Shown one piece after another: positions 1-64,000 of a stretch of 64,000 nucleotides of DNA. The notes beneath the pieces are model-generated. The model did not search any database and had not been told where the DNA came from. It worked only from the letters and a program-made list of their open reading frames with translations. The translations under genes and the position numbers were made by a program. The stretch spans positions 3,625,501 through 3,689,500 of the forward strand of contig CP018227.1 of NCBI GenBank assembly GCA_016865035.1, written 5' to 3'. The first letter of the stretch is position 1; every line of letters starts with the position of its first letter. The stretch comes from Kordiimonadales bacterium IMCC3096 (GTDB taxonomy: Bacteria > Pseudomonadota > Alphaproteobacteria > Minwuiales > Minwuiaceae).

Positions 1-262
1 GTCACTGCATTTCGGCAGCAACAAGATCAGCCTGAACGACGCGAACAATGCCCCGCCGATTGCCAGGGGCAGCGTGCCGGGCAGCGGGAACTACTGCATT
101 CTGACCGATGTGCCGATGGACGAGATCGTGGCCCATCTCGGGGCGCACGACGTCGCCATCGAAGCGGGACCGGGGGAGCGGATCGGGGCGACAGGCCCCA
201 TCATGTCGGTCTACTTTCGCGACCCGGACAACAATCTGATCGAGCTCAGCAACCTCATCTGA
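1..262 (+). CDS. VOC/glyoxalase-family protein, C-terminal part
   Basis: The reading frame is open from the window edge (codon phase starting at base 2), so the N-terminus lies outside the window. The visible 86 residues show the glyoxalase/bleomycin-resistance (VOC) fold pattern: an early LHFGSNKISLND strand and a C-terminal YFRDPDNNLIELS motif whose Glu is the usual metal ligand. VOC enzymes are dioxygenases, isomerases or resistance proteins, and the substrate cannot be told from this fragment. It runs convergently into the hydantoinase gene and the two stop codons overlap by 8 bp (255-262). Family assignment is good; function is open. Confidence 0.8.
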   Translation, partial: SLHFGSNKISLNDANNAPPIARGSVPGSGNYCILTDVPMDEIVAHLGAHDVAIEAGPGERIGATGPIMSVYFRDPDNNLIELSNLI

Positions 263-1682
263 CGGCCAGTGAAGGCTCCGGCAGGGGCGGGTTCGGCCGT
301 TCGCAGGGCAGGAATGTCCCGTATCCGGGGGACTGGAGCGTCTCTCCTTCCTGACTGACAACCTGTCCGCGCACGAGCGTCGTGACCGGCCAGCCGGTGA
401 CCTCGATCCCCTCATAAGGAGTATAGTCGACGGCGTGATGCAGATCGGCGTTGGCGATCGTGACCTTCCGCTCCGGATCCCAGATCGCGATGTCCGCATC
501 CGATCCGATGGCGATGCTGCCTTTGCGTGGACTCAGTCCATAGATCTGCGCCGGTTGCGTGGCCGTGACCCGCACGAAGGTCGGCAGATCGATCCGGCCC
601 TCCGAAATGCCGTTGAACAGCAGGGGCAGCCGCGTTTCCAGGCCCGGCACGCCGTTCGGGACATAGCGGAAGGACGCGTCGGTGCCATGCAGCATCTTTC
701 CGGCCGGATCCTCGAACCGGAACGGTGCGTGGTCCGATGAGAATACCTGGAAGGTGCCGTTCCGAAGGCCCGACCAGATGACTTCCTGATTGGCCTTGTC
801 GCGCGGCGGCGGGCTGCACAGGCATTTCGCCCCCTCGAAGCCGGGCTTCGCCAGATCGTCTTCAGTCAGATAGAGATACTGCGGACAGGTTTCCGCATAG
901 ACCCGCAGGCCGCGACCCTGTGCCGTGTGAATCTGCTGCACGGCCTCCCGGCCCGAAACATGGACGATCAGCACCGGCACATCGACGATCTCCGACAGGC
1001 TGATGGCACGATGCGTGGCTTCCCGTTCCACCGGCATGGGGCGGGAGACCGCGTGGTAGATCGGCGTGGTCAGTCCCGCCTGTTCCAGCCGATCAGTCAG
1101 CCAGCTGATGACGTCACTGTTTTCCGCATGGACCATGACCATGGCCCCCTCCCGCCGCGAAAGGGCCAGCACCTCCAGGATCTGCCGGTCATTCAGCTTC
1201 AGGTCGTCATAGGTCATGTAGATCTTGAAGGACGTGTATCCACGCGCGATCAGGCTCGGGAGTTCCTGTCCGATCACGTGCGCGGTCGGGTCGGTGACGA
1301 TCAGGTGGAAGGCATAGTCGACCACTGCCTTGCCATCCGCGCGTTCGTGATAGTCCTTGACGGCCTCGGTCAGCGATCCGCCCTTCATCTGCAGTGCAAA
1401 CGGCAGGATCGTTGTCGTGCCGCCAGCCGCGGCGGAACGGCTGCCGCTCTCGAACCCGTCGGCGCAGATGCTGCCGTCACCGGATGGCTGGTCAAGATGA
1501 CAGTGCGCGTCGATGCCACCGGGCAGCACAAGCCTGCCTGTCGCGTCGATCTCTCGCGTGCCGGATCCCAGATTCGACCCGAGGGCCGTGATGATGCCGT
1601 CCGTGACGCCGACATCGGCGCGGAAACTTTCCGAAGCAGTGCCGACGGTACCGCCGCGTATCACGAGATCGAAGTCAGCCAT
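255..1682 (-). CDS. D-hydantoinase / dihydropyrimidinase-family cyclic amidohydrolase
   Basis: A 475-residue metal-dependent amidohydrolase that opens cyclic amides such as dihydropyrimidines, hydantoins or allantoin. The whole binuclear metal site is readable: His60 and His62 (GGIDAHCH), Lys153 (SFKIYMTY, the carboxylated lysine), His185 (VMVHAE), His241 (LIVHVSG) and Asp317 (SSDHAPF). Spacing and Tyr155 match the D-hydantoinase/dihydropyrimidinase branch. I start at 1682 (MADFDLVIRGG). The frame runs upstream into the previous gene, but that extension is arginine-rich shadow. It is the last gene of the leftward run, 11 bp after the racemase-superfamily gene, so ring opening is probably a late step of the pathway encoded upstream. 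The exact substrate is not deducible. Confidence 0.93.
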   Translation of the reverse strand: MADFDLVIRGGTVGTASESFRADVGVTDGIITALGSNLGSGTREIDATGRLVLPGGIDAHCHLDQPSGDGSICADGFESGSRSAAAGGTTTILPFALQMKGGSLTEAVKDYHERADGKAVVDYAFHLIVTDPTAHVIGQELPSLIARGYTSFKIYMTYDDLKLNDRQILEVLALSRREGAMVMVHAENSDVISWLTDRLEQAGLTTPIYHAVSRPMPVEREATHRAISLSEIVDVPVLIVHVSGREAVQQIHTAQGRGLRVYAETCPQYLYLTEDDLAKPGFEGAKCLCSPPPRDKANQEVIWSGLRNGTFQVFSSDHAPFRFEDPAGKMLHGTDASFRYVPNGVPGLETRLPLLFNGISEGRIDLPTFVRVTATQPAQIYGLSPRKGSIAIGSDADIAIWDPERKVTIANADLHHAVDYTPYEGIEVTGWPVTTLVRGQVVSQEGETLQSPGYGTFLPCERPNPPLPEPSLAVR

Positions 1683-1693
1683 GGTCCGCTCCC

Positions 1694-2428
1694 TCAAAGA
1701 TCGCCGAGATCGGTGAACAGTCGGCCCCAGCCCTCGATATGACGGGGCGGTACGCCGGCGGCGCGCAACGCGCCCCACACGGCAGTCGAAATGCTGTCAT
1801 AGATCGGGATGCCGATTTCCGGCTCCATTTCCTCCGCCAGCGCGGCCCCGGCCAGGTTGGTGCAGAGGATGACAATTCCGTCGGGCTTGGCCTGCGCGAC
1901 ATCCCGGATCATCTCCCGCAACTGGTCCGGGGTTGTCAGGGCGAAGTCGAAATTGACCTTCACACCGAGATGACGCTCGGCGACGCAGTCGTAGCCTTCC
2001 GATCTGAAGTTCTCGATGATTCCGGTCTGGACGTCGTCGATGTAGGGGGTGACCAGACCAAAGGTCCGTACCCCTGCCAGCTTGAAGATCTCCGAAAGCG
2101 CCAGCACCGAGGACGAGGCCTTGATTCCCGTACGCGCCTCGATTGCCTCACACAGGGCGACGTCCTTGTCGAAGCCCAGCCATCCGGCTGACGTGCCATT
2201 CCAGCAGAGGGCATCGCAATGTGCGTCTGCCAGCAGGTCTGCGGCGGTCAGCATCGGCTCCAGATCGAACTGCGCAAGCGCCTGGTCGCTGAGTGATATC
2301 TCGGTGACCCTGAAGCGTCCGAAGTGCGCGGTTGCCTCGGGCATTCCGGCCAGCATGGCGCTGGTCACCGGTTCCAGTATCGTGTTGGAGGATGGCGTCA
2401 GCATCCCCAGGCGCAGCGGGTTTGTCAT
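1694..2428 (-). CDS. Asp/Glu racemase superfamily protein (maleate isomerase / arylmalonate decarboxylase-like)
   Basis: 244 residues starting with the TPSSNTILEP signature of the maleate cis-trans isomerase / arylmalonate decarboxylase branch. In true maleate isomerases two cysteines flank the active site (a CTS motif and a CTN motif). Here the second is present (ILCTNLAG, Cys189) but the first position is Gly78 (NGTSAG). A Gly/Cys pair at about residues 74 and 188 is the known pattern of arylmalonate decarboxylase. The protein may therefore act as a decarboxylase or a one-base enzyme instead of an isomerase; Cys75 close by is an alternative acid/base. It lies 16 bp downstream of the molybdenum hydroxylase large subunit and 11 bp upstream of the hydantoinase. 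Confidence 0.85.
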   Translation of the reverse strand: MTNPLRLGMLTPSSNTILEPVTSAMLAGMPEATAHFGRFRVTEISLSDQALAQFDLEPMLTAADLLADAHCDALCWNGTSAGWLGFDKDVALCEAIEARTGIKASSSVLALSEIFKLAGVRTFGLVTPYIDDVQTGIIENFRSEGYDCVAERHLGVKVNFDFALTTPDQLREMIRDVAQAKPDGIVILCTNLAGAALAEEMEPEIGIPIYDSISTAVWGALRAAGVPPRHIEGWGRLFTDLGDL

Positions 2429-2444
2429 CTGTCAGTCTCCATGA

Positions 2445-4751
2445 TCATTCGGCGGCTGCATCGAGCGCGGCCAGCACTTTCTCCGGGGTGAAGGGCAGGC
2501 TGGTCAGGCGCACGCCGGTCGCATCCTCGATGGCGTTCGCGACGGCGGCCGAGACGCCCAGCATTCCGGCCTCGCCGACGCCCTTGGCCCCCATCGGACC
2601 CGGACCCATACCCTGTTCCAGAATGAAGGACTGATAACGGTCGGGCAGGTCGCTGGCACGGGCCACGCGATAGTCCAGTGGCGTGGGGACGGCCAGCTCG
2701 TCTTCCTCGTTGTAGGTGATCTCCTCGAACAGCGTCTGGGCAAGGGCCACCAGGGTGCCGCCCTCATCCTGTCCGCGGACACCGCCGGGGTGCAGCGTGT
2801 GTCCCGCATCCACACCCGTCACCAGATCGTTGATGTGGATCTCTCCGGTCTCCCGGTCGACGCTGAGCGACACACCGACCCAGTGGGGCATCCAGTAGAG
2901 ATGCTTTGCGCCGAAGGGGGCATCGGCTTCCTTGGGATACTGGACGAACCCGTCTGCACTCAGTTCGAAGCCGAAACGGCCGAACTTCTTCCGGACTAGC
3001 TCCTTCAGATCGAGCGACAGGCCCTTGCCCGTTACCTTCCACTCGCGCAGATCCAGATCCGCGGCCGCACAGTCCAGTTCGCCCGCCGCCAGTTCCAGTA
3101 TCTCGCCCCTCAGCTTCTGCGCGGCGCGCCAGACCGCGTTGCCGGTCAGCGTTGTCGCACAGCTTGCGTGGGTGCCCTGGTCGAACGGCGTCACATCCGT
3201 GTCGATAGCGGCGTAACGGACCCATTCGCGAGGCACCTTCAGAACGTCGGCAACCAGCCCGCTGATGACGGTGGTTGCGCCCTGACCGATCTCGATCGCG
3301 CCACAGAGCACCAGTACACGGCCGTCGGTTGTCACCTTCACCGTGGCCTTGCCAAGGCGTCCGAAACTTCCCCCGTCCTTCAGTCCGATGGCGAAGCCCT
3401 TGCCGTGCGCCCAGGGTCCGTCGGTCGGCACATCGACATGCCGGAGATCACTGACAACACGGTCGAGACCCTCCGCGAAATCGGCATCGACCTTGCTGTC
3501 GCCGTCCTTGAAGGGCTCGCCCGGCGGGATCAGATTGAGCCGCCGGAAGGCAATCGGATCCATCCCGATCCGTCGGGCGATCATGTCGATCTGGCTCTCT
3601 GAGGCGTAACTGGCCTGGGTGCCACCCATTCCCCGATAGGAACCGGCCGGTATCGTCGTGGTCCGGATCACGCGCGAATGGGCGTGGTAGGCCTGCCAGC
3701 GGTAGGGGCCGGACGACCGGTAGGCCGCGCGTGCGCAGACCTGTGCGCTGGCATCGGCATAGGCACCGCCGTTCAGGTCGATCTCCGTGCGTCTGGAAAG
3801 CAGTTTGCCCTGCGCGTCGACAGAGGTCGTCAGCACCAGATCGCCATCGTGCTGGCTGAGGGTCAGCATCGACTCGTCCAGGGTCATCAGCAGGCGCACC
3901 GGCGCATTGGCCAGCATCGTCAGCAACACGGCCAGCGGTTCGTGCTTGCAGTAGCTCTTGCCGCCGAACCCGCCGCCGACATAGGCGGTGCGCACGCGGA
4001 AATGGCCTTCCGGCAGACCGAACAGTTCCGAAAGGTCCTGGCGCAGGACGAAGGGGTCCTGATTGCACGACCAGAGCTCGATGCGGTCGGTCAGCTGCTG
4101 GGCAACGCAGATCCAGGGCTCCATGTAGAAATGCCCGATCCGCGAGAAGTGGAAGCGGTCGGTGAAGACATGGGCCGCACCTGCCTCGACGGCGTCGATG
4201 TCGCCATCCTCGAAGTCATAGGAGAACAGCACGTTCTTGGCGGGTTCGTTCGCCGTCCGCGTATCCCGTCCGAGCTTCATCGGGACGTTGGGATGCTTCT
4301 GGTCGAACAGCTCGGGCGCAGCGTCCGATCGTGCCTCATGAATGTCCATGACGGGCGGCAGTAGCTGATACGAGACATGGATCAGTTCCATCGCACGGAA
4401 GGCCGTGGTCTCGTCGACGGCAACGACTGCGGCAACGACATCCCCCTCGAACCGCACGCGGTCGGTGCAGATGACGGGCTGATCGTGGACCCAGTTGCCG
4501 TAAGTGGTCTGTTTCAGCAGGCCCAGGTCACGGCCCGTCGCTACCAGGCGCACGCCTTCGACGGCCTCTGCCCTGGACGTGTCGATGGCGATGATCCGTG
4601 CGTGCGCATGCGGGCTGCGCAGCAATCGGGCTTCGAGCATGCCGGGCAGGGTGATGTCCCCTGCAAATGGTCCTTCGCCGCTTACCTTGTCACGTGCATC
4701 CTGACGGGCAGTGTCGCTCAGCTTGAGGTTCTGGCGGAGTGTATCGGGCAT
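2445..4751 (-). CDS. Molybdenum hydroxylase large (molybdopterin) subunit, xanthine dehydrogenase/CoxL family
   Basis: 768 residues carrying the molybdopterin-cytosine-dinucleotide domain of the xanthine dehydrogenase family, which inserts water-derived oxygen into an electron-poor C-H, typically on N-heterocycles or aldehydes. Visible motifs are VGGGFGGK (about 258-265), the substrate-side loop SYRGMGGTQA (about 371-380) and the C-terminal KGVGEAG with the catalytic glutamate. It lacks the AYRCSFR selenocysteine-type loop of CO dehydrogenase, so CO oxidation is unlikely. The start at 4751 shares one base with the stop of the 2Fe-2S subunit (TGATG), implying translational coupling. It partners with the next two upstream genes as a three-subunit enzyme. 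Confidence 0.93.
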   Translation of the reverse strand: MPDTLRQNLKLSDTARQDARDKVSGEGPFAGDITLPGMLEARLLRSPHAHARIIAIDTSRAEAVEGVRLVATGRDLGLLKQTTYGNWVHDQPVICTDRVRFEGDVVAAVVAVDETTAFRAMELIHVSYQLLPPVMDIHEARSDAAPELFDQKHPNVPMKLGRDTRTANEPAKNVLFSYDFEDGDIDAVEAGAAHVFTDRFHFSRIGHFYMEPWICVAQQLTDRIELWSCNQDPFVLRQDLSELFGLPEGHFRVRTAYVGGGFGGKSYCKHEPLAVLLTMLANAPVRLLMTLDESMLTLSQHDGDLVLTTSVDAQGKLLSRRTEIDLNGGAYADASAQVCARAAYRSSGPYRWQAYHAHSRVIRTTTIPAGSYRGMGGTQASYASESQIDMIARRIGMDPIAFRRLNLIPPGEPFKDGDSKVDADFAEGLDRVVSDLRHVDVPTDGPWAHGKGFAIGLKDGGSFGRLGKATVKVTTDGRVLVLCGAIEIGQGATTVISGLVADVLKVPREWVRYAAIDTDVTPFDQGTHASCATTLTGNAVWRAAQKLRGEILELAAGELDCAAADLDLREWKVTGKGLSLDLKELVRKKFGRFGFELSADGFVQYPKEADAPFGAKHLYWMPHWVGVSLSVDRETGEIHINDLVTGVDAGHTLHPGGVRGQDEGGTLVALAQTLFEEITYNEEDELAVPTPLDYRVARASDLPDRYQSFILEQGMGPGPMGAKGVGEAGMLGVSAAVANAIEDATGVRLTSLPFTPEKVLAALDAAAE

Positions 4752-5263
4752 CAGTCCGCAGCCTCCGCCGTGGTTGTCTGTGCTTGTGCCTGGCGTTGCG
4801 CGGCCACCATCTCGATGGCTTCGATGATGGTCTGATAGCCGGTGCAACGGCAGACGTTGGCGTCCAGCCAGTCGCGGATGGTCTGGCGGTCGGGTGACGG
4901 ATGCTCCGCCAGCAGGGCCGTCGCCGACACCACCATGCCGGGTGTGCAATAGCCGCACTGGAAGGCGGAACACGCGATGAAGGCCTGTTGCACGTCGGTC
5001 AGCCCGGTGGCGTTCCCGGACAGGCCCTTCACGGTGGTCACCTCCCGGTCCGCGACCAGAAAGGCAGGTGTCAGACAGGATGTTGTCGGGATGCCGTCCA
5101 CCAGCACGGTGCAGACGCCGCAGACACCCTGATCGCAACTGACGCGGACGTCGATCTCACCCAACTGCTCGCGCAGCAGGTCGGCCAGCATGACCTGCGG
5201 CTCGACGGCGGCGGTACGCCCGACACCATTCAGCCGGAACTTCAGGGCGATCAGATCACTCAT
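4751..5263 (-). CDS. Molybdenum hydroxylase small subunit, two [2Fe-2S] clusters
   Basis: 170 residues with both cluster-binding sets of the xanthine dehydrogenase small subunit: a plant-ferredoxin type set, Cys43, Cys48, Cys51 and Cys63, and a C-terminal four-helix set, Cys103, Cys106, Cys138 and Cys140 (CGYC and CRC motifs). It passes electrons from the Mo centre to FAD. I start at 5263 (MSDLIALKF), where an AGGCGAG ribosome-binding site precedes the ATG and the start overlaps the FAD-subunit stop by four bases (ATGA). Sits between the FAD and Mo subunit genes, in the medium-small-large order. Confidence 0.95.
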   Translation of the reverse strand: MSDLIALKFRLNGVGRTAAVEPQVMLADLLREQLGEIDVRVSCDQGVCGVCTVLVDGIPTTSCLTPAFLVADREVTTVKGLSGNATGLTDVQQAFIACSAFQCGYCTPGMVVSATALLAEHPSPDRQTIRDWLDANVCRCTGYQTIIEAIEMVAAQRQAQAQTTTAEAAD

Positions 5264-6120
5264 GCGGCGCTCGCCTTTCTGGATGTTGCAGTGCCCACAA
5301 GCAGTCGCGACAGCACCACGGGGACGGCGCGCCGACGCCAGACGCCCGAGATATTGACGCGTTCCCGCATGATCGGCAGACCGTTGCACCAGTCTTCCGC
5401 AACGCGGCGCGCTAGTGCCGGTGACAGCGGCAGGTCAGCACCCGCCGGCAGGTCAAGCCGTGCCACCCGGGGCAGGTCGTGCGCGCCCGCCACCGCCGCG
5501 TGCCAGGCACCGTCGCCATTGTGTCCGACAGTGACCAGGAACCCGGGCAGGTGACTGCGGTCATGCTTCAGGACCCGCGCACCGGCAGGGATGCGCACTT
5601 CGGTCAGCAATGCGCCGAAGGCAGCCGGCTTGGTGGAACTCGAAAGCCAGGCGGCCGGCAGTTCGATGGGTCCGTCGACGGTTGCGAAGACGACCGTCGC
5701 GCCGGTCGCCATCAGTACCGGCAGAATGTCGTAGTGCGCCTTGCGGGCCATCAGATTGCCGCCGACCGTGCCCTGATGGCGAATGCGGACATTGGCGATC
5801 GGTGCCCAGGCCGCCGCGACGTCGGGCAGGGCGTCAAGCACCAGGCCGTTCCGTCCCAGTTCGTTCAGACGGACACCCGAGCCGATGCTGATGTATCCCT
5901 CGCCGACCGTGATCGTGCGAAGCTCCGCAATGTCGCGCAGCAGAACGATATCGGTCCATTCGACACCGGTCTTCATGCCATTCAGGAGGTCGATGCCTCC
6001 GCCCATGAAGGCGGAGTTGGGCAACGCGGCACGCGCGGTCACCGCTTCGTCTATGGTTCCGGGCCTGTGCAGCCGGAAGGGCGCGATGCGCTTCCGGCTT
6101 CTGGGGACGGGATCAATCAT
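5260..6120 (-). CDS. Molybdenum hydroxylase FAD-binding medium subunit (CoxM-like)
   Basis: 286 residues. The two FAD contacts of the family are visible: FMGGGIDLL near residue 38 and RIRHQGTVGGNL at about 112-123. The protein takes electrons from the [2Fe-2S] subunit and delivers them to NAD, quinone or another acceptor. The first residues are basic (PRSRKRIAPFR), and there is no signal peptide, so the enzyme is probably cytoplasmic. Starts 18 bp downstream of the Rieske beta-subunit gene and overlaps the small-subunit start by 4 bp, so the hydroxylase and the ring oxygenase are likely co-expressed. Confidence 0.92.
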   Translation of the reverse strand: MIDPVPRSRKRIAPFRLHRPGTIDEAVTARAALPNSAFMGGGIDLLNGMKTGVEWTDIVLLRDIAELRTITVGEGYISIGSGVRLNELGRNGLVLDALPDVAAAWAPIANVRIRHQGTVGGNLMARKAHYDILPVLMATGATVVFATVDGPIELPAAWLSSSTKPAAFGALLTEVRIPAGARVLKHDRSHLPGFLVTVGHNGDGAWHAAVAGAHDLPRVARLDLPAGADLPLSPALARRVAEDWCNGLPIMRERVNISGVWRRRAVPVVLSRLLVGTATSRKASAA

Positions 6121-6138
6121 CGGGGTGTCGTCCTTGGC

Positions 6139-6651
6139 TCAGAGATAGATCGCCATAAGCTGATGGGCGGCATCGCAATTGACCATGCGGACGGTCTTGC
6201 TGCGGATCGCCAGACCGTCGGCGGTTTCCGTCAGGCGATACAGGTAGCGTCCGCCATAGACCGTCTGTTCCTCGACGCGGTACTCCAGCATCAGGAAGCA
6301 GGCGCTTGCCTCGATGTCGCCGTCCGTATCAGGCGACGGCCCGACCATCACGTTGGTGACCAGATGCGTCGTCCGGGACGGCGGTGTCTGGGCGTGGACC
6401 TCCGGGTGGCGCAGACGGCGCACACGCATCTTCATCATCGTCCTGTCGTCGTACATGATGGAGGCGCGCGTATCGGGATCGGTCTGATCGTCGGCTGTCG
6501 GCACCCAGTAGACGCCGTCGTCGGTGAACAGGTCCATCCAGTCTTCCCAGCGCTTCTCGTCCAGCATGCGTGCCTCGGCGTAGAGGAACTGTTCGATCAC
6601 GTCGCGGGCGGGCAGGTCGGCTGCTTGGGTCTTGGCCAGTGTGGCGGTCAT
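6139..6651 (-). CDS. Aromatic-ring-hydroxylating oxygenase beta subunit
   Basis: About 170 residues of the SnoaL-like ring-hydroxylating dioxygenase small-subunit family: RDVIEQFLYAEARMLD, then LFTDDGVYWVP, and a C-terminal SKTVRMVNCD strand. The beta subunit is structural in alpha3beta3 Rieske oxygenases. Two in-frame ATGs exist at 6657 and 6651. A GAGGG ribosome-binding site abuts the first and is six bases from the second, so 6651 is preferred. Directly follows the alpha-subunit gene. No ferredoxin or reductase gene for this oxygenase is present nearby, so electrons must come from elsewhere or via another partner. Confidence 0.9.
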   Translation of the reverse strand: MTATLAKTQAADLPARDVIEQFLYAEARMLDEKRWEDWMDLFTDDGVYWVPTADDQTDPDTRASIMYDDRTMMKMRVRRLRHPEVHAQTPPSRTTHLVTNVMVGPSPDTDGDIEASACFLMLEYRVEEQTVYGGRYLYRLTETADGLAIRSKTVRMVNCDAAHQLMAIYL

Positions 6652-6662
6652 CGTCATCCCTC

Positions 6663-7946
6663 TCAGGCGCTCATGTATTTCAGCCAGACGTCGTTGTACT
6701 GCTGCCGCAGCACGAACTCGCTGGATCCCGGCGCGCCAAGCCCGCCGTAGTTGTTCGGGGTTTCGGCACCCATGTGACGCGCGAACATCACCCAGTCCGA
6801 GCCCTGTGCATGCAGACCCTCCTGCGCGCGTTCGAACACCGCGACGTCGTCGGTCTGGATCATCGAGGCCGGGGAGTGCGTCGCCGCGACCGAACGGACC
6901 GCGTATCGGTTCCATGCGTCCGGCGCGCCCTTGAACAGGATCGGATAGATGCGGACTTCGGTCCGGTTCACATCGATGGGCATCACCATGCGGAAATGCT
7001 GCCCCATCGCCTGGAACGTCAGGTTGGGATAGATCATCGAATTGAAGCGGTCGTAGGTCAGTATCTCGCGCGTGCGTTCCTCACCATGCCGCTCGACCAG
7101 CATCGCCTTCAGTTCCTTGAACGCCATGCCGTCCGGATCGGGAACCTGGGGCACGGCACCCTGGTAGCCGTGACCGTTGGCGAAGCCGTGGACACCCATG
7201 GGATCGAAATCGACCGGGCTCCTGGTGCCGGGCTTGTAGAAGCTGGGGCCGCCGCCATGCCTGGAGAACTGGCGTCCGTCCTCATCCAGTGTCGAATGAT
7301 GGGCGAACGGGGCGTGATACAGATCGACGCCATTGTCCATCTGCAGCTTCCAGTTGGCGCGCACGATGTATCGGTTGCACCCGGCCTGGGCCAGGATCTC
7401 GCCGTCCGGTGCGCGATCACACAGGTCGTCGATGCTGCCCTTGATCGGGCCAAGATGATCGTCCAGCGACATTCCGTCGGGACTGAGAGACACGAAGATG
7501 AACCCGCGATAGCTGTCCACCCGTGGCGGGCGGCCGAGATCAAGCGACGGGTCCTTCATGAATTCGTCGCTGTAGCCGTCCTTGTAGGGGATACCTGCCA
7601 GTTTGCCGTTCGCGCGGTAGTTCCAGCCATGATAGGGGCAGCGGAAACCGGGGCTGTTGCCTTCCGCGGTGGCGCACAGCTTCACCCCGCGATGGCCGCA
7701 GCGGTTGAACATCACATGGACCTCGCCATTGCGGTCCCGGGTGATCAGAAGCGGCTGTCGGCCGATGCGGGTGGTGATGTAGTCGTTGGGATCTGGCACC
7801 TGGCTCTCGTGCGCCACGAAGACCCACATGCGCCCGAAGATGCGATCCATCTCCATCTCGAAGATGTCCGGATCCACGTACAGCCGCCTGTGAACCCGGT
7901 CTGGTTTGACCATGGTCTGCAGATCGTCATGGGCATACATCGGCAT
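6663..7946 (-). CDS. Aromatic-ring-hydroxylating oxygenase alpha subunit (Rieske)
   Basis: 427 residues. The N-terminal Rieske domain has Cys83-x-His85 (NRCGHRG) and Cys103-x2-His106 (CPYHGW). The catalytic domain has the mononuclear iron triad in the pattern Asp208-x2-His211-x4-His216 (DLYHAPFAHH). It would carry out dihydroxylation or monooxygenation of an aromatic or heteroaromatic ring. Its gene is followed 5-11 bp later by the beta subunit, and preceded by the TRAP permease, so the ring oxygenase is directly linked to substrate import. The natural substrate is not predictable from motifs. Confidence 0.93.
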   Translation of the reverse strand: MPMYAHDDLQTMVKPDRVHRRLYVDPDIFEMEMDRIFGRMWVFVAHESQVPDPNDYITTRIGRQPLLITRDRNGEVHVMFNRCGHRGVKLCATAEGNSPGFRCPYHGWNYRANGKLAGIPYKDGYSDEFMKDPSLDLGRPPRVDSYRGFIFVSLSPDGMSLDDHLGPIKGSIDDLCDRAPDGEILAQAGCNRYIVRANWKLQMDNGVDLYHAPFAHHSTLDEDGRQFSRHGGGPSFYKPGTRSPVDFDPMGVHGFANGHGYQGAVPQVPDPDGMAFKELKAMLVERHGEERTREILTYDRFNSMIYPNLTFQAMGQHFRMVMPIDVNRTEVRIYPILFKGAPDAWNRYAVRSVAATHSPASMIQTDDVAVFERAQEGLHAQGSDWVMFARHMGAETPNNYGGLGAPGSSEFVLRQQYNDVWLKYMSA

Positions 7947-7966
7947 TGTTCTCCCCGGGATACGGT

Positions 7967-9961
7967 TCAGGATTCGGACTTGGTGGGGCGCATCGCGCCG
8001 ATGAGCGCGTCTCGCCAGATGAAGATGCTGAGCAGCGCGCCGAGCACGAGCAGGCCGAGGCCCAGCATGCGCAGGTCGGTGGATGGCACGATCAGCAGGA
8101 CGCCCGCTGCGCCGAACAGGCCGCGTTCGATCAGGTTCAGCCGGGCGAACATCCAGCCCTGGACCCCCGATGCGATCAGCATGGCGCCGGCAAAGGAGGC
8201 GATCACCGCCCAGATGTTGAAGATTTCCCCTTCACCCAGCAGCAGACTGGGCGAACCGACGATCAGGAACGGCATCAGATAGGCGATCAGGCCCATCTTC
8301 ATGGCCGTGAATGCAGTGGCCCAGATATTGGCGCCCGCGATCTGTGCGGCGGCAAATACAGCCAGGCAGACCGGCGGTGTGATGTGGGACAGCAGGGCGG
8401 CATAGAAGACGAACATGTGCGCGGACAGCCGGTCGATGCCGATCTCGATCAGTGCAGGCACCCCGATGACGGAGACCAGCATGAAGGCGGCGACCGTGTT
8501 CATGCCCATGCCGAGTATGAGGCAGGCCATGACGATGCAGATCAGCACCAGTGCATACTGACCACCTGCCAGGGCGATGATCGCGCTGCTCGCGTTCAGG
8601 GCGAGCCCCGTCATCGTGAAGGTGCCGATGATCAGGCCGACGGCGGCGCAGGTGGCCAGGATCATCAGCGAGTTCCGTGCGCCGAGGATCAGCGCCGAAA
8701 CGATCTCCTTCGGACCCAGTCGCGTCTCGGCGCGTATCCAGCTTACCGCCACGATCAGACAGACGGCGAAGAAGGCCGCACGCAGTGGTGAAACGCCGGC
8801 GGTCAGCAGCGCAATCAGCGCGATCATCGGGATCATCAGGTGGCCCCGGCGCTTCAGGACCGGAACCAGTTTCGGCTTCTCGTCCAGGGGCATGCCCTTC
8901 ATGCCTGTCTTCACCGCTTCGAGATGGATGAACCAGAGCAGGCTGGAGAAGAACAGCGCGGCGGGCAGAATGCTTGCCACGACAATGGTTGGATAGGACA
9001 CACCGGCGTAGGCGGCGACAATGAATGCAGCCGCACCCAGCACGGGCGGCATCAGTTGTCCGCCATTGGATGCCAGGGCCTCGATCGCGCCCGCAGTGGC
9101 GCGCCGATACCCCAGTCGGGCCATCATCGGGATCGTGAACTGCCCTGTCGTATAGACATTCGCGACCGAAGAGCCGGTGACCGATCCGACCATCGCGGAG
9201 GCCAGTACGCCGACCTTGCCCGGACCGCCGCGCGTGTGCCCGGCAATGGCGGATACGAACTCGACGAAGAAATCGGCTGCACCGGCACGCTCCATGAACG
9301 CGCCGAAGATGATGAAGACGACGATGTAGGTTGCCGCGACGCCAAGGGCCGTGCCCCAGATGCCATCCACGGTGAGATACATGAAGTCGGTGATCTGAAT
9401 GATCGAGAAGCCGCGGTGGGAGATCATGCCGTCGGGCAGGAACTCACCGAGATAGGCATAGGCCAGCGCCACGAGCGTACCGATCACCAGCACCCAGCCT
9501 GTCAGCCGCCGCGTCGCCTCCAGCACCAGCGCGATACCAACGAACGACAGGATGAGCTCCAGCGTCGTCGGGGCAAAGGCCGCTGTCAGTGGCCAGCGAT
9601 TGGCCAGATAGTCGGGGGAGAACGCGATGTAGCCGAATGCCGGCACGCACAGCAGGGCAAGCAGCCAGTCGTACCAGGGGATCGAGCGTGGCGTATCCCC
9701 CTCGGCTGTGGCCATGCCGCCTGCCGGGATGACGAGGAAGACCAGCGCCAGACCGACCATCAGGGGGAAGGCGCGCTGGGTGAAGGGATAGTAGGTGCCG
9801 TCAAAGGCCGTGAAGAGATGGAAGCCGGCAAGCACCACCCCGAGGGTGGCGACCAGCAGACGGCAGAGCCCGCCCCAGCCCGTTTCCATGAGGGCAGATG
9901 TCTCGCGACGGATCATGTCGGTCACGCGGTCTGCCATGGAAGCCTGGGTTGGAGCGGTCAT
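7967..9961 (-). CDS. TRAP transporter fused permease (TAXI type)
   Basis: 664 residues, almost entirely hydrophobic helices, with the fused small (DctQ-like) and large (DctM-like) membrane parts typical of TAXI-family TRAP transporters. The large-subunit repeat is recognisable in GSVTGSSVANVYTTGQFTIP and in the helices after residue 400. Uses an ion gradient, not ATP, to import a small anionic or zwitterionic solute captured by the periplasmic receptor encoded immediately upstream (10001-11008). Starts ATG at 9961; ends 20 bp before the Rieske alpha gene. The ligand is probably the substrate of this operon. Confidence 0.93.
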   Translation of the reverse strand: MTAPTQASMADRVTDMIRRETSALMETGWGGLCRLLVATLGVVLAGFHLFTAFDGTYYPFTQRAFPLMVGLALVFLVIPAGGMATAEGDTPRSIPWYDWLLALLCVPAFGYIAFSPDYLANRWPLTAAFAPTTLELILSFVGIALVLEATRRLTGWVLVIGTLVALAYAYLGEFLPDGMISHRGFSIIQITDFMYLTVDGIWGTALGVAATYIVVFIIFGAFMERAGAADFFVEFVSAIAGHTRGGPGKVGVLASAMVGSVTGSSVANVYTTGQFTIPMMARLGYRRATAGAIEALASNGGQLMPPVLGAAAFIVAAYAGVSYPTIVVASILPAALFFSSLLWFIHLEAVKTGMKGMPLDEKPKLVPVLKRRGHLMIPMIALIALLTAGVSPLRAAFFAVCLIVAVSWIRAETRLGPKEIVSALILGARNSLMILATCAAVGLIIGTFTMTGLALNASSAIIALAGGQYALVLICIVMACLILGMGMNTVAAFMLVSVIGVPALIEIGIDRLSAHMFVFYAALLSHITPPVCLAVFAAAQIAGANIWATAFTAMKMGLIAYLMPFLIVGSPSLLLGEGEIFNIWAVIASFAGAMLIASGVQGWMFARLNLIERGLFGAAGVLLIVPSTDLRMLGLGLLVLGALLSIFIWRDALIGAMRPTKSES

Positions 9962-10000
9962 CTTCTGCCAATCTGCTGGATGGAGCTGCGGGAAGCCGGA

Positions 10001-11008
10001 TCAGTCGATGAAACCCATTTCCTTGTAGTAGCGCTCGGCACCCGGATGCAGCGGGACCGCGCCCACGTTCTTCCAGGCCACGTTCGGCTCGTAGAACATG
10101 TGCTGCGGGTGCACGGCGTGGAACTTGTCCTTGTTCTCGGCGAGTGCCTTGGTCATGGCATAGACCAGATCATCGGACATGGCGGTGCGCACTCCGAAAC
10201 CCACCACGGTGACCGGGGTCCAGTAGGCTTCATTGGTGCCGTTGTTGCCGTCATAGATGCCGGCAGGGACTTCCATCACGCTCTGGCCGAACTTGTCGGC
10301 GACGGTCTGGGCCACGGCCTTGCTGATCGGCACCAGCGTGAAGGGCTGCTTCGCGCCGATCTTGATGTACTGGTGATGCGGGTAGTAGGAGCCGCCGGTG
10401 AACCACATGTCCGCCTGGCCATCCATCACCATCTGCACGCCGTCGGAATGCGAGGTGAAGATGATCTTGCCGCCAAAGGACTCGACCTTTTCCCGGGTCA
10501 GCCCATAGGCGTCGAGAATGGCCAGCGCCTGGGCCGTGGCGAGCTGCGTCCGCTCGAACATGGCGATCCGCACAGGGATCTCGTCCTTCAGGATCTGCTC
10601 GAAGGACGTCACGCCGCTCTCGACCGTGGCTACCGCCTGCGCTGCGCTGGGGCCGCGCACGGCGGCCAGCATGCGGAAGTCGTATTTCGTGCCGCCGGGG
10701 CCTTCGCCGCGATAGGCCATGGTGGCCAGAGCATTCTCCAGCACGGCCACATCGGCGAGGCTGGAACCGGGCTGAAGCCGTTCGACGTTGGCCCAGCCGC
10801 CACCCGGAATGACGGTCGTGTTGGCGTCGGGAATGTCGGACTTGATGTATTCGGCAAAGGCAGCGGCGGCCTTGAAGTAGCCACCACCGGGAGAACCGGC
10901 GGTAATGGTGATCTTCTCGGCCAGGGCCGAAGACCCGGCCATACCGACCGATGTGGCAATCAGAATGGCAGCCAGTGCACGGTTCTGTCGAAGCAGCTTC
11001 TTGAGCAT
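10001..11008 (-). CDS. TAXI-family TRAP transporter solute-binding receptor
   Basis: 335 residues with a Sec signal peptide (basic MLKKLLRQNR, a hydrophobic stretch, then SSALA cleavage before EKITI). The mature start ITAGSPGGGYFKAAAAFAEY is the TAXI receptor signature (imp/TRAP-associated extracytoplasmic immunogenic protein). It captures the solute in the periplasm and hands it to the fused permease encoded 39 bp downstream. A GAGGT ribosome-binding site precedes the ATG at 11008. As the first gene of the leftward run, its upstream region (11009-11235) should hold the operon promoter. Confidence 0.93.
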   Translation of the reverse strand: MLKKLLRQNRALAAILIATSVGMAGSSALAEKITITAGSPGGGYFKAAAAFAEYIKSDIPDANTTVIPGGGWANVERLQPGSSLADVAVLENALATMAYRGEGPGGTKYDFRMLAAVRGPSAAQAVATVESGVTSFEQILKDEIPVRIAMFERTQLATAQALAILDAYGLTREKVESFGGKIIFTSHSDGVQMVMDGQADMWFTGGSYYPHHQYIKIGAKQPFTLVPISKAVAQTVADKFGQSVMEVPAGIYDGNNGTNEAYWTPVTVVGFGVRTAMSDDLVYAMTKALAENKDKFHAVHPQHMFYEPNVAWKNVGAVPLHPGAERYYKEMGFID

Positions 11009-11235
11009 CTCGGGTTACCTCACCTGTTTGGCGAAGCCATGGACCGGGCGACAAGTCTTCGGGATGCGGGCCGATCAGGCTCCTCGATGCCTGAAAGTGT
11101 TCAGGTCATGCCGCAGTGCAGCAAATCCAAATTCTGAATGGCCGCATTCGCCCTATCTATAGGCTGCCTCAATGGGAGGGGCCTGGGCCGGGCCGGATCG
11201 CAGTGTCCGGGCGGCGCGCGCACAGGGTCCGGAAT
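11009..11235. promoter_or_regulatory. Putative promoter/operator region of the leftward catabolic operon
   Basis: The 227 bp between the TAXI receptor start and the LysR stop have no coding signal. A short dyad CCTAT-ct-ATAGG lies at 11152-11163. The CCCTAT half also occurs close to the LysR start (12140-12146), so the LysR protein might bind both places. This is inference from a short shared motif. Confidence 0.4.
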
Positions 11236-12132
11236 TCAGGCAGGCACCGGCTGGGGCTGACTTCGGGCAAGCGCCTCGCGCGCAGCCAGATCCGTGAAGC
11301 ACTTGATGATCCGGTTGGAGGCACGCTCGGCCAGGCAGACGACATCGACGGTCGCATCGCACTCCAGATCCCGGATCGGCAGCACGTCGATCGAGTCGGT
11401 GGGAATGTGGCCCTCCTCGAAGATGACGCCGATCCCGAGATTGCGCTGAACCGCGGCAACGATACCTTCACGGCTGCCGATCTGTGCCGACCATTTCAGA
11501 TGCAGCCCGTCGCGGCGGGCGGCATGCTCCAGGCAGGCGCGCACCGCCGAACCGCTTTCGCGGCAGATCAGGGGTTCCTGTGCCAGTTCTGCCAGCGTGA
11601 CCGAATGGCGACCTGTCCAGCCGTGCTGCTTCGGCAGCAGAACCACCAGCCGCCGCTTCCGGAACTTGAGACACTGATAGGTGTCCTCGTAGTTCATGCC
11701 CGACATGATCGCGACATCGATCTCATGCGACAGGAGGTGGTCCTTCAGGCTGTTCGAGTTGGAGAACATGATGCTGACATCGATGCCGGGATAGCTCTCC
11801 CGCATGGCCGCGGTCAGGTCGATGGCGTCGTAGGGACCATAGGTGCCGATGGTGATGCGACCGTTACGGAGCGCACGCGCGCCTGAAAGGAACTCCCGGC
11901 ATTCGCGCTGCATGTTTTGCCATTCGTCGACCATCAGGAAGAGAGTGTTGCCTGTCTCGGTCAGTCTGGCGCCGGATGCCGACCGAAGAAACAGCTCCAC
12001 GCCATAGGTCTTCTCAAGCTCGCGAACCTGCGTGGTGATTGTCGGCTGGCTGACGTTGAGGTCGCGCGCCGCGCCCGTGAAGCTGCCTGCCTTGCCTACT
12101 GCGTGGAATGCCCTTGCCTGTGTTGGTGTCAT
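11236..12132 (-). CDS. LysR-family transcriptional regulator
   Basis: 298 residues. The N-terminal winged helix-turn-helix is clear (FHAVGKAGSFTGAARDLNVS, then QPTITTQVRELEKTYGVELF), followed by a periplasmic-binding-like effector domain that would sense a pathway intermediate. Transcribed leftward, same direction as the TAXI/oxygenase run and divergent from the PhyH-type gene at 12454. The position between the two catabolic blocks makes it the natural candidate regulator for both. A perfect dyad 17 bp upstream of its start (12149-12163) fits autoregulation. Confidence 0.93.
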   Translation of the reverse strand: MTPTQARAFHAVGKAGSFTGAARDLNVSQPTITTQVRELEKTYGVELFLRSASGARLTETGNTLFLMVDEWQNMQRECREFLSGARALRNGRITIGTYGPYDAIDLTAAMRESYPGIDVSIMFSNSNSLKDHLLSHEIDVAIMSGMNYEDTYQCLKFRKRRLVVLLPKQHGWTGRHSVTLAELAQEPLICRESGSAVRACLEHAARRDGLHLKWSAQIGSREGIVAAVQRNLGIGVIFEEGHIPTDSIDVLPIRDLECDATVDVVCLAERASNRIIKCFTDLAAREALARSQPQPVPA

Positions 12133-12453
12133 AGCCTCACCCTATTGGGAATATAGAGTATTCGGATTTGCGTAGCGTTGCGTTCGGGCGAATTCTGCGT
12201 TCGCCACAGGCCTGTCACTCCAGACCATGTCATGACGCGCAAGACCTGTGCCTAACCGAAGCGAGCGATGCAACGGCAGCACAAGAGACTGTAACAAAAA
12301 GGAAATCCGGTATTTGCCCCGAGTGGTCTGGAACTGCACCAGCGTGTTGCTGCCTTGGGTTTGTGCAATGACTGTCGAATTCTTGTGCGTGCCTGAAAAA
12401 CAGTCAGTTCTGCGAGTATGCATCAACGCACCTCAAGTCGAGGAGAGATCAGA
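12133..12453. promoter_or_regulatory. Divergent promoter region with LysR-type dyad
   Basis: 321 bp between the LysR and PhyH-type genes contain no convincing gene. At 12149-12163 is the perfect inverted repeat GAATA-TAGAG-TATTC, which has the T-N11-A form expected for LysR-type recognition and covers the region where the lysR promoter should lie. The stretch 12290-12310 is A-rich. A good ribosome-binding site (AGGAGAG, 12441-12447) precedes the rightward gene. Confidence 0.6.
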
Positions 12454-13266
12454 ATGTCGACGCCACTGAGCCGGGAACAGGTTGAGCACTATGAAACCGA
12501 AGGATTCGTGACCGTCCCAGGACTGTTTACCAAGGATGAGATCGAACTGATTCTCGAGGCCGCCCTGGCCGATGAAAAACTGACCCAGGCGGCCTATTCC
12601 CGCACGGACCGGGAGGGCAACGAGACCCGCATGACGGTATGGGACGAGATGGGTGACGATATCTACAGTATCGCCATGCGCAGCCGTCGCGTCGCCGACG
12701 CGGTCGAGCAGCTGATCGGGGAGCCGATCTGCCATTACAATTCCAAGCTCAATGCCAAGGAACCGAAGGTCGGCGGCAGCTGGGAGTGGCATCAGGACTA
12801 TGGCTATGCCTATGGCTATGGCGTGCTGGCACCCAGGATGGCGACCTGTTTCATCTCCCTTGATCCCTCCACGCGGGAAAACGGCTGCATCGAGATGATG
12901 GCGGGCTCGCATCGTCTGGGGCGTATCGATCATGCCTTTGTCGGCAAGCAGTACTGTGCGGACCAGGATCGGGTAGCCGTCGCCGAGGAGAAACTGCCGG
13001 TCATCCCCTGCGAGCTTGATGCCGGCGATGCCGTGTTCTTCCATTGCAATACGCTGCATCGTTCCAGCGCCAACCGCTCGGAACGTCGGCGCTGGGCGCT
13101 GATCACGGTCTTCAATGCGCTGTCCAATCTGCCCTTCAAGGAGGGGCCGCATTCCGGCCTGCACCCGGTAGACAAGGTCGATGACGATGTGCTGCGCACC
13201 TGTCGGGGGCGGGTCAGCGCGGCGGGGAAGGTGTTTCAGGGCCAGGCCTACAATCCGGCCGCCTGA
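12454..13266 (+). CDS. Phytanoyl-CoA dioxygenase (PhyH) family 2-oxoglutarate/Fe(II) oxygenase
   Basis: 270 residues. Facial-triad residues are visible: His113 and Asp115 in EWHQDYGY, His202 in NTLHRSSANRSERRRW, with arginines at about 208-213 to bind 2-oxoglutarate. The opening EHYETEGFVTVPGLFTKDEI is characteristic of PhyH proteins, which hydroxylate acyl-CoAs, amino acids or secondary metabolites such as ectoine. I start at ATG 12454, preceded by AGGAGAG; the longer frame has no ribosome-binding site. It stands alone, divergent from lysR, and is followed by a strong terminator at 13316-13352, so it is probably a monocistronic unit under the same regulator. Confidence 0.92.
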   Translation: MSTPLSREQVEHYETEGFVTVPGLFTKDEIELILEAALADEKLTQAAYSRTDREGNETRMTVWDEMGDDIYSIAMRSRRVADAVEQLIGEPICHYNSKLNAKEPKVGGSWEWHQDYGYAYGYGVLAPRMATCFISLDPSTRENGCIEMMAGSHRLGRIDHAFVGKQYCADQDRVAVAEEKLPVIPCELDAGDAVFFHCNTLHRSSANRSERRRWALITVFNALSNLPFKEGPHSGLHPVDKVDDDVLRTCRGRVSAAGKVFQGQAYNPAA

Positions 13267-13315
13267 GGACACGAAGAGACGCATTTCTCATCCAGCAGTC
13301 AGATCCGCAAATCAC

Positions 13316-13352
13316 AGGAGGCGGGGCCCCGGCGTCCCGCCTCCTTCCCTTT
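13316..13352 (+). terminator. Rho-independent terminator after the PhyH-type gene
   Basis: Perfect 10-bp stem AGGAGGCGGG (13316-13325) pairing with CCCGCCTCCT (13336-13345), 10-nt loop, then a pyrimidine-rich TCCCTTT tail. It lies 50 bp after the PhyH stop and about 160 bp before the TauD start, separating the two transcription units. Confidence 0.8.
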
Positions 13353-13504
13353 CTGCGCCACTCCACGACGTGGCCGGGCGCATAGCTCGTCTCTATGCCC
13401 CGATATGAAAAATGAATTTGTGCAGTGCGGCATGGCAACGGAGCATTTGAGGCAAGGAAAGCCCCGCCGAAGGGCTGACCGACCCAGCTTCAGGAGGCTC
13501 CACG

Positions 13505-14410
13505 TTGACCCTATCCGCCACCAGCGAACCGGCTCCGGCCGCAGCTCATGCGGGCGCAGGCAAGCTTCCGAGGGTCACGCCGATCGATGCCCCGCTCGGC
13601 TGTGTCGTCGACCAGATCGACCTCTCGCAGATGCCTTCCGCCGAAGCGGCAGGCGTGATCCGTGAAGCCTTCCTTGAGCACAGGCTGATCGTCTTTCCGC
13701 AGCAGAAACTGCACGAGGCGGCGCTGGTACAGGTCAGTCACCTGTTTGGCGAACCCGTCGTGCATCATGTTGGCGAGTACCTTGATGCGGACTTTCCGCA
13801 GATCATGCGGCTGTCCAACAATACGGTGGACGGCAAGCCGCTTGGTGCGCCCAACAATGGCATCTACTGGCATTCCGATCAGATATTCCGTGAACAGCCG
13901 ATGCTGGCAACGCTGCTCTACGGTGTCGAGACGCCTGCCAGGACCGGGGGCGATACGCTCTTCTCCGACATGTATGCGGCCTTCGAGGCGCTGTCCGAGG
14001 AGATGCAGGCGCGACTGCTGCCTTTGAAGGCGGTTCACAGCTTTGTCGCCAGCTACGAGCGCAATTACATACGTGCACGGAAACTGAGTGCTCAGGAGAA
14101 GGCCGACAATCCGGACGTCACTCATCCGGTGGTCCGGACCCATCCTGAAACCGGTCGCAAGTCGCTGTTCGTCGATCCGGACTCCGTGACCCGCATTCTC
14201 GGGGTCAGTGATGAGGAGAGCGCCGAACTGCTCACCTTCCTGTTCGCCCATATCGAGGACGCGCGTTTCGTCTACAGGCACGCCTGGCAGCAGGGGGACC
14301 TGGCGGTCTGGGACAATCGCTGCCTGATGCATTGCGCGACGAGCTACGACGACTCCAGCGAGATCCGCCTGATGTTCCGGACCCAGACGCAGGGGGACCG
14401 GCCGTTCTGA
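13505..14410 (+). CDS. TauD/TfdA-family 2-oxoglutarate/Fe(II) dioxygenase
   Basis: 301 residues with His123-x-Asp125 (YWHSDQIF), distal His276 and 2-oxoglutarate-binding Arg288 (MHCATSYDDSSEIRLMFR) as in taurine and 2,4-D dioxygenases. Such enzymes release sulfite or an alcohol by hydroxylating next to a heteroatom. The start is TTG at 13505, supported by a strong AGGAGG ribosome-binding site eight bases upstream; no ATG fits the conserved N-terminus. First gene of the rightward coupled run: its stop TGA shares one base with the ATG of the next gene. Confidence 0.92.
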   Translation: MTLSATSEPAPAAAHAGAGKLPRVTPIDAPLGCVVDQIDLSQMPSAEAAGVIREAFLEHRLIVFPQQKLHEAALVQVSHLFGEPVVHHVGEYLDADFPQIMRLSNNTVDGKPLGAPNNGIYWHSDQIFREQPMLATLLYGVETPARTGGDTLFSDMYAAFEALSEEMQARLLPLKAVHSFVASYERNYIRARKLSAQEKADNPDVTHPVVRTHPETGRKSLFVDPDSVTRILGVSDEESAELLTFLFAHIEDARFVYRHAWQQGDLAVWDNRCLMHCATSYDDSSEIRLMFRTQTQGDRPF

Positions 14411-16722
14411 TGGGGTATGAGCATGCACCTTCGTCGGATTTTCGGTTTGGTGGCGCGCCGCGCCGCCTTGAAGACGAACGCTTCCTGCGCGGCAGGGGCG
14501 CCTACCTCGAAGATCTGGATCATACCGGAGCGCTTGTTGCACTGGTGATCCGGTCCGATTGCCCGCATGGCAGGATCACCCGGTTCGATGTTTCAGCCGC
14601 ATGCGAACTTGACGGAGTCGCCGCGATCCTCACCGGCAAGGACGCGCTGGCCGATGATCTCGGAACGATCCCGCCCAACAATGTTCCGACTTTGAAGGGT
14701 GTGCCGCTGGCCGTCGATGGGCCGGATGTCCGCATCCTGCCGCACGAGACCGTTCGATATGTCGGGGAGCCGATCGGCCTGATCGTCGCCGAGGACCTTG
14801 CGACGGCCCAGGCCGCCCTGGACCTGATCGACGTCGAGTATGACGCCCTGCCGTTCGCGCTCTCTCCGATGGATGAGGCTGCCGAGCCCGGTTACAGCCT
14901 GCACCATGGCGACACGGCCGAGACCGATGCCGCGTTCGAGAAGGCCGCGCACAGGGTCACCATCCGTCTGGTCAATCAGCGGGTTGCGGCTGCCCCCATG
15001 GAGACACGCAGCGCGATCGCTTTCCCCGTGTCGGGCAGATACGCCGTCACAACGGGCACGCAGGCGCCGCATCTGACGCGCGACGTGCTGGCACGCGACA
15101 TGTTCGGAATTCCGCCCGATGAACTCCGGGTCATCACCCCGGATACGGGTGGCGGGTTCGGAACCAAGGCGCCGATCTACCGGGAGCAGGCCCTGGTGCT
15201 CTGGGCTGCACGACGTCTGAATGCACCGGTGAAATGGGTCGCCAGCCGCAACGAGAGCTTCCAGTCGGATGCCGCCGGTCGCGACATGATCTGGAACCTG
15301 GAACTGGCGCTGGATCAGGAGGGCCGGTTCCTGGGACTGCGGGCCAACGTGAAGGCCAACCTGGGTGCCTATCAGTCCCTGTTCGGTGCTGTGCCGGCCA
15401 ATGTCGGTCTGGCCGCACTCGGCGGGGTCTACACGATCCCCACCGTCGATATCCGCTCGGCTGGCTACTTCACGCATACGACGCCGGTGGATGCCTACCG
15501 CGGTGCCGGCCGTCCCGAGGCGATCTATGCGCTGGAATGTCTGATCGGCAAGGCGGCAAGGCAGATCGGGCTTTCGGGTTTCGAACTCAGGCGCCGCAAC
15601 CTGATCCCGACGAGCGCGATCCCGTTCCGGACGGTGATGGGCGCGACCTATGACTCAGGTGATTTCGACGCGGTGCTGTCGGCTGCGGAACAGGTCTCGG
15701 GATTTGACGGGTTCCCGTCACGGAAGTCGGAAAGCGAAGCAAGGGGCCTGCTGCGCGGGTTTGGCGCCGCAGCCTATGTCGAGCGCGCCGCTGGCGGTGC
15801 GGAGGAAGGCGCGCGTATCGAACTGGATGATTCCGGTGGCGCTGACGTGATGGTCGGCAGCATGACAGCGGGACAGGGCCATGCCACCGCACATGTGCAG
15901 CTGGTATCGCAGCGCCTGGCGCTTGATCCTTCCAGGATCAGGTTTCATCAGGGCGATACCGATCAGGTCTCCCGGGGTGTCGGGACGTTCGGGTCGCGGT
16001 CGCTGGCGGTGGGCGGTTCGGCACTGCACCGGGCGGTCGATACGCTGGTCGAGAAGCTGACCCCGGTCGCGGCAGCAGTGCTGGAGTGCGCGGAAGCGGA
16101 CATCGCATTCGGGAAGGGCGCTTTCACCATCAGTGGAACGGATCGCAGCGTCGCGATCACGGAACTGGCGCGGCTGGCCCATGCGGACCGCCTGCCTGGG
16201 GGGATCGCGTGTGATCCGTCCTCCGATGGCGCTTTCCAGCCGGTAGAGCCGACCTATCCGAACGGCATGCATACCGCCGAGGTCGAGATCGATCCCGAAA
16301 CGGGCACCGTCCGTCTGGCCGGATATGCGGCAGTCGATGACTTCGGCAACGAGATCAATCCGATGCTGGTCGATGGCCAGGTGCATGGCGGTGTGGGGCA
16401 GGGGGCCGGGCAGGCGCTGATGGAACAGGTCATCCACGACCCTGACAGCGGGCAGCTCATGACGGGCACGTTCCTTGACTACACCATGCCGCGCGCTGCC
16501 GATTTTCCCGAGATGGTGCTGTCCAGGTCGCCGACGCCCTGCCTGAACAACCCGCTGGGCCTGAAGGGCTGCGGCGAGGCTGGTGCCATCTGTGCGCCGC
16601 CGGCCATCATGATCGCGATCATGGACGCGCTGGCACCGCTGGGTGTCACCCACATCGACATGCCCGCAACACCATACGCAGTCTGGCGCGCCATTCAGGC
16701 CGCCGGGAAGGACGCTGCATGA
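14410..16722 (+). CDS. Orphan molybdenum hydroxylase large subunit (xanthine dehydrogenase/CoxL family)
   Basis: 770 residues. Begins with the family's RRLEDERFLRGRGAYLEDL, then DTGGGFGTKA, VDAYRGAGRPEA and GLKGCGEAGA with the catalytic glutamate. The AYRGAGRPEA loop is that of carbon-substrate hydroxylases, not CO dehydrogenase. No small or medium subunit gene adjoins it; the nearest set is the one at 4751-6120. Either this protein borrows those subunits or uses others elsewhere. It is coupled at both ends (TGATG at 14408-14412 with the TauD gene; ATGA at 16719 with the next gene), so its expression is tied to the 2-oxoglutarate oxygenases. Confidence 0.92.
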   Translation: MGYEHAPSSDFRFGGAPRRLEDERFLRGRGAYLEDLDHTGALVALVIRSDCPHGRITRFDVSAACELDGVAAILTGKDALADDLGTIPPNNVPTLKGVPLAVDGPDVRILPHETVRYVGEPIGLIVAEDLATAQAALDLIDVEYDALPFALSPMDEAAEPGYSLHHGDTAETDAAFEKAAHRVTIRLVNQRVAAAPMETRSAIAFPVSGRYAVTTGTQAPHLTRDVLARDMFGIPPDELRVITPDTGGGFGTKAPIYREQALVLWAARRLNAPVKWVASRNESFQSDAAGRDMIWNLELALDQEGRFLGLRANVKANLGAYQSLFGAVPANVGLAALGGVYTIPTVDIRSAGYFTHTTPVDAYRGAGRPEAIYALECLIGKAARQIGLSGFELRRRNLIPTSAIPFRTVMGATYDSGDFDAVLSAAEQVSGFDGFPSRKSESEARGLLRGFGAAAYVERAAGGAEEGARIELDDSGGADVMVGSMTAGQGHATAHVQLVSQRLALDPSRIRFHQGDTDQVSRGVGTFGSRSLAVGGSALHRAVDTLVEKLTPVAAAVLECAEADIAFGKGAFTISGTDRSVAITELARLAHADRLPGGIACDPSSDGAFQPVEPTYPNGMHTAEVEIDPETGTVRLAGYAAVDDFGNEINPMLVDGQVHGGVGQGAGQALMEQVIHDPDSGQLMTGTFLDYTMPRAADFPEMVLSRSPTPCLNNPLGLKGCGEAGAICAPPAIMIAIMDALAPLGVTHIDMPATPYAVWRAIQAAGKDAA

Positions 16723-17729
16723 TCCGGCTGACGCAGACCACCATGGATGAGGACATCGTCCCCGTCATCGATTTCGCCCCCTTCCGCGAAGGCGGTGAGA
16801 TTGCGCGGCGGCGCACTGCCGACGAGATCGACCGCGCCTGCCGGTCGATCGGTTTTCTGGTGATTGGCGGCCACGGAATTCCGCAGGAACTGATTGACCG
16901 GGCATTTGCCATATCGCGCACGTTCTTCGCCCAGAGCACCGACACGAAGATGCAGGCCGCGCCGCCCGACAAGACGATTCCCAGAGGGTATCAGGCATTT
17001 GCCTCCAAGCGGCTGGCGGCCACGCTGGGGATCGACACCCCGCCGGACCTGCGGGAGCAGTTCTTCATGGGCCCGCCCGAGGACCACAGTGATCTGGTGG
17101 CGGCCTATCCGGATGCCGAAAGGTTCTACGCGACCAATATCTGGCCGGAAGCGCCGGATGGCTTTCGCGAGACGATGACAGAGCTCTACCGGGCCTTCGA
17201 ACGGCTGGGCAGCGACCTCATGACCGCCTTCGCACTGGGCTTGGGCCTGCCGGAAGACTATTTCGCCAGTCGGATCGACCGGCATTTCAGCACCGGGACG
17301 ACAAATCTCTATCCGGCACTTCAGACAGCCCCCGAGGAGGGACAGCTCCGCACCGGAATGCACACCGATTTCGGCAGTCTGACCCTGCTCCTGCGGTCGG
17401 AAACGGTCGGCGGTCTGCAGGTCCAGGGCGACGATGGCGACTGGTATGATGTGCCGGACATACCGGGGACGCTGGTCGTCAATATCGGCGACATGATGGC
17501 CCGCTGGACCAACGACCAGTGGCGTTCGACGCTGCATCGCGTGGCCAATCCACCCACTGTCGATGGCACGCAGCCGGACCGTCAGTCCATGGCCTACTTC
17601 CTGCACCCCAACTACGACAGCATGGTCGAGGCATTGCCCGGCTGTGTCACCGCAAGTCACCCCGCTGCCTATCCGCCGATCATGGCTGGCGAACATATGC
17701 GCGAGAAACTGGTGAAGCGTGTTGTCTGA
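16719..17729 (+). CDS. Isopenicillin N synthase-family Fe(II)/2-oxoglutarate oxygenase
   Basis: 336 residues. The N-terminal non-haem dioxygenase domain (VPVIDFAPF, then GFLVIGGHGIP) is followed by a catalytic jelly roll with His215-x-Asp217 (GMHTDFGS), His273 (STLHRV) and the Arg288-x-Ser290 pair that binds 2-oxoglutarate. Family members hydroxylate, desaturate or cyclise small molecules. Overlaps the upstream Mo hydroxylase by 4 bp (ATGA). With the PhyH and TauD proteins this is the third 2-oxoglutarate-type oxygenase in 5.3 kb. Substrate unknown. Confidence 0.92.
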   Translation: MIRLTQTTMDEDIVPVIDFAPFREGGEIARRRTADEIDRACRSIGFLVIGGHGIPQELIDRAFAISRTFFAQSTDTKMQAAPPDKTIPRGYQAFASKRLAATLGIDTPPDLREQFFMGPPEDHSDLVAAYPDAERFYATNIWPEAPDGFRETMTELYRAFERLGSDLMTAFALGLGLPEDYFASRIDRHFSTGTTNLYPALQTAPEEGQLRTGMHTDFGSLTLLLRSETVGGLQVQGDDGDWYDVPDIPGTLVVNIGDMMARWTNDQWRSTLHRVANPPTVDGTQPDRQSMAYFLHPNYDSMVEALPGCVTASHPAAYPPIMAGEHMREKLVKRVV

Positions 17730-17739
17730 AGCCCGCAAC

Positions 17740-19134
17740 ATGACACCGGATGCCGCGACCGCGCCGCTGGGCCTGACGACGCAACTGTCGGAATGGTGCG
17801 CGCAAAGCCGCGCCGAGGACCTGCCGCACGAGGTGCTGGCGGATACCAAGCTGCGGCTGCTGGACACCCTGGGCCTGATCCTGGGAGCGGCGGACACGCC
17901 CATCGGTCGCGCCGTGCGTACTGCAGCGCTGGAGATGGGGAGCGGCTCGGACGCGTTCTCCCTCGGAACCGGCGACTGTCTGCCCGCAGGGCTGGCGGCA
18001 CTGATCGACGGCACGCTGGCCCATGCCGCCGATTTCGATGACACGCACGACCTTTCCGTTGTTCACCCCAGTGCGGCCATCGTGCCCATGGCGCTGGCGT
18101 TGGGGCAGGCGCGGAAACTGACGGGGCTGGAGGTCCTGCACGCAATCGCGATCGGCAACGAGATCAACTGCCGGATCGGATCCGGTGCGCCGGGCGGCTT
18201 TCACCGGCACGGGTTTCACCCGACCAGTGTGGTCGGCACGCTTGCGGTTGCGATCACGGCCACGGTCCTGACCGGCGGCACGGCCGCTCAGGCCGTTCAT
18301 GCGGCAGGCATCGCGGGCAGCCAGGCCGCGGGACTGATGGAAGCCTTCGCCGACGGCACATGGTCCAAGACGCTGCACCCGGGCTGGGCCTGCCATGCCG
18401 GCATGGCCGCAGCAAGCCTGGCGAAGGCCGGTTTCACGGGTCCTGCATCCATCCTGGAAGGCCGTTTCGGTCTCTACCGCTCGCACGTCCAGGACGCGGA
18501 TTACCCGTTCGATCTGGACACGGTGACTGACGGACTGGGCACGCGCTGGACGATGCTGGACTGTTCGTTCAAGCCGTATCCCTGTGCCCATGCGATCCAT
18601 CCGTTCGTCGATGCGGCACTGGCGATCCATGGCAAGATCGAAGGCGGCACAGCCGATGTCACGGCAATCCGGGCGCTGGTCGGGACGACATACCAGCCCC
18701 TGATCTGCGAACCCATGGATGCCAAGCGCGTTCCGCTGACACCGACCCACGCGCGCGCCAGCCTGCCATACGCGGTCTCCGTCGCGCTGCATCGTGGTGC
18801 GCTTGGGCCGGATGACTACTCGGAAGAGGTGATCGGCGACCGGACTGTCCTGTCACTGGCGGAGCGCTTCACCTACGCGACCGACACCGTCAAGGCACCT
18901 GCCGGGTTCCGGGGGGTGCTGGAGGTCACGATGTCTGACGGGGTCGTGCATCGCCATGTCGAGCCGGTCAATCGCGGCAGCCGGACCAATCCGATGCCGT
19001 CGTCGGAAATGATCGGCAAGTTCCGGCTTGGCGCGGCGCGCCATGACCGGGGCAGACAGAACGCCATCATCGAGGCGATCGATCATCTGGAAGACGCGGC
19101 TTCGATCAATGGGCTGGTGCGCGCATGCCTGTAG
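17740..19134 (+). CDS. MmgE/PrpD-family protein (2-methylcitrate dehydratase-like)
   Basis: 464 residues from the chosen ATG. The family pattern is evident: DTKLRLLDTLGLILG, FDDTHDLSVVHPSAAIVPMA, and SFKPYPCAHAIHPFVDA. Members dehydrate or isomerise hydroxy-di/tricarboxylates (2-methylcitrate dehydratase, cis-aconitate decarboxylase, iminodisuccinate epimerase). The start is uncertain: GTG 17719 and TTG 17722 are also in frame and overlap the previous gene, and no ribosome-binding site distinguishes them. Its stop overlaps the start of the deacetylase gene by 10 bp. In this setting it may process a carboxylic acid released from the opened ring. Confidence 0.88.
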   Translation: MTPDAATAPLGLTTQLSEWCAQSRAEDLPHEVLADTKLRLLDTLGLILGAADTPIGRAVRTAALEMGSGSDAFSLGTGDCLPAGLAALIDGTLAHAADFDDTHDLSVVHPSAAIVPMALALGQARKLTGLEVLHAIAIGNEINCRIGSGAPGGFHRHGFHPTSVVGTLAVAITATVLTGGTAAQAVHAAGIAGSQAAGLMEAFADGTWSKTLHPGWACHAGMAAASLAKAGFTGPASILEGRFGLYRSHVQDADYPFDLDTVTDGLGTRWTMLDCSFKPYPCAHAIHPFVDAALAIHGKIEGGTADVTAIRALVGTTYQPLICEPMDAKRVPLTPTHARASLPYAVSVALHRGALGPDDYSEEVIGDRTVLSLAERFTYATDTVKAPAGFRGVLEVTMSDGVVHRHVEPVNRGSRTNPMPSSEMIGKFRLGAARHDRGRQNAIIEAIDHLEDAASINGLVRACL

Positions 19135-20054
19135 AACTGGATCGCGATCTCGTCGGCTACGGCCCGACCCCACCGGACCCCAGATGGCCCGGCGGTGCGC
19201 GTCTGGCACTCAATTTCGTCCTGAACTACGAGGAAGGCTCGGAACCCAGCCACCTGGACGGGGACGGCGTGTCCGACTCGGGTCTGACCGAGCTTGGTAC
19301 CGCCGCCTCCGGTGTGTCCGGTCGCGACCTCGCGGCGGAATCCATGTTCGAATATGGCGCCCGCGTCGGCGTCTGGCGGCTGCTCAGGCTCTTCCGCGAA
19401 CGGGGCTTGCCGTTGACCGTCTTCGCCTGTGCGCGGGCGATGGAACGCAATCCGGCGGTGGTCGATGCCATCGTGGACGGGGGCTATGACATCTGCGCGC
19501 ACGGATTGCGCTGGATCAAGCACACCGACCTGGATGAGGCGGAAGAGCGCCACCAGATCGCCGAGGCCTACACGATCATCGAGCGGCTGACGGGCACGGC
19601 ACCCGGCGGCTGGTACTGCCGCTACTCACCGGGACTGAACACCCGGCGGCTGATCGTCGAACATGGTGGCTTCACCTATGACAGTGATTCCTATGCGGAC
19701 GAACTGCCGTTCTGGAAGCAGGTTCAGGGGGCATCCCATCTGGTGGTTCCCTATTCGCTGACCACGAACGATACCAAGTTCGTCCGCGGCGGCATGTCCA
19801 TCGGCGAACAGTTCACGACATTCCTGCGCGACAGTGTGGAGATGCTGGTGGAGGAGGGGGCAACCCATCCGAAGATGATGTCCGTCGGACTGCACGCCCG
19901 CGTCATCGGCCATCCTGCACGGGCGCGGGCTCTGGCATCGTTCCTCGACGAGATGGCGGCGCGCGATGACTTGTGGATCACCCGCCGGATCGACATCGCC
20001 CGGCACTGGATGACGGAATATCCCGCACCCTCCCGCAGTGGAGGTGACAGATGA
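19125..20054 (+). CDS. Polysaccharide-deacetylase-fold protein, PuuE/allantoinase-like
   Basis: 309 residues. The N-terminus (YGPTPPDPRWPGGARLALNF followed by VLNYEEGSE) and SMFEYGARVGVWRLLRLF are those of the cofactor-lean allantoinase PuuE branch of the NodB/polysaccharide deacetylase family, which hydrolyses cyclic ureides such as allantoin instead of polysaccharide acetyl groups. Later motifs are GYDICAHGLRW and SVGLHARVIGHPARA. Coupled to MmgE/PrpD upstream and to the D-2-hydroxyacid dehydrogenase downstream (ATGA at 20051). With the hydantoinase at 255-1682 it is a second predicted cyclic-ureide/amide hydrolase in the cluster. The exact substrate is inference. Confidence 0.85.
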   Translation: MPVELDRDLVGYGPTPPDPRWPGGARLALNFVLNYEEGSEPSHLDGDGVSDSGLTELGTAASGVSGRDLAAESMFEYGARVGVWRLLRLFRERGLPLTVFACARAMERNPAVVDAIVDGGYDICAHGLRWIKHTDLDEAEERHQIAEAYTIIERLTGTAPGGWYCRYSPGLNTRRLIVEHGGFTYDSDSYADELPFWKQVQGASHLVVPYSLTTNDTKFVRGGMSIGEQFTTFLRDSVEMLVEEGATHPKMMSVGLHARVIGHPARARALASFLDEMAARDDLWITRRIDIARHWMTEYPAPSRSGGDR

Positions 20055-21064
20055 GACTGGTCGCCTTCCTGCCCGACATGCAGCCGGAACTGACATCCGC
20101 CTTCGCCGGTGCATCGGACATCGACCTTGTCCTGGCGGGTGACGAGGGCACCTTTGCGCGGCAGTTGCCCGGCGCGACAGCCGCCGCGCTCTACAGCGGG
20201 TCCTACAATGACCGTCTGGCCGAATGCTTCGACCGGTCACGGGACCTGGCCTGGGTGCAGGCGGGATCGACCGGCTATGACCGGTTGCTTCACTTCGGCA
20301 TTCCGGATGGTGTCCGGATCTCCACGGCAGGCGCGCTCTGGGCCGGGACGGTTGCCGAACATGCGCTGGCACTGATCCTGGGTCTGCTGCGTCGGCTGCC
20401 ACTGGCGGAAGCACAGAAGGCCGAGGGCCATTGGGACCGGGAGAGGATCCGCGAATCCGTGACGGTCCTGGAGGGGACCCGGGTTGCGATCATCGGAATG
20501 GGCGCCATCGGGCAGGCCATCGCCACCCGGATCGCAGCGTTCGGCGCGGACATCATTGCCGTTGTCCGCGACCCTGAGACCGTCGCACCCGGGGTGCGCC
20601 AGCAGGCCCGCGTGGTCACCGACATGGCGGGACTTCTCGGCCAGCTTGACGATGTGGACATCGTGGTGCCTGCGGTACCGCTGAATGCCGCAACCGAGCG
20701 GCTGATCGATGCCGCCTTCCTCGACCGGATGAGGCCGACGGCCTTGCTGGTCAACATCTCCCGGGGCGGCGTCGTTGACGAGAAAGCCCTGATCGATGCG
20801 CTCTCGCAGAAGCGGCTCGGCGGGGCCGGACTGGATGTCTTCGAGGTCGAGCCATTGCCCTCCGACAGCCCGCTCTGGTCCTTCGACAATGTCATCCTGA
20901 CGCCGCATGTCGGCGGCTTCGGTGATCCCCGCCGGCTGGCCACGCTCGCGGAGCTGATCCTCGAGAACGCGAAACGCTTCAGCACTGGTGCGCCCCTGCT
21001 GAACGAGATCGAACGACCTTCCCCCGAGCGCAAGCCTGAACTGCTGACGGAGACACGCGCGTGA
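20051..21064 (+). CDS. D-isomer-specific 2-hydroxyacid dehydrogenase
   Basis: 337 residues. NAD-binding Rossmann motif GMGAIGQ (after VAI), catalytic Arg in SRGGVVDE, Glu in FEVEPLP and His in TPHVGGF mark the D-2-hydroxyacid dehydrogenase family (glyoxylate/hydroxypyruvate reductase-like). Interconverts a 2-oxoacid and a D-2-hydroxyacid; glyoxylate, a product of ureide breakdown, would be a fitting but unproven substrate. Overlaps the genes on both sides by 4 bp (20051-20054 and 21061-21064), so it is embedded in the catabolic/transport operon. Confidence 0.92.
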   Translation: MRLVAFLPDMQPELTSAFAGASDIDLVLAGDEGTFARQLPGATAAALYSGSYNDRLAECFDRSRDLAWVQAGSTGYDRLLHFGIPDGVRISTAGALWAGTVAEHALALILGLLRRLPLAEAQKAEGHWDRERIRESVTVLEGTRVAIIGMGAIGQAIATRIAAFGADIIAVVRDPETVAPGVRQQARVVTDMAGLLGQLDDVDIVVPAVPLNAATERLIDAAFLDRMRPTALLVNISRGGVVDEKALIDALSQKRLGGAGLDVFEVEPLPSDSPLWSFDNVILTPHVGGFGDPRRLATLAELILENAKRFSTGAPLLNEIERPSPERKPELLTETRA

Positions 21065-21915
21065 CCGTTCGCTGGGATCTGCTTCTGATTCCTTCCTTCC
21101 TGTTCACCTTCATCCTTTTGTCCGTCTCCCAGACACTGTTTCTGGAAGGCAGCTTCTACAAGGATCTGGGGCTGGGCAGGACGGGCGATACCCTCGACCT
21201 CGTGAACTACGTCCGGGTTTTCACCGACGGCTTCTATCTCACGACCCTCTGGATCACGGTCAAGGTCTCGGCGCTCGCCACCATCTGCACGCTGGTGTTC
21301 AGCTTCCCGGTTGCCTACGTGATCGCCCGGATGCGCTCGAGCTGGGGCATGATCCTGCTGTCGGGCATCGTCGTGTCGACCTTCATCACCATCGTGATCA
21401 AGGTCTTCGGGATCATCATCATCTTCTCGGCGGACGGCTGGCTGAACCAGTTCCTGATGTCGACCGGGATCACGACCGAACCCTATTCGATCATCGGCAC
21501 CCAGGAAGGTGTCGTCATCGGGCTGATGTACTTCACGCTGGGGTTCGGTGTGCTGACGCTCTACAGCGTCGTGCAGACGATCCCGACATCGCTGGAGGAG
21601 GCTGCCGAGATCCATGGGGCGAGCCGCCCCCGGATGTTCCGTCGCGTGATCCTGCCGCTGGCGATGCCGGGGCTGGTCGCGGGCGGGCTGATGGTCTTCA
21701 ACATGTGCATGGGGGCCTTCACATCGGCCGCGCTGCTGGGCGGGGGCAAGGTCTTCACGCTGCCGGTCCTGATCCAGCGCACGATCATGATGGAAGTGAA
21801 ATATTCGATGGCCGGGACGCTCGCCGCCGTACTGCTGGTCGCGGTCATCCTGATCAACGTGCTGTCGATCATTCTGATACGCCGGATGCACTTCGCACGC
21901 GGGGTGCTGGCATGA
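21061..21915 (+). CDS. ABC transporter permease (PotB-like)
   Basis: 284 residues, six predicted membrane segments. The cytoplasmic coupling loop EEAAEIHGASRPRMFRRVI is the EAA motif of binding-protein-dependent permeases, in the spermidine/putrescine-type (PotB/PotC) subgroup. Forms a heterodimer with the permease encoded next (ATGA overlap at 21912). Together with two periplasmic binding proteins and the ATPase at 25186 it makes a complete importer. Confidence 0.93.
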   Translation: MTVRWDLLLIPSFLFTFILLSVSQTLFLEGSFYKDLGLGRTGDTLDLVNYVRVFTDGFYLTTLWITVKVSALATICTLVFSFPVAYVIARMRSSWGMILLSGIVVSTFITIVIKVFGIIIIFSADGWLNQFLMSTGITTEPYSIIGTQEGVVIGLMYFTLGFGVLTLYSVVQTIPTSLEEAAEIHGASRPRMFRRVILPLAMPGLVAGGLMVFNMCMGAFTSAALLGGGKVFTLPVLIQRTIMMEVKYSMAGTLAAVLLVAVILINVLSIILIRRMHFARGVLA

Positions 21916-22844
21916 GCGCCCGTGAGGATGGTCTGATCGCCGCAGACGCGGTGCGCGCGACACCGGACACACGTGCGGTGGCCGCCGGAAAGGCAATGCG
22001 CTGGCGCAGCCGCCAGGCCGTCAATTTCTGGCTCAAGTGGGTCATGGTGGTGCTGGCCTATGTCTTCCTGCATGCGCCGCTGATCGTGGTCATCGGTGCC
22101 TCCTTCAATGGCGGTGGCGAGTATGCGGCGATCGAGTTCCCGCCCGCATCGCCATCGATCGAATGGTATTTCGAGATCCCGATGCAGCAGTTCGAGGCTC
22201 TGGGGCTGAGCTTTGCCCTGGCCAGCCTTGCATCACTCTCTGCCGTCATCATCGGCGTGCCGGCAGCCCTGGGCCTTGTACGCTCCAACCTGCCCGGCAA
22301 GACGCTGATCGGGGTCGTCTTCCGGTCGCCGCTGCAGATCCCCGCCGTGGTCAGCGGCATCGCCTTCCTGCAGATGTACTATCTGGTCGGCGACGCCACC
22401 GGCTTCTTCGCGCAGGGCAGCTTCATCGGTCTGGCCATCGGCCACATCTTCATTGCCATCCCCTATGTCGTCGGCACGGTCGTGGCTGTGCTGCAGCGGT
22501 TCGATCACCGTCTGGAAGAGGCCGCCCTGAGCCTTGGCGCCAGCCCCTGGCGTACCTTCAGGCGGGTCACGCTGCCCGTCATCATGCCCGGTGTCTACGC
22601 GGGCGCGCTCTACGCCTTCATGGTGTCGTTCGGCGACGTTCCGCTGTCCATCTTCCTTACCGCACCAGGCTACGTGACCTATCCGGTCGAGCTGTTCTCG
22701 GCGCTGGAGAACGACTTCGATCCGTCGATCCTGGCCTCCGGCACGCTCGTCATCCTGTTCTGCCTGGTCGTGATGATCGTGGTGCAGCGGGTCGTCGGAC
22801 TGGACGCACTTCTGAAGATCGGCGGCACAGGAAAGGGACGATAG
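21912..22844 (+). CDS. ABC transporter permease (PotC-like)
   Basis: 310 residues. About 35 hydrophilic residues precede the first membrane helix (KWVMVVLAYVFLHAPLIVVI). The EAA loop is EEAALSLGASPWRTFRRVTL. Starts at ATG 21912, overlapping the PotB-like stop by 4 bp; the longer upstream frame is shadow. Ends 62 bp before the first binding-protein gene, a gap holding a good ribosome-binding site. Second half of the polyamine/opine-type importer. Confidence 0.93.
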   Translation: MSAREDGLIAADAVRATPDTRAVAAGKAMRWRSRQAVNFWLKWVMVVLAYVFLHAPLIVVIGASFNGGGEYAAIEFPPASPSIEWYFEIPMQQFEALGLSFALASLASLSAVIIGVPAALGLVRSNLPGKTLIGVVFRSPLQIPAVVSGIAFLQMYYLVGDATGFFAQGSFIGLAIGHIFIAIPYVVGTVVAVLQRFDHRLEEAALSLGASPWRTFRRVTLPVIMPGVYAGALYAFMVSFGDVPLSIFLTAPGYVTYPVELFSALENDFDPSILASGTLVILFCLVVMIVVQRVVGLDALLKIGGTGKGR

Positions 22845-22906
22845 ATCCCCGTGCCGAAATTGGGAGGCCCCTTCCCGAAAGGGATAGCAACAGAGGAGAC
22901 CAAGTG

Positions 22907-23980
22907 GTGAGACACGGAATTGCAAGGACACTGACGGTGCTTTCGGCGCTGACAGCTTCAATCGCTCTCAGTCCCATGGCCATGGCGGATGGCAAGTTCG
23001 ATGGGGTCACGCTGCGCATCGCGACATGGGGTGGCTCCAACAAGGCCGCGATCGAGCAATCGATCGTCCCGAAGTTCGAGGCGCTGGGCGGCAAGATCGA
23101 ATTTGTCACCGGCAGTCCGCAGGCGAACTTCGCCAAGCTGATTGCAGCGCGCGGACGCGCCCCGTTCGACGTGATGGAGATCCTGGACGCGCAGCTTCCC
23201 GACTTCGCCCAGACCGACTATCTGGCGAAGATCGACCTCTCGAAGGTGCCGAACACCAAGTACCTGGAATCCTGGTCGTACAACGAGATGGGCATGGCGT
23301 CCTGGCTGACGCAGGAAACCATCTGCTACAACACCGAGAAGTACGCCGAACTGGGTCTGCCTGCGCCGACAACCTATCGCGATCTGGTGACCCCGGAACT
23401 GAAGGGCCGGATCTCGATCCCCGACATCACCTCCGGCGGTGGCCTTGCCAACTTCGCGGCAATCAGTATCGCGGCGGGTGGTGACCTGAAGAACGTCAAG
23501 CCCGGCATCGACCTGATCCAGGACATGAACGTGCTGAAGTTCTGGTCGCGCGGCGGTGAGACCGTGACCCAGTTCCAGACCGGCGACATCTATGCCGCCG
23601 TGGTTCACGCAGGCTGGTGCGTGCGTGCCAAGAATGCCGGCAGTCCCGTGCAGACCGTTCATCCGGTCATCAAGGACGACATTGTCGGGGTGCAGAAGTA
23701 CGGCCGCCTCGGGATCATGAAGTCATCCAAGAACTACGATGCGGCGCTCTGGTACGTGAACGAGTTCGTTGGCATCGACAATCAGTTCACCCTTGCCACG
23801 CAGACGGGCGTCTTCCCGACCAACAAGGAAGTTGTCGCGAAGCTGGGTTCCGATCCCGTGCTCAAGCAGATGCTTGAACTCGATCCCGCGAAGCTCGGGA
23901 AGCAGCTCCGCATCGACTACTCGCAGGTCAACATCAGTGACTGGGTCGATCAGTGGACCCGGGCCATCGTGACGAACTGA
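22907..23980 (+). CDS. Periplasmic substrate-binding protein 1 (PotD-like)
   Basis: About 357 residues with a signal peptide (RHGIARTLTVLSALTASIAL then SPMAMA before DGKFDG). Family 1/8 extracellular solute-binding protein of the spermidine/putrescine type. Start is GTG: tandem GTGs occur at 22904 and 22907 and AGGAG at 22894-22898 favours the second. The mature protein is strongly similar along its whole length to the next gene product (shared stretches DGKFDGVTLR, APFDVMEILDAQ, KIDLSKVPNTKYL, ISIPDITSGGGLANF, DIYAAVVHAGWCVRAKNAG), so the two are tandem paralogues serving one importer. Confidence 0.93.
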   Translation: MRHGIARTLTVLSALTASIALSPMAMADGKFDGVTLRIATWGGSNKAAIEQSIVPKFEALGGKIEFVTGSPQANFAKLIAARGRAPFDVMEILDAQLPDFAQTDYLAKIDLSKVPNTKYLESWSYNEMGMASWLTQETICYNTEKYAELGLPAPTTYRDLVTPELKGRISIPDITSGGGLANFAAISIAAGGDLKNVKPGIDLIQDMNVLKFWSRGGETVTQFQTGDIYAAVVHAGWCVRAKNAGSPVQTVHPVIKDDIVGVQKYGRLGIMKSSKNYDAALWYVNEFVGIDNQFTLATQTGVFPTNKEVVAKLGSDPVLKQMLELDPAKLGKQLRIDYSQVNISDWVDQWTRAIVTN

Positions 23981-23986
23981 CTGCCC

Positions 23987-24018
23987 GCGCTGCGGTGCCG
24001 GTCCCGGTGCCGCAGCGC
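23987..24018 (+). promoter_or_regulatory. Intercistronic stem-loop between the two binding-protein genes
   Basis: Perfect 9-bp stem GCGCTGCGG (23987-23995) with CCGCAGCGC (24010-24018) around a 14-nt GC-rich loop, six bases after the first binding-protein stop. There is no T-run, so it is more likely an mRNA-stabilising or differential-expression hairpin, as is common after binding-protein cistrons, than a full terminator. Confidence 0.55.
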
Positions 24019-24051
24019 CCCTGTCCCCACCGGATAAGAAGGAACCAGACA

Positions 24052-25128
24052 ATGAGCATGAAATCGATGACACGGCTGACGACGGGACTGGCGGTTGCCG
24101 GTATCGTGAGCGCACTGGCGCTGCCCGCCGCGGCGGACGGCAAGTTCGACGGTGTGACACTGCGGGTCGCCACCTTTGGCGGATCGTGGAAGGAAAGCCT
24201 CGACGCGACCATCACCCCGAAGTTCGAGGCCCTGGGCGGCAAGATCGAATATGTGACCGGCAGCCCGCAGGCAAACCTCGCGAAACTGATCGCCGGGCGC
24301 GGACGGGCGCCGTTCGACGTGATGGAGATCCTGGACGCGCAGGTCCCTGACTTCGCGGCAACGGACTTCCTTGCCAAGATCGACCTGTCGAAGGTCCCCA
24401 ACACCAAGTACCTGGCCGACTTCCAGTACAACGACATGATGGTCGCGTCCTGGAATACGCAGGAAACCATCTGTTACGACAAGGACAAGTTCGCGGAGCT
24501 TGGTGTCGCGCGGCCGACCACCTATTCGGATCTGGCGATCCCCGCGCTGGAAGGCCGTATCTCCATCCCGGACATCACGTCGGGCGGCGGTCTGGCCAAC
24601 TTTGGCGGCTTCGCCTATGCGGCGGGTGGTGACGAGGTCAATGTCGAACCCGGCATCGAACTCATCAAGAGCCTGAAGGCGCTGAAGTTCTGGTCGCGCG
24701 GCGGCGAGACCATCACGCAGTTCGGCAGCGGCGACATCTATGCCGCCGTGGTCCATGCCGGCTGGTGCGTGCGCGCCAAGAATGCCGGTTATCCGGTGAC
24801 CAGCGTGCATCCCGTGATCAACGACAAGATCAAGGGTGTTGCCAAGGAAGGCTGGCTCGGCGTCATGAAGTCCAGTGAGCACAAGGAAGCCGCTGTCTGG
24901 TTCATCAACGAGTATGTCGGCAGCGACTTCCAGTACCGGGCGGCCACCAAGAACGGCGTCATGCCGGTCAACCAGGAAGTGATCGCCAGGCTTGGCGAAG
25001 ATCCGGTGCTGTCCGAGATGCTGGAACTCGATCCTGCAATGATCGCGAAGGCCCTGCGCGTCGATTACTCCAAGGTCGATACCAGCGACTGGATCGACCA
25101 GTGGAATCGGATGGTGTCCACCCAGTAG
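24052..25128 (+). CDS. Periplasmic substrate-binding protein 2 (PotD-like paralogue)
   Basis: 358 residues. Signal peptide MSMKSMTRLTTGLAVAGIVS followed by ALALPAAA, cleaved before DGKFDG. An AAGAAGGA ribosome-binding site precedes ATG 24052. Nearly colinear with binding protein 1, but residues differ in ligand-pocket regions (for example ATFGGSWKES against ATWGGSNKAA), so the two may bind related but different ligands or the same ligand with different affinity. Lies 57 bp before the ATPase gene. Confidence 0.93.
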   Translation: MSMKSMTRLTTGLAVAGIVSALALPAAADGKFDGVTLRVATFGGSWKESLDATITPKFEALGGKIEYVTGSPQANLAKLIAGRGRAPFDVMEILDAQVPDFAATDFLAKIDLSKVPNTKYLADFQYNDMMVASWNTQETICYDKDKFAELGVARPTTYSDLAIPALEGRISIPDITSGGGLANFGGFAYAAGGDEVNVEPGIELIKSLKALKFWSRGGETITQFGSGDIYAAVVHAGWCVRAKNAGYPVTSVHPVINDKIKGVAKEGWLGVMKSSEHKEAAVWFINEYVGSDFQYRAATKNGVMPVNQEVIARLGEDPVLSEMLELDPAMIAKALRVDYSKVDTSDWIDQWNRMVSTQ

Positions 25129-25185
25129 GGCGCACCATCACGATCAGACTCCTCACCCTCTCGAACATCAGGAGCAGTACTGCAG

Positions 25186-26262
25186 ATGTCCAAGGTTACT
25201 TTCCGCAAGGCCGTAAAGCGCTATGGCAACTTCACGGCGCTGCAGCCTCTGGATCTTGATATTCGGGAGGGTGAGTTCCTGACGCTTCTCGGCCCGTCCG
25301 GATGTGGCAAGACCACCACCCTCCGACTGGTGGCCGGCTTCATCCAACCGACAGAAGGGTCTGTCTATATCGGCGACGAGGACGTGACGGGGAAACCGCC
25401 GCAGAAGCGCGGCATCGGCATGGTCTTTCAGGACTATGCCCTGTTCCCGCACATGACGATCGAAGAAAACATCGGTTTTGCCCTGAAGGAACGCGGTGCG
25501 TCAGCGGGCGAGATCAAGACACGGGTCTGGGACCTGCTGCAGCTGGTCGAGTTGCCAGGGGTGAAGGACCGCTATCCGACGGAACTGAGCGGCGGCCAGC
25601 AGCAGCGGGTCGCTGTCGCCCGCGCGGTGGCACATACGCCACGGGTGCTGCTGATGGACGAGCCGCTGGGCGCGCTGGACCTGAAGTTGCGGGAATCGAT
25701 GCAGATCGAGCTGCGCAATATCCAGAAGAGCCTCGGTATCACGACAATCTACGTCACGCATGACCAGATCGAAGCCATGAACATGTCCGACCGCATCGCG
25801 GTCATGAACGAGGGCGTGCTGGAACAGATCGGGTCGGCGGAGGAACTCTACGACACGCCGAAGACCAAGTTCGTTGCGGACTTCATCGGCCAGATCAACC
25901 TGTTGCCCGTAACCGGCGCGGAGCAGCGTTCCGATCATGCGGTTGCAGGCTTCAATGGCAGCGAGATCAAGGTGGTCATGCCTGCGGAGCGGCGGGTGCC
26001 CACGGGTTCGGCGGTACTTGGTGTCCGCCCCGAGCAACTGACGATCGTGCCCAAGGAAACCGCCGTCAACGGTGCCAACCGGCTGGATGGTCAGATCATG
26101 TCGACCCGGTTCGTCGGCAACGTCATCAAGATCGAGGTGGGCATCGGCATGGCGCAGACATTCGTCGTGGACATGCACCCGAGCGCTGTCGCCGGACTGA
26201 CGGCCGGCGCCGAGGTGGGCGTTGTCTGGCAACCGGAAAGCGGCTTTCTGCTGGAGGACTGA
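25186..26262 (+). CDS. ABC transporter ATP-binding protein (PotA-like)
   Basis: 358 residues. Walker A GPSGCGKTT (36-44), signature LSGGQQQRVAVARA, Walker B LLMDEPLGALD and a switch His in YVTHDQIEAMN are intact. A C-terminal TOBE/MOP-like domain (about residues 230-355, VLGVRPEQLTIV) is typical of PotA/UgpC-type ATPases. Energises the two permeases at 21061-22844. Ends 4 bp before the aldolase start, so the aldolase is co-transcribed. Confidence 0.95.
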   Translation: MSKVTFRKAVKRYGNFTALQPLDLDIREGEFLTLLGPSGCGKTTTLRLVAGFIQPTEGSVYIGDEDVTGKPPQKRGIGMVFQDYALFPHMTIEENIGFALKERGASAGEIKTRVWDLLQLVELPGVKDRYPTELSGGQQQRVAVARAVAHTPRVLLMDEPLGALDLKLRESMQIELRNIQKSLGITTIYVTHDQIEAMNMSDRIAVMNEGVLEQIGSAEELYDTPKTKFVADFIGQINLLPVTGAEQRSDHAVAGFNGSEIKVVMPAERRVPTGSAVLGVRPEQLTIVPKETAVNGANRLDGQIMSTRFVGNVIKIEVGIGMAQTFVVDMHPSAVAGLTAGAEVGVVWQPESGFLLED

Positions 26263-26266
26263 CAGA

Positions 26267-27043
26267 ATGCAAGCAAGCACGAAAGACTCCGGGCAGGACG
26301 CCCGGTTCACCGCCGCGGAATGGCGGCAGCGCCAGCACCTCGCGCTGGCCCACCGCATGATCCAGCGATCCGGTTTCGATGACCTGACCTACAACCACCT
26401 GTCAGTGCGGATTCCGGATCGGCCCGACCATTTCCTGATCAAGCGCGAAGACGAGATGTTCGAGCAGGTGACCGCCTCCAGCCTGCTGAGTTCCGGTTTT
26501 CATGGTGATGACCCGAGCTCTCCCGCAGGGCGGGTCAGCCCGGGCGGACTGGTCATTCACGGTGGTATCCTGGATGCGCGTCCCGACGTGAATGCGGTGT
26601 TTCACACGCACAGTCCGGCCAACATGGCCATCGGCGCGCAGAAATGCGGTCTGCTGCCTCTGTCGCAGCATGCGCTGATCTTTCACGACAAGCTGAGCTA
26701 CCACGACTTTCACGGGTTCGAGTTCGAGCCGGAGATGCGGCGCCTGCTGGTGCGTGACCTGGCCGGGAACGACGTGATGATCCTGCGCAATCATGGTGTG
26801 CTCGTCACCGGCCGCACGGTCGCGGAGGCATTCTTCCGGCATCACTATCTCGAAATGGCCTGCCGGGCGCAGGTCGCGGCCATGAGCGTCGGCGGTATCG
26901 AGCACCTTGTCTGGCCCGACGAGAAGACCGTCGCACATGCCGCCGGCCAGATGGCTGCGCGCGGCCCCGTCGATGAGAATGGACGCGACTGGACCGCTCT
27001 GACGAAGCTCGCGAAGGATGTCTGCCCGGACTATGCGGTCTGA
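26267..27043 (+). CDS. Class II aldolase/adducin-family protein
   Basis: 258 residues. Zn-site histidines are visible in VFHTHSPANM and in the later ILRNHGVLVTG, as in fuculose-1-phosphate aldolase and related decarboxylases/aldolases. The N-terminal part (RMIQRSGFDDLTYNHLSVRI) is the subfamily found in many catabolic operons. Starts at ATG 26267, 4 bp after the ABC ATPase stop. Ends convergently with the amidase gene, overlapping it by 13 bp. Could perform retro-aldol cleavage or decarboxylation of a ring-derived hydroxyacid; substrate unknown. Confidence 0.9.
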   Translation: MQASTKDSGQDARFTAAEWRQRQHLALAHRMIQRSGFDDLTYNHLSVRIPDRPDHFLIKREDEMFEQVTASSLLSSGFHGDDPSSPAGRVSPGGLVIHGGILDARPDVNAVFHTHSPANMAIGAQKCGLLPLSQHALIFHDKLSYHDFHGFEFEPEMRRLLVRDLAGNDVMILRNHGVLVTGRTVAEAFFRHHYLEMACRAQVAAMSVGGIEHLVWPDEKTVAHAAGQMAARGPVDENGRDWTALTKLAKDVCPDYAV

Positions 27044-28425
27044 AGATGGACCGGCGGCCGTCGCAGATGGAAGGATGTGACGCTCTGGAACCGCATGGCG
27101 GTGGCCAGCAGCAGGCTCTCCGAGAACGGACGTCCGATCAGCTGGAACGCCAGCGGCATGCCGTTCGGGCCGAAGCCCGCGGGCACGCTCAGTGCGGGCA
27201 ATCCGAGATAATTGGCGTAGCGGGTATGTCGCGCGGAGGCGGTGAAGGCGGCCTCGATCGAACGGGGATCGCGGTCCCCGGCATCCGCCTCCGGCGCCTC
27301 ATCGGGATAGACCGGCGCCAGGATGACATCGGCGCTGGCGAAGGCCGCCGACACGAAACGCTCAAGCATCGGCTGACGCAGGGAAAGCGCCTCGATGTAG
27401 CGTGTCGCCGGGATCAGAAGCCCTTCGCGAATGACGCTGCGCGCCTCGATCCCGATGGTTTCCGGGGCTTCGCGCAGACGTCTGCCGTGCATTGTCGCGG
27501 CCTCGCATTTGACGAGTATCTGCTGCAGGTCGTTGCAGGCAGCCACATGCTGCAACTCTACCGGAAACGGCGCGAAGCCGAGGTCCGCGAACACCGCCAC
27601 CGCTTCCGTGAGTGCCTGGCGCGTCCAGTCCGCGATGCCTTCGTCCGCGTCGGACAGCGCAACGCCGACCCGGACGCCGTCCAGCGTCTGTGGCAAGGGC
27701 GCGACAGCGGGCGCGCCGAGCGTGGTCGGGTCCGCCGGGTCAGGTCCGGCGATCACCTGGAACACCGTGGCGCAATCTTCTGCGGAGCGGGCCACGGGGC
27801 CAAGACAGTCCATGGACCAGCTTCTGGCGAGCGCACCGCTGCGGCTGATCCGTCCATAGGTCGGCTTCAGGCCCGTGACGCTGCACATGGCAGCGGGCAG
27901 GCGGGTCGATCCTCCCGCGTCGGACCCGATGGAGAAAGGCACCAGCCCGGCGGCGACCGCAGCGGCGGATCCGCCGGACGAACCGCCGGTGATGCGGCGC
28001 GTGTCCCAGGGGTTGGTGCAGCGCCCGAAGTGCGCGTTGGCCCCGGTTCCGCCGGCTGCGAATTCATCCATGTTGAGCGCCCCCAGCGGGACCGCGCCCG
28101 CCGCGAGCAGGCGGTCCGCGATGGTCGATTGCGGTCCCCCGGATTCCTGCGACGGAATCGCGCCGCCGGTCGGTCGCCGCTCCGCCGTGACCAGCACATC
28201 CTTCCAGGCCATGGGAATGCCGTGCAGGGGACCGCGCGTGCGTCCCGCGCCACGCTCACGGTCGGCATTTCCGGCGGCTGTCAGGGCGCTCTCCGCAGCG
28301 ACATGAATGAAGCAGTTGAGGTTGACCGCAGTCCCGGCGATGCCGGCAAGCCGCTCCTCGGCAAGCGCCACGCTTGTGGCCTCACCCCGGACCATCTTCT
28401 CGGAGAGCTGTGCAACCTCGCCCAT
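27031..28425 (-). CDS. Amidase-signature family hydrolase
   Basis: 464 residues from ATG 28425. The Ser-cisSer-Lys triad is complete: Lys75 (MAWKDVL), Ser149 (ITGGSSGGSAAAV) and nucleophile Ser173 (GSDAGGSTRLPA). Hydrolyses a linear amide, as in GatA, biuret, allophanate or enantioselective amidases. GTG 28428 is also in frame, but ATG 28425 overlaps the stop of the small upstream gene as TGATG, supporting coupling. Transcribed opposite to its neighbours on both sides. It could remove nitrogen from the opened-ring product. Confidence 0.92.
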   Translation of the reverse strand: MGEVAQLSEKMVRGEATSVALAEERLAGIAGTAVNLNCFIHVAAESALTAAGNADRERGAGRTRGPLHGIPMAWKDVLVTAERRPTGGAIPSQESGGPQSTIADRLLAAGAVPLGALNMDEFAAGGTGANAHFGRCTNPWDTRRITGGSSGGSAAAVAAGLVPFSIGSDAGGSTRLPAAMCSVTGLKPTYGRISRSGALARSWSMDCLGPVARSAEDCATVFQVIAGPDPADPTTLGAPAVAPLPQTLDGVRVGVALSDADEGIADWTRQALTEAVAVFADLGFAPFPVELQHVAACNDLQQILVKCEAATMHGRRLREAPETIGIEARSVIREGLLIPATRYIEALSLRQPMLERFVSAAFASADVILAPVYPDEAPEADAGDRDPRSIEAAFTASARHTRYANYLGLPALSVPAGFGPNGMPLAFQLIGRPFSESLLLATAMRFQSVTSFHLRRPPVHLQTA

Positions 28426-28640
28426 CACGAGCCGTCCGATGCCTGGCGCAGCGCGGCGCCGAAGGCAAACGGGTCGCAGATGAAGGGTTCCGCGTCCGCA
28501 AAGTCGCGCGTCACCTCATTCAACCGAAGGGCTGTCCGTTCGACACCGGTCAGTTCTCCGGGCGTGATGGTTACTCCCTGCATGTCTGCCGCCAGCCAGT
28601 TCGCACCTGCCGACGGCTCTCTGCCAGCCTCATCCCGCAT
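28425..28640 (-). CDS. Small protein coupled to the amidase (possible AtzG/DUF4089-like partner)
   Basis: 71 residues with no motif that I recognise with certainty. It has one of the best ribosome-binding sites in the window (GGAGGTGG, about six bases before the ATG at 28640), and its TGA shares a base with the amidase ATG, so it is almost certainly translated with the amidase. The C-terminal half (ALRLNEVTRDFADAEPFICD) resembles in length and position the small AtzG-type or DUF4089 partners of amidases such as AtzE and GatA-like enzymes. That assignment is an inference from context. Confidence 0.65.
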   Translation of the reverse strand: MRDEAGREPSAGANWLAADMQGVTITPGELTGVERTALRLNEVTRDFADAEPFICDPFAFGAALRQASDGS

Positions 28641-28706
28641 TGGACCACCTCCGGTTCAGACGATCATGGTGCACTGCACCATGGCACAAGACCACAGGAA
28701 AATCGC

Positions 28707-30065
28707 ATGACTTCGATACCCGAACTGCCAACCGGCGCTTTCAAGGGCTATGAACGCAACAACCTGCAATCGCTGGCGCCTGATGACGAGCTTACGAAGG
28801 TCGGCCCCGGCGAGCCGTGTGGCGAATACCTGCGCCGCTACTGGCATCCGATCGCCATGGCGTCGATGGTCGGTGAACTGCCGCTGCGTATCCGGCGGCT
28901 GGGCGAGGACCTGGTCCTGTTCCGTGGCAAGACCGGCGAATATGGCCTGCTGCACCTGCTCTGCAGTCACCGCAATGCCTCGCTGGAGTATGGCATCGTG
29001 ACGGATCGGGGGCTGCGCTGCTGCTACCATGGCTGGCTGTTCGGGACCGACGGAACGATCCTGGAAACCCCCGGCGAACCGGCCACCAGCAAGATTGCGG
29101 GGCGGACGTGCCACGGCGCCTATCCGGTCGTCGAGTTCAAGGGCATGATCTTCGCCTACATGGGACCGCCCGAGCTGATGCCCGCGTTCCCCTACTTCGA
29201 CACCATGGATCTGCCGGATGACGAGATGGTGCCCTATCTGGTGCCATCACCCGCGAACTGGGTGCAGATGTTCGAGAACGGCATCGATCCCTATCATGTG
29301 TCCTTCCTGCATTCGCTGATGAACCGGGTGCAGTTCCAGGCCAATCTGGTGAACCTGCCGACCGTCGACTATCACGAGCGGGCGGCGGGCAACGGCATCT
29401 TCTATACCTCCACGCGTCGGGTGGAGGATTTCCTCTGGTTCCGCATTCACGACCACATGCTGCCGAACTTCTCCCAGAACGGGGGGATGCATGTCGATGG
29501 CGACAAGTCGACCTACTTCGTGCGGACGGGGCTGACCCGGTGGGTGGTGCCTGTGGATGACGAGAACTCCATCACCATCGCCTGGCGACATTTCAACGAG
29601 GAGACCGATCCTCACGGGCGGGGACGGAAGGATCTCTGCGGCTATAACAGCGTCGACTTCTATGGCCAGACCGACCAGCGGTCGTACGAGGAGATGCAGC
29701 GCGACCCCGGCGACTACGAGGCCTGGTCGAGCCAGGGCCCGCGCACGGTGCACAAGCGTGAGCGGCTGGGTGCCACCGACCGGGGTGTCAGCCTCTACCG
29801 CCGTCGGCTCAGGAACGCGATCAAGAACCACGGCAAGGGTGAGGATCCGATGCTGCCGACCGACAGGGTCACATCGCCGATACCGACCTATGGCGGCGAT
29901 ACGGTGCTGCGGGTCAGGCGTTCGAACAGTGAGGACAGCCAGACCATCTCTGATATGGCAAAGCGGGTGGCCGACATCTACCGCAGCGGCGATGACATGA
30001 TCGGCGCGGAACGGCGGGAACACATCCGCAAGGGCCTCAGAAGCTATGAGGCCGACCTGCAATGA
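28707..30065 (+). CDS. Rieske [2Fe-2S] oxygenase (phthalate/vanillate-type, single component)
   Basis: 452 residues. Rieske ligands Cys86-x-His88 (LLCSHRN) and Cys105-x2-His108 (CCYHGW); mononuclear iron site Asp194-x2-His197-x4-His202 (GIDPYHVSFLH). The domain layout fits the phthalate 4,5-dioxygenase / O- and N-demethylase group, which has alpha subunits only and so fits the lack of a beta-subunit gene here. Starts at ATG 28707 (CAGGAA upstream), divergent from the small amidase-partner gene with only 66 bp between them. Coupled by ATGA to the cupin gene. A reductase is not encoded nearby. Confidence 0.92.
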   Translation: MTSIPELPTGAFKGYERNNLQSLAPDDELTKVGPGEPCGEYLRRYWHPIAMASMVGELPLRIRRLGEDLVLFRGKTGEYGLLHLLCSHRNASLEYGIVTDRGLRCCYHGWLFGTDGTILETPGEPATSKIAGRTCHGAYPVVEFKGMIFAYMGPPELMPAFPYFDTMDLPDDEMVPYLVPSPANWVQMFENGIDPYHVSFLHSLMNRVQFQANLVNLPTVDYHERAAGNGIFYTSTRRVEDFLWFRIHDHMLPNFSQNGGMHVDGDKSTYFVRTGLTRWVVPVDDENSITIAWRHFNEETDPHGRGRKDLCGYNSVDFYGQTDQRSYEEMQRDPGDYEAWSSQGPRTVHKRERLGATDRGVSLYRRRLRNAIKNHGKGEDPMLPTDRVTSPIPTYGGDTVLRVRRSNSEDSQTISDMAKRVADIYRSGDDMIGAERREHIRKGLRSYEADLQ

Positions 30066-30775
30066 CCGTCTCATCTGTTCCCAACAACAGCCGCATGGGT
30101 GAGGCAAGGCCGGACGTCGATCACGATGGCCCCTTTCGCACGCAGCTTGATCCGCTGCTATCGGACTTCGAGGAGGGAAAAATCGACGGTGCCGGTTTCC
30201 AGCGAGGCGTGATTGCCGCGCTGGAACGCGATGACGTTCAGCAGACGGTCGCCGCTGCCGCCGATCAGGCGCGGAGCAAGGGCGCGGATGTCACGATCTG
30301 GCGCAAGGACTTCGGCGGACGCGATATCACCATCAGCATCATCCACCTGCAGCCTGGTGAGGTGCATCCGCCGCATCACCATCACAATGTGACTTCGGTG
30401 CAGGTGATACTGGAGGGACGGATCTCGGGCCGTGAGTATGAGCGTGTGCGCCGGATCGACGGCAATCATGTTCTGTTGAAACCATTGTCGAGCGGCCAAC
30501 TGCCCGTCGGCAGCCGTCTTCTGGCCCACGAATGGGCGCGCAATGCCCACTGGTTCTCTGCAGGCAAGGACGCTCCCGCCCTGATCTTCAACTGCAATGC
30601 ACGAGGGTTCGAGAAATCGACGTTCGATCCTGCTGACGGGCGACCGCTGGGTCGCAGGCTGCTTCATCCCTCCCGAATGGTCTCGGACGAGGGCGTCATC
30701 GCGAGGGAGATCGATGTCGTGGAAGCCTATGAAACCTTCGGCAAGGCCGACCTGCAGGACTGGCACACGACCTGA
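30062..30775 (+). CDS. Cupin-domain protein
   Basis: 237 residues. About 80 N-terminal helical residues precede a cupin barrel with the metal-binding stretch EVHPPHHHHNVTSVQVILEG and a second-motif histidine in the AHEWARNAHWFSAG region. Could be a small dioxygenase, an isomerase or a metal-binding regulatory protein. The 4-bp overlap with the Rieske oxygenase suggests that the two act on one substrate in sequence. No closer assignment possible. Confidence 0.8.
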   Translation: MTVSSVPNNSRMGEARPDVDHDGPFRTQLDPLLSDFEEGKIDGAGFQRGVIAALERDDVQQTVAAAADQARSKGADVTIWRKDFGGRDITISIIHLQPGEVHPPHHHHNVTSVQVILEGRISGREYERVRRIDGNHVLLKPLSSGQLPVGSRLLAHEWARNAHWFSAGKDAPALIFNCNARGFEKSTFDPADGRPLGRRLLHPSRMVSDEGVIAREIDVVEAYETFGKADLQDWHTT

Positions 30776-30786
30776 ACGGAGGCGGT

Positions 30787-30950
30787 CCCGTCGCGGGGCC
30801 GGACTGCGGGGGAAGGGGGGTATCCGCAAAACCCCGCCGAACCGGTCACATGCATCCAGCGCCCTGTTCGCAGGGGAAGTTGCTGATCCCGGGCACAAGC
30901 CGCCGGATTGACTGCCCGGCATCAGCCACGCCGCTGCGCATACCCATCGA
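30787..30950 (+). repeat. Dispersed repeat, diverged copy A
   Basis: Intergenic sequence after the cupin gene. A core around 30820-30855 (CCCCGCCGAACCGGTC and flanks) matches the repeats at 41723-41785 and 52091-52153, and similarity to the 41.7 kb copy continues loosely to about 30950 (GGGAAGTTGCTGATCCCGGG against GGGAAAATTCCTGATTCTGG). It is more diverged and lacks the CAGGGAATTT iterations of the other two. Confidence 0.55.
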
Positions 30951-31021
30951 AGATTCCAGCCACACAACGAATAGGGTTCGGCACCTTGGTCCACGGGAGA
31001 TGGCCCTGGTGCCGCCCGCCC

Positions 31022-31477
31022 TCATCCAGGTCGTGCCAGCTCCAGCGCCGCGCCTTCCAGACCGCGGATCAGTTCGACAAGCTGGTCGGGAACCGGTACC
31101 GGCCTGTGGGTCGACTGGTTCGTGTTGACCCAGATGTTCTCGCCTGTGGCGCGGGGCTGGCCCTCGCCCTTGCCGAAGATGCCGAGTTCGAAGATCAGCG
31201 ACGAACTGCCGATGCGGGGCACGCGGACGCCGACCTCGATTTCCTCGTCGAAGCGGATCGGAGCCTTGTATTCCACGATCGACTTGACGAGGTGGAAATC
31301 GTCGCCGGTCTCTTTGACCTCAGCTTCGTAGTCATAGCCCAGGTGGCGCAGATACTCGGTAATCGCGGTGTCGTAGTAGGTTAGATAATGGGCGTTGAAG
31401 ACGATGCCCTGACCGTCGATCTCGGCGTAGCGGACGCGGAACGGATGGGCGAACCAGAAGGAACTGCGCTGACTCAC
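31022..31477 (-). CDS. Hotdog-fold acyl-CoA thioesterase (4-hydroxybenzoyl-CoA thioesterase/YbgC-like)
   Basis: 151 residues. FRVRYAEIDGQGIVFNAHYL followed by TYYD is the YbgC/4HBT active-site helix signature, with Asp20-region acid and the conserved HYL segment. Hydrolyses a small acyl- or aroyl-CoA. Its start overlaps the DMFase-like stop by 4 bp (ATGA), so it is the second gene of that unit. CoA thioesters also fit the nearby ACAD/kinase triad. Confidence 0.88.
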   Translation of the reverse strand: MSQRSSFWFAHPFRVRYAEIDGQGIVFNAHYLTYYDTAITEYLRHLGYDYEAEVKETGDDFHLVKSIVEYKAPIRFDEEIEVGVRVPRIGSSSLIFELGIFGKGEGQPRATGENIWVNTNQSTHRPVPVPDQLVELIRGLEGAALELARPG

Positions 31478-33720
31478 TTGCGGCCTCCTGCGGCGGTCTC
31501 GCCGGGCAGTTCGAAGGGCTGCGGATCGATGAAGCGGCGCAGCACGTTCGTGGTGATCCGGGACACATTGTTGTCCCAGTTCTCATGGCTCAGGCTTCCC
31601 GCCCAGCTGATCGACCCGGTGGAGAACACCGCACCGCCGTTGGGACATTCGAAGAAGGTGAGGTCGGCGCGCACCTTGGGGTCGTCGAACCATGGAATGA
31701 TCGACAGGAACTCCTCCTTGGTGCGCAGCATCAGCTCTCCATGATCCTCGGAAGTCGCGACCACCAGGGCGTGACGCGGCGAGCCGAGGTGGACGTCGTG
31801 GCGATCGATCTCCTCACCTGCCGCGCCGCCGCCTATCGTACCGAAATCGCCGATGATCTCCTCAGTGACACCTTCCATGATGAAGGCGGCGCGCGGATCG
31901 TCGGCCTCCGGACGGCGGCGGTAATAGCTGCTCCGGTCGAAACCCTGGGCGGCAAAGCCGACGCCCACCAGCCGGTTCGGTGGCCTTCCCTGCCGTCGCC
32001 ACAGGCCGCCATACTCGCCGTTGAAGGCGTGATAGTACTCACCGGGTTCGGCGATCCAGGCGCGGGTCCCGTCCTCGGCGCGACGCACCTCCAGCACGCC
32101 CGGCAGATCGTCACGGAAGGCGACGCGCCAGTAGAAGCCGTTGCCGCCCATGTACATCAGCCGCCCACCCTGGCCGGTGAAGGTCTCCAGCGCGTCCAGC
32201 ATTGCGGTCGAGTGATACTCAGGATGCGAGCCTGTGATCACGCAGCGGTAGGGCGCAAGCAGAGCCGAACCATGCTGGTGCAGATCCTCGTCGGTGACGA
32301 TGTCGAAGGGCTCGCCGATATGGTCGAGCCAGGCGAGGATGTTGCAGTCGGCCGGCATTCCCCAGGGGCAGTTGTCAGCGGGCTTCATATTGGTCACCGG
32401 CCTGAGTCTGGACGAGTACTGAATGCCGGAGCGGTCGCTGTGGAGATCGTAGGTCGAACTGCCCAGTTCCGGATGGGCGCTCAGGAAAGCGTCATTGACG
32501 CACGTCGGTCGCCCGTCACCGAACAGCGGGTTGGCCTTCAGGCGCTGCTTGCAGTTTGCGTAGGCAAGATAGGATGCCGTCGGCATCAGGAACACTGCCG
32601 GTGCTGTCGCCTTGCCGAGCGGCGGGCGGACAACGAAGGGAATGCGGTCAACATCGGCACCGTGGCGCAGACGAACCGCATAGAGCCCGCTGGGCAGTTC
32701 CGCCGGGATGGTGAAGGTGAAATCCTGCTCCCAGCCCGCATCGTAGAGGTCGTCGTCGTGAAAGTGCACGGCGCCATAGTGCTCCGGCTTCTCCCGCCAG
32801 TCATGGGCTTCACCTGTCCAGTTGAAGCCGGTTGACGCCCGCGCCGGCAGGTTGACCAGCCTGCCATGCCGCCCCGCCGGGCCGAGGTCGGTGACATGGT
32901 CCGTGACAATGTCGCAGCCGAAATCCCAGCAGCCGATCAGGTCGCCGCCCAGTGATTCGTCAGGCCCGGCGGCCATCAACTGCTCCACACCCGCCTGGTC
33001 GAGGGCGCGTGCAGCGATGCGTGGCCGGTCGATCTTTCCGTTGTAGTGATCCGTGGGACCCTCGGCGCCGGTGCTGGCGGCGAACATGATCGGGGCATGG
33101 CCCGGGTCCGGTCGGAGTCCCTGTTCCAGCGTCGCGTGCACCTCGGCAGCGCCAGTGGCCACGCTCTGGCCCGGCGACAGGACGTCGGGCTGCTGGCTCA
33201 GGCAGATCTCACCGGTCTCCGCGTCGTAGCTGGCGGAAACGCGATACCACTGGCGCTGGACCAGGGGCGATCCGGTGGAAGCGATTGCAGTACCGCCCTT
33301 GCCGTCGCCGATTTCCAGCGCCAGCGCGCCGTCGGCGTCGAGCAGCAGGCGGAACCCGGCCCGGCGGTCCGTGTCCCAGCAGCCGATGATCGTCTGCGTC
33401 CGGCCACCGGGCAGCGTTGGCCAGATCCAGGCTGCAACGGTCAGGGCACCAAGCGCGCCGATGCGGTCGCCGTCCCCGATCACACCACAGGAGCCGGGCC
33501 GGAGCGGCTGATGCCGGCCAGGATAGCGACCGGCGAAATCCGCCGGGACCACATCCTCGATCACCCCCACGCTCTCGTCGCTGAAATCGTCGCCGGCACG
33601 CACCCTTACCAGTTCGGCCTCGTAGTCGCCGGGTGCGTAGGTCGAGACCATGAAACCGACAGTCTCGCCCGGCGTTGCCGAGAATGGATTGCAGTAACCG
33701 GTGATCGTCTTCTCGCGCAT
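31474..33720 (-). CDS. N,N-dimethylformamidase large-subunit-like protein
   Basis: 748 residues, close to the length of the DMFase large chain (about 760). An N-terminal beta-rich/LamG-like part (residues about 75-290, VAAWIWPTLPGGRTQTIIGC) precedes the C-terminal catalytic domain. That region shows YLAYANCKQR, DRSGIQYSSRLRP and GSHPEYHST, where tyrosines and a glutamate would supply the unusual Tyr-Tyr-Glu iron site of DMFase. The roughly 130-residue small subunit of characterised DMFase is not encoded next to it. Known DMFase cleaves dimethylformamide to dimethylamine and formate; relatives may cleave other N-substituted amides. Coupled to the thioesterase gene. Confidence 0.85.
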   Translation of the reverse strand: MREKTITGYCNPFSATPGETVGFMVSTYAPGDYEAELVRVRAGDDFSDESVGVIEDVVPADFAGRYPGRHQPLRPGSCGVIGDGDRIGALGALTVAAWIWPTLPGGRTQTIIGCWDTDRRAGFRLLLDADGALALEIGDGKGGTAIASTGSPLVQRQWYRVSASYDAETGEICLSQQPDVLSPGQSVATGAAEVHATLEQGLRPDPGHAPIMFAASTGAEGPTDHYNGKIDRPRIAARALDQAGVEQLMAAGPDESLGGDLIGCWDFGCDIVTDHVTDLGPAGRHGRLVNLPARASTGFNWTGEAHDWREKPEHYGAVHFHDDDLYDAGWEQDFTFTIPAELPSGLYAVRLRHGADVDRIPFVVRPPLGKATAPAVFLMPTASYLAYANCKQRLKANPLFGDGRPTCVNDAFLSAHPELGSSTYDLHSDRSGIQYSSRLRPVTNMKPADNCPWGMPADCNILAWLDHIGEPFDIVTDEDLHQHGSALLAPYRCVITGSHPEYHSTAMLDALETFTGQGGRLMYMGGNGFYWRVAFRDDLPGVLEVRRAEDGTRAWIAEPGEYYHAFNGEYGGLWRRQGRPPNRLVGVGFAAQGFDRSSYYRRRPEADDPRAAFIMEGVTEEIIGDFGTIGGGAAGEEIDRHDVHLGSPRHALVVATSEDHGELMLRTKEEFLSIIPWFDDPKVRADLTFFECPNGGAVFSTGSISWAGSLSHENWDNNVSRITTNVLRRFIDPQPFELPGETAAGGRK

Positions 33721-33770
33721 TCCCTGCCTCCCCGAATGCGATTTCTCCCCGGTCAGGATACCGGCGGGTA

Positions 33771-33855
33771 TTGGCAGCGCAAATCAGATGTGGGCGCGGC
33801 AGGCTTTCGGGATGCGCAATGCTTGCCGCGATTTCAGCGGCTCACCGATGAAAAG
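33771..33855 (+). pseudogene. Decayed 5' end of an IS6 element (relic R1)
   Basis: The sequence from TTGGCAGCGCAAATCAGATG onward aligns with the left end of the intact IS6 copies, through the transposase start: the relic encodes MRNACRDFSGSP where intact copies have MRNPFRYFNSSP. Only the first 80 or so bases are recognisable. It lies in the 227-bp gap between the DMFase and ACAD genes. Confidence 0.75.
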
Positions 33856-33947
33856 CCGCGTCGGGGAACCCCGAGCGGGTTTCAGGGAAGCGATGGGCGT
33901 TCTGGAAAGCGCACGTGTTCCAGGCGGACGCAGGCTGCCGGTGTTCC

Positions 33948-35156
33948 TCACCCGGCGTACCGCTTCAGCAACTGTCGGGCGAGTGATGACATGTGGACCT
34001 GGTCGGGCCCGTCACCCACGCGGATGTAGCGCGCCCAGGTCCAGGCCTTGGGCAGGAAAGTATCCTCCGTGAAGCCCTTGGCGCCGTGCACCTGCATGGC
34101 ACGATCTATGACCTTGGTCGCCATCTTCGGCACAACGATCTTGGCGGCGGCAATCAGGTCGCGGGCAGCCTTGTTGCCCTCGCGGTCCATCTTGTCGGCT
34201 GCCTTGAGCGTCAGCAGTCGCGCCTGCTCGATCTCACAGAAAGACCGTGCGATATCCTCACGCAACGAACCGTGTTCGGAAAGCTTCATGCCGAAGGCTG
34301 TCCGGCTTTCGGCGCGCCTGCACATCAGTTCCAGCGCGCGCTGCGCAGAACCGATGAAGCGCATGCAGTGATGGATGCGACCCGGTCCCAGACGGCCCTG
34401 CGCGATCTCGAAGCCCCGGCCTTCACCCAGAAGCATGTTCGAGACAGGCACGCGGACATTCTCGAACACAATCTCAGGATGACCGCCAGGCGCGCCGGAA
34501 TAGCCGAAGGTGGTGGGGTTACGCTCCTGACGCAGGCCGGGCGTGTCCCTCGGTACCAGAACCATCGACTGCTGTCGGTGGCGGTCCGGGTGATCCGGAT
34601 CGGTCTTCCCCATGACGATCACCAGCTTGCAGCGCTCATTGGCAAATCCCGACGAGAACCATTTTCGGCCGTTGATGACGTAGTCATCGCCGTCACGGGT
34701 GATCCGGCATTCGATATTGGTCGCGTCCGAGGAAGCGACTGCAGGCTCGGTCATGGAGAAGCAGGAGCGGATTTCGCCAGCCAGCAGCGGCTCCAGCCAT
34801 GCACGCTTCTGGTCATCGTCGGCGTAGCGGGCAAGCGTCTCCATGTTGCCCGAATCCGGGGCCGAGCAATTGAAGACCTCGGAAGCCCATTCGACGCGAC
34901 CCATGATCTCGGCAAGCGGCGCATATTCCAGGTTGGTCAGCCCGGCACCGTAACGCGCGTCAGGCATGAACAGGTTCCAGAGTCCGGCCTCCTTGGCACG
35001 TTCCTTCAGATCGTCCAGCACAGGCGGCGTGGTCCATCCGCCTGCCTCGGCCACGTGACGGTCGTATTCATGCTCCAGCGGATAGACATGCTCGTCCATG
35101 AAGGCGCTGACCCGCGCACTCAATTGCATCACCTTCTCGGGAAACTCGAAGTTCAT
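33948..35156 (-). CDS. Acyl-CoA dehydrogenase, ACAD10/11- and LvaC-like
   Basis: 402 residues. FAD/acyl-CoA signatures are [31 protein letters not shown] and the C-terminal [16 protein letters not shown]. The closest group by these features is the ACAD10/11 branch. The gene order kinase - DUF6285 - ACAD with ATGA overlaps is that of lvaA-lvaB-lvaC of levulinate catabolism, in which a 4-hydroxyacyl-CoA is phosphorylated and the phosphate eliminated on an ACAD to bring it into beta-oxidation. It is the last gene of this leftward unit. Confidence 0.9.
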
Positions 35157-35527
35157 CGGCTGACCTCTCGGTTTTCGGGTCGTTTCAGCGCCGAGGGCCG
35201 CACGACCTCCATCTTCAGTTCCACGGTGCGCAGCACCGCCGCAAACGCGGCGTCCCAGCGATCATCCAGATCGCCAGCGCGCAGCGCCCGGCAGAGCGCA
35301 TCGATTTCGTCTTCGTCCTCTCCGGCGCCCGTCAGGCCCCGCAGCGCCACACGTTCTTCGTCACCAAGGTCCGGCCGGTCACGGATCTCCCGCTCGGCGA
35401 TGCCGAGCAAGTGGATCGCGACCCGCAGATCGAACCGATGTTCCTCACTCAGCGTCCCGGCAAGACCCTCCAGGTATTCCCGCACCGTACTGACCAGATC
35501 ATGAGCGGCTGGCTGATCCTGGTTCAT
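35153..35527 (-). CDS. DUF6285-domain protein, LvaB-like
   Basis: 124 residues, highly charged and helical ([20 protein letters not shown], then [14 protein letters not shown]). This family of small proteins is found between an APH-type kinase and an ACAD; in the levulinate operon its member LvaB is required together with the kinase LvaA. Starts at 35527, overlapping the kinase stop by 4 bp, and overlaps the ACAD start by 4 bp. The longer upstream frame is shadow of the kinase. Probably a kinase partner. Confidence 0.82.
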
Positions 35528-36543
35528 TCTGGAGCCCTCCCGCTCAGTGCCTGCATCAGTTCGTGCTCGACCATGGCGACATTGCGACCGCAGGCGGCCC
35601 AGACCATGGAGCGACGGCCCTCGTGAACGTGGCCGAAGCCCTGCATGACGTTCAGGATGGCCCAGCGGACCATGCCGAAGATCTCCCAGTAGCGGACTTC
35701 GTCGTCGTCGACCTTCCGTCCGCTCGCGGCCTCGTAGGCCGCATAGAGGTCCTTGCGCGCGCCGAAGCCACCGACAGGCCGGGCCAGATTGCCGAACCGC
35801 CAGGACGGAACGCAGAGCCAGCCGAGATCCTCCAAGGGGCGACCGTGATGGCTGCATTCCCAGTCGAGGATGGCAACGATTCCTGTCTCGTTGACGATGA
35901 AGTTTCCGTTCCGGAAATCGCCGTGCAGTGACACCGTCTCGCCGCCGATCGGGCGGTTCAGCTCCAGCCAGCGCAGACCGAGTTCCAGCGCCGGATGCGG
36001 CTCCCGGTAGAGGTCCAGCCGTTCGCGCTGCGCCGCCAGCGGGTCAGCAGTATCGGGTACATCGGCCAGGAAGCCGGTGGCCCCGAGGCCGAAATCGTGG
36101 ATTGCCGCAAGCAGCTCACCGCAGCGCGCCGCCAGTCCCGGGCGGATTGCGTCAAATTGCGGATCACTGTTGATCCGTCGTGGCAGGGTCTCACCCTCGA
36201 CGAACCCCATGACGAACCCTCGGCCGAGGTCATCCGCGGAATCCAGTTCGAAGACAGGTTCCGGTACCGGCAGGCCACGTGCGTGCGCCAGCTCCAGCAG
36301 CTGGTACTGCTTGTGCGACGGCAGGAACGGATTTCCCACCCCCTCGTAGGTCTCACGGCGAAGCACCAGCCGTCGGGCCACACCGTTGGTTTCGGTCACC
36401 TCGAAGATGGCGGTATGATTGATGCCGCCCATGCTTGGTTCGCCAACAGGCACGACGTCGGCGCGCGTGCCGAAGCGTCGGCGCGAGGCTCTGGCCAGCC
36501 GTTCGACGAACGCCGGTTCGTCAAGCGCCTTCGATGCGGTCAT
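35524..36543 (-). CDS. Aminoglycoside-phosphotransferase-fold kinase, LvaA/ACAD10-kinase-like
   Basis: 339 residues. The APH fold is marked by the catalytic loop SLHGDFRNGNFIV and the metal-binding ILDWECSHHGRPLEDLGWLC. N-terminal segment GINHTAIFEV is the nucleotide-binding loop of the ACAD10/11 kinase branch. In that branch the substrate is a 4-hydroxyacyl-CoA, not an antibiotic. First gene of the three-gene coupled unit 36543-33948. Antibiotic resistance is an unlikely role given the context. Confidence 0.88.
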   Translation of the reverse strand: MTASKALDEPAFVERLARASRRRFGTRADVVPVGEPSMGGINHTAIFEVTETNGVARRLVLRRETYEGVGNPFLPSHKQYQLLELAHARGLPVPEPVFELDSADDLGRGFVMGFVEGETLPRRINSDPQFDAIRPGLAARCGELLAAIHDFGLGATGFLADVPDTADPLAAQRERLDLYREPHPALELGLRWLELNRPIGGETVSLHGDFRNGNFIVNETGIVAILDWECSHHGRPLEDLGWLCVPSWRFGNLARPVGGFGARKDLYAAYEAASGRKVDDDEVRYWEIFGMVRWAILNVMQGFGHVHEGRRSMVWAACGRNVAMVEHELMQALSGRAPE

Positions 36544-36664
36544 GCGTCTCCCTCCCCGGATGCGCCATACCGTGTGTCCCAGTGTGGAACGGTGTCGGGA
36601 TGAACGCTATAGCAGCTTGCCGCAACCGGCGTCTAACAGCGCCTCAGTGTACGGGCGGGGCAGG

Positions 36665-36705
36665 GTAGGGTCAGCGCAGATCTGATGTGGTCGCGGTCTG
36701 ACGTG
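36665..36705 (+). repeat. Solo IS6 left-end relic (R2)
   Basis: GGGTCAGCGCAGATCTGATG followed by TGGTCGCGG matches the left inverted repeat and following bases of the intact IS6 elements (GTCAGAGCAAATCTGTTGTG). No transposase remnant follows. It lies between the kinase and the FrnE-like gene. Confidence 0.6.
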
Positions 36706-36847
36706 CGAAACTCGGCGTACCGGAGAGGGGTCGCAAGGCGAAGCGTCGAACCGGCCATCTTTCGCGCCGTCGCCAGCATGGACTATTGTCGGGCACAGGC
36801 GCCTGCCGATATGCGGCGCGCGCGGACATGATCGAGAGGATGACCAG

Positions 36848-37492
36848 ATGACCCAGCCACTTCGCATCGATATCGTGTCCGACGTGATGTGTCCCTGGTG
36901 CATCATCGGCTACCGCCAGCTGGCGGAGGCGCTGGACGCCACGGGCACCGCGCACGACATCCACTGGCACCCGTTCGAACTGAACCCCGACATGCCCCCG
37001 GAAGGGCAGAACGTCCGGGAGCACATTGCCGAGAAATATGGCTCGACACCGGAACAGTCCGACAAGAGCCGCAAGCAGATGACCGCCATCGGCGCGGATC
37101 TCGGCTTCGACTTCCGCTACACCGACGACATGCGGATGCACAACACGTTCAATGCCCACCAGTTGCTGCACTGGGCGGACACCCAGGGTCGCAAGCACGA
37201 CCTCAAGCTGGCACTGTTCACCGCCCATTTCACCGATGGCCGCGATCTCTCCGACGACGCCGTGCTGGCCGACGTGGCGAGCGAGACCGGTCTCGACCGG
37301 GCCGAGGCCCTGGCGGTTCTGGCCGACCAGCGCTTCGCGACGGACGTCCGCCAGATCGAGAACTTCTGGCTCCAGCAAGGCATCCGCGGCGTCCCCGCCG
37401 TCGTCCTCGACCGCAAGCATCTGGTGACGGGCGCGCAGGGGGTCGAGAACTACACCAGCATCCTGGGGCAGCTTGCGAAGGGAGCGGGGTGA
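36848..37492 (+). CDS. DsbA-family/FrnE-like thioredoxin-fold oxidoreductase
   Basis: 214 residues with the DsbA-type CPWC redox motif at the N-terminus (IVSDVMCPWCIIGYRQL) and the cis-proline region RGVPAVVLD. No signal peptide, so a cytoplasmic FrnE/2-hydroxychromene-2-carboxylate isomerase-like thioredoxin-fold protein. FrnE proteins occur with polyketide and aromatic metabolism and in stress responses. Monocistronic, convergent with the EamA gene. Confidence 0.92.
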   Translation: MTQPLRIDIVSDVMCPWCIIGYRQLAEALDATGTAHDIHWHPFELNPDMPPEGQNVREHIAEKYGSTPEQSDKSRKQMTAIGADLGFDFRYTDDMRMHNTFNAHQLLHWADTQGRKHDLKLALFTAHFTDGRDLSDDAVLADVASETGLDRAEALAVLADQRFATDVRQIENFWLQQGIRGVPAVVLDRKHLVTGAQGVENYTSILGQLAKGAG

Positions 37493-37573
37493 TTCACCTC
37501 GATGCTGCCAACTGTCGAGCTCGAAACGCGGCGGAAGAAGAGCCGCGCGGTGTCAGGACCACTCCGGGGCTGT

Positions 37574-38512
37574 TCAGCGGTTCGGATACGGCTTCCGGTG
37601 CCGCTCGCGATAGGTGATGTAGAGCCCCGAAGCGACCACGACTGCTGAACCAATCCAGGTCCAGAGGTCGGGAATTTCAGTGAAGATCAGGTAGCCGAAG
37701 AGCCCGGAAACGACGAGCTGAATGTAGGTGATGGGCGCCACCACCGACGCGAGGCTGTACTGGAAGGCCTTGACCACGAAGTACTGTCCGAAGCCACCGA
37801 GCACACCGATCAGGAAGTACAGGAGCCAGTGCCAGACCGAGATGGGCCAGACTCCGGGCTCGACCAGGAAGAAGAGACCGGCGGCGACGGCGCCGACCAT
37901 TGCCGTGTAGGTGATGGTCGTTTCAGGTGTGTCATCCGCGGCGATCTTCCGCGTAAGTATCTGGTAGACAGAGAACATGATCATGTTGGCCACGACGAGA
38001 AGCATCGCCCAGTGATAGCCCGCGCCACCCGGCTGGATGATGATCAGTGCCCCCACGAAGCCGACCGCGACGGCCGCCCAACGCCTCGGGCCGACCTTCT
38101 CTCCGAGGAAAGGCACGGAGAGTGCGGTAACGACGATGGGCGTCGTGAAGACGATCGCCATGGCCACCGCAAGTTCGAGGTAGCGCAGCGCGTAGACGAA
38201 GAATGCCGTCGAGATGAACAGCAGCAGCGAGCGCACGAGCTGGATGCCCGTTCGCTTGCTGCGCAACAGGACGATGCCGTGGAACGGCATGAAGGCGACG
38301 ATCATGACCAGGAGATGCCCGGCATAGCGGGCCCAGACGATCTGGCCGCTGGGGTAGAAGTCGTTGAGGTACTTAACGCCGGCATTCATCGCCGGCAGCG
38401 TCAGGCTCGCCATGAGCATGAACGCAATTCCCAGCAGATTCTCGCGCGGCGTCGGTTCTGCCCGAAAATGATGGGTCGGCTGGCCCGCCCCGCTGGATCG
38501 CGGCGTGCTCAT
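37574..38512 (-). CDS. EamA/DMT-superfamily transporter
   Basis: 312 residues with ten hydrophobic segments in two five-helix halves, the EamA (RhaT/drug-metabolite exporter) layout; short hydrophilic N-terminal tail, C-terminal positively charged YRERHRKP. Such proteins export amino acids, metabolites or drugs. Convergent with the FrnE-like gene, 81 bp apart; 196 bp to the MFS gene on the same strand. Confidence 0.92.
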   Translation of the reverse strand: MSTPRSSGAGQPTHHFRAEPTPRENLLGIAFMLMASLTLPAMNAGVKYLNDFYPSGQIVWARYAGHLLVMIVAFMPFHGIVLLRSKRTGIQLVRSLLLFISTAFFVYALRYLELAVAMAIVFTTPIVVTALSVPFLGEKVGPRRWAAVAVGFVGALIIIQPGGAGYHWAMLLVVANMIMFSVYQILTRKIAADDTPETTITYTAMVGAVAAGLFFLVEPGVWPISVWHWLLYFLIGVLGGFGQYFVVKAFQYSLASVVAPITYIQLVVSGLFGYLIFTEIPDLWTWIGSAVVVASGLYITYRERHRKPYPNR

Positions 38513-38708
38513 GATTCAGGCGACAGGAATACGTCGGCAGGTTCGTCCATCGTCGCGGCCCTCCTCTCCCATCGATAGCGCGCGTGGTGGCTGCCTGGCC
38601 ATGCTGAATGCGCAGGGCTCCCGAACATTGTTCCGTCACCGTTTCGACCGGACGTGTCGCGTTCGAACGGAAACCGGTCTGCACTGGCGGATGGCGGCCG
38701 ATTGTCCG

Positions 38709-39974
38709 TCAGGGAGTGGTTCCGTCCTCGCTCTTCGCGTCGGACTGCTCTGTCGCCCAGGCACCCGCTGACTCCACGGCAACAGGCGAGGCGGTAGGCA
38801 GCACACCCAGATAGCTCTCGGTGTCCGCCACCGGAACCGGCGGGCGTCTCGTCATGCGGAAGAGCGCGTAAAGGGCGATGGACCCGAAGGTTGTGCCGAG
38901 GACGAGCCAGAAAGCGGAGGGCCCGATCTGTTGCATCGCCCAGCCGGTGATCAATGGTCCCAGAATGGCACCAACACCGAAGGTCAGTATGAGACCTCCG
39001 GATGCGGATGGCATGTCTTCGGCCGACAGGAAATCGTTGGTATATGCCAGGAACAGCGCATAGAGCGGCGTTGTCACACCACCCGCAAAGAAGGCAGCGG
39101 CCATCAGAAGCCAGAGGTTTCCTCCAACGACCCAACTCAGCATGCAGGTTGCGGCACCGAGGGCGGCTGCACCAAAGATCAGCTTGCGGCGATCCATTCG
39201 ATCAGAAAGCCAGCCAATAGGATACTGAAGCAGCAGCGCCCCGCCGAACAGCATCGCAACGAAAAGCGAGATCTGTGATGCGGTCAGTCCGATCTTCGTG
39301 CCGAAGACCGGGCCCATGCCCGATTGGGTGGCATAGACGCTGCCAAGCAGGAATATCCCGACGGTACCGAGCGGCGAACGCGCGAACAGCTTGCGCAATG
39401 ACATGGGACGGGCAACCTCGGTCACCGGTGCCGGACTGACGGACAGCAGTATTGGTGCAAATGAGATCGAGACAAGGATCGACGCGACGATGAAGAGCCC
39501 GGCGGTTCCCGCATCTCCAAGGGTCAGCAACCCCTGTGCTCCGATGATGCCCAGCGTCTGTGCAATCATGTAGGCCGACAGCACTTTTCCGCGGTTCTCG
39601 TTGGTCGCCGCGTCGTTCAGCCAGCTCTCTGCCGCGACATATATGCCTGACATGCAGAACCCGACAAGCAACCGCAGCAGCACCCAGGCCCATGGTTCGG
39701 CCAACAGCGTGAACGCGATCAGTCCGGCGGACATGAAGCTGCCCAGCGCGGCGAAGACGCGCACATGGCCAACCCGCCGGATCAGCGATGGCGTCAGCTG
39801 TGCGCCCAGCAGAAAGCCGAGAAAGTACCCGGACGTGACAATCGCCAGTTCCGGCGAGGTGAACCCCTCTATCCCGCCCCGCAGACCGATGAGCGTGAAG
39901 TGCATGCCGTTGCCGAGCATGATCAGCACGATACCCAGAAGGAGAGCCCAGACGCCGCTCAGGACCGTGAACAT
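38709..39974 (-). CDS. MFS transporter (YcaD-like)
   Basis: 421 residues, twelve predicted helices. The central loop motif GWLSDRMDRRKLIFGAA is the MFS A-motif repeat, and residues 1-20 are hydrophobic from the start. Overall resembles the YcaD-type MFS permeases. Hydrophilic C-terminal tail rich in Glu/Ala/Ser. Substrate unknown. Divergent from the DUF1326 gene across 222 bp containing an IS6 relic. Confidence 0.9.
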   Translation of the reverse strand: MFTVLSGVWALLLGIVLIMLGNGMHFTLIGLRGGIEGFTSPELAIVTSGYFLGFLLGAQLTPSLIRRVGHVRVFAALGSFMSAGLIAFTLLAEPWAWVLLRLLVGFCMSGIYVAAESWLNDAATNENRGKVLSAYMIAQTLGIIGAQGLLTLGDAGTAGLFIVASILVSISFAPILLSVSPAPVTEVARPMSLRKLFARSPLGTVGIFLLGSVYATQSGMGPVFGTKIGLTASQISLFVAMLFGGALLLQYPIGWLSDRMDRRKLIFGAAALGAATCMLSWVVGGNLWLLMAAAFFAGGVTTPLYALFLAYTNDFLSAEDMPSASGGLILTFGVGAILGPLITGWAMQQIGPSAFWLVLGTTFGSIALYALFRMTRRPPVPVADTESYLGVLPTASPVAVESAGAWATEQSDAKSEDGTTP

Positions 39975-40075
39975 GAAACGACCTTTTGCCCGTTGAGGTT
40001 CGTCTTCGGTATCCGGAGCGTTGCATCAGCCAGGGACCGATGCAACGTCAACAGTGTCAACGGTCTGAATGATGC

Positions 40076-40118
40076 GGGCATTGCCGGAGCAGATCTGATG
40101 TGGTCGCGTCAGGCTGCC
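40076..40118 (+). repeat. Solo IS6 left-end relic (R3)
   Basis: GGGCATTGCCGGAGCAGATC followed by TGATGTGGTCGCG aligns with the IS6 left end (GGCATTGTCAGAGCAAATCT). It shares the exact string GCAGATCTGATGTGGTCGCG with relic R2, so R2 and R3 derive from the same IS6 subtype. It sits 80 bp upstream of the DUF1326 gene. Confidence 0.65.
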
Positions 40119-40196
40119 AGGGGGCGGCAGCGCCCTTTCACAGGCACTGCAACCTTTATATGCTCCAGAGGGATTGCGGATAAGGGGGGCATCGCG

Positions 40197-40799
40197 ATGG
40201 GCTGGATGATCGAAGGCGAACTTGTGGTGAACTGCAACTGCGCGGTCTTCTGTCCCTGCGTCATCTCTCTCGGTCAGCATCCCCCAACGGAAGGCTACTG
40301 CCAGGCCTGGTTCGGCCTGAACATCGACAAGGGTCATTTCGGGAAGACCGATCTTTCGGGCCTGAAGGTGGGACTGCTGCTCGACATTCCAGGCCTGATG
40401 TCACGCGGGAACTACACGCTGGCCGGCTATATCGACGAGCAGGCCGACGACGACGCATTCGAAGCGCTGACACAGCTCTTCACGGGCCAGGCAGGCGGTC
40501 CACTGGTTGTCTTCGATGTGCTGGTCAGCACAAATCTGGGCTTTGAGCGGGCGCCGATCACCTATGTCGCCGATGGCGCCGCACGGCATATTCAGGTCGG
40601 GCAGCACATATGGGGCGATGTCGAGCCCATTGCCGGCAACGATTTGGACCGGCCCGTCACCATCACGAACTCCGAGTACTGGCCCGGCCCGGAGATCACC
40701 GTGGCCCAGGCGAAACGCGGGCGCGTGCGAGCCTTCGGCAGGATCTGGAACTTCGACGACCGCAGCGCCGAAATCATGCCGGTCTCCTGGCAAGGCTAG
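40197..40799 (+). CDS. DUF1326-domain protein
   Basis: 200 residues. A cysteine cluster CNCAVFCPC near the N-terminus suggests metal or redox function. The rest is a compact beta-rich domain. No biochemical role is established to my knowledge. ATG 40197 is preceded by a GGGGGG-type ribosome-binding site; the long upstream frame is shadow. It lies 16 bp before the DUF2182 gene, a pairing seen in many proteobacteria. Confidence 0.88.
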   Translation: MGWMIEGELVVNCNCAVFCPCVISLGQHPPTEGYCQAWFGLNIDKGHFGKTDLSGLKVGLLLDIPGLMSRGNYTLAGYIDEQADDDAFEALTQLFTGQAGGPLVVFDVLVSTNLGFERAPITYVADGAARHIQVGQHIWGDVEPIAGNDLDRPVTITNSEYWPGPEITVAQAKRGRVRAFGRIWNFDDRSAEIMPVSWQG

Positions 40800-40815
40800 C
40801 CGAAGGGCCGCATAG

Positions 40816-41589
40816 ATGAATCAACCCGGTCCGGAACCATCGCGGGACGCTGGCTCGGTCCGTATGCGGACTGGCGAGCGAATCTACCTGCTTAGTGCCA
40901 TCGCGCTGATCTCTCTGCTTTGCTGGGCCTATCTGCTGGCGGGGGCGGGCATGCAGATGGGCATGCGTGCCGACTGGGATGCTGCCTATGCCGGACTGAT
41001 GTTCATGATGTGGTGGCTCATGATGGTGGCAATGATGCTGCCTTCCGCCGCGCCCATGATCATGATGTTCGCGAAGATCAGTCGGCGGCCTGAACACGGC
41101 GCGTTGCCAGCCCTGCCGGTCGTGCTCTTCACGCTCGCCTATGCCGTGGCATGGGCGGTCTTCAGTGTCGTGGCGGTTGCCCTGCAATGGGGCCTGGAGG
41201 CCAGCGGCCTGATCTCGCCCATGCTGAAGAGCACGAGCGGTGTGCTGAGCGGTGCGATCCTCGTTGCTGCCGGGCTCTACCAGCTTACGCCGCTGAAGCA
41301 CATGTGCCTGCGCCACTGCCGCTCGCCGCTGCAGTTCGTGCTGGGCCGTTGGCGAAACGGTCTGGGCGGTGCCTGGCGCATGGGGCTCGAGCATGGCGCC
41401 TACTGCGTCGGCTGCTGCTGGTTTCTGATGGCCCTGCTGTTCGTCGGCGGCGTGATGAACATCTACTGGATTGCCGGGCTGACACTGCTTGTGCTGGTGG
41501 AGAAGACGATCCCGGTCGGGCGCTGGTTCGGCCAGGCGCTGGGTCTGGGCCTGACGGCCTGGGGCGTGTGGCTGCTGGCCGGCTTCTGA
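40816..41589 (+). CDS. DUF2182 integral membrane protein, putative metal-binding
   Basis: 257 residues with about seven membrane helices. Helix segments are rich in Met/Trp (MFMMWWLMMVAMMLPSAAPM), and there are Cys/His positions in MCLRHCRSP, EHGAYCVGCCW that could bind metal. The family is annotated as predicted metal-binding integral membrane proteins. Co-transcribed with DUF1326; the pair may handle a metal such as copper, but this is inference. Confidence 0.88.
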   Translation: MNQPGPEPSRDAGSVRMRTGERIYLLSAIALISLLCWAYLLAGAGMQMGMRADWDAAYAGLMFMMWWLMMVAMMLPSAAPMIMMFAKISRRPEHGALPALPVVLFTLAYAVAWAVFSVVAVALQWGLEASGLISPMLKSTSGVLSGAILVAAGLYQLTPLKHMCLRHCRSPLQFVLGRWRNGLGGAWRMGLEHGAYCVGCCWFLMALLFVGGVMNIYWIAGLTLLVLVEKTIPVGRWFGQALGLGLTAWGVWLLAGF

Positions 41590-41722
41590 AGCCAGATGCC
41601 CGAGTGGACCGGCAGGATTGCAGGATCCCCCGGACCTCCAGCCCACAGCCAGGCTGGCGTGACGCAGCCTTGGAAAATCCGATCCACCGGTCGCCCGAGG
41701 TCATGTCGGCACGCAGTGGGGC

Positions 41723-41950
41723 CGTGGGTTCGCGGGAGAAGGGATGGTGGTGTCCGCAGTCCCCGCCGAACCGGTCTCTTGCATCCTGCCCCTGATATAC
41801 AGGGAATTTACAGGGAAAATTCCTGATTCTGGGCCTGATTAGCCTATCAGCCGCGCCTGCAGCCCAGCGTTTCCGCGGGTTCGCGCCCCAAATTCCCTGC
41901 TCACAGGAACAGGGAATTTGGGGACCTGCATCAGGGAACATTTATCGGGT
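41723..41950 (+). repeat. Dispersed repeat copy B: 63-bp core plus CAGGGAATTT iterations
   Basis: The core 41723-41785 matches 52091-52153 at 60 of 63 positions. It is followed by irregular repeats of CAGGGAA with variable tails on both strands (for example near 41807, 41817, 41898 and 41935), producing short TGN/QGN-like peptides if translated. Not a CRISPR: unit spacing is irregular and no spacers recur. It occupies most of the 557-bp gene-free stretch 41590-42146. Confidence 0.8.
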
Positions 41951-42084
41951 TTCAGGGAAGCTGCGGCCGGTTTGCAGGGTAGTACCGGATCTGATTGGGA
42001 AGGGGATCTGGCTGTGTGGTTGCCATGCCGTCGGATGACTTCTTCCGCCATAAGGTTGCCGTCAACGGCGCCATCGTGATCGGA

Positions 42085-42133
42085 GCCGGAAAACTCCAAT
42101 TTCATACGGGCGAGTTTCCAGGGGGCAGAGCAC
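42085..42133. repeat. 49-bp imperfect repeat, left copy
   Basis: GCCGGAAAACTCC...GGGGGCAGAGCAC; about 41 of 49 bases match the copy at 54510-54558, same orientation. Looks like the end of a vanished insertion sequence; the family is not identified. It lies just past the GIY-YIG stop. Confidence 0.5.
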
Positions 42134-42146
42134 CGGGACCGAACAC

Positions 42147-42674
42147 CTAACGTTCCGAATCGACGTTGAACCACGGTTTCCAGACCCCGATCAGCCGGTT
42201 TTCTCCGAAAAACCGGTCTTCAATTGTGTTCTCGGAGAACTCGTTAGAGAATGAGAACCCTACATTTTCGGAAATGATCTCAATGGGACATGGGTGATCG
42301 GGGAAAATATTCTCTATCCCAAATCTCAACTGGCACGAGGTCGTTTTGGCTCTCGGCCTGACAACTCCTACCGAAATTTCGTGAAGGCGGCCACGCGAAC
42401 CACTTTTGATGTGTAGTGAGAAGCGTTTCTTGATGTTCGTCGATTTGCCGACATAAAGGCATGGAAAGCTGAGTTCGTCTGGCCACCAATCTTTGTATTC
42501 TACGGAGACCAGTCTCCCGCTGGGACCTTTCAGCACGATATTCCGGTTTGCCTTCAAGAGTTTGGTTTTGTCGCCAATCCACCAAAACGCATAGAGGCCT
42601 GCGCTCTCAGGTAGACGGATCCGCCGGGACCGAATGATATCGGCGACCGGTTTTATCTGGTCCTTCGAATGCAT
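42147..42674 (-). CDS. GIY-YIG nuclease-domain protein
   Basis: 175 residues. The GIY part reads AGLYAFWWIG and the YIG part CLYVGKSTNIKKRF, with Arg following as in GIY-YIG endonucleases; a C-terminal Asn in ENTIEDRFFGENRL is plausible for the remaining active site. Base composition is clearly more AT-rich than the metabolic genes, a sign of transfer. The IS3 end lies only 16 bp upstream of the ATG and no ribosome-binding site is present, so the N-terminus or promoter may have been cut off by the IS. Homing or defence role possible. Confidence 0.75.
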   Translation of the reverse strand: MHSKDQIKPVADIIRSRRIRLPESAGLYAFWWIGDKTKLLKANRNIVLKGPSGRLVSVEYKDWWPDELSFPCLYVGKSTNIKKRFSLHIKSGSRGRLHEISVGVVRPRAKTTSCQLRFGIENIFPDHPCPIEIISENVGFSFSNEFSENTIEDRFFGENRLIGVWKPWFNVDSER

Positions 42675-42751
42675 CGACGCGATCGTTGCCAGAGGTGGTT
42701 CGGTTCGTTTGAACAGTTTCGAGCCGTTTCTTAGGTGGATTTTCCGCTTGG

Positions 42752-43582
42752 TTATGCCGCCACCGGGATTGGTTGCAACTTGATGTGATATGCCTGATCG
42801 GGCGTTTGCCCTTCCAGCGATGAATGCGGTCTCCTTGTGTTGTAGAAGGCCAGGTATCGGTCGATGCCCTGTCGGGCGGCTGACACGCTTTCATAGGCGT
42901 GCAGATAGACCTCCTCGTATTTGACGCTGCGCCAGAGCCGTTCGACAAACACGTTATCGCGCCAAGCGCCCTTGCCATCCATGCTGATCTGGATGTCGGC
43001 GTCCTTCAGCGCCTTGATGAAGTCAATGGACGTGAACTGTGATCCTTGGTCCGAGTTCATGATCTCCGGCTTGCCATATCTGCGCAGGGCATCATTCAAG
43101 GCCTCCAGACACGGCGCTGTTTCCAGCGTCACCGACAGCCGCCAGGCCAGAACCTTGCGGCTGAACCAGTCCAGAACGGCGACCAGATAGACGAACCCTC
43201 GGGCCATGGGAATGTAGGTAATATCCATGGCCCAGACCTGATTGGGCTGCGTCACGGCCAGCTTGCGCAGCAGGTAGGGATAGATCCTGTGACCGGGCGC
43301 AGGCTTGCTGGTGTTCGGTCTGCGATAGAGCGCCTCAATGCCCATCGTTTTCATGCAGGTTGCCACGTGCAGCCGCCCGGCCGTGAAGCCTTCCTGCCGC
43401 AGCAACCCTTTCATCATACGGCTGCCCGCGAACGGGTAGTCCATGTGCAACTCGTCAATTCTGCGCATAAGCTTGAGGTCCGCCGCACTGGTCGGGCGCG
43501 GCGCGTAATACAGGCTGCCCCGGCTGATCCCGAGAAGCCGGGCTTGCCGTGTCAGGCTCAGCCTGTGGTCCGGGCCCGTCAT
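42752..43582 (-). CDS. IS3-family transposase OrfB (copy 1)
   Basis: 276 residues; integrase-core DDE: Asp in WAMDITYIPM, Asp in NSDQGSQFTS, Glu in VFVERLWRSVKYEEV. ATGA overlap with OrfA suggests programmed -1 frameshift or coupling to make the OrfAB transposase. Amino acid sequence identical to copy 2. Confidence 0.95.
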   Translation of the reverse strand: MTGPDHRLSLTRQARLLGISRGSLYYAPRPTSAADLKLMRRIDELHMDYPFAGSRMMKGLLRQEGFTAGRLHVATCMKTMGIEALYRRPNTSKPAPGHRIYPYLLRKLAVTQPNQVWAMDITYIPMARGFVYLVAVLDWFSRKVLAWRLSVTLETAPCLEALNDALRRYGKPEIMNSDQGSQFTSIDFIKALKDADIQISMDGKGAWRDNVFVERLWRSVKYEEVYLHAYESVSAARQGIDRYLAFYNTRRPHSSLEGQTPDQAYHIKLQPIPVAA

Positions 43583-43890
43583 TTCCTTGCGCTCGGCAAC
43601 AGACCGGCCTTGTCGAGCGCGCCCTCTAAAAAATCGTTTTCCAGCGCCAGCTGGCCAATCTTCGCGTGCAGGGACTTTACGTCGATCTGCGGCTCTTTCG
43701 CGGCCTTTGGCGTGTCATCGAAGACACCCGTTACGCCCTCAAGCAGCTGATCCTTCCACTGCTTGATCTGATTGGGATGCAGGTCGAACTGCGTCGCCAG
43801 CTCGCTCATCGTCCTGTCGCCCTTCAGCGCCGCCAATGCGACTTTCGCTTTGAAGGCAGGGCTGTGGTTCCGCCTGGGTCGTCTTGTCAT
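43579..43890 (-). CDS. IS3-family transposase OrfA (copy 1)
   Basis: 103 residues: helix-turn-helix (FKAKVALAALKGDRTMSELA, then TQFDLHPNQIKQWK) followed by a leucine-zipper-like helix. Start chosen at ATG 43890, MTRRPRRNHSPAF; the frame extends upstream to 43941 through the IS end. Confidence 0.92.
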   Translation of the reverse strand: MTRRPRRNHSPAFKAKVALAALKGDRTMSELATQFDLHPNQIKQWKDQLLEGVTGVFDDTPKAAKEPQIDVKSLHAKIGQLALENDFLEGALDKAGLLPSARK

Positions 43891-43976
43891 CTTCGCTCCT
43901 TCGTCCCGGCAACGCTGCCGGATTGGGAGCAGAAAATCCACCTAACTCAACTGTCCAGATTTGTCGGGCCACCTCT

Positions 43977-44356
43977 AGTGACACTGGGGAATTTTCGCTT
44001 ACAACGTGGACGTTGGGCGGTGCATCGCGCCGGATCGAAGCCCACAGTGGCTCGGCTTCCTGGAGATTGTCGTGGTTTCCTGGCAGGAGCCACCACTGCA
44101 CGCTCTCATTCTCGCCCATTGCGGTCAGTGCTTGTCGGACAACACTGTGGGAAGGGGTTGCCGTATCGAAGGTGTCCCCCGCCAGAAGCACGTGCCCGGC
44201 CGCTCGATCAAGCGCCGCCCCGGCAATGCGGCTGATTGCGCCGTGCCGCGCCTCCATTATGCGCCCGCGGATATTGCCGTCCGGCGGTTGAGGAATATTC
44301 GCATAGCGCCGTCCAAGATGCAGATCTGAGGAATGGATAAATCGAAAGGAACTCAC
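43977..44356 (-). pseudogene. SbcD-like calcineurin-family nuclease, N-terminal fragment cut by IS3
   Basis: About 126 codons survive. Metallophosphoesterase motifs I-III are clear: SSDLHLGRRY, LLAGDTFD and LLPGNHDNL, as in SbcD/Mre11-type DNA repair exonucleases. GTG start at 44356 has a strong AGGAGG ribosome-binding site. The gene runs into the IS3 end at 43976, and the expected C-terminal half is not found on the other side of the element (GIY-YIG DNA follows instead). Lies 141 bp downstream of a WYL regulator on the same strand. The remaining domain lacks the later metal-binding motifs, so it is inactive. Confidence 0.88.
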
Positions 44357-44497
44357 GTAGTCGCCTCCTGAAAGACCTGCGCGTGCTGCCGCCCCGCGCG
44401 ACTGAGGTGCAATCTATGCGGTGAGGGTGTCAGTTTTTGTCGGCCGACCCCGCAAGTAGCAATTTGTTTAATTGAATGCGTACATATAGCGAACATA

Positions 44498-45499
44498 TCA
44501 TGGAAATACACCAAAACTCTTCTTGGTACCCTCGATCAGCGCTTTCAGTTCTTTGGGTGCAACAACCTCGACAGAGTTGCCCCAGCAGTAAAGATGCCAA
44601 GCCATTTCGAGCCAGCCTGATGCGAAGAAGTGTACCTCAAGGCGCCCATCGGGAAGGCGTTCCATCGTTTGAGATGGATGGAAGCGCCACTCAGCCGCCC
44701 GATCGGCCGCCTTGGCAGAGAAGCGCCAGATAACCTCGCCGTATTCGCCCTCGTTCTGATAGGTGCCAAATGCTCTGGCTGCATGTTCGGCGATGTTGAA
44801 GTCGGGATCGCGAACGAACCAGGTGTCAGTCACTGTCGCATCGGTGATCCGGTCGAGCCGGAAGTGGCGATACTGCGGCCCTTTCTGGGGTTGGCGGGCG
44901 ACGAGGTAGCGACGAGTCCCGATAAGGATCCCATAAGGTTCGACTTCACGCCGCTCGCCTGCGTAAGAAAAGAGCATGCGGTACGGTCCTCTCACGGCCG
45001 CGGCGACCCTCTCCGAAATCACCTGTTCGATCTGGACGACCGGGCCAGGCCGTGCGGCGACGCCGTGTGCTTCCAGCATTGCGTCCGCATCTGCCTCCGC
45101 GGCCCGAGCAGCGCTCGGCGGCAGCGCCGCGAGGAGTCGGTTTCGTAGATCCGACAGTGCCCTGCCCTGCCTCACATCACCTCTGTCCCTGAGCGCAACA
45201 ATTGCGGATTCTATCGCCTCCAGTTCGTCGGCGCCGGCGAGCCGAAGGCGAGCGAGGGGCACCTCTTCAATCGACCACCTTCGCTTTCGATCATCGCCGT
45301 CACAAATCCGGACGGAGTGAGGAAACGCTTCGGTCATCGCGCGCAACATTCGTTGCGCCGTGCGCTCGGACACCCCGAACTCCTCGATGACCTCATTCAA
45401 TGTCACACCCGAGTAGCGTGACGCTGCGAGATCTGCGAGGCGAAGAAGCTCTATCGCATTCGAGTAACTGATCGACTCCTCCAGTTGTCTGAGGCGCAA
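44498..45499 (-). CDS. WYL-domain transcriptional regulator (copy 1)
   Basis: Up to 333 residues. N-terminal winged helix (LNEVIEEFGVSERTAQRMLR), then a WYL domain (about 160-250, MLFSYAGERREVEPYGILIG, RRYLVARQPQKG, YRHFRLDRITDA) and the C-terminal WCX extension. YafY-type WYL regulators usually repress defence or DNA-damage genes and sense nucleic acid or small ligands. Start is uncertain: TTG 45499 is the first possible codon and has no ribosome-binding site. Homologous along its length with the WYL protein at 60823-61824; each is next to a metallophosphatase-type nuclease gene. Confidence 0.88.
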   Translation of the reverse strand: MRLRQLEESISYSNAIELLRLADLAASRYSGVTLNEVIEEFGVSERTAQRMLRAMTEAFPHSVRICDGDDRKRRWSIEEVPLARLRLAGADELEAIESAIVALRDRGDVRQGRALSDLRNRLLAALPPSAARAAEADADAMLEAHGVAARPGPVVQIEQVISERVAAAVRGPYRMLFSYAGERREVEPYGILIGTRRYLVARQPQKGPQYRHFRLDRITDATVTDTWFVRDPDFNIAEHAARAFGTYQNEGEYGEVIWRFSAKAADRAAEWRFHPSQTMERLPDGRLEVHFFASGWLEMAWHLYCWGNSVEVVAPKELKALIEGTKKSFGVFP

Positions 45500-45575
45500 T
45501 CAGTAGAAGAATTTTGACGTCAAGATGCAAGCGCCTCTAGGCGCTTGATGCGGAGAACGCTAAGCTGAAGAAGAT

Positions 45576-45710
45576 GCTGTCCTCGCCGCGCAGACCGGCC
45601 AGCACGATCCGGATATTCCCTTCGGCGGAATACTGCTCATGGGTGCGGCGGCGGATAACCCAGACCGTCTGCTCTGCCCCGACCTTCGATGCGTCCGATT
45701 TCTGTCTCAT
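45576..45710 (-). pseudogene. IS3-family OrfA remnant
   Basis: On the minus strand the sequence encodes MRQKSDASKVGAEQTVWVIR, then THEQYSAEGNIRIVLAGLRG, the start of an IS3-type OrfA, and is then lost. A plus-strand piece at 45545-45583 reads LDAENAKLKKML, the typical end of such an OrfA, so two remnants meet head to head. The rest of the 316-bp gap 45500-45815 holds no gene. Confidence 0.65.
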
Positions 45711-45815
45711 CTGCGTTCCCTTCGGTCACTACGGCCAGCCAGAATCCTCCATTACAAATACCCGCTGATCCATCCCACAAACCCTGACGTCAAAAAGTAC
45801 CCGACATTCAGTTCG

Positions 45816-46611
45816 GCATTGTCAGAGCAAATCTGTTGTGGTTGCGGTAAGCTGTCGGGATGCGTAATCCTTTCCGCTATTTCAACAGCTCGCCGGCGGT
45901 GATCCGCACTGCGGTCCTGCTCTACATTCGGTTTCCGCTGTCGCTGCGCCAGGTCGAAGACCTGCTGCACGAAAGGGGCATCGACATCAGCCATGAGACC
46001 GTCCGGTTCCGGTGGAACCGCTTCGGACCCATCGTCGCCGCCGAACTTCGAAAACGGCAGCGGAGAACGGCTCGCCAGCACATCCAGTGGCGGTGGCACC
46101 TGGATGAGGTTTTCGTCCGGGTCAACGGCGAGAGGTGCTATCCTTGGCGGGCCGTGGATCATGAAGGTGAGGTAGTGGAAGTCTACGTCACGAAGACGCG
46201 GGATCGCAGGGCTGCGCTGGATTTCCTGAAGCGCGCATTGAAGCGATTCGGCTCACCTCGAAGTATCATCACCGACCGGTTTCGTTCTTATCGCGCGGCA
46301 CTCTCGGACCTGGGCATCGCCGGTCGCCAGGACACCACCAGATGGCTGAACAACCGGGCGGAAAATTCCTATCAGCCGTTCCGACGACGAGAGCGATCCA
46401 TGCAACGTTTCCGAAGTGATGTCACGCTTCAGAAATTCGTCTCCATTCACGCTGCCATCCAAAATCACTTCAACATCGATCGTCATCTCACCCGTCGGAC
46501 CGACTTCAGGCAGCGCCGCGATGCGGCGCTTGCTGAATGGCGACAGTTGGCAATCTGACCTCACACAGATACAGATCTGCTGCGCCGGGGTCAGATTGCT
46601 CTGACAATGCC
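45816..46611 (+). mobile_element. IS6-family insertion sequence, copy 1
   Basis: 796 bp. Left end GGCATTGTCAGAGCAA and right end the inverse TTGCTCTGACAATGCC form a perfect 16-bp inverted repeat. One transposase gene fills the element. No 8-bp target duplication flanks it (TTCAGTTC on the left, CACCAGAG on the right), which fits replicative/cointegrate rearrangement. Confidence 0.93.
45860..46558 (+). CDS. IS6-family transposase (copy 1)
   Basis: 232 residues. DDE residues lie in HLDEVFVRVNG, IITDRFRSYRAA and NNRAENSYQPFRRRE; N-terminal RYFNSSPAVIRTAVLLYIRF matches the group. About 95% identical to copy 2. Appears intact and may still be active. Confidence 0.96.
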   Translation: MRNPFRYFNSSPAVIRTAVLLYIRFPLSLRQVEDLLHERGIDISHETVRFRWNRFGPIVAAELRKRQRRTARQHIQWRWHLDEVFVRVNGERCYPWRAVDHEGEVVEVYVTKTRDRRAALDFLKRALKRFGSPRSIITDRFRSYRAALSDLGIAGRQDTTRWLNNRAENSYQPFRRRERSMQRFRSDVTLQKFVSIHAAIQNHFNIDRHLTRRTDFRQRRDAALAEWRQLAI

Positions 46612-46887
46612 CACCAGAGGCCTATGACAACATTGCTGATTATCTTGCACAATGCGGGATTGCGGAATTTGATTACGGTTGCAGGCTGGAACGAGACCAA
46701 GCCTTTATGTGGTCCAGGTTCCAGAGGACAGAGCACGTCACAGCTCCTCATTCTCATAGGTTGGAGCTTCCGGCAAACCCGGCGCGGTTCAATCTTCGTG
46801 ATTAAGAGAACAGCGATGATGGAACGAAATTGACATGCCCCGCTCACTTCGCTACGCCCATTCCAATTTTCACCTCATGTGCCCGAT

Positions 46888-46908
46888 GCAGATTGCACTG
46901 ACAGTGCC
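46888..46908 (+). repeat. Decayed IS6 right end
   Basis: GCAGATTGCACTGACAGTGC(C) matches the IS6 right terminus (GTCAGATTGCTCTGACAATG) except at a few positions. It ends exactly at the base before the ATG of the HNH-WYL gene. Confidence 0.6.
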
Positions 46909-47703
46909 ATGTCAAGCATGACCGGACGCTGTCTCATATGCGGGGAGGCCGGCAGAATTGGATTGCGCCACCTCACCGACGGACGATCCATTCATACTCG
47001 GTGTCTAGATAAGGCAATCTTGCGTGTCGATGATTTGAGCGAGCAGGCACAGGAGATGTCGGCGCTACCCGTGCTTGAAGGCCTGAGAAAGATAACACGC
47101 ACTTTTTTCCGCCATTCCACACCGGAATCGCAATATGCAGACGATCCAACGCACCTCAATGCCCGGATCGCCAAGCTCCAAAGGGGAATAGTAAAAGTCT
47201 ACGATCATTGGCCGGACTATCCTCCAGATTGGCAAGAACGGCGCGAAGCAATCCTCCATGAACGCGGCGCTCACTGTGAGAATTGTGGATCGGGTCTCGT
47301 TGTACAGATTCACCATCGCCGACCGCTCCGGTCAGGGGGCTCCCACAAGAGCGAAAACCTTCAAATTCTTTGCCGAGACTGCCACCTTCACGCCCATGGG
47401 ACGTCCGAGTTCTGGGGAGATAGGCATAATCGAAGTCCTCAAAGTGCTTCTTCAACCAAGTATGAAAAAAACATTGAGAAACTACTTCAGGCGATAGATG
47501 ATGGAAACGATGTGCGATTTATCTATTTTCGATTTGATGGAAAAAAAATCAGGCGGCGGGTGACGCCTCACAGAATTGATAAGGCGGATACAGGTTACGC
47601 AAAATCAAATGAAAAAACCGTTCTCCATGGATTTTGTCACAAGCGCGGTTCAATTAGGTCATTTTCTGTATTTCGTATTCGTCGATTAATATTATTGAAA
47701 TAG
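46909..47703 (+). CDS. HNH endonuclease fused to a C-terminal WYL-like domain
   Basis: About 264 residues. N-terminal zinc-ribbon-like CLICGEAGRIGLRHLT...HTRC; middle HNH domain (about 115-175: WQERREAILHERGAHCENCG, VQIHHRRPLRSGGSHKSENL, CRDCHLHAHG) with the paired CxxC and the HH/N/H catalytic core. A C-terminal segment (about 190-264: VRFIYFRFDGKKIRRRVTPH ... GFCHKRGSIRSFSVFRI) has the pattern of a WYL domain. AT-rich relative to the rest of the window, hence foreign. Start is ATG 46909 or 46921, because the upstream frame is an IS6 remnant. Boxed in by two IS6 copies. Likely a defence nuclease or its regulator. Confidence 0.75.
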   Translation: MSSMTGRCLICGEAGRIGLRHLTDGRSIHTRCLDKAILRVDDLSEQAQEMSALPVLEGLRKITRTFFRHSTPESQYADDPTHLNARIAKLQRGIVKVYDHWPDYPPDWQERREAILHERGAHCENCGSGLVVQIHHRRPLRSGGSHKSENLQILCRDCHLHAHGTSEFWGDRHNRSPQSASSTKYEKNIEKLLQAIDDGNDVRFIYFRFDGKKIRRRVTPHRIDKADTGYAKSNEKTVLHGFCHKRGSIRSFSVFRIRRLILLK

Positions 47704-47833
47704 AGCGGTATTCAGTATTGTCACGTCTCACATATTATTGGAGCTGCTCTGTCCTCCGGAAACTGGATCTTTTTGAGTTAGAGTTTTCCGCCTGAATCCT
47801 GGATGGGGTGAAGGAGTGGATAAGCATGAAAGG

Positions 47834-48642
47834 GGCATTGTCAGACCAAATTCTGAGGTCGCTTTGAACAGCCTTCGGTAGGCTGTCGGGATGCGTAATC
47901 CTTTCCGCTATTTCAACAGCTCGCCGGCGGTGATCTGCACTGCGGTCCTGCTTTACATCCGGTTTCCGCTGTCGCTGCGCCAGGTCGAAGACCTGCTGCA
48001 CGAAAGGGGCATCGACATCAGCCATGAGACCGTCCGGTTCTGGTGGAACCGCTTCGGACCCATCTTCGCCGCCGATCTTCGAAAACGGCAGCGGAGAACG
48101 GCTCGTCAGCACATCCAGTGGCGGTGGCACATGGATGAGGTTTTCGTCCGGGTCAACGGCGAGCGACGCTATCTCTGGCGGGCCGTGGATCATGAAGGTG
48201 AGGTACTGGAAGTCTATGTCACGAAGACGCGGGATCGCAGGGCTGCGCTGGATTTCCTGAAGCGCGCATTGAAGCGATTCAGCTCACCACGCAGCATCGT
48301 AACCGACCGCCTTCGTTCTTATCGCGCGGCACTCTCGGACCTGGGCATCGCCGGTCGCCAGGACACCACCAGATGGTTGAACAACCGGGCGGAAAATTCT
48401 TATCAGCCGTTCCGACGACGGGAACGATCCATGCAGCGATTCCGAAGTCCGGCGACGCTACAGAAGTTTGTCTCCGTCCACGCCGCCATCCACAACCATT
48501 TCAACCTCGATCGTCATCTCACCAGTCGGACCGACTTCAGGCAGCGCCGCGATGCGGCGCTTGCTGAATGGCGACAGTTGGCGATCTGACCTCACCCAGA
48601 TACAGCTCTGCTGCGCCGGGGTCAGATTGCTCTGACAATGCC
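47834..48642 (+). mobile_element. IS6-family insertion sequence, copy 2
   Basis: 809 bp, same orientation as copy 1. Left end GGCATTGTCAGACCAAATTC differs from copy 1 within the inverted repeat, and the right end GCTCTGACAATGCC is as in copy 1. No target duplication (ATGAAAGG left region, ACCTGACG right). With copy 1 it forms a composite-transposon-like pair around the HNH-WYL gene. Confidence 0.92.
47891..48589 (+). CDS. IS6-family transposase (copy 2)
   Basis: 232 residues, DDE positions as in copy 1 (MDEVFVRVNG, IVTDRLRSYRAA, NNRAENSYQPFRRRE). Scattered substitutions (for example RSPATLQKFVSVHAAIHNHF against RSDVTLQKFVSIHAAIQNHF) show that the copies are not recent duplicates. Intact. Confidence 0.96.
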   Translation: MRNPFRYFNSSPAVICTAVLLYIRFPLSLRQVEDLLHERGIDISHETVRFWWNRFGPIFAADLRKRQRRTARQHIQWRWHMDEVFVRVNGERRYLWRAVDHEGEVLEVYVTKTRDRRAALDFLKRALKRFSSPRSIVTDRLRSYRAALSDLGIAGRQDTTRWLNNRAENSYQPFRRRERSMQRFRSPATLQKFVSVHAAIHNHFNLDRHLTSRTDFRQRRDAALAEWRQLAI

Positions 48643-48982
48643 ACCTGACGATATACCCCTGAACGCAATAGTAGAGACGATCCCGAACCCGATAAACAGC
48701 CTGTTGGGTCATCACCGCTGGTAAACCGGGCCATCAGCCCGAATGACCAGAGGGACGGGACAGCACTGCCATCACGGCAGGGGGAACGAGCAAGAGTCAG
48801 CCGACGACTTGCACATTGCATTGGACTTCGGTCGCGGGGGAAGCATGCATGCTGTCGGGACCGGCGACGCGAACATGCGCGTCCTGCCGGTCCCCGCCCG
48901 GCCTCCGTATCGCGGTCCGGGCTTCACGTGGTGACAGCGCCGGCATCGGGCCGGCGTGGAACAAGCACCACGGAGACAGACC
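48643..48982. other. Gene-free leader of the recombinase cassette
   Basis: 340 bp with no coding frame that I believe. It contains short GC hairpins (such as GCCGGCATCGGGCCGGC near 48940-48957) just before the DUF3489 ribosome-binding site GGAGACAG. Probably the promoter and leader of the three-gene cassette. Confidence 0.4.
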
Positions 48983-49519
48983 ATGCAGAAACTCAACACA
49001 AGACAGATCGCAGTTCTCGACCACGCCGCGCGCCTTAGCGACGGCCAGCTTCTGCCGCTGCCGGACGGCATGCAGCTGAAGGGGGGAGGGCTGGCGGCCA
49101 TGCTCCGCGCCCTGGAACGCCGTGGCCTGGCTGAGCGCTCGGTGGACGACGCATGGGTCATCACCAAGACCGGCCGCGCGGCAGTTGCCGGGCAGGGCAG
49201 GGCTGAGGTCGACGAGAGCAAAGACAGGAACGAGGCATCGCAGGCCGCAAAGCCGGAACCGGACGAGGTCGATACCGGTTCGACGCCGCTGTTCCGCCCG
49301 GGCACGCGGCAGGCGCAGCTGCTCGACCTGCTGCGGCGGGGTGAGGGGGCCGACATCGACGAGATGGTGCAGTTCACCGGCTGGCAGCCGCACAGCGTCC
49401 GGGCGGTGCTGACGGGCTTCCGCAAGCGCGGGATCGAGGTGAGCCGCACGAAGGAAGGCAACGGTGTCAGCGTTTACCGCGCCGCGCCGCCCGCCAGCGC
49501 TGATGGCATGGCCGCCTGA
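48983..49519 (+). CDS. DUF3489-domain protein of a recombinase cassette
   Basis: 178 residues. N-terminal winged-helix-like MQKLNTRQIAVLDHAARLSD, an acidic linker, then the C-terminal DUF3489 unit TRQAQLLDLLRRGEGADIDE followed by MVQFTGWQPHSVRAVLTGF, which is a helix-turn-helix. Family proteins occur as the first gene of a DUF3489-DUF2924-serine recombinase cassette, presumably in regulation or as an accessory factor. Start ATG 48983, ribosome-binding site GGAGAC. Ends 13 bp before DUF2924. Confidence 0.88.
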   Translation: MQKLNTRQIAVLDHAARLSDGQLLPLPDGMQLKGGGLAAMLRALERRGLAERSVDDAWVITKTGRAAVAGQGRAEVDESKDRNEASQAAKPEPDEVDTGSTPLFRPGTRQAQLLDLLRRGEGADIDEMVQFTGWQPHSVRAVLTGFRKRGIEVSRTKEGNGVSVYRAAPPASADGMAA

Positions 49520-49532
49520 CGGCGCCCTGACG

Positions 49533-50135
49533 ATGCGAATTCAGAACACCATCCGCACGGGCGGTGACGGCGACGTCGCCGCCCGCAATGCCGTCGAGAC
49601 CTACATCCGGGCCATGACCCGCGACGACCTTGTCGTGCATTGGCAGCGGCGCTGGCGGCGCCCGCCGCCAAAGGGGATCAGCCGCCGGCTGCTGGAATGC
49701 AACGCGGCATGGCTGCTGCAGGCCGAGGCAAAGGGTGGACTGACAGCCGCAACCCGGCGCCGCCTCGACGCACTTGGGGGCGCTGGCCGGGGCAACGATG
49801 ATTGTGCAGAGAATGACCGACGACACCCCGGCAAGGTGGAGCGGACGACACCACGCCGCAAGCTGCGTCCCGGCAGTCGGCTGGTCCGACAGTGGCAGGG
49901 CCGCAGCCACGTGGTGGAAGTCATCGAGGGCGGGTTTACCTTCGAGGGGCGGTCATACACCTCGCTCACGGCCATCGCCCGGGAGATCACCGGGGCACGT
50001 TGGTCGGGCCCCCGCTTCTTCGGTCTGAATGCCCCCGCACCGGAAAGGAATGCGACCAGGAACAGAGGGGCGCAACGGCCAGACCAGAAGGAAGGTAATA
50101 CCGCCACGATGCACGAGAGCGACCACAATGACTGA
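49533..50135 (+). CDS. DUF2924-domain protein of a recombinase cassette
   Basis: 200 residues. N-terminal helical part carries LVVHWQRRWRRPPPKGISRR; central/C-terminal DUF2924 unit reads LRPGSRLVRQWQGRSHVVEV followed by GGFTFEGRSYTSLTAIAREITG and ends RWSGPRFFGL, typically DNA-associated. Starts ATG 49533; overlaps the recombinase start by 8 bp, so translation is coupled. Role unproven; probably aids the recombinase. Confidence 0.88.
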   Translation: MRIQNTIRTGGDGDVAARNAVETYIRAMTRDDLVVHWQRRWRRPPPKGISRRLLECNAAWLLQAEAKGGLTAATRRRLDALGGAGRGNDDCAENDRRHPGKVERTTPRRKLRPGSRLVRQWQGRSHVVEVIEGGFTFEGRSYTSLTAIAREITGARWSGPRFFGLNAPAPERNATRNRGAQRPDQKEGNTATMHESDHND

Positions 50136-51918
50136 GCGCGGACGGCGAGGGGGCAACGGATCAATCAACCACCGCAATGCCACTGGCGGGTTATCGCATG
50201 GCGTCGGTCGCAGCCAGTCGGTCCGCTGCGCCATCTACACCCGGAAGTCCACCGAGGAGGGACTGGAGCAGGCCTTCAACTCTCTCGATGCCCAACGCGA
50301 GGCCTGCGCCGCCTATATCCGCAGCCAGCAGCACGGGGGCTGGACGGAACTGCCCACCCGATACGACGACGGCGGCTTCTCCGGCGGCTCGATGGAACGT
50401 CCTGCCCTGGCATCGCTGCTGGATGACATCCGGGCGGGCCGGATCGACACGGTGGTCGTCTACAAGGTCGACCGCCTGACCCGGTCGCTTGCCGACTTCG
50501 CGAAGATCGTCGAGCTGTTCGAGGGCCAGGGCGTCTCCTTCGTCTCGGTGACCCAGCAGTTCAACACCACCACCTCCATGGGCCGGCTGACCTTGAACGT
50601 GCTGCTCTCCTTCGCCCAGTTCGAGCGCGAGGTTACCGCAGAGCGCATCCGAGACAAGATCGCGGCTTCGAAGAAGAAGGGCATATGGATGGGCGGCGCC
50701 GTGCCGATCGGCTACCGGGTCGAGGACCGCAGGCTGGTGATCGACCCGGACGCGGCGGCGACCGTCCAGCGCATCTTCGGACTCTATCGCGAACTGGGCT
50801 CGGTCCGGGACGTGAAGACCGCCTGTGACGGGCAAGGTATCGTTACAACTACCCGAACCAGCCGCACGGGCCGCACGACCGGCGGCAGGAGCTTCAGCCG
50901 CGGCCATCTCTACTGGCTGCTGAGGAACCCGGTCTACATCGGGCGCGTGAAGCACCACGGCGAGACATTCGATGGCCAGCACGAGCCGATCATCGACGAC
51001 GCGATATGGGTGGCGGTCCAGGAGATGCTCGACGGCCGGGCGAATCACCGGCAGGTGCCGGTCAACGTCCCGTCATCATCTCACCTGCTCAAAGGCCGAC
51101 TGTTCGACGAGGCGGGCCAGCCGCTCTATGCCACCCAGGCCACCAAGCAGGGACAGCGATACTGCTACTACACGTCCAAGCATCTCGTGGTGCGCAAGGC
51201 GGACAGCAGCAACGGCTGGCGACTTCCGGCGCCGGAACTGGACCAGCTGATCATCGATCAACTCGTGGCCCTGCTGCGTGACCCGCTGCAGGTGATGGAC
51301 CTGCTGGCGCACGACCAGGACGCCAGCAACGCAGTGACACGGACAATTGATGCGGCCAGCCGTGCAGCGGATATCCTGAAGGGCATCGATATTGATCAAT
51401 GCCGGTGCATGCTGGATACCCTTCTCGAATGTGTTCAGCTCCGGGAGAGTGGCATCATTCTCCGCCTTCGACCGTCCGCCATCGATGGAGGGTCTCACCC
51501 TGGTGGCCCGGGGACCGGACTCCCGGGCGATGGTGATTGGACCGATACCGTGGTCGTCGAGCTGTCGGTTCAACTGTCGCGCCGCGCCAATGGCAGCCGC
51601 ATCGTCTTGGGCGGCGGCGAACAGGCAACCGGCGGACCCGACCCGAAGCTCGTTCAACTGGTCGCTAACGCGTATCGCTGGAACAGGATGCTGGCCGAGG
51701 GGACCGTCGCATCGCTCCGCGAACTGTCTGACCGGGAACAACTCGACCGAAGCGACATCGGGCGGATACTGAACCTCGCCTACCTGGCGCCGGACATCGT
51801 CGAGGCCATACTCGACGGACGGCAGCCGCCGGCGCTTACGGTTTACGGTCTCGGCCGCATGTCATCGCTTCCGCTGGACTGGTCCGAGCAACGCCGGGTG
51901 CTCGGCTTCAACGCCTGA
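50128..51918 (+). CDS. Large serine recombinase
   Basis: 596 residues. Resolvase catalytic domain: nucleophile Ser in IYTRKSTEEG, arginines in VVYKVDRLTRSLADF and FEREVTAERIRDKIAASKKK; then a recombinase domain (PIGYRVEDRRLVIDPDAAAT, VRDVKTACDGQGI, NPVYIGRVKHHG) and a C-terminal domain. The usual zinc-ribbon cysteines are sparse (RYCYY, QCRCM), a feature of this cassette type. Large serine recombinases integrate or excise DNA between att sites. Copy C of the 63-bp repeat begins 173 bp after its stop, which is where an integrase att site is often found. Confidence 0.93.
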   Translation: MTERGRRGGNGSINHRNATGGLSHGVGRSQSVRCAIYTRKSTEEGLEQAFNSLDAQREACAAYIRSQQHGGWTELPTRYDDGGFSGGSMERPALASLLDDIRAGRIDTVVVYKVDRLTRSLADFAKIVELFEGQGVSFVSVTQQFNTTTSMGRLTLNVLLSFAQFEREVTAERIRDKIAASKKKGIWMGGAVPIGYRVEDRRLVIDPDAAATVQRIFGLYRELGSVRDVKTACDGQGIVTTTRTSRTGRTTGGRSFSRGHLYWLLRNPVYIGRVKHHGETFDGQHEPIIDDAIWVAVQEMLDGRANHRQVPVNVPSSSHLLKGRLFDEAGQPLYATQATKQGQRYCYYTSKHLVVRKADSSNGWRLPAPELDQLIIDQLVALLRDPLQVMDLLAHDQDASNAVTRTIDAASRAADILKGIDIDQCRCMLDTLLECVQLRESGIILRLRPSAIDGGSHPGGPGTGLPGDGDWTDTVVVELSVQLSRRANGSRIVLGGGEQATGGPDPKLVQLVANAYRWNRMLAEGTVASLRELSDREQLDRSDIGRILNLAYLAPDIVEAILDGRQPPALTVYGLGRMSSLPLDWSEQRRVLGFNA

Positions 51919-52090
51919 CCCCGAAAGCCAGCCCAGAATGATGGTGGGGAGGTCGAATTCGGCCATAAGAGACTCGGGCCGCATTCAGCCGGAAATCGTC
52001 TCCTGAACGGCGTCTCTCGGCATGCCCTTCAGTGCCTCATCTGCCGCAATGCCGCGGAAACCGCGGGTCTCCGCCAGGACAAGGTGGGGT

Positions 52091-52345
52091 CGTGGGTTCG
52101 CGGGAGAATGGATGGTGGCGTCCGCAGTCTCCGCCGAACCGGTCTCTTGCATCAATTTCCCTGATACGGTGCCAAATACAGGGAATTTTTCAAATTTACA
52201 GGGAACCGAGTGTATAGGTTCGCGATTTTCGCACGTATTATCAACACATTGGGTAAAAAATTCCCTGCAAACCAGAACAGGGAATTTTATGAACCGAACA
52301 GGGAATTCTGAACGCGTATCAAGGAATCTGTTCAGGCATCAGGGA
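52091..52345 (+). repeat. Dispersed repeat copy C: 63-bp core plus CAGGGAATTT iterations
   Basis: Core 52091-52153 is 60/63 identical to 41723-41785 in the same orientation. Downstream come CAGGGAATTTT-type units on both strands (near 52186, 52201, 52262, 52278, 52300, 52340). Occupies the gene-free stretch 51919-52338 between the recombinase and the acetamidase. Confidence 0.85.
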
Positions 52346-53304
52346 TTTGGGTCGAAGGTCGATTTCGGCAAGACAACATGGATGCCCTTGTGTTGGTTTA
52401 CCAACTGGGTGACGCGCATATCCGCCGCAATCGAACAGAGAGTGTAGGCGTCTTCCCTGGTCAGATTTGATCGGGATGTGATCAGACGGATCATGGCGCG
52501 CAGTGCCTGTTTCGCCGCGGCATCAAGAACCACGTCGATACCAAAGGTGATGAATAAATCCGCTGTTTCCGCCCATGGCATCCACGGCCCTGGCATGTCG
52601 CTTGCTGCGCCAGCGAGGACCTCGAAGGAGAACACGCCGGCCATGCAGGTCTCGATGGCGGTCAGACAGACCTCGCCGTCACCCTGATTGGCGTGGCCGT
52701 CGCCGCAGGAGAATAGCCCTCCGGGTTGGAAAACGGGCAGATGCAGCGTGGCACCCGATCCCAGCAGTTTGCAGTCGATGTTGCCACCGAAAGCACGCGG
52801 GACAATGGACGACTGGAGGCCCCAGTGATCGGGCGGTGCGACGCCCATGACGCCGAAAAAGGGATTGAGCGGCAATGTCACGCCCCAGGGCAGCGCCGCC
52901 GTGCGCGCGACTCCATCGATCGGAATGTGCAGGACGCGCGTGCTGTCGAAGTCTTCGGGCAATACGCCCGAGAGCGGTCGGATCAGATTCCAGCCCCAGT
53001 CGCTCAGCAACTCGATCTCGTGCACATGAACCGACAGGACGTCGCCAGGTGATGCTCCGTTGATGCCGACAGGGCCCGTCAGAATATGTCCTGGCTCCAT
53101 CCGACGCGTGACTTTCGCGATCACTTCCCGATGGGACGGCAGCGTGGTCATCGGAGTCGGGGGGAGCATCGTCTCACCGCCGGAGACCGTCTCGATGCGC
53201 ACGTTATCGCCCGGTTCGATCCAGGTGACAGCGGGCCGCGCCGGATCGAAATAGCCCCAGTGCGTCGTTTCCGGATCGACCGGAATGGTCAGGTCATTCT
53301 TCAT
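52339..53304 (-). CDS. Acetamidase/formamidase-family protein
   Basis: 321 residues of the FmdA/AmdA family: HWGYFDPARPAVTWIEPGD, GPVGINGASPGDVLSVHVHE, FGGNIDCKLLGSGATLHLPV and CGDGHANQGDGEVC followed by an IETCM segment. Hydrolyses formamide or short amides to the acid and ammonia. A lone metabolic gene on the far side of the recombinase from the other amidases; its 3' end reaches the CAGGGAA repeat zone. Functionally it would fit the DMFase-like gene at 31474 in formamide metabolism. Confidence 0.93.
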   Translation of the reverse strand: MKNDLTIPVDPETTHWGYFDPARPAVTWIEPGDNVRIETVSGGETMLPPTPMTTLPSHREVIAKVTRRMEPGHILTGPVGINGASPGDVLSVHVHEIELLSDWGWNLIRPLSGVLPEDFDSTRVLHIPIDGVARTAALPWGVTLPLNPFFGVMGVAPPDHWGLQSSIVPRAFGGNIDCKLLGSGATLHLPVFQPGGLFSCGDGHANQGDGEVCLTAIETCMAGVFSFEVLAGAASDMPGPWMPWAETADLFITFGIDVVLDAAAKQALRAMIRLITSRSNLTREDAYTLCSIAADMRVTQLVNQHKGIHVVLPKSTFDPNP

Positions 53305-53377
53305 GGGTCACTCCCAGATCGTTCCGCGCCACGTCGACTTGCATCGTGATGGCAATCATCGATCAATATTCCCTTGT

Positions 53378-53391
53378 TGTCAGAGCAAATG
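53378..53391 (+). repeat. Solo IS6 left-end relic (R4)
   Basis: TTGTCAGAGCAAAT, identical to bases 5-18 of the IS6 copy 1 left end, without the leading GGCA and without transposase sequence. Confidence 0.45.
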
Positions 53392-53476
53392 AGCTCGGCC
53401 GCTGCCGCCCCTTGTAGTATCCGAGGGCAGCATGCGAGCTGCCGGAGTTGTTCGACAACCGGCAGCTGGATGCGGT

Positions 53477-53860
53477 TCAATCAACCTCCAGCCGATAGTC
53501 ATCGATCACCTCCTGCGCGACGATACCCGCGTGCAGGGCGAGCAGGACGAGGCGGGCGTCCGGACCGGTTCCGGCGCCAATTGCTGCCATGATGCGGTCC
53601 TCCGCCCCTTCAGCAGCTAATGCACCGTTGTCTTCGGTGAAGATCTGCTGGCCGTGCATCAGATATCCGAGCAGTGCGGCAGCATGCGCGCAGGCCGTTT
53701 CGTCGGCACCGCCCTGTCGAGGCCTCGACTCGAGCTGGCGGATGGTGGCGATTTTCACCGCACCCGGCACCAGACGGGGATGAACGCCGACAGCTCGCAA
53801 TGCACGATCAAGCCGTTGAACGGGTCGCGAAGCGCCAAAGAGTTCCAGTATTCCCAGCAT
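53477..53860 (-). CDS. Conserved-looking small protein, function unknown
   Basis: 127 residues from ATG 53860. Helical, with RPVQRLDRALRAVGVHPRLV, then LLGYLMHGQQIFTEDNGALA and a closing ARLVLLALHAGIVAQEVIDDY. The codon pattern and conserved-looking hydrophobic spacing suggest a real gene; I cannot name the family. Located 172 bp upstream of the acetamidase start on the same strand; no partner suggests a job. GTG 53869 is an alternative start. Confidence 0.55.
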   Translation of the reverse strand: MLGILELFGASRPVQRLDRALRAVGVHPRLVPGAVKIATIRQLESRPRQGGADETACAHAAALLGYLMHGQQIFTEDNGALAAEGAEDRIMAAIGAGTGPDARLVLLALHAGIVAQEVIDDYRLEVD

Positions 53861-54061
53861 CAATCCCACTCTACCGCATTCTTGGAGCTTCAGCTTTTTC
53901 CGGACTTGCCTCAGAACTCCTGCCCGTTTCGATCAGCTTCGCGCACTATGCTGCGCGATCGCCCGCCCAAAATGTCATGATGGCTCCAACGGCGCTTCAT
54001 TGGCTGCATTCTGTGTGATTCACAATCGTGCCGTCATGGAACTTTGGAAAGGTATGCTCAG

Positions 54062-54379
54062 ATGACTGTATATGAACTCCGCACCTACACCCTTTATACC
54101 GGCAAGATGGCGGAAGCCGTCGACCTTTACAGAAACATCGGCTGGCCGGTGCTGGAGAAATACCAGGACAAGCTGGTCGGGTATTTCACAGGGGATGTGG
54201 GCGCAATGAACAAGCTGACTCATATCTGGAAATTCGATGACGACGCTGACCGCAGAAAGTTCTGGAGTACTCTGTTCGGCGATGAAGCGTTCATGCAGTT
54301 CGCGCAGAAATTCCGGCCACTCGTCCAAAGTCAGGAGAACCAGCTGATGCTTGCAGCTCCCTGGGGGCCGCACCCTTGA
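54062..54379 (+). CDS. NIPSNAP-family protein
   Basis: 105 residues. The start MTVYELRTYTLYTGKMAEAV and the central WKFDDDADRRKFWSTLFGD are typical of NIPSNAP, a ferredoxin-like (dimeric alpha-beta barrel) fold found with catabolic genes in bacteria. Start at ATG 54062 with AAAGG upstream. It is alone; DNA on its 3' side is IS debris to 54685. Confidence 0.88.
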   Translation: MTVYELRTYTLYTGKMAEAVDLYRNIGWPVLEKYQDKLVGYFTGDVGAMNKLTHIWKFDDDADRRKFWSTLFGDEAFMQFAQKFRPLVQSQENQLMLAAPWGPHP

Positions 54380-54509
54380 TTGCGTAAGGTTGGAGACAGG
54401 TCCCGGATCCGAAGCTATCGACCTGCTCAGATCGAAAATATCTCGGAAGGTCGGGTAACGCGTCGGGAAGCGGGCACGGTGAATCCAACAGTGGCAGAGC
54501 GAAGCAAGA

Positions 54510-54558
54510 GCCGGAAAACTCCGATCTCTTACGGTCTAGTTCTCGGGGGGCAGAGCAC
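54510..54558. repeat. 49-bp imperfect repeat, right copy
   Basis: Same-orientation partner of 42085-42133, with matching GCCGGAAAACTCC start and GGGGGCAGAGCAC end. The surrounding 306-bp gap (54380-54685) has no gene. Confidence 0.5.
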
Positions 54559-54685
54559 AACGCCGGTAAGCGCCAGACTCAAACGATCCAGTTTCCAGGG
54601 TCGGAGGCAGGCGTTATCTTTGACCATGAGCAATCTTATGTAAACTCGCCCATGATGGCGTTTTCAATCGTAATGGACGAACTAC

Positions 54686-55828
54686 GTGAGCAGTTTATTT
54701 ACCCCTTTCACCCTGAAGGACGTCACGCTGCGAAATCGCATCGCGATGTCGCCAATGACGATGTACCGGTCGGTCGATGGTCGGATGACAGACTTCCACG
54801 TCATGCTCATGGGGTCGCGCGCGGCCGGCGGCTTCGGCCTGGTCTTTCCCGAACAGATCGCAATTACCCCTGATGGACGGACGAGCACAAGCTGCGCGGG
54901 CATCTACGATGATGCGCAGATGGAAAGCTTGAGCCGGGTTGCCGGAATCATCAAGGACATGGGAGCTGTCCCGGCCATTCAACTCGGCCACACTGGCCGC
55001 AGGGGCAGCGAGAACAAGCCCTGGGAAGGCAAGATCCAGCTTCCGTCCGACGATCCGGGTGGCTGGCAGGTTCGCGGCCCCTCGGCCATTCCCTATGGCG
55101 GCAAGTATACATACCCCGTTCACGAACTCGGCGTGGACGAGATCAAGGGGATTTCCAGGGCCTACGCTGACGCCGCCCGGCGTGCTCTCGATTGCGGGTT
55201 CGAGTGGCTCGAGATGCATTTCGCACACGGCTATCTGGGCGCCAGCTTCTTCTCGCCGCTGGCCAATCAGCGCACCGATCAGTACGGCGGCAACCTGGAG
55301 AACAGGCTCCGCTTCCATCGCGAGGCGATGGACTCCGTGCGTGCGGTCTGGCCCGAAAGGCTTCCGCTGACCGTCAGGCTTGGGTCCGACGATTTCAACG
55401 AGGACGGAATACAGTTCGATGACGCAATCTCGGCGATTTCGGCGCTCAAGGAGCATGGGCTGGACTTCGCGGATATCAGCCTGGGACTCAATACCGATGC
55501 GATGCGAGATGTTCCGTTCGACGATGTTGGTTTCATGGTGGAACGGGCTGCACGCGTGCGCCGAGAGGTAGATATCCCAGTCGGCGTGAGCTGGAATCTT
55601 GGTATACCAAGTGAGGCCAACCGAGTGATCGCCCAGGGACTGATTGATGTTGTGTTCCTTGGTCGCCCGGCGTTGGCAAACCCGCACTGGCCTTTCTGGG
55701 CGGCCAGGGAGTTGGGACATGAAGATCCTCTCGCACTCATGCCTGAGGACTGGTCGTGGTGGCTTCGCCGCCGACCGAAACCCGAGGGCACGCTTGGCTG
55801 GCCGCCTGTCTCTGGAGACGCGCGCTGA
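54686..55828 (+). CDS. Old-yellow-enzyme family NADH:flavin oxidoreductase
   Basis: 380 residues. TIM-barrel flavoprotein signatures: TLRNRIAMSPMTMYRSVDGR near the N-terminus, QLGHTGRRGS, MHFAHGYLGASFFSPLANQR with TDQYGGNLENR after it, and a C-terminal FMN-phosphate site DVVFLGRPALANP. The family reduces activated C=C bonds or demethylates/denitrates. Starts with GTG 54686. Free-standing, followed by 142 bp of non-coding DNA and then an IS6 solo end. Confidence 0.93.
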   Translation: MSSLFTPFTLKDVTLRNRIAMSPMTMYRSVDGRMTDFHVMLMGSRAAGGFGLVFPEQIAITPDGRTSTSCAGIYDDAQMESLSRVAGIIKDMGAVPAIQLGHTGRRGSENKPWEGKIQLPSDDPGGWQVRGPSAIPYGGKYTYPVHELGVDEIKGISRAYADAARRALDCGFEWLEMHFAHGYLGASFFSPLANQRTDQYGGNLENRLRFHREAMDSVRAVWPERLPLTVRLGSDDFNEDGIQFDDAISAISALKEHGLDFADISLGLNTDAMRDVPFDDVGFMVERAARVRREVDIPVGVSWNLGIPSEANRVIAQGLIDVVFLGRPALANPHWPFWAARELGHEDPLALMPEDWSWWLRRRPKPEGTLGWPPVSGDAR

Positions 55829-55970
55829 AAGACATTCTGAATTTCATGCAGGTCCCTATGGCCGACAACATGTTGCGCCGGGAGGCGCTGTCATGTGTAG
55901 ACGACCCCTTCGGGAGCCCATTCGGACCTGCCTGAGATTTGGTCTGCCAGAGACGTCAGTCTCCGCCTCT

Positions 55971-55986
55971 GGCATTGTCAGAGCAA
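55971..55986 (+). repeat. Solo IS6 left inverted repeat (R5)
   Basis: GGCATTGTCAGAGCAA, identical to the full 16-bp terminal repeat of IS6 copy 1, then diverging at once. It lies 12 bp from the stop of the truncated TauD gene. Confidence 0.7.
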
Positions 55987-55998
55987 ACATTGAACGAA

Positions 55999-56422
55999 CT
56001 AGTTCTGCATGGGAACGGTCTCATCCCAACGGAAGCCAACACCACCACCTTGCCAGACCCCTTCGCCGAGTGGGCTGGGCCCGTAGATGTCGAGTTGGAG
56101 TGGAAGTCCATTGTCGGGACCGAAGTTCCGAGCGGCTCGGACAGTGCTCCGGTGCAGGATCCTCAACCCCTGTTGTTCAGCTGGCAGATGGGCGTCGGGA
56201 GAAGCGCGGTGCGCGACCGCGAGGTTATCGACGAAGACGCAATCCCTCTCTTCATATTCAAAGGAGATGGCGTATCCGTTGTCCAGGCCGGCATCCAGAA
56301 TGTCCTTGTACTGGTTGCAAAGCTGCTTCAGTTCGGCGGCATCCAGCAGGCGGAAACCCCCATCTGTGGCAGATTTCTCGATGACCGCTCCTGTCATCCC
56401 CAGATGCAGCCAGATCGATCTG
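55999..56422 (-). pseudogene. TauD/TfdA-family dioxygenase, C-terminal fragment
   Basis: About 140 codons remain, from SIWLHLGMTGAVIEK to the stop. The distal His (DNLAVAHRAS) and 2-oxoglutarate-binding Arg (LRILHRSTVR) are present, but the N-terminal half with the His-x-Asp pair is gone, replaced by the IS3-type element that begins at 56423. On the far side of that element is an unrelated gene, so the missing half was lost or moved, not just interrupted. Confidence 0.88.
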
Positions 56423-56472
56423 TGAACCGTCCCGGGTTTCCAGGAGGCTCCTATTTGTGAGAAGGAGCTGTG

Positions 56473-56799
56473 ATGAGCGCAACAAGGAACAAGTTTTCGC
56501 CTGAGTTTCGCGACCGCGCTGTGCGGATGGTGGCGGAGCATCGTGGGGATTATCCGTCGGAGTGGGCGGCGATGACCTCTATTGCTGGCAAGATCGGCTG
56601 CACGGCCGAGACGCTGCGCCGCTGGTGCCGGGAGGAGGCGAGCCGACGAGCGGGACCAGCGGCGCAGGCTGTCAGCGATCGGGACCGGGTCAAGGCTCTG
56701 GAACGCGAGGTCAAGGAACTGCGCCGCGCCAACGAGATCCTGCGCAAGGCTTCGGCATATTTTGCTCAGGCGGAGCTCGACCGCCACGGCAAATGGTGA
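56473..56799 (+). CDS. IS3-family transposase OrfA (second type)
   Basis: 108 residues: helix-turn-helix [15 protein letters not shown] and [14 protein letters not shown], then the coiled segment [20 protein letters not shown]. Resembles the IS51-type OrfA group. Overlaps OrfB by 7 bp. Confidence 0.93.
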
Positions 56800-57701
56800 T
56801 GTCCTTCATCGACACGCACCGCGAGGAACTGGGTATCGAGCCGATTTGCCGTGAACTGGCGATCGCCCCTTCCTCTTACCACGAGCATGCGGCCCGACTT
56901 GCCAACCCCGGCAGGCGTCCTGCCCGTGCCCGGCGCGACGACGAACTCAGGCAAGAGATCAAACGTGTTCACGAGAACAGCTTCGGCCTCTACGGTTCGC
57001 GCAAGGTCTGGCACCAGCTGCGGCGCGAGGGCATCGCCGTCGCCAAGTGCACCGTGGAGCGGCTGATGCGTGCCATGGGGCTGGCTGGCGTGCGCCGGGG
57101 CAAGACGACGGTCACAACGGTCAGCGACCCGAAGGCACCTTGCCCCCTGGACAAGGTCAACCGCGAGTTCCGCGTCAGCCGACCCAATGCCCTCTGGGTG
57201 GTAGACTTCACCTATGTCCATACCTGGGCCGGGTTCGTCTACGTCGCCTTCGTGATCGACGCCTATGCCCGACGAATCGTGGGCTGGAAAGTCAGCACCA
57301 GCGCCACGGCAGGCTTCGTGCTCGATGCCCTGGAGCAGGCGATCCATGCCCGCGGACCCGGCCCCGAGGACGAACTGATCCATCACAGCGACAGGGGGAC
57401 CCAATATCTTGCCATGAACTACACCCAGCGCCTGGCTGAGGCGAACCTCGTGCCATCGGTCGGCAGCGTCGGTGATAGTTACGACAACGCCTTGGCGGAG
57501 ACGATCAATGGCCTCTACAAGGCCGAGGTGATCTGGCGCCAGCGGTCATGGCCGAGCGCGTCGACCGTCGAAATGGCGACCCTGCGCTGGGTCGATTGGT
57601 TCAACAACCACCGCCTGTTCGGCCCCATCGGACACATCCCGCCCGCCGAGGCAGAAGCAAACTACTATGCCGACCGAGAGACCCTCGATATGGTCGCATG
57701 A
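56793..57701 (+). CDS. IS3-family transposase OrfB (second type)
   Basis: 302 residues. DDE residues in [22 protein letters not shown] and [16 protein letters not shown]; the HTH_21 region [20 protein letters not shown] precedes it. Appears full length and may be active with OrfA. Confidence 0.94.
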
Positions 57702-58985
57702 CCCAAACAAAACGGCCTCCGGAAAACCCGGGACGCTTCAGAGCGTGGTTTGTAAATGCGAAAGCGCAGTGAGTTCGACGATCTCTTCCATCAGTTTGGA
57801 GAAAGGCTCATCGCCAGCACCTTCAATGATGCTTACGGCGTGCTCACCCGGCGACGTGGAATTTCGTTCGAAGTAACCGTCGCGCCTTGTTGCCCTCGTT
57901 TGTTCGGCCGTGGCCGCGAGCAGGGCAATCGCCGAAAACGCCTGGTCCGGAATAGGAAGGTGGCGCAAATCGCCGGTCGGGACGGGTTTGTCGTTGAAGA
58001 GGTCCTTGGGAACAGAGGCGACGGCTTCCGCGCCGCTCAAGTTTCGTGCCTCTGAAACCGTTGGCCATTCCTTGGCCAGAAGGGGAGATGCATCGAGGGT
58101 GCTGAACCAGTTTGAGACGATTTGCGGGATCGTGGCTTCTTCAAACTCAGCGAGGCTGCTGGTTAGCGCAGAAAGCATGAGCTCCAACGCAAAATGGCAC
58201 CTGCGCCGATATTCGTATTCCGCCCAACTGAATGCGATCCCCGAACTCTGATCTCCTTGAGCGCAGTTCTTGAAATTTCGGACGATAAGAGCGCTCGCAT
58301 TTTCATGCTCGGTAGCGAGCAATCCTTTCGCCCACTTGATGGTGCCATTGAATGCTTCGTATGCCTTGCCGACCCGTTGCCGCTCCGCTTCTGTTCCTGG
58401 GTTCCATGCGGTCACCAGAGCGTCGTACAGCAACTGAGCTTCGCCGGTGGAACGGTCGAGAGAGCCGAGGGAAAATTCAGGTATTGCGGCTTCGGCCTGT
58501 GCTCGTGAAATCTCTTTCCCATTCAAAATGCCGGCGATCGCAGGTGAAGACTGGAGACGTTCTTTCCGAAGCTTCCAGATCTCTGTTCCGCGTGGGCTCA
58601 AGCGATATGGGATCGTCTCATCGCCATCAAGCAAAAGCCCAATCGTTCGGCAGGGCGCGAAATACGTGCCGAGCATTGCGCCACCGGAGTCTTCTGGGAA
58701 CGTGACGGTGCCGCCAGCGACCAATGTGGCCAACCGCTCTTGATGCAGGTTGGCGCCCAAGGCACCGCTCGCGTCAGCTCCGTTTAGCTCGCTGTCTAGC
58801 CGGCTTGCCGCAAGGGTCACGAACTCCATCCGCCGCAAATATGCGGTGAGACGATCCCAATCAAAACCCGTTGATGCGTGTTCGGTAAAATACTCGCCAA
58901 GAGGTGGCCCGACAAATCTGGACAGTTGAGTTAGGTGGATTTTCTGCTCCCAATCCGGCAGCGTTGCCGGGACGAAGGAGCGAAG

Positions 58986-59297
58986 ATGACAAGACGACCC
59001 AGGCGGAACCACAGCCCTGCCTTCAAAGCGAAAGTCGCATTGGCGGCGCTGAAGGGCGACAGGACGATGAGCGAGCTGGCGACGCAGTTCGACCTGCATC
59101 CCAATCAGATCAAGCAGTGGAAGGATCAGCTGCTTGAGGGCGTAACGGGTGTCTTCGATGACACGCCAAAGGCCGCGAAAGAGCCGCAGATCGACGTAAA
59201 GTCCCTGCACGCGAAGATTGGCCAGCTGGCGCTGGAAAACGATTTTTTAGAGGGCGCGCTCGACAAGGCCGGTCTGTTGCCGAGCGCAAGGAAATGA
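58986..59297 (+). CDS. IS3-family transposase OrfA (copy 2)
   Basis: 103 residues with the same sequence as copy 1 OrfA. Start chosen at ATG 58986, where the basic MTRRPRRNHSPAF begins. Confidence 0.93.
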   Translation: MTRRPRRNHSPAFKAKVALAALKGDRTMSELATQFDLHPNQIKQWKDQLLEGVTGVFDDTPKAAKEPQIDVKSLHAKIGQLALENDFLEGALDKAGLLPSARK

Positions 59298-60124
59298 CGG
59301 GCCCGGACCACAGGCTGAGCCTGACACGGCAAGCCCGGCTTCTCGGGATCAGCCGGGGCAGCCTGTATTACGCGCCGCGCCCGACCAGTGCGGCGGACCT
59401 CAAGCTTATGCGCAGAATTGACGAGTTGCACATGGACTACCCGTTCGCGGGCAGCCGTATGATGAAAGGGTTGCTGCGGCAGGAAGGCTTCACGGCCGGG
59501 CGGCTGCACGTGGCAACCTGCATGAAAACGATGGGCATTGAGGCGCTCTATCGCAGACCGAACACCAGCAAGCCTGCGCCCGGTCACAGGATCTATCCCT
59601 ACCTGCTGCGCAAGCTGGCCGTGACGCAGCCCAATCAGGTCTGGGCCATGGATATTACCTACATTCCCATGGCCCGAGGGTTCGTCTATCTGGTCGCCGT
59701 TCTGGACTGGTTCAGCCGCAAGGTTCTGGCCTGGCGGCTGTCGGTGACGCTGGAAACAGCGCCGTGTCTGGAGGCCTTGAATGATGCCCTGCGCAGATAT
59801 GGCAAGCCGGAGATCATGAACTCGGACCAAGGATCACAGTTCACGTCCATTGACTTCATCAAGGCGCTGAAGGACGCCGACATCCAGATCAGCATGGATG
59901 GCAAGGGCGCTTGGCGCGATAACGTGTTTGTCGAACGGCTCTGGCGCAGCGTCAAATACGAGGAGGTCTATCTGCACGCCTATGAAAGCGTGTCAGCCGC
60001 CCGACAGGGCATCGACCGATACCTGGCCTTCTACAACACAAGGAGACCGCATTCATCGCTGGAAGGGCAAACGCCCGATCAGGCATATCACATCAAGTTG
60101 CAACCAATCCCGGTGGCGGCATAA
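59294..60124 (+). CDS. IS3-family transposase OrfB (copy 2)
   Basis: 276 residues, identical to copy 1 OrfB with an intact DDE core. The lack of differences between copies indicates recent transposition. Confidence 0.95.
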   Translation: MTGPDHRLSLTRQARLLGISRGSLYYAPRPTSAADLKLMRRIDELHMDYPFAGSRMMKGLLRQEGFTAGRLHVATCMKTMGIEALYRRPNTSKPAPGHRIYPYLLRKLAVTQPNQVWAMDITYIPMARGFVYLVAVLDWFSRKVLAWRLSVTLETAPCLEALNDALRRYGKPEIMNSDQGSQFTSIDFIKALKDADIQISMDGKGAWRDNVFVERLWRSVKYEEVYLHAYESVSAARQGIDRYLAFYNTRRPHSSLEGQTPDQAYHIKLQPIPVAA

Positions 60125-60342
60125 CCAAGCGGAAAATCCACCTAAGAAACGGCTCGAAACTGTTCAAACGAACCGAACCACCTCTCCAAGCGCCCATGGT
60201 AGGATCGAGAAATAGCGGGCACGCTGTGAGATGGTCGTGATTCCATTGACTAGGCCCAGTTCCACTGCCTGATCAATTCCCCGCACCCCCAGAATGTCCA
60301 GGCCTTGGGTCGTGTCGAGAAGATCGTCCCCCCAGGTAATGA

Positions 60343-60627
60343 TCATTTTAGCCGCTCCCCACGTCCCCAAAGCCGTGGCATCGTGAATTCCCCTGACCAG
60401 ATGCCGCGCCTCTCGGCTCGGGCTTGCTCTTCCACTGCGATGTAGTCCTTGGAATAGCGGCGATAGGCAACCGCGTGGCCCTGCAACACCATCCAGGCGT
60501 TCAGGTCTTCCTCACCATCTCGGCAAACGGCAACGATCCGTTTGTAGCGATCAATATCCCTCTGTTCGCACGTGACGGGACGTGTTTCGATTTTGTCGGC
60601 TAGAGCCAGGGATGCCTGCTGTCCGCA
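60343..60627 (-). pseudogene. Thermonuclease (SNase)-like gene, 5'-truncated
   Basis: The surviving 94 codons read CGQQASLALADKI, VTCEQRDIDRYKRIVAVC, LNAWMVLQGHAVAYRRYSKD and AERRGIWSGEF, the C-terminal two thirds of staphylococcal-nuclease-like secreted nucleases. The N-terminal strands with the metal-binding DGD/R motif are missing and the frame runs into IS3 debris (60640-60809). The stop overlaps the start of the unknown defence-like gene (ATGA), evidence of a former operon. Confidence 0.8.
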
Positions 60628-60722
60628 TCGATGAATAGCCCCTGGATTCGTAGATGCCTTCTGTCCTGATTTTGAGGCGAGGAGTGGACCTGTCGCGGCT
60701 CTGTGCCGCTCCAAGTGCTCGT

Positions 60723-60809
60723 TTAAGCGGCTTTTCGTTCGAATGCGACCGGGCTTTTCCAGCCGAGTGCTGAGTGTCGGCGACGCGTCATCACTGAAAT
60801 CGAACATGC
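60723..60809 (-). pseudogene. IS3-family OrfB C-terminal remnant
   Basis: The minus strand encodes MTRRRHSALGWKSPVAFERK followed by AA and stop, the usual C-terminus of an IS3-family OrfB. Only about 28 codons persist. It abuts the WYL gene stop (60823) and explains the missing 5' end of the thermonuclease gene. Confidence 0.8.
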
Positions 60810-60822
60810 CTTGCTGCCCGCT

Positions 60823-61824
60823 TTAGGTTTCCGCTGGCGGCGGTGCGCCGCCGGCCTCGAGACAACGCCGATAAAGTTCTCGAAGCTCAGCGGGCTCGAC
60901 AACTTCAACCGTTTCTCCCCAGGTAAACAGATGCCAGCACATCTCAAGGAGGCCACCCGCTCTAAACGATACCTGCACCGCACCGTCAGGAAGCTCCTCA
61001 ACAACCTGACTGGGGTGGAAGAGGAACTGCCGCGCATCTCTCGCTCCCCGGCCATGGAAGCGCCAGACAACCTGCTGCGCCGGCTCCTGGAAAATCCCGA
61101 AAGACTGATCGGCAAAACCCTGCAGCGAAATGCCTGGATCGCGCTCGAATGAACGGTCGCTCCTTTCTGCGTCTTCGATCTCAGGCAGGCTGTACATCCT
61201 GATGTACGGCCCGTTCTGGCTTCCCGGTCTGTGAGCGAGAAGGTAGTGGCGGCTGCCAAGCAAAATTCCGTACGGCTCGACCTCGATGTCCGCTACGTCG
61301 GGCCGACCGCGATAACGGTAGCGCAGGCGCACCAATCGACAGGCCTTTATTGCTTCACGCAGTTCGTGGACCAGGGCTGCGTTGCGATGAGGTCTGGGAC
61401 CAGGTCGGATAGCAATACCTTCGGCTTCCACCAGCGCCTCGATATCAGGCTCGAGCCGTCGACCTAGCCCGGGGCTCAGGATCGAGCGCAACTTGATCGC
61501 GAGACTGCCAAGATCTGTCGCGGTTTCGCTGAAACCGTTCTCGGAAAGAAGGCGCCGGGCGCTTTCCAGGGCAGCCAGTTCATTGGCCGTGAACCCGACC
61601 AGCCGATCAATGGTCGCTGGCGGCAGTCGCCAATAGCGACGCCGATCTGTGCCAAGCGTGGCGACGGCCTCGGGGAAGATCGCCACCACTGCATCGCGAA
61701 GCCTGTGCGCCGTACGTTCGGTGACCTCGAACATCTCCATGATATCGGCAAGGCACAAGCCGGAAGCCGAGGCCCGCATGGCTAGGGCGAGGCGCATGAC
61801 CTGTTGAGCCGTTTCGTATCGCAT
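60823..61824 (-). CDS. WYL-domain transcriptional regulator (copy 2)
   Basis: 333 residues. N-terminal helix-turn-helix (LADIMEMFEVTERTAHRLRD), WYL domain (VRLRYRYRGRPDVADIEVEP, GILLGSRHYLLAHRPG, YIRMYSLPEIEDAE) and a WCX extension (FRAGGLLEMCWHLFTWGE). Clearly related to the copy at 44498, including the GPYRMLF/ NGPYIRMYS and EMAWHLYCWGN/EMCWHLFTWGE blocks. Divergent from the YhaO/YhaN pair with 318 bp between, so it is the likely regulator of that pair. Confidence 0.92.
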   Translation of the reverse strand: MRYETAQQVMRLALAMRASASGLCLADIMEMFEVTERTAHRLRDAVVAIFPEAVATLGTDRRRYWRLPPATIDRLVGFTANELAALESARRLLSENGFSETATDLGSLAIKLRSILSPGLGRRLEPDIEALVEAEGIAIRPGPRPHRNAALVHELREAIKACRLVRLRYRYRGRPDVADIEVEPYGILLGSRHYLLAHRPGSQNGPYIRMYSLPEIEDAERSDRSFERDPGISLQGFADQSFGIFQEPAQQVVWRFHGRGARDARQFLFHPSQVVEELPDGAVQVSFRAGGLLEMCWHLFTWGETVEVVEPAELRELYRRCLEAGGAPPPAET

Positions 61825-61937
61825 CTCAGAAGCCTGACGACCGAGTTATCCATACGCAACCGTGGAGTCGGCATGCCTGACCGATATTGTCAGGTCCATG
61901 CGATATCATTGCGTCCAATCGGCTCGTGGAGGAAGTA

Positions 61938-62039
61938 TTGGATATCGTCCTGGGACTGCTTCTCGCTCTTGTTATCTTGCTGCTATGCGTTGGCTTCGGT
62001 TGCGCAGTCGCAGACTTTGTTCGACGCTTGCTTGAATGA
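61938..62039 (+). CDS. Possible 33-residue single-pass membrane peptide
   Basis: A TTG at 61938 is preceded by GGAGGA (61928-61933) at good spacing and opens a 34-codon frame: MDIVLGLLLALVILLLCVGF, then GCAVADFVRRLLE. The first 24 residues form one hydrophobic helix; the tail is basic and would be cytoplasmic. It lies in the divergent region between WYL and YhaO genes, co-directional with YhaO. Chance is not excluded since the start is TTG and no homologue is known to me. Could be a small membrane toxin-like or anchor peptide. Confidence 0.4.
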   Translation: MDIVLGLLLALVILLLCVGFGCAVADFVRRLLE

Positions 62040-62142
62040 TCCACTTCCTGATCGCCGGTTCTGGAGAGCGCATCAATTTGAAGGCGCAACGCAGCATGCA
62101 GCAAGTCGATCTCGATACATGCAAGCCTTTGGAGGGCGTTCT

Positions 62143-63414
62143 GTGACTTCATTTCGTTTCTTTCATGCGGCCGACATCCACCTTGACAGCCCCCTGCGGG
62201 GACTCGCGGGCCAGGAAGGTAACGCCGTCGCGCGTGTGCGCACCGCAACCCGCGAGGCGCTTGATACGCTGGTCCGACTGGCCATCGAGGAAATGGTCGA
62301 TTTTCTTGTCATTGCCGGCGACCTGTATGACGGCGACTGGCGGGATTACAAGACCGGGCTGTTCTTCGCCGCGCAGATGGGGCGGCTCAACAAGGAAGGG
62401 ATCCCGGTCTACCTGCTCCATGGCAACCACGATGCCGAAAGCCAGATTACTCGGCGACTCGACCTGCCCGATAATGTGCATGTCTTCGGCTCACGCAAGC
62501 CTGAGACATTCGCACTCGATGAGATGAACGTCGCGCTGCACGGGCAGAGCTTCCGTCAGCGCGACGTTACGGACAATCTTGTGCCCGACTACCCGGCACC
62601 CGTTCCTGGCGCCTTCAATATCGGCGTGCTGCACACGGGCCTCGGCGGTATGGGGGGGCACGAGAACTACGCCCCGTGCGCTATCGAAGACCTGACCAAC
62701 AAGGGATACGACTATTGGGCGCTGGGGCACGTCCATCAGGCAGGCGTGCTGTATGAAAAGCCTCGGATCGTCTTCCCGGGAAATCTTCAGGGACGGCATG
62801 TCCGCGAAACCGGCGCCAAGGGGGCAAGTCTCGTCACCGTTGAAGATGGTGACATCGTCGAACTGACGACGGTCCCCTGTGATGTTGTGCGCTGGGCAGT
62901 GCTGGCGATCTCCCTGGATGATGCGGAGAATGTCGGCGATGTGATCGAGCGCATTCATGACGCCGTGGAAGCCGCCGTGAATGAGGCCGACGGGCGGCTT
63001 CTGGCGTGTCGTATCGTCCTCGAAGGTCGTACGGCTGCTCACGATCAGCTTGTTGCTTCCGAGGACCGCATGCTGGCCGAAGCCCGCGCCGGTGCTCTTG
63101 GCCTTGGCGATGAAGTTGCCTGGGTAGAGAAGGTGGTAATCGACACGGTTCCCGACGTCGATGCTCGGACTCTGGCTGAGCGCGAAGACGCCATTGGCGA
63201 ACTACAACGGCTGTTGCAGGAAGCCACGGGGGACTCGGACCTGCTGGCGCAGATCGAGGACGATATCGGCAAGCTAGTGCGTCAGTTGCCCCACGATATG
63301 CGCGGTGACATCGACGACAGCGCGCTGAAGGCCGCTGTTGAAGGCGAGTTTGCAGCGCTGATCGGCGAGGTTTCGCCCTATCTGTCCGCTCGGCTCACGG
63401 CACAGGGGGATTGA
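62143..63414 (+). CDS. YhaO/SbcD-like DNA repair exonuclease (metallophosphoesterase)
   Basis: 423 residues. Calcineurin-like motifs are complete: HAADIHLDSP, VIAGDLYDGDW, LLHGNHDAES, VLHTG and ALGHVHQ. A C-terminal capping/dimerisation region (about 260-423) follows, as in SbcD/YhaO. Start is GTG 62143, preceded by GGAGGG at six bases; the longer frame covers intergenic DNA. Ends 2 bp before the ATPase gene. With that ATPase it should form an Mre11-Rad50-like complex that processes DNA ends. Confidence 0.92.
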   Translation: MTSFRFFHAADIHLDSPLRGLAGQEGNAVARVRTATREALDTLVRLAIEEMVDFLVIAGDLYDGDWRDYKTGLFFAAQMGRLNKEGIPVYLLHGNHDAESQITRRLDLPDNVHVFGSRKPETFALDEMNVALHGQSFRQRDVTDNLVPDYPAPVPGAFNIGVLHTGLGGMGGHENYAPCAIEDLTNKGYDYWALGHVHQAGVLYEKPRIVFPGNLQGRHVRETGAKGASLVTVEDGDIVELTTVPCDVVRWAVLAISLDDAENVGDVIERIHDAVEAAVNEADGRLLACRIVLEGRTAAHDQLVASEDRMLAEARAGALGLGDEVAWVEKVVIDTVPDVDARTLAEREDAIGELQRLLQEATGDSDLLAQIEDDIGKLVRQLPHDMRGDIDDSALKAAVEGEFAALIGEVSPYLSARLTAQGD

Positions 63415-63416
63415 GC

Positions 63417-64000
63417 ATGCGAATACGACGCCTCGACCTTCTGCGCTATGGCCACTTTACTGACAGGTCACTTGAGTTGCCTGTCGGCAAGTCGGACTTC
63501 CACATCATCTTCGGCCCGAATGAGGCCGGTAAGTCCACAGCGTTGTCCGCCATCGAGGATCTTCTGTTCGGCATCCACGGGCAGACGATGTACGGGTTTC
63601 TGCATGACTACGGCAGCATGCGGATCGGTGCCGTTCTGGAGAACGGCACCGATGTGCTGGAGGTGCTGCGGAGAAAGGGCAACAAGGACACGCTGCTGGG
63701 GGCAGAAGGCTCGCCGCTGCCCGGCGGGGAGGCGGAACTTCGCCCCTACCTTGCTGGTGCGGACCGAACGTTTCTTGAACGCATGTTCAGCCTTGACCAC
63801 ACGCGCCTTGAAGCCGGCGGCCGGGAAATACTGGAGGCCAAGGACAACGTCGGTCAGATGCTGTTCTCCGCCGGTGCTGGTATCGGAGGTCTGCGGGAAC
63901 GGTTGACCCAGCTTTCCGCCGAGGCGGATGGCTTGTGGAGTCCAGGGCGGAAAGCCAAGCATCGCAAGTTCTTCATCGCGAAAGACAAGCTGGACGCCGC
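63417..64000 (+). CDS. YhaN-like AAA ATPase (SbcC/Rad50-type), N-terminal part
   Basis: 194 codons are visible; the gene leaves the window. The opening MRIRRLDLLRYGHFTDRSLE and Walker A FGPNEAGKSTALSAIEDLLF are the YhaN/Rad50-like ATP-binding lobe; further on, DRTFLERMFSLDHTRLEAGG and LFSAGAGIGGLRERL lead into the coiled-coil. Coupled to the YhaO-like gene with a 2-bp gap. The remainder, including the coiled coil and Walker B, lies beyond 64000. Confidence 0.92.
   Translation, partial: MRIRRLDLLRYGHFTDRSLELPVGKSDFHIIFGPNEAGKSTALSAIEDLLFGIHGQTMYGFLHDYGSMRIGAVLENGTDVLEVLRRKGNKDTLLGAEGSPLPGGEAELRPYLAGADRTFLERMFSLDHTRLEAGGREILEAKDNVGQMLFSAGAGIGGLRERLTQLSAEADGLWSPGRKAKHRKFFIAKDKLDA

Follow-up and report, generated by a model that had tools for sequence, protein, structure and literature searches.

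The window analysed here is a stretch of 64,000 nucleotides from contig CP018227.1 of a Minwuia genome (Kordiimonadales bacterium IMCC3096). Its left end holds a block of 27 genes that extends from a VOC gene, beginning 115 bp outside the window (−115), to a cupin-like gene ending at 30775. Families were assigned by Pfam and NCBIfam profile searches of the open reading frames (ORFs) chosen as genes, a subset of all block ORFs. The genes and regulatory elements are as follows.

−115–262 (1–262 inside the window), plus: VOC/glyoxalase family gene (tblastn; Pfam Glyoxalase on the G082 copy)
255–1682, minus: D-hydantoinase/dihydropyrimidinase (TIGR02033, PRK13404, metal site)
1694–2428, minus: one-cysteine AMDase-like protein, Asp/Glu racemase superfamily (Pfam Amdase)
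2445–4751, minus: Mo hydroxylase large subunit 1 (Pfam/NCBIfam; nearest solved structure 4-hydroxybenzoyl-CoA reductase, 1rm6)
4751–5263, minus: Mo hydroxylase 2Fe-2S subunit (profiles, cysteine motifs)
5260–6120, minus: Mo hydroxylase FAD subunit (Pfam FAD_binding_5)
6139–6657, minus: Rieske oxygenase beta subunit (Pfam Ring_hydroxyl_B; start picked by position after the alpha gene)
6663–7946, minus: Rieske oxygenase alpha subunit, benzoate-dioxygenase type (profiles, Rieske motif)
7967–9961, minus: TRAP transporter fused permease (TIGR02123, 609.5 versus 320.65)
10001–11008, minus: TAXI family TRAP binding protein (TIGR02122, 129.8 versus 84.35)
11121–11149, minus: operator-like element upstream of the TAXI gene, core AGAATTTGGATTTGC at 11121–11135 (shared-element search; G082 copy differs at two positions)
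11236–12132, minus: LysR-type regulator (Pfam)
12149–12171, plus: operator-like element between the LysR and PhyH genes, core AGTATTCGGATTTGC at 12157–12171 (conserved in three genomes)
12451–13266, plus: PhyH-family Fe/2OG oxygenase (Pfam PhyH)
13505–14410, plus: TauD-like Fe/2OG oxygenase (PRK09553, 205 bits, under the cut-off of 313)
14407–16722, plus: Mo hydroxylase large subunit 2 (Pfam/NCBIfam)
16719–17729, plus: IPNS-type Fe/2OG oxygenase (best solved-structure match thymine dioxygenase, i.e. thymine-7-hydroxylase)
17719–19134, plus: MmgE/PrpD family protein (Pfam)
19125–20054, plus: PuuE-like hydrolase (NCBIfam)
20051–21064, plus: D-2-hydroxyacid dehydrogenase (Pfam/NCBIfam)
21061–22844, plus: two Pot-type ABC permeases, 21061–21915 and 21912–22844 (Pfam/NCBIfam)
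22919–25128, plus: two related binding proteins, about 22919–23980 and 24052–25128 (Pfam)
25186–26262, plus: ABC ATPase, Pot type (TIGR01187, 367.6 versus 355.6)
26267–27043, plus: class II aldolase/adducin family protein (PRK07044, 223.6 versus 207)
27031–28428, minus: AtzE-like amidase, amidase signature (profiles; below AtzE cut-offs)
28707–30065, plus: second Rieske oxygenase, LigXa_C/phthalate-dioxygenase type (Pfam)
30062–30775, plus: cupin-like protein (weak Pfam Cupin_1, 19.9 versus a cut-off of 22)

A sequence-only reading had described 255–30775 as a single catabolic supercluster with two importers, two Rieske oxygenases and a complete Mo hydroxylase with an extra large subunit, arranged in coupled runs around one LysR gene. 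All gene classes that it listed were recovered by Pfam and NCBIfam, with active-site motifs intact where checked. The importers are the fused TRAP permease with its TAXI binding protein and the Pot-type ABC system, the Rieske enzymes are an alpha/beta pair and a LigXa_C-type protein, and the hydroxylase trio is joined by the large subunit at 14407–16722. Same-strand neighbours overlap by 1–11 bp at nine or so joins, and Pfam finds a single LysR gene. That reading had missed the AMDase-like protein, the PhyH, TauD-like and IPNS-type proteins (three Fe/2-oxoglutarate oxygenases), the cupin-like protein, the second binding protein and the VOC gene. The enzyme families are ordinary; their assembly is unusual.

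The hydantoinase scores above curated cut-offs (TIGR02033, 543.9 versus 393.25; PRK13404, 778 versus 647), while nearly all block enzymes score below the NCBIfam equivalog cut-offs. Its H60, H62, K153, H185, H241 and D317, which we take to be the metal ligands (HxH, Lys, His, His, Asp), align with those of 1nfg and are invariant in a ten-sequence alignment, in keeping with the complete metal site claimed earlier. Y158, S290 and N343, presumably the residues that hold the cyclic ureide, are also invariant in ten sequences. The enzyme is a candidate cyclic-ureide hydrolase. The convergent VOC gene encodes 125 amino acids, is 86% identical to the G082 copy (tblastn) and is also present in G291.

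Two residues of the neighbouring AMDase-like protein, G78 and C189, never vary in a 15-sequence alignment. In alignment with 2vlb and the subfamily, G78, C189, T79–S80 and Y129 match Gly74, Cys188, Thr75–Ser76 and Tyr126 of arylmalonate decarboxylase (AMDase). The criteria for that enzyme in the available text of PMC4996985 comprise these residues, Gly189 and Pro14–Pro15, and a hydrophobic pocket formed by L40, V43, Y48, V156 and M159; here T190 replaces Gly189 in the 2vlb alignment and P12–S13 replaces the proline pair, as judged by eye against the published pattern. In view of these departures and a score of 53.3 versus the NF052327 cut-off of 225, an AMDase proper was set aside, and an ectoine-route EutA was likewise rejected (TIGR02990, 68 versus 318). 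The structure prediction was of low confidence (mean pLDDT 42.2) and was left unused. The hydantoinase/AMDase-like pair recurs in alpha- and beta-proteobacteria, being found in six of the 12 non-Minwuia loci mapped; 45 plasmid records contain a match to the AMDase-like protein, three of which were read. It is a rather doubtful proposal that the pair forms an undescribed two-step module, in which a carboxylated cyclic ureide would be opened to a malonate-type ureido acid that then undergoes cofactor-free decarboxylation. If this were true, the pair would be built into a 27-gene heterocycle island in Minwuia. Its recurrence is a separate question of enzymology.

The large, 2Fe-2S and FAD subunits on the minus strand, with the GxGE motif that we take to carry the catalytic Glu, place this trio in the Mo hydroxylase superfamily. 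Large subunit 1 stays below the cut-offs for XdhA (394.7 versus 780) and 4-hydroxybenzoyl-CoA reductase (4-HBCR; 410.5 versus 994.55), as does large subunit 2 (339.4 versus 780 and 310.9 versus 994.55, respectively). No FAD or 2Fe-2S partner for the latter was found on the plus strand, and it probably borrows those subunits from the opposite operon. The Rieske alpha subunit is likewise under its cut-offs (benA, 249.3 versus 780.95; anthranilate, 217.4 versus 671.9), and in the searches run its matches above 48% identity are confined to Minwuia. No ferredoxin or ferredoxin-reductase family was seen for either Rieske enzyme among the ORFs scanned.

The PuuE-like hydrolase remains under the allantoinase cut-off (TIGR03212, 390.7 versus 424.6), and a second copy, 47% identical, lies in a different context at genome positions 3137628–3138515; the standard purine route was rejected on both counts. 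At the right end, a 554-aa plus-strand ORF (27046–28710) was discarded as a shadow ORF opposite the amidase gene. The cupin-like structure prediction (mean pLDDT 36.8, low confidence) was left unused.

Both promoters beside the LysR gene carry a common 15 bp element, identical at 13 of 15 positions, and the copy between the LysR and PhyH genes contains the inverted repeat GAATA..TATTC. At one mismatch or fewer the element has two sites in 4.29 Mb, i.e. none beyond these two promoters. Within conserved blocks, 5000 shuffles produced such recurrence 13 times; over whole intergenic regions it does not reach significance (15-mers, 150 of 2000 shuffles; 11-mers, 1068; 19-mers, 171). The two differences in the G082 copy upstream of the TAXI gene break the pattern. 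A scan of 9900–13600 gave no sigma-70-type promoter, and the amidase–Rieske2 intergenic region has no conserved non-coding block, a point against placing the amidase and Rieske2/cupin units under the same regulator.

A search for the same gene set in other genomes, as the sequence-only reading had proposed, found all 26 block genes tested, in unchanged order, in two further Minwuia genomes, G082 (mean identity 82%) and G291 (87%; in three contigs), which is beyond what chance would give. The block is thus carried by three of seven Minwuia genomes, the presence/absence pattern of a genomic island. The hydantoinase is missing from the other four at E ≤ 1e-60, and a DNA search with window positions 1–19900 as query gave only short matches in them. 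In G289 an SDR/TRAP block sits between the same flanking neighbours, where two short scars are seen. Three genomes (G289, G290 and G292) retain the right-hand neighbour, and this alternative content was seen in G289 only; in G290 and G292 the left-hand neighbour was not found within the 18–19 kb read beyond the thioesterase gene. The left flank is unrelated in G082, with a phage-type integrase 1 kb outside the block, and G000 has transposases to the left. The right-hand junction was not found in any other block-bearing genome, and the window contains no tRNA. A DMFase-like gene (31474–33720) was excluded from the block because it is present in the block-free G289, G290 and G292 and absent from G082 and G291. 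Class-level searches drew on 289 genomes, and gene calls in the fetched comparison loci are rough.

Because the order is the same in two relatives, the genes are missing from four, G289 has other content and the left flank differs, the 27-gene block is inherited as one unit in some Minwuia and has probably moved as one. The co-inherited order, the presence/absence pattern, the different genes that a sister genome has between these neighbours, and the shared 15 bp element support the single supercluster proposed earlier. By its gene content the block probably imports and degrades a nitrogen-containing ring compound; the best fit is an N-heterocycle or cyclic ureide that is taken up, oxygenated and ring-opened, with processing of the acids formed. 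The TAXI-TRAP and Pot-type ABC systems would import an N-heterocyclic acid or a related compound, and the Mo hydroxylase, Rieske and Fe/2OG enzymes would introduce oxygen into the ring and strip off substituents. The hydantoinase and PuuE-like enzyme could hydrolyse amide or ureide bonds of the ring, the AMDase-like protein decarboxylate or isomerise the resulting acid and the amidase release ammonia, while the MmgE/PrpD, hydroxyacid dehydrogenase, aldolase and VOC proteins would complete carbon-chain processing. The LysR protein may sense the substrate or an intermediate and switch on both divergent operons. To this reading in full, a 31 kb catabolic island inherited and moved as one unit and encoding one N-heterocycle route, we assign a probability of about 0.5. 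Several of the results above count against it: no ferredoxin or ferredoxin-reductase family among the ORFs scanned, enzyme scores mostly under equivalog cut-offs, no conserved block between the amidase and Rieske2 genes, the non-significant element over whole intergenic regions and its broken pattern in G082, the three contigs of G291, alternative content in G289 alone and a right-hand junction with no second example.

A less probable but serious alternative is that two or three pathways with their own substrates travel together: an acid-importing TRAP/Rieske/Mo/hydantoinase set, an ABC/PuuE-like set and an amidase/Rieske2/cupin set. The sequence-only reading had named independent occurrence of the blocks with different substrates as evidence against a single supercluster, and modules (the hydantoinase with the AMDase-like protein, the Mo trio, the Rieske pair and the PuuE-like gene) do recur separately in other genomes, which supplies half of that evidence. 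G157 has TAXI-TRAP genes together with those for Mo subunits and Rieske pairs, a PuuE-like gene lies beside a Pot-type importer in G093, Rieske2 is found with an amidase in Ruegeria conchae, and the hydantoinase pair stands in half of the 12 loci mapped outside Minwuia. Against separate pathways stand the gene order common to all three carriers (G291 being in three contigs), the single regulator gene with an element common to both promoters, and a second Mo large subunit that is partnerless on its own strand.

A known pathway in unfamiliar dress is unlikely, for example one for an N-methylated pyridine or betaine (homarine, trigonelline) with a hydantoinase-type enzyme opening a lactam. In its favour, Minwuia is a marine genus, osmolytes of this kind abound in seawater and the oxygenase families of the block also serve betaine and demethylation routes, but the hydantoinase keeps Y158, S290 and N343, the presumed cyclic-ureide-holding residues. 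More improbable still is a thymine-like route, in which a methyl or carboxyl group on a pyrimidine would be oxidised, the hydantoinase would open the ring and the AMDase-like enzyme would decarboxylate the product: the IPNS-type enzyme is closest to thymine-7-hydroxylase (E 4.1e-49, best among solved sequences only), a 5-carboxylated ring would open to a malonate (the AMDase substrate class), the amidase could free the carbamoyl nitrogen, and sister genus G294 has a hydantoinase (65%) within about 5 kb of IPNS-type (37%) and 2Fe-2S subunit (40%) genes, yet the AMDase-like protein lacks residues of the published AMDase pattern and no dihydropyrimidine dehydrogenase or ureidopropionase family is seen in the ORFs scanned.

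For many nitrogen heterocycles found in nature, no genes for degradation are known. The block has definite limits, is clearly present in some close species and lacking in others, and includes a single regulator and two import systems, which makes it a direct genetic handle on function.

As the sequence-only reading had held for standard pathways, none of those compared matches the full gene set of the block, by the families scanned. Reductive pyrimidine, nicotinate and picolinate routes were set aside because their defining families did not turn up when the chosen ORFs were searched against Pfam. Among the matches listed, literature searches returned no description of this gene combination or of homarine genes. 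Hydantoin and dihydropyrimidine utilisation employs a D-hydantoinase, a racemase and a carbamoylase. The block D-hydantoinase similarly adjoins a racemase-superfamily protein, but this neighbour is without the first catalytic cysteine of racemases, and an M20-type carbamoylase and the dihydropyrimidine dehydrogenase family are not seen in the block ORFs scanned. Plasmid AZO_p3 of Azospirillum lipoferum 4B also combines TAXI-TRAP genes with adjacent genes for the 2Fe-2S, large and FAD subunits of a Mo hydroxylase (MoL2 44%, MoS 41%), but the 20 kb read contained no gene for a Rieske, hydantoinase or AMDase-like protein. Like AMDase in the available text of PMC4996985, the AMDase-like protein belongs to the Asp/Glu racemase superfamily and has Gly where the first Cys would be, the T-S pair, the Tyr and the single Cys, but it has CTN rather than CGG and PSSNT rather than PPA.

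Another of the closest parallels is the lumichrome (lum) cluster of Nocardioides simplex, in which, in the available text of PMC12746152, amide-hydrolysing enzymes, a xanthine-oxidase-type hydroxylase and a Rieske alpha/beta pair likewise dismantle an N-heterocycle in one cluster. The P450, TPP-dependent decarboxylase and Rieske ferredoxin and reductase described there are not seen in the Minwuia block ORFs scanned, and any match to its extradiol catechol dioxygenase is uncertain, the VOC gene (125 aa) being from a superfamily that includes dioxygenases; the hydantoinase, PuuE-like protein, TRAP and ABC importers and Fe/2OG oxygenases are specific to the block in this comparison. In lum the Mo hydroxylase acts before the Rieske dioxygenase, a precedent for this order that we counted in favour of the N-heterocycle reading. 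The kinds of enzyme in the Minwuia block are already known; their combination is not a known one.

The window (3625501–3689500) belongs to a 4.29 Mb single-contig genome which, by inference, is assigned to the genus Minwuia. At its left edge lies a 27-gene, 31 kb block running from a VOC gene to a cupin-like gene (ending at 30775). At the sequence level the block stands as one unit with a left border and a shared promoter element. The genes referred to below are as follows, with negative coordinates lying to the left of the window start.

-2732: hydrolase, left of the block
-1800: CoA-transferase, left of the block
-115 to 262: VOC gene
255–1682 (-): hydantoinase
1694–2428 (-): AMDase-like protein of the Asp/Glu racemase superfamily
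2445–4751 (-): molybdenum hydroxylase, large subunit 1
4751–5263: 2Fe–2S subunit, completing the molybdenum hydroxylase
6663–7946 (-): Rieske alpha subunit
14407–16722 (+): second molybdenum hydroxylase large subunit
28707–30065 (+): second Rieske oxygenase
31022–31477: thioesterase, right of the block
31474–33720: N,N-dimethylformamidase-large-subunit-like (DMFase-like) protein, right of the block

All gene classes listed in the sequence-only reading, which had proposed a catabolic supercluster for N-heterocycles or cyclic ureides, were recovered with Pfam and NCBIfam. It had overlooked the racemase-superfamily protein next to the hydantoinase, the PhyH, TauD-like and IPNS-type oxygenases, a second binding protein, the cupin-like protein and the VOC gene. 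The hydantoinase exceeds two curated cut-offs and its metal site is complete. The nearest solved structure to the IPNS-type oxygenase is thymine dioxygenase, while the amidase is nearest to GatA and biuret hydrolase and the MmgE/PrpD protein to IRG1-type and IDS-epimerase proteins. No ferredoxin or ferredoxin-reductase family that could serve the Rieske enzymes was found among the ORFs scanned. The PF02538 type (hydantoinase B/oxoprolinase) occurs at seven loci in the genome and at none in the window.

The same gene set was sought in other genomes. The 26 window proteins that were mapped all occur, in order, on a single contig of the Minwuia genome G082 (mean identity 82%) and, again in order, in G291 (87%), where they are spread over three contigs with the joins unseen and four contig-end genes partial. 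The VOC gene adjoins the hydantoinase in all three block-bearing genomes. In the Minwuia genomes G197, G289, G290 and G292, DNA of window positions 1–19900 gives short matches only and no hydantoinase was found at E ≤ 1e-60; the block is thus present in three of the seven Minwuia genomes seen. The distribution of the MmgE/PrpD protein agrees with this: over 31 genomes, the own one counted in, matches above 38% occur elsewhere in G291 (88%) and G082 (80%) only. In an 84,980-species collection, where the scan registers close relatives only and the own genome may be left out, the Rieske alpha subunit matches 24 loci, of which two exceed 90% and the others lie at or below 45%; a 91% match lies on a Minwuia sp. 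contig. Among the genomes searched, only Minwuia yielded the whole assembly.

The left border is visible by comparison with G289, which lacks the block. There an alpha/beta hydrolase gene is followed in turn by CoA-transferase, TRAP genes with two SDR genes, thioesterase and DMFase-like gene (family scans covered the DctM gene and one SDR gene, the remaining middle genes being judged by eye), and in the own genome the same outer genes enclose the block. DNA of the G289 SDR region has two short counterparts in the own genome between about -438 and -294, one of 77 bp (79%) and one of 59 bp (85%), likely the scars of a replacement. The 18–19 kb read in G290 and G292 showed none of the left-hand neighbours, so this site is variable. 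Apart from the VOC stretch, G082 has nothing in common on its left flank with the 20 kb left flank of the own genome, and a phage-type integrase lies about 1 kb from its VOC gene. The right-hand junctions of G082 and G291 fall at contig ends; among block-bearing genomes the border comparison covers the left side. The DMFase-like gene is present in G289, G290 and G292 and absent from G082 and G291; together with the thioesterase gene it is common to the three former genomes. The own left flank contains transposase genes (DDE group 1 at -4221, rve type at -16371). At about 42001–48000 of the window, GC is 53–59% in three 2 kb bins, against 64% in the block.

One strongly conserved stretch is present in the LysR–PhyH intergenic region (three genomes) and another upstream of the TAXI gene (two genomes). 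Both include, in the own genome, a variant of AGWATTYGGATTTGC; the two variants agree at 13 of 15 positions and are oriented alike with respect to their operons. The TAXI-side copy in G082 is two positions off the pattern. When whole intergenic regions were shuffled, a match as good was not rare (150 of 2000 for 15-mers, 1068 for 11-mers, 171 for 19-mers). It was rare (13 of 5000) in shuffles within the conserved stretches, which were picked by conservation alone, in a test devised after the match had been seen. Allowing one mismatch, the pattern occurs genome-wide at these two promoters only (reversed control 0); the two exact matches follow by construction, the absence of further ones does not. 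No such conserved stretch lies between the amidase and the second Rieske gene, and no sigma-70 consensus was found near these promoters.

The sequence-only reading had held that independent occurrence of each block with different substrates would speak against it. Module types do recur in other genomes; in the three block-bearing Minwuia genomes their order is fixed. Large subunit 1 has matches at E ≤ 1e-90 in 19 of 289 genomes of the class, five of them outside Minwuia (44–48%); these five have FAD and 2Fe–2S genes (the 2Fe–2S ORF uncalled in one) and weak Rieske or ATPase matches, and one (G035) also has a PuuE-like gene. A single run in G157 (L064, C31:1-19000) combines molybdenum hydroxylase subunits, four Rieske alpha and two beta genes and TAXI-TRAP, and is followed by genes that by eye look TenA-type and THI5-type. 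Azospirillum lipoferum pairs TAXI-TRAP with a molybdenum hydroxylase trio; the trio's large subunit shares 44% identity with the block's second large subunit. In Ruegeria conchae (NZ_CP081104.1, L124), DUF1116 and amidase genes come after a relative of the second Rieske oxygenase (52%), separated from it by two hypothetical genes. The block is therefore a mosaic whose module types are also met in other genomes, and the peculiarity of Minwuia is their fixed assembly.

The PuuE-like protein is near PuuE (1z7a, 3cl6) yet below the model cut-off, and has matches at E ≤ 1e-40 in 100 of the 289 genomes. Its contexts in eight mapped loci are mostly dissimilar; one includes a creatininase-family gene besides a hydantoinase relative. 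At L110 (G226:C11), genes for a PuuE-like protein (61%) and a hydantoinase (58%) lie together with genes of the creatininase family and for a TPP enzyme, possibly as another cyclic-ureide cluster. In the sister genus (L118, G294:C15:234500-254400), a hydantoinase (65%) lies near an IPNS-type oxygenase (37%) and molybdenum hydroxylase genes.

Twelve non-Minwuia loci of the AMDase-like gene were mapped, nine being the non-Minwuia genomes that the class search matched above 50% and three chosen from 45 plasmid records. A hydantoinase relative lies within 4 kb in six (L094, L096, L099, L101, L122, L123) and was not found within that distance in L095, L097, L098, L100, L102 and L121; an amidase relative is near in L096, L121 and L122. 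On the Paraburkholderia plasmid AP028202.1 (L123), an MFS transporter gene is followed by a run of AMDase-like, dihydropyrimidinase, second racemase-family and DUF3830 genes.

Across 15 sequences of the AMDase-like protein, the second cysteine never varies, nor does the glycine that stands in place of the first. It resembles the AMDase pattern at G74, C188, T75, S76 and Y126, whereas Gly189 is replaced by Thr and Pro15 reads as Ser. The criteria published in PMC4996985 require all twelve features, and a protein without, for example, the hydrophobic pocket is described there as unlikely to act on arylmalonates. The protein is therefore not labelled AMDase; its action may be that of a decarboxylase or isomerase with one cysteine.

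Judging from the families, the block would likely import an N-heterocycle, oxygenate it, open the ring hydrolytically and process the resulting acid. The families are known; no description of their assembly was found in the literature searched. The lumichrome cluster (PMC12746152) shows that a Rieske dioxygenase and an enzyme of the xanthine-oxidase type are able to act in sequence on one heterocycle. Its pathway further depends on a P450 and a TPP enzyme, neither of which was found in the block among the ORFs scanned, and on a catechol dioxygenase, to which the short VOC gene does not surely correspond.

Follow-up and report, generated by a model that had tools for sequence, protein, structure and literature searches.

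Relic of a wyl-sbcD locus in Kordiimonadales bacterium IMCC3096: probable decay of a mobile operon with a DriD-type regulator and Mre11-, Rad50-, and Dna2-like products

DriD, the homodimeric WYL activator of Caulobacter crescentus, activates transcription once single-stranded DNA (ssDNA) has switched it on by binding in the WYL domain; the targets known for it are genes for repair and checkpoints, and its binding site is ATACGAC-N7-GTCGTAT (PMC12340889). The WYL regulators of the BrxR family act as repressors of many defence systems, with inverted repeats as their binding sites, and the location of WYL regulators beside varied defence systems is already known; SbcC and Mre11 are unmentioned in the survey of BrxR and CapW (PMC9122601).

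The window analysed here, a stretch of 64,000 nucleotides, covers positions 3625501 to 3689500 of the single 4.29-Mb contig that represents the whole genome of Kordiimonadales bacterium IMCC3096 (Table 1). As an earlier note on this DNA had stated, a WYL gene (WYL1) is followed on the same strand by an SbcD-like gene with a strong ribosome-binding site; these two genes are here called module 1. The gap between them is 141 bp, and the SbcD-like gene has a GTG start codon with AGGAGG 7 nt upstream. The best profile for the SbcD fragment is sbcd TIGR00619 (8e-11, under the cut-off of that profile), and Metallophos PF00149 also matches (4.5e-8). The gene was said to be cut by IS3 after three metallophosphatase motifs, and this is the case: the frame is interrupted at 43976/43977 by the end of IS3 copy 1, so that DLH, GDxFD, and GNHD are kept and the fragment ends ahead of GLAHG and GDWHG, while the intact SbcD relatives have all phosphoesterase motifs I to V, including the last two. 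WYL1 is 333 aa long when counted from the TTG at 45499, and the family alignment points to residue 10 as its true start (alternative ATC at 45472). The codon that aligns with the ATG start of the family is ATC both in WYL1 and in its nearest relative (L032, position 10001), where it is possibly a rare start codon, or the start may lie further upstream.

Table 1. Coordinates of the features discussed, in positions of the window
Feature	Position	Strand	Remarks
IS3-family element copy 1, 1286 bp	42691-43976	minus	truncates sbcD; no target-site duplication
sbcD/Mre11-type gene, 5' part, 126 of about 373 codons	43977-44356	minus	motifs I-III; profile matches and motifs
Predicted operator, DriD-like dyad CGACAAAAACTGACA (minus-strand reading)	44428-44442		WYL1-SbcD gap
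WYL1 regulator (wHTH-WYL-WCX, DriD-like)	44498-45499	minus	WYL PF13280 and WCX PF25583 above cut-off
Transposase debris beside IS (transposase ORF 45860-46558)	45500-45859	plus	upstream border of WYL1
IS3 copy 2, simple insertion	58900-60185	plus	CCA duplication; sequence identical to copy 1, inverted
WYL2 regulator	60823-61824	minus	full-length DriD relative
Dyad with one mismatch, TGACCGATATTGTCA	61878-61892		WYL2-YhaO gap; suggestive only
YhaO-type (Mre11-like) nuclease gene	62143-63414	plus	intact
YhaN-type ATPase gene	63411-64000	plus	runs past the window, ends at about 66959

A 3-bp target duplication accompanies IS3 copy 2, whereas copy 1 is flanked by GCC and AGT and has none; adjacent DNA was therefore probably lost after copy 1 had inserted. 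An inversion between the two IS3 copies was considered as the origin of the truncation and rejected: their flanks do not pair, and copy 2 represents a simple insertion. The rest of sbcD (~247 codons) had no match elsewhere in the genome, and a search of the rest of the genome found neither the partner ATPase of module 1 nor the TM0106 nuclease-helicase of its relatives; given these losses and the transposase debris upstream of WYL1, module 1 is a relic. This copy of the operon is inactive in the IMCC3096 genome, and WYL1 was found in none of six congeners. Elsewhere in the window, IS3 copy 2 interrupts a minus-strand gene of ~440 codons (57738 to 60346), which follows an SNase-like gene (60343 to 60807) and WYL2. 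A fusion of an HNH endonuclease, similar to IscB/ZorE, with a WYL domain (46879 to 47703) lies between the near-identical transposase ORFs 45860 to 46558 and 47891 to 48589.

Intact versions of module 1, which the earlier note had proposed to recover from relatives, were obtained when a WYL alignment was used to scan 84,980 species genomes (GTDB). The five closest relatives of WYL1 (56% to 66% identity), in Kandeliimicrobium, Palleronia, Ruegeria, Falsiruegeria, and Jhaorihella (L032 to L036), all have the order WYL, SbcD, hookless Rad50/SMC-like ATPase on one strand, with WYL-SbcD gaps of 145 to 159 bp, and the TM0106 Dna2-like nuclease-helicase comes next after the ATPase in four of them. 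The earlier note had seen the WYL and SbcD genes of the set and missed both TM0106, the usual further partner, and the relationship to DriD. In the maximum-likelihood WYL tree, WYL1 clades with exactly these five relatives (support 100/98); in the SbcD tree, the window fragment belongs to a 99/99 clade with Kandeliimicrobium, Palleronia, and stand-alone Thioclava SbcD. The plasmid relatives of the fragment in Thioclava (60%) and Rhizobium (52%) are stand-alone SbcD and SMC/AAA pairs without WYL. WYL1-type genes next to Mre11-type nucleases also occur in plasmid and defence-rich contexts, and some relatives are plasmid-borne. WYL-SbcD-ATPase-TM0106 is a real gene set that is apparently uncatalogued: WYL-SbcD-SMC-TM0106 has no model in PADLOC 2.0.0 (2023) and no paper in the open-access literature searched, where no papers were found on TM0106 and defence, WYL and SbcCD, or WYL and RecB-like nucleases. 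The anatomy of the operon and its conservation, clade, operator, catalytic motifs, and family relations are shown by sequence comparison, which also supports the regulatory logic and the DNA-processing anatomy. We regard module 1 as probably being a decayed mobile operon, wyl-sbcD-Rad50/SMC-like ATPase-TM0106, for DriD-type, ssDNA-responsive degradation of the DNA of mobile elements.

The operon ATPase of the relatives is of the Rad50/SMC-like ABC/SMC type with the signature LSGGT, and no zinc hook CxxC was found in it. TM0106 of the relatives matches TIGR03491 above cut-off; it combines RecB-nuclease residues and a set of four cysteines with a domain of the RNaseH fold and a helicase of the DNA2/UPF1 type. 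Invariant residues include C17/C211/C214/C220, D112, D132-x-K134, Q146, Y150, and D315-x-E317, as well as the helicase motifs GPPGTGKT and DEAG. The sequence matches are to UPF1/DNA2 helicases, and Foldseek ranked Dna2 first for an AlphaFold model that was poor (pLDDT 63, pTM 0.35) and was used solely for this fold match. A RecB nuclease with a Cys cluster is thus combined with an SF1B helicase in the relatives.

Both WYL1 and WYL2 match the DriD structures 9pfq and 8tp8 over their full length (E values of 1e-46 to 1e-59), through the complete wHTH-3HB-WYL-WCX arrangement of this homodimeric type of regulator, although WYL1-DriD identity is only about 30%. Among the reported PDB hits no BrxR structure was recognised, and the hits other than DriD were WYL-domain and PafBC-type chains. 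Spaced dyads were counted in WYL upstream regions and compared with shuffles. The top dyads, TGTC-N7-GACA and GTCA-N5-TGAC, each occurred in 14 of 52 regions (shuffled maximum, 4), and the generalised dyad YGWCA-N5-TGWCR in 28 of 49 nonredundant regions, against 0.08 in shuffles. It is present in all seven WYL-SbcD gaps (the window, L032 to L036, and L060; chance of ~0.002 each) and in none of five stand-alone SbcD promoters. Because this pattern was itself derived by fitting to the upstream regions, the independent checks are the result for the SbcD-clade gaps and the published DriD site: the Kandeliimicrobium gap contains ACGAC-AGCATCT-GTCGT, and the CGAC-N7-GTCG geometry beside the controlled gene is exact in L032 and L033 and half-degenerate in the window. 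The whole window contains two occurrences of the dyad pattern against 1.6 expected, so the window site means little by itself, and it is the conserved position that counts.

The main rival to DriD-type activation is that WYL1 is a BrxR/CapW-like repressor, with the operon silent until infection and a ligand other than ssDNA. Repression of many defence systems and binding to inverted repeats within that family (PMC9122601), together with the common wHTH-WYL-WCX layout, speak for it, and WYL genes of the present loci do adjoin defence systems and have inverted repeats upstream of them. Given that the full-length structural matches are to DriD and that the dyad geometry is DriD-like, we consider such a repressor rather unlikely and favour DriD-type activation.

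The WYL family extends beyond the close relatives of WYL1. The remaining loci usually have WYL and TM0106 in divergent orientation, with TM0106 followed by McrBC, Tiamat-like TmtA, YhaO-YhaN (L083), or a second SbcD-SMC lineage (Sphingobium and relatives) that forms a separate clade in the SbcD tree. Since McrBC needs at least eight and TmtA at least six changes on the WYL tree, the partners have been swapped. Neighbours in these loci are McrBC, TmtA, BrxA, and, often on the opposite side, a HEPN protein with invariant RNxxxH, which is likely to be an RNase partner of the TM0106 systems. This HEPN protein (L017, 13021 to 13683) and 44 relatives encoded beside a WYL gene have no Pfam or NCBIfam match. 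Another WYL branch occurs without TM0106 on prophage-like contigs (L042, L043, L045, L050, L053, L065, L067, L069, and L100) and on viral contigs (L225 to L229 except L227, and L233 to L237), with weak cytosine-methyltransferase matches about 2 to 3 kb downstream.

Whether WYL genes lie near Mre11-type nucleases more often than by chance, as had been supposed, depends on the side from which the counting is done. Such nucleases were present in 12 of 80 GTDB WYL loci (1.37 Mb), against ~0.05 expected from their density in 289 alphaproteobacterial genomes, an enrichment that is indicative only because the loci are related; at least three or four separate origins are visible, which for the WYL-SbcD link is a small number. 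From the nuclease side, the excess disappears: among the same 289 genomes, a WYL1-type gene was found within 8 kb of none of 14 SbcD-SMC loci and of 1 of 19 YhaO loci, counts in which a few contigs end early. Recurrence is therefore a property of the WYL-TM0106 core, which is itself patchy (TM0106 in 7 of the 289 genomes).

The second WYL gene of the window, at 60823, is homologous to WYL1 (38% to 40% identity) and adjoins YhaO, as the earlier note had described, but it is divergent from YhaO, whereas the module 1 genes share one strand. Its nearest relative, in G152, is a WYL gene (67% identity) with a distant pair of YhaO-YhaN genes ~3 kb away. The closest YhaO-YhaN pair (G042; 83% DNA identity over 62144 to 66926, stopping at the gene borders) has no WYL2. 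The idea of a recurring module thus holds for WYL1, with its five of five nearest relatives and shared operator, and is weak for WYL2-YhaO as a repeat of module 1, since YhaO-YhaN recurs without WYL2. WYL2 and YhaO-YhaN may be a second, looser case of the link or chance neighbours. The defence island continues downstream of YhaN, outside the window (L003, 3637 to 16290, equivalent to about 67137 to 79790), with a gene of 430 aa, a STAND/NB-ARC-like protein whose WD40 part is a Pfam match, and a cluster of three genes recognised by eye: a cytosine methyltransferase, a GHKL-type ATPase, and a Z1-like helicase.

The operon could instead serve repair, with a DriD-type regulator turning on end resection for the breaks of the cell's own DNA. 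MRN and Dna2 function in repair, DriD is known to act on genes for repair and checkpoints, and the near SbcD relatives are stand-alone pairs on chromosomes or megaplasmids; the Thioclava and Rhizobium SbcD proteins, of the same nuclease clade, lie outside defence settings and count against our explanation. A dedicated repair operon nevertheless seems improbable to us in view of the patchy and plasmid-borne distribution, the defence neighbours, and the replacement of SbcD-SMC by McrBC or TmtA within the WYL-TM0106 frame. A variant of Lamassu, with an SMC-like sensor and an Mre11-like effector, is a still more doubtful candidate: the LmuB profile gives the SMC proteins weak scores (up to 70 bits), but only over part of the protein, no LmuA or LmuC hit was obtained among the operon proteins scanned, and the SbcD and Dna2-like subunits are separate. 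That insertion sequences brought together two unrelated genes, WYL1 and the SbcD fragment, as transposon debris on both sides and the nearest stand-alone SbcD homologues without WYL had suggested, is hardly credible after the GTDB scan, on which this reading was abandoned, as order, strand, and gap are alike in five relatives of one clade with a common operator.

In the mobile-operon explanation that we prefer, WYL1 would act as a DriD-type homodimeric regulator. By analogy with DriD, ssDNA from broken DNA or from a replicating phage or plasmid would be bound in its WYL domain, and the loaded protein would bind the dyad before sbcD and turn the operon on rather than repress it. The products, resembling Mre11 (nuclease), hookless Rad50/YhaN (ATPase), and Dna2 (Cys-cluster RecB nuclease, RNaseH-fold nuclease, and SF1B helicase), may form a complex that recognises DNA ends and carries out ATP-driven opening, resection, or degradation. 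The operon thus probably destroys foreign or broken DNA, and its partners, plasmid location, and patchiness suggest an anti-phage or other defence role directed at mobile elements. More tentatively, these loci might represent an immune platform of Alphaproteobacteria, in which a fixed core, made up of a DriD-like switch that senses ssDNA and a nuclease-helicase of the Dna2 type, is joined by swapped DNA-recognition modules (Mre11-Rad50-like, YhaO-YhaN, McrBC, or Tiamat), the Mre11-Rad50-Dna2 form being a counterpart of the eukaryotic end-resection machine turned against invading DNA. The loci show one regulator and nuclease core with interchangeable sensors, and neither PADLOC 2.0.0 nor the open-access literature searched yielded a system of this kind. 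Tying the DriD sensor family to defence cargo would, if true, explain nuclease immunity triggered by infection-generated ssDNA, and the operon brings Mre11/Rad50-like enzymes together with a Dna2-like one, which makes a resection-type defence directly testable.

Compared with known systems, WYL1 and WYL2 share with DriD full-length homology, the wHTH-3-helix-WYL-WCX layout, and the dyad spacing G-W-C-N7-G-W-C. However, the damage genes that DriD acts on (didA, bapE, recJ, and dnaG) are scattered, whereas WYL1-type genes adjoin a nuclease operon. BrxR and CapW are similar in being WYL regulators encoded beside diverse, exchangeable defence systems with an inverted-repeat operator, but WYL1 is closer to DriD. 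As in SbcCD and Mre11-Rad50, genes for an Mre11-type phosphoesterase and a Rad50/SMC-like ATPase are adjacent; here, SbcD scores under the TIGR00619 cut-off, the ATPase is without the CxxC hook, and WYL and Dna2-like partners are added. YhaO/YhaN follows the same two-protein logic and can fill the slot beside TM0106, but it is a separate nuclease lineage and free-standing in most genomes. TM0106 resembles eukaryotic Dna2 in joining a Cys-cluster RecB-type nuclease to a UPF1/DNA2-like SF1B helicase and differs in having an additional nuclease domain of the RNaseH fold between these parts. Lamassu, McrBC, and Tiamat (TmtA) also combine an SMC-like or AAA sensor with a nuclease but use other effector proteins; the WYL-TM0106 frame of the SbcD-SMC operon is also that of McrBC and TmtA.
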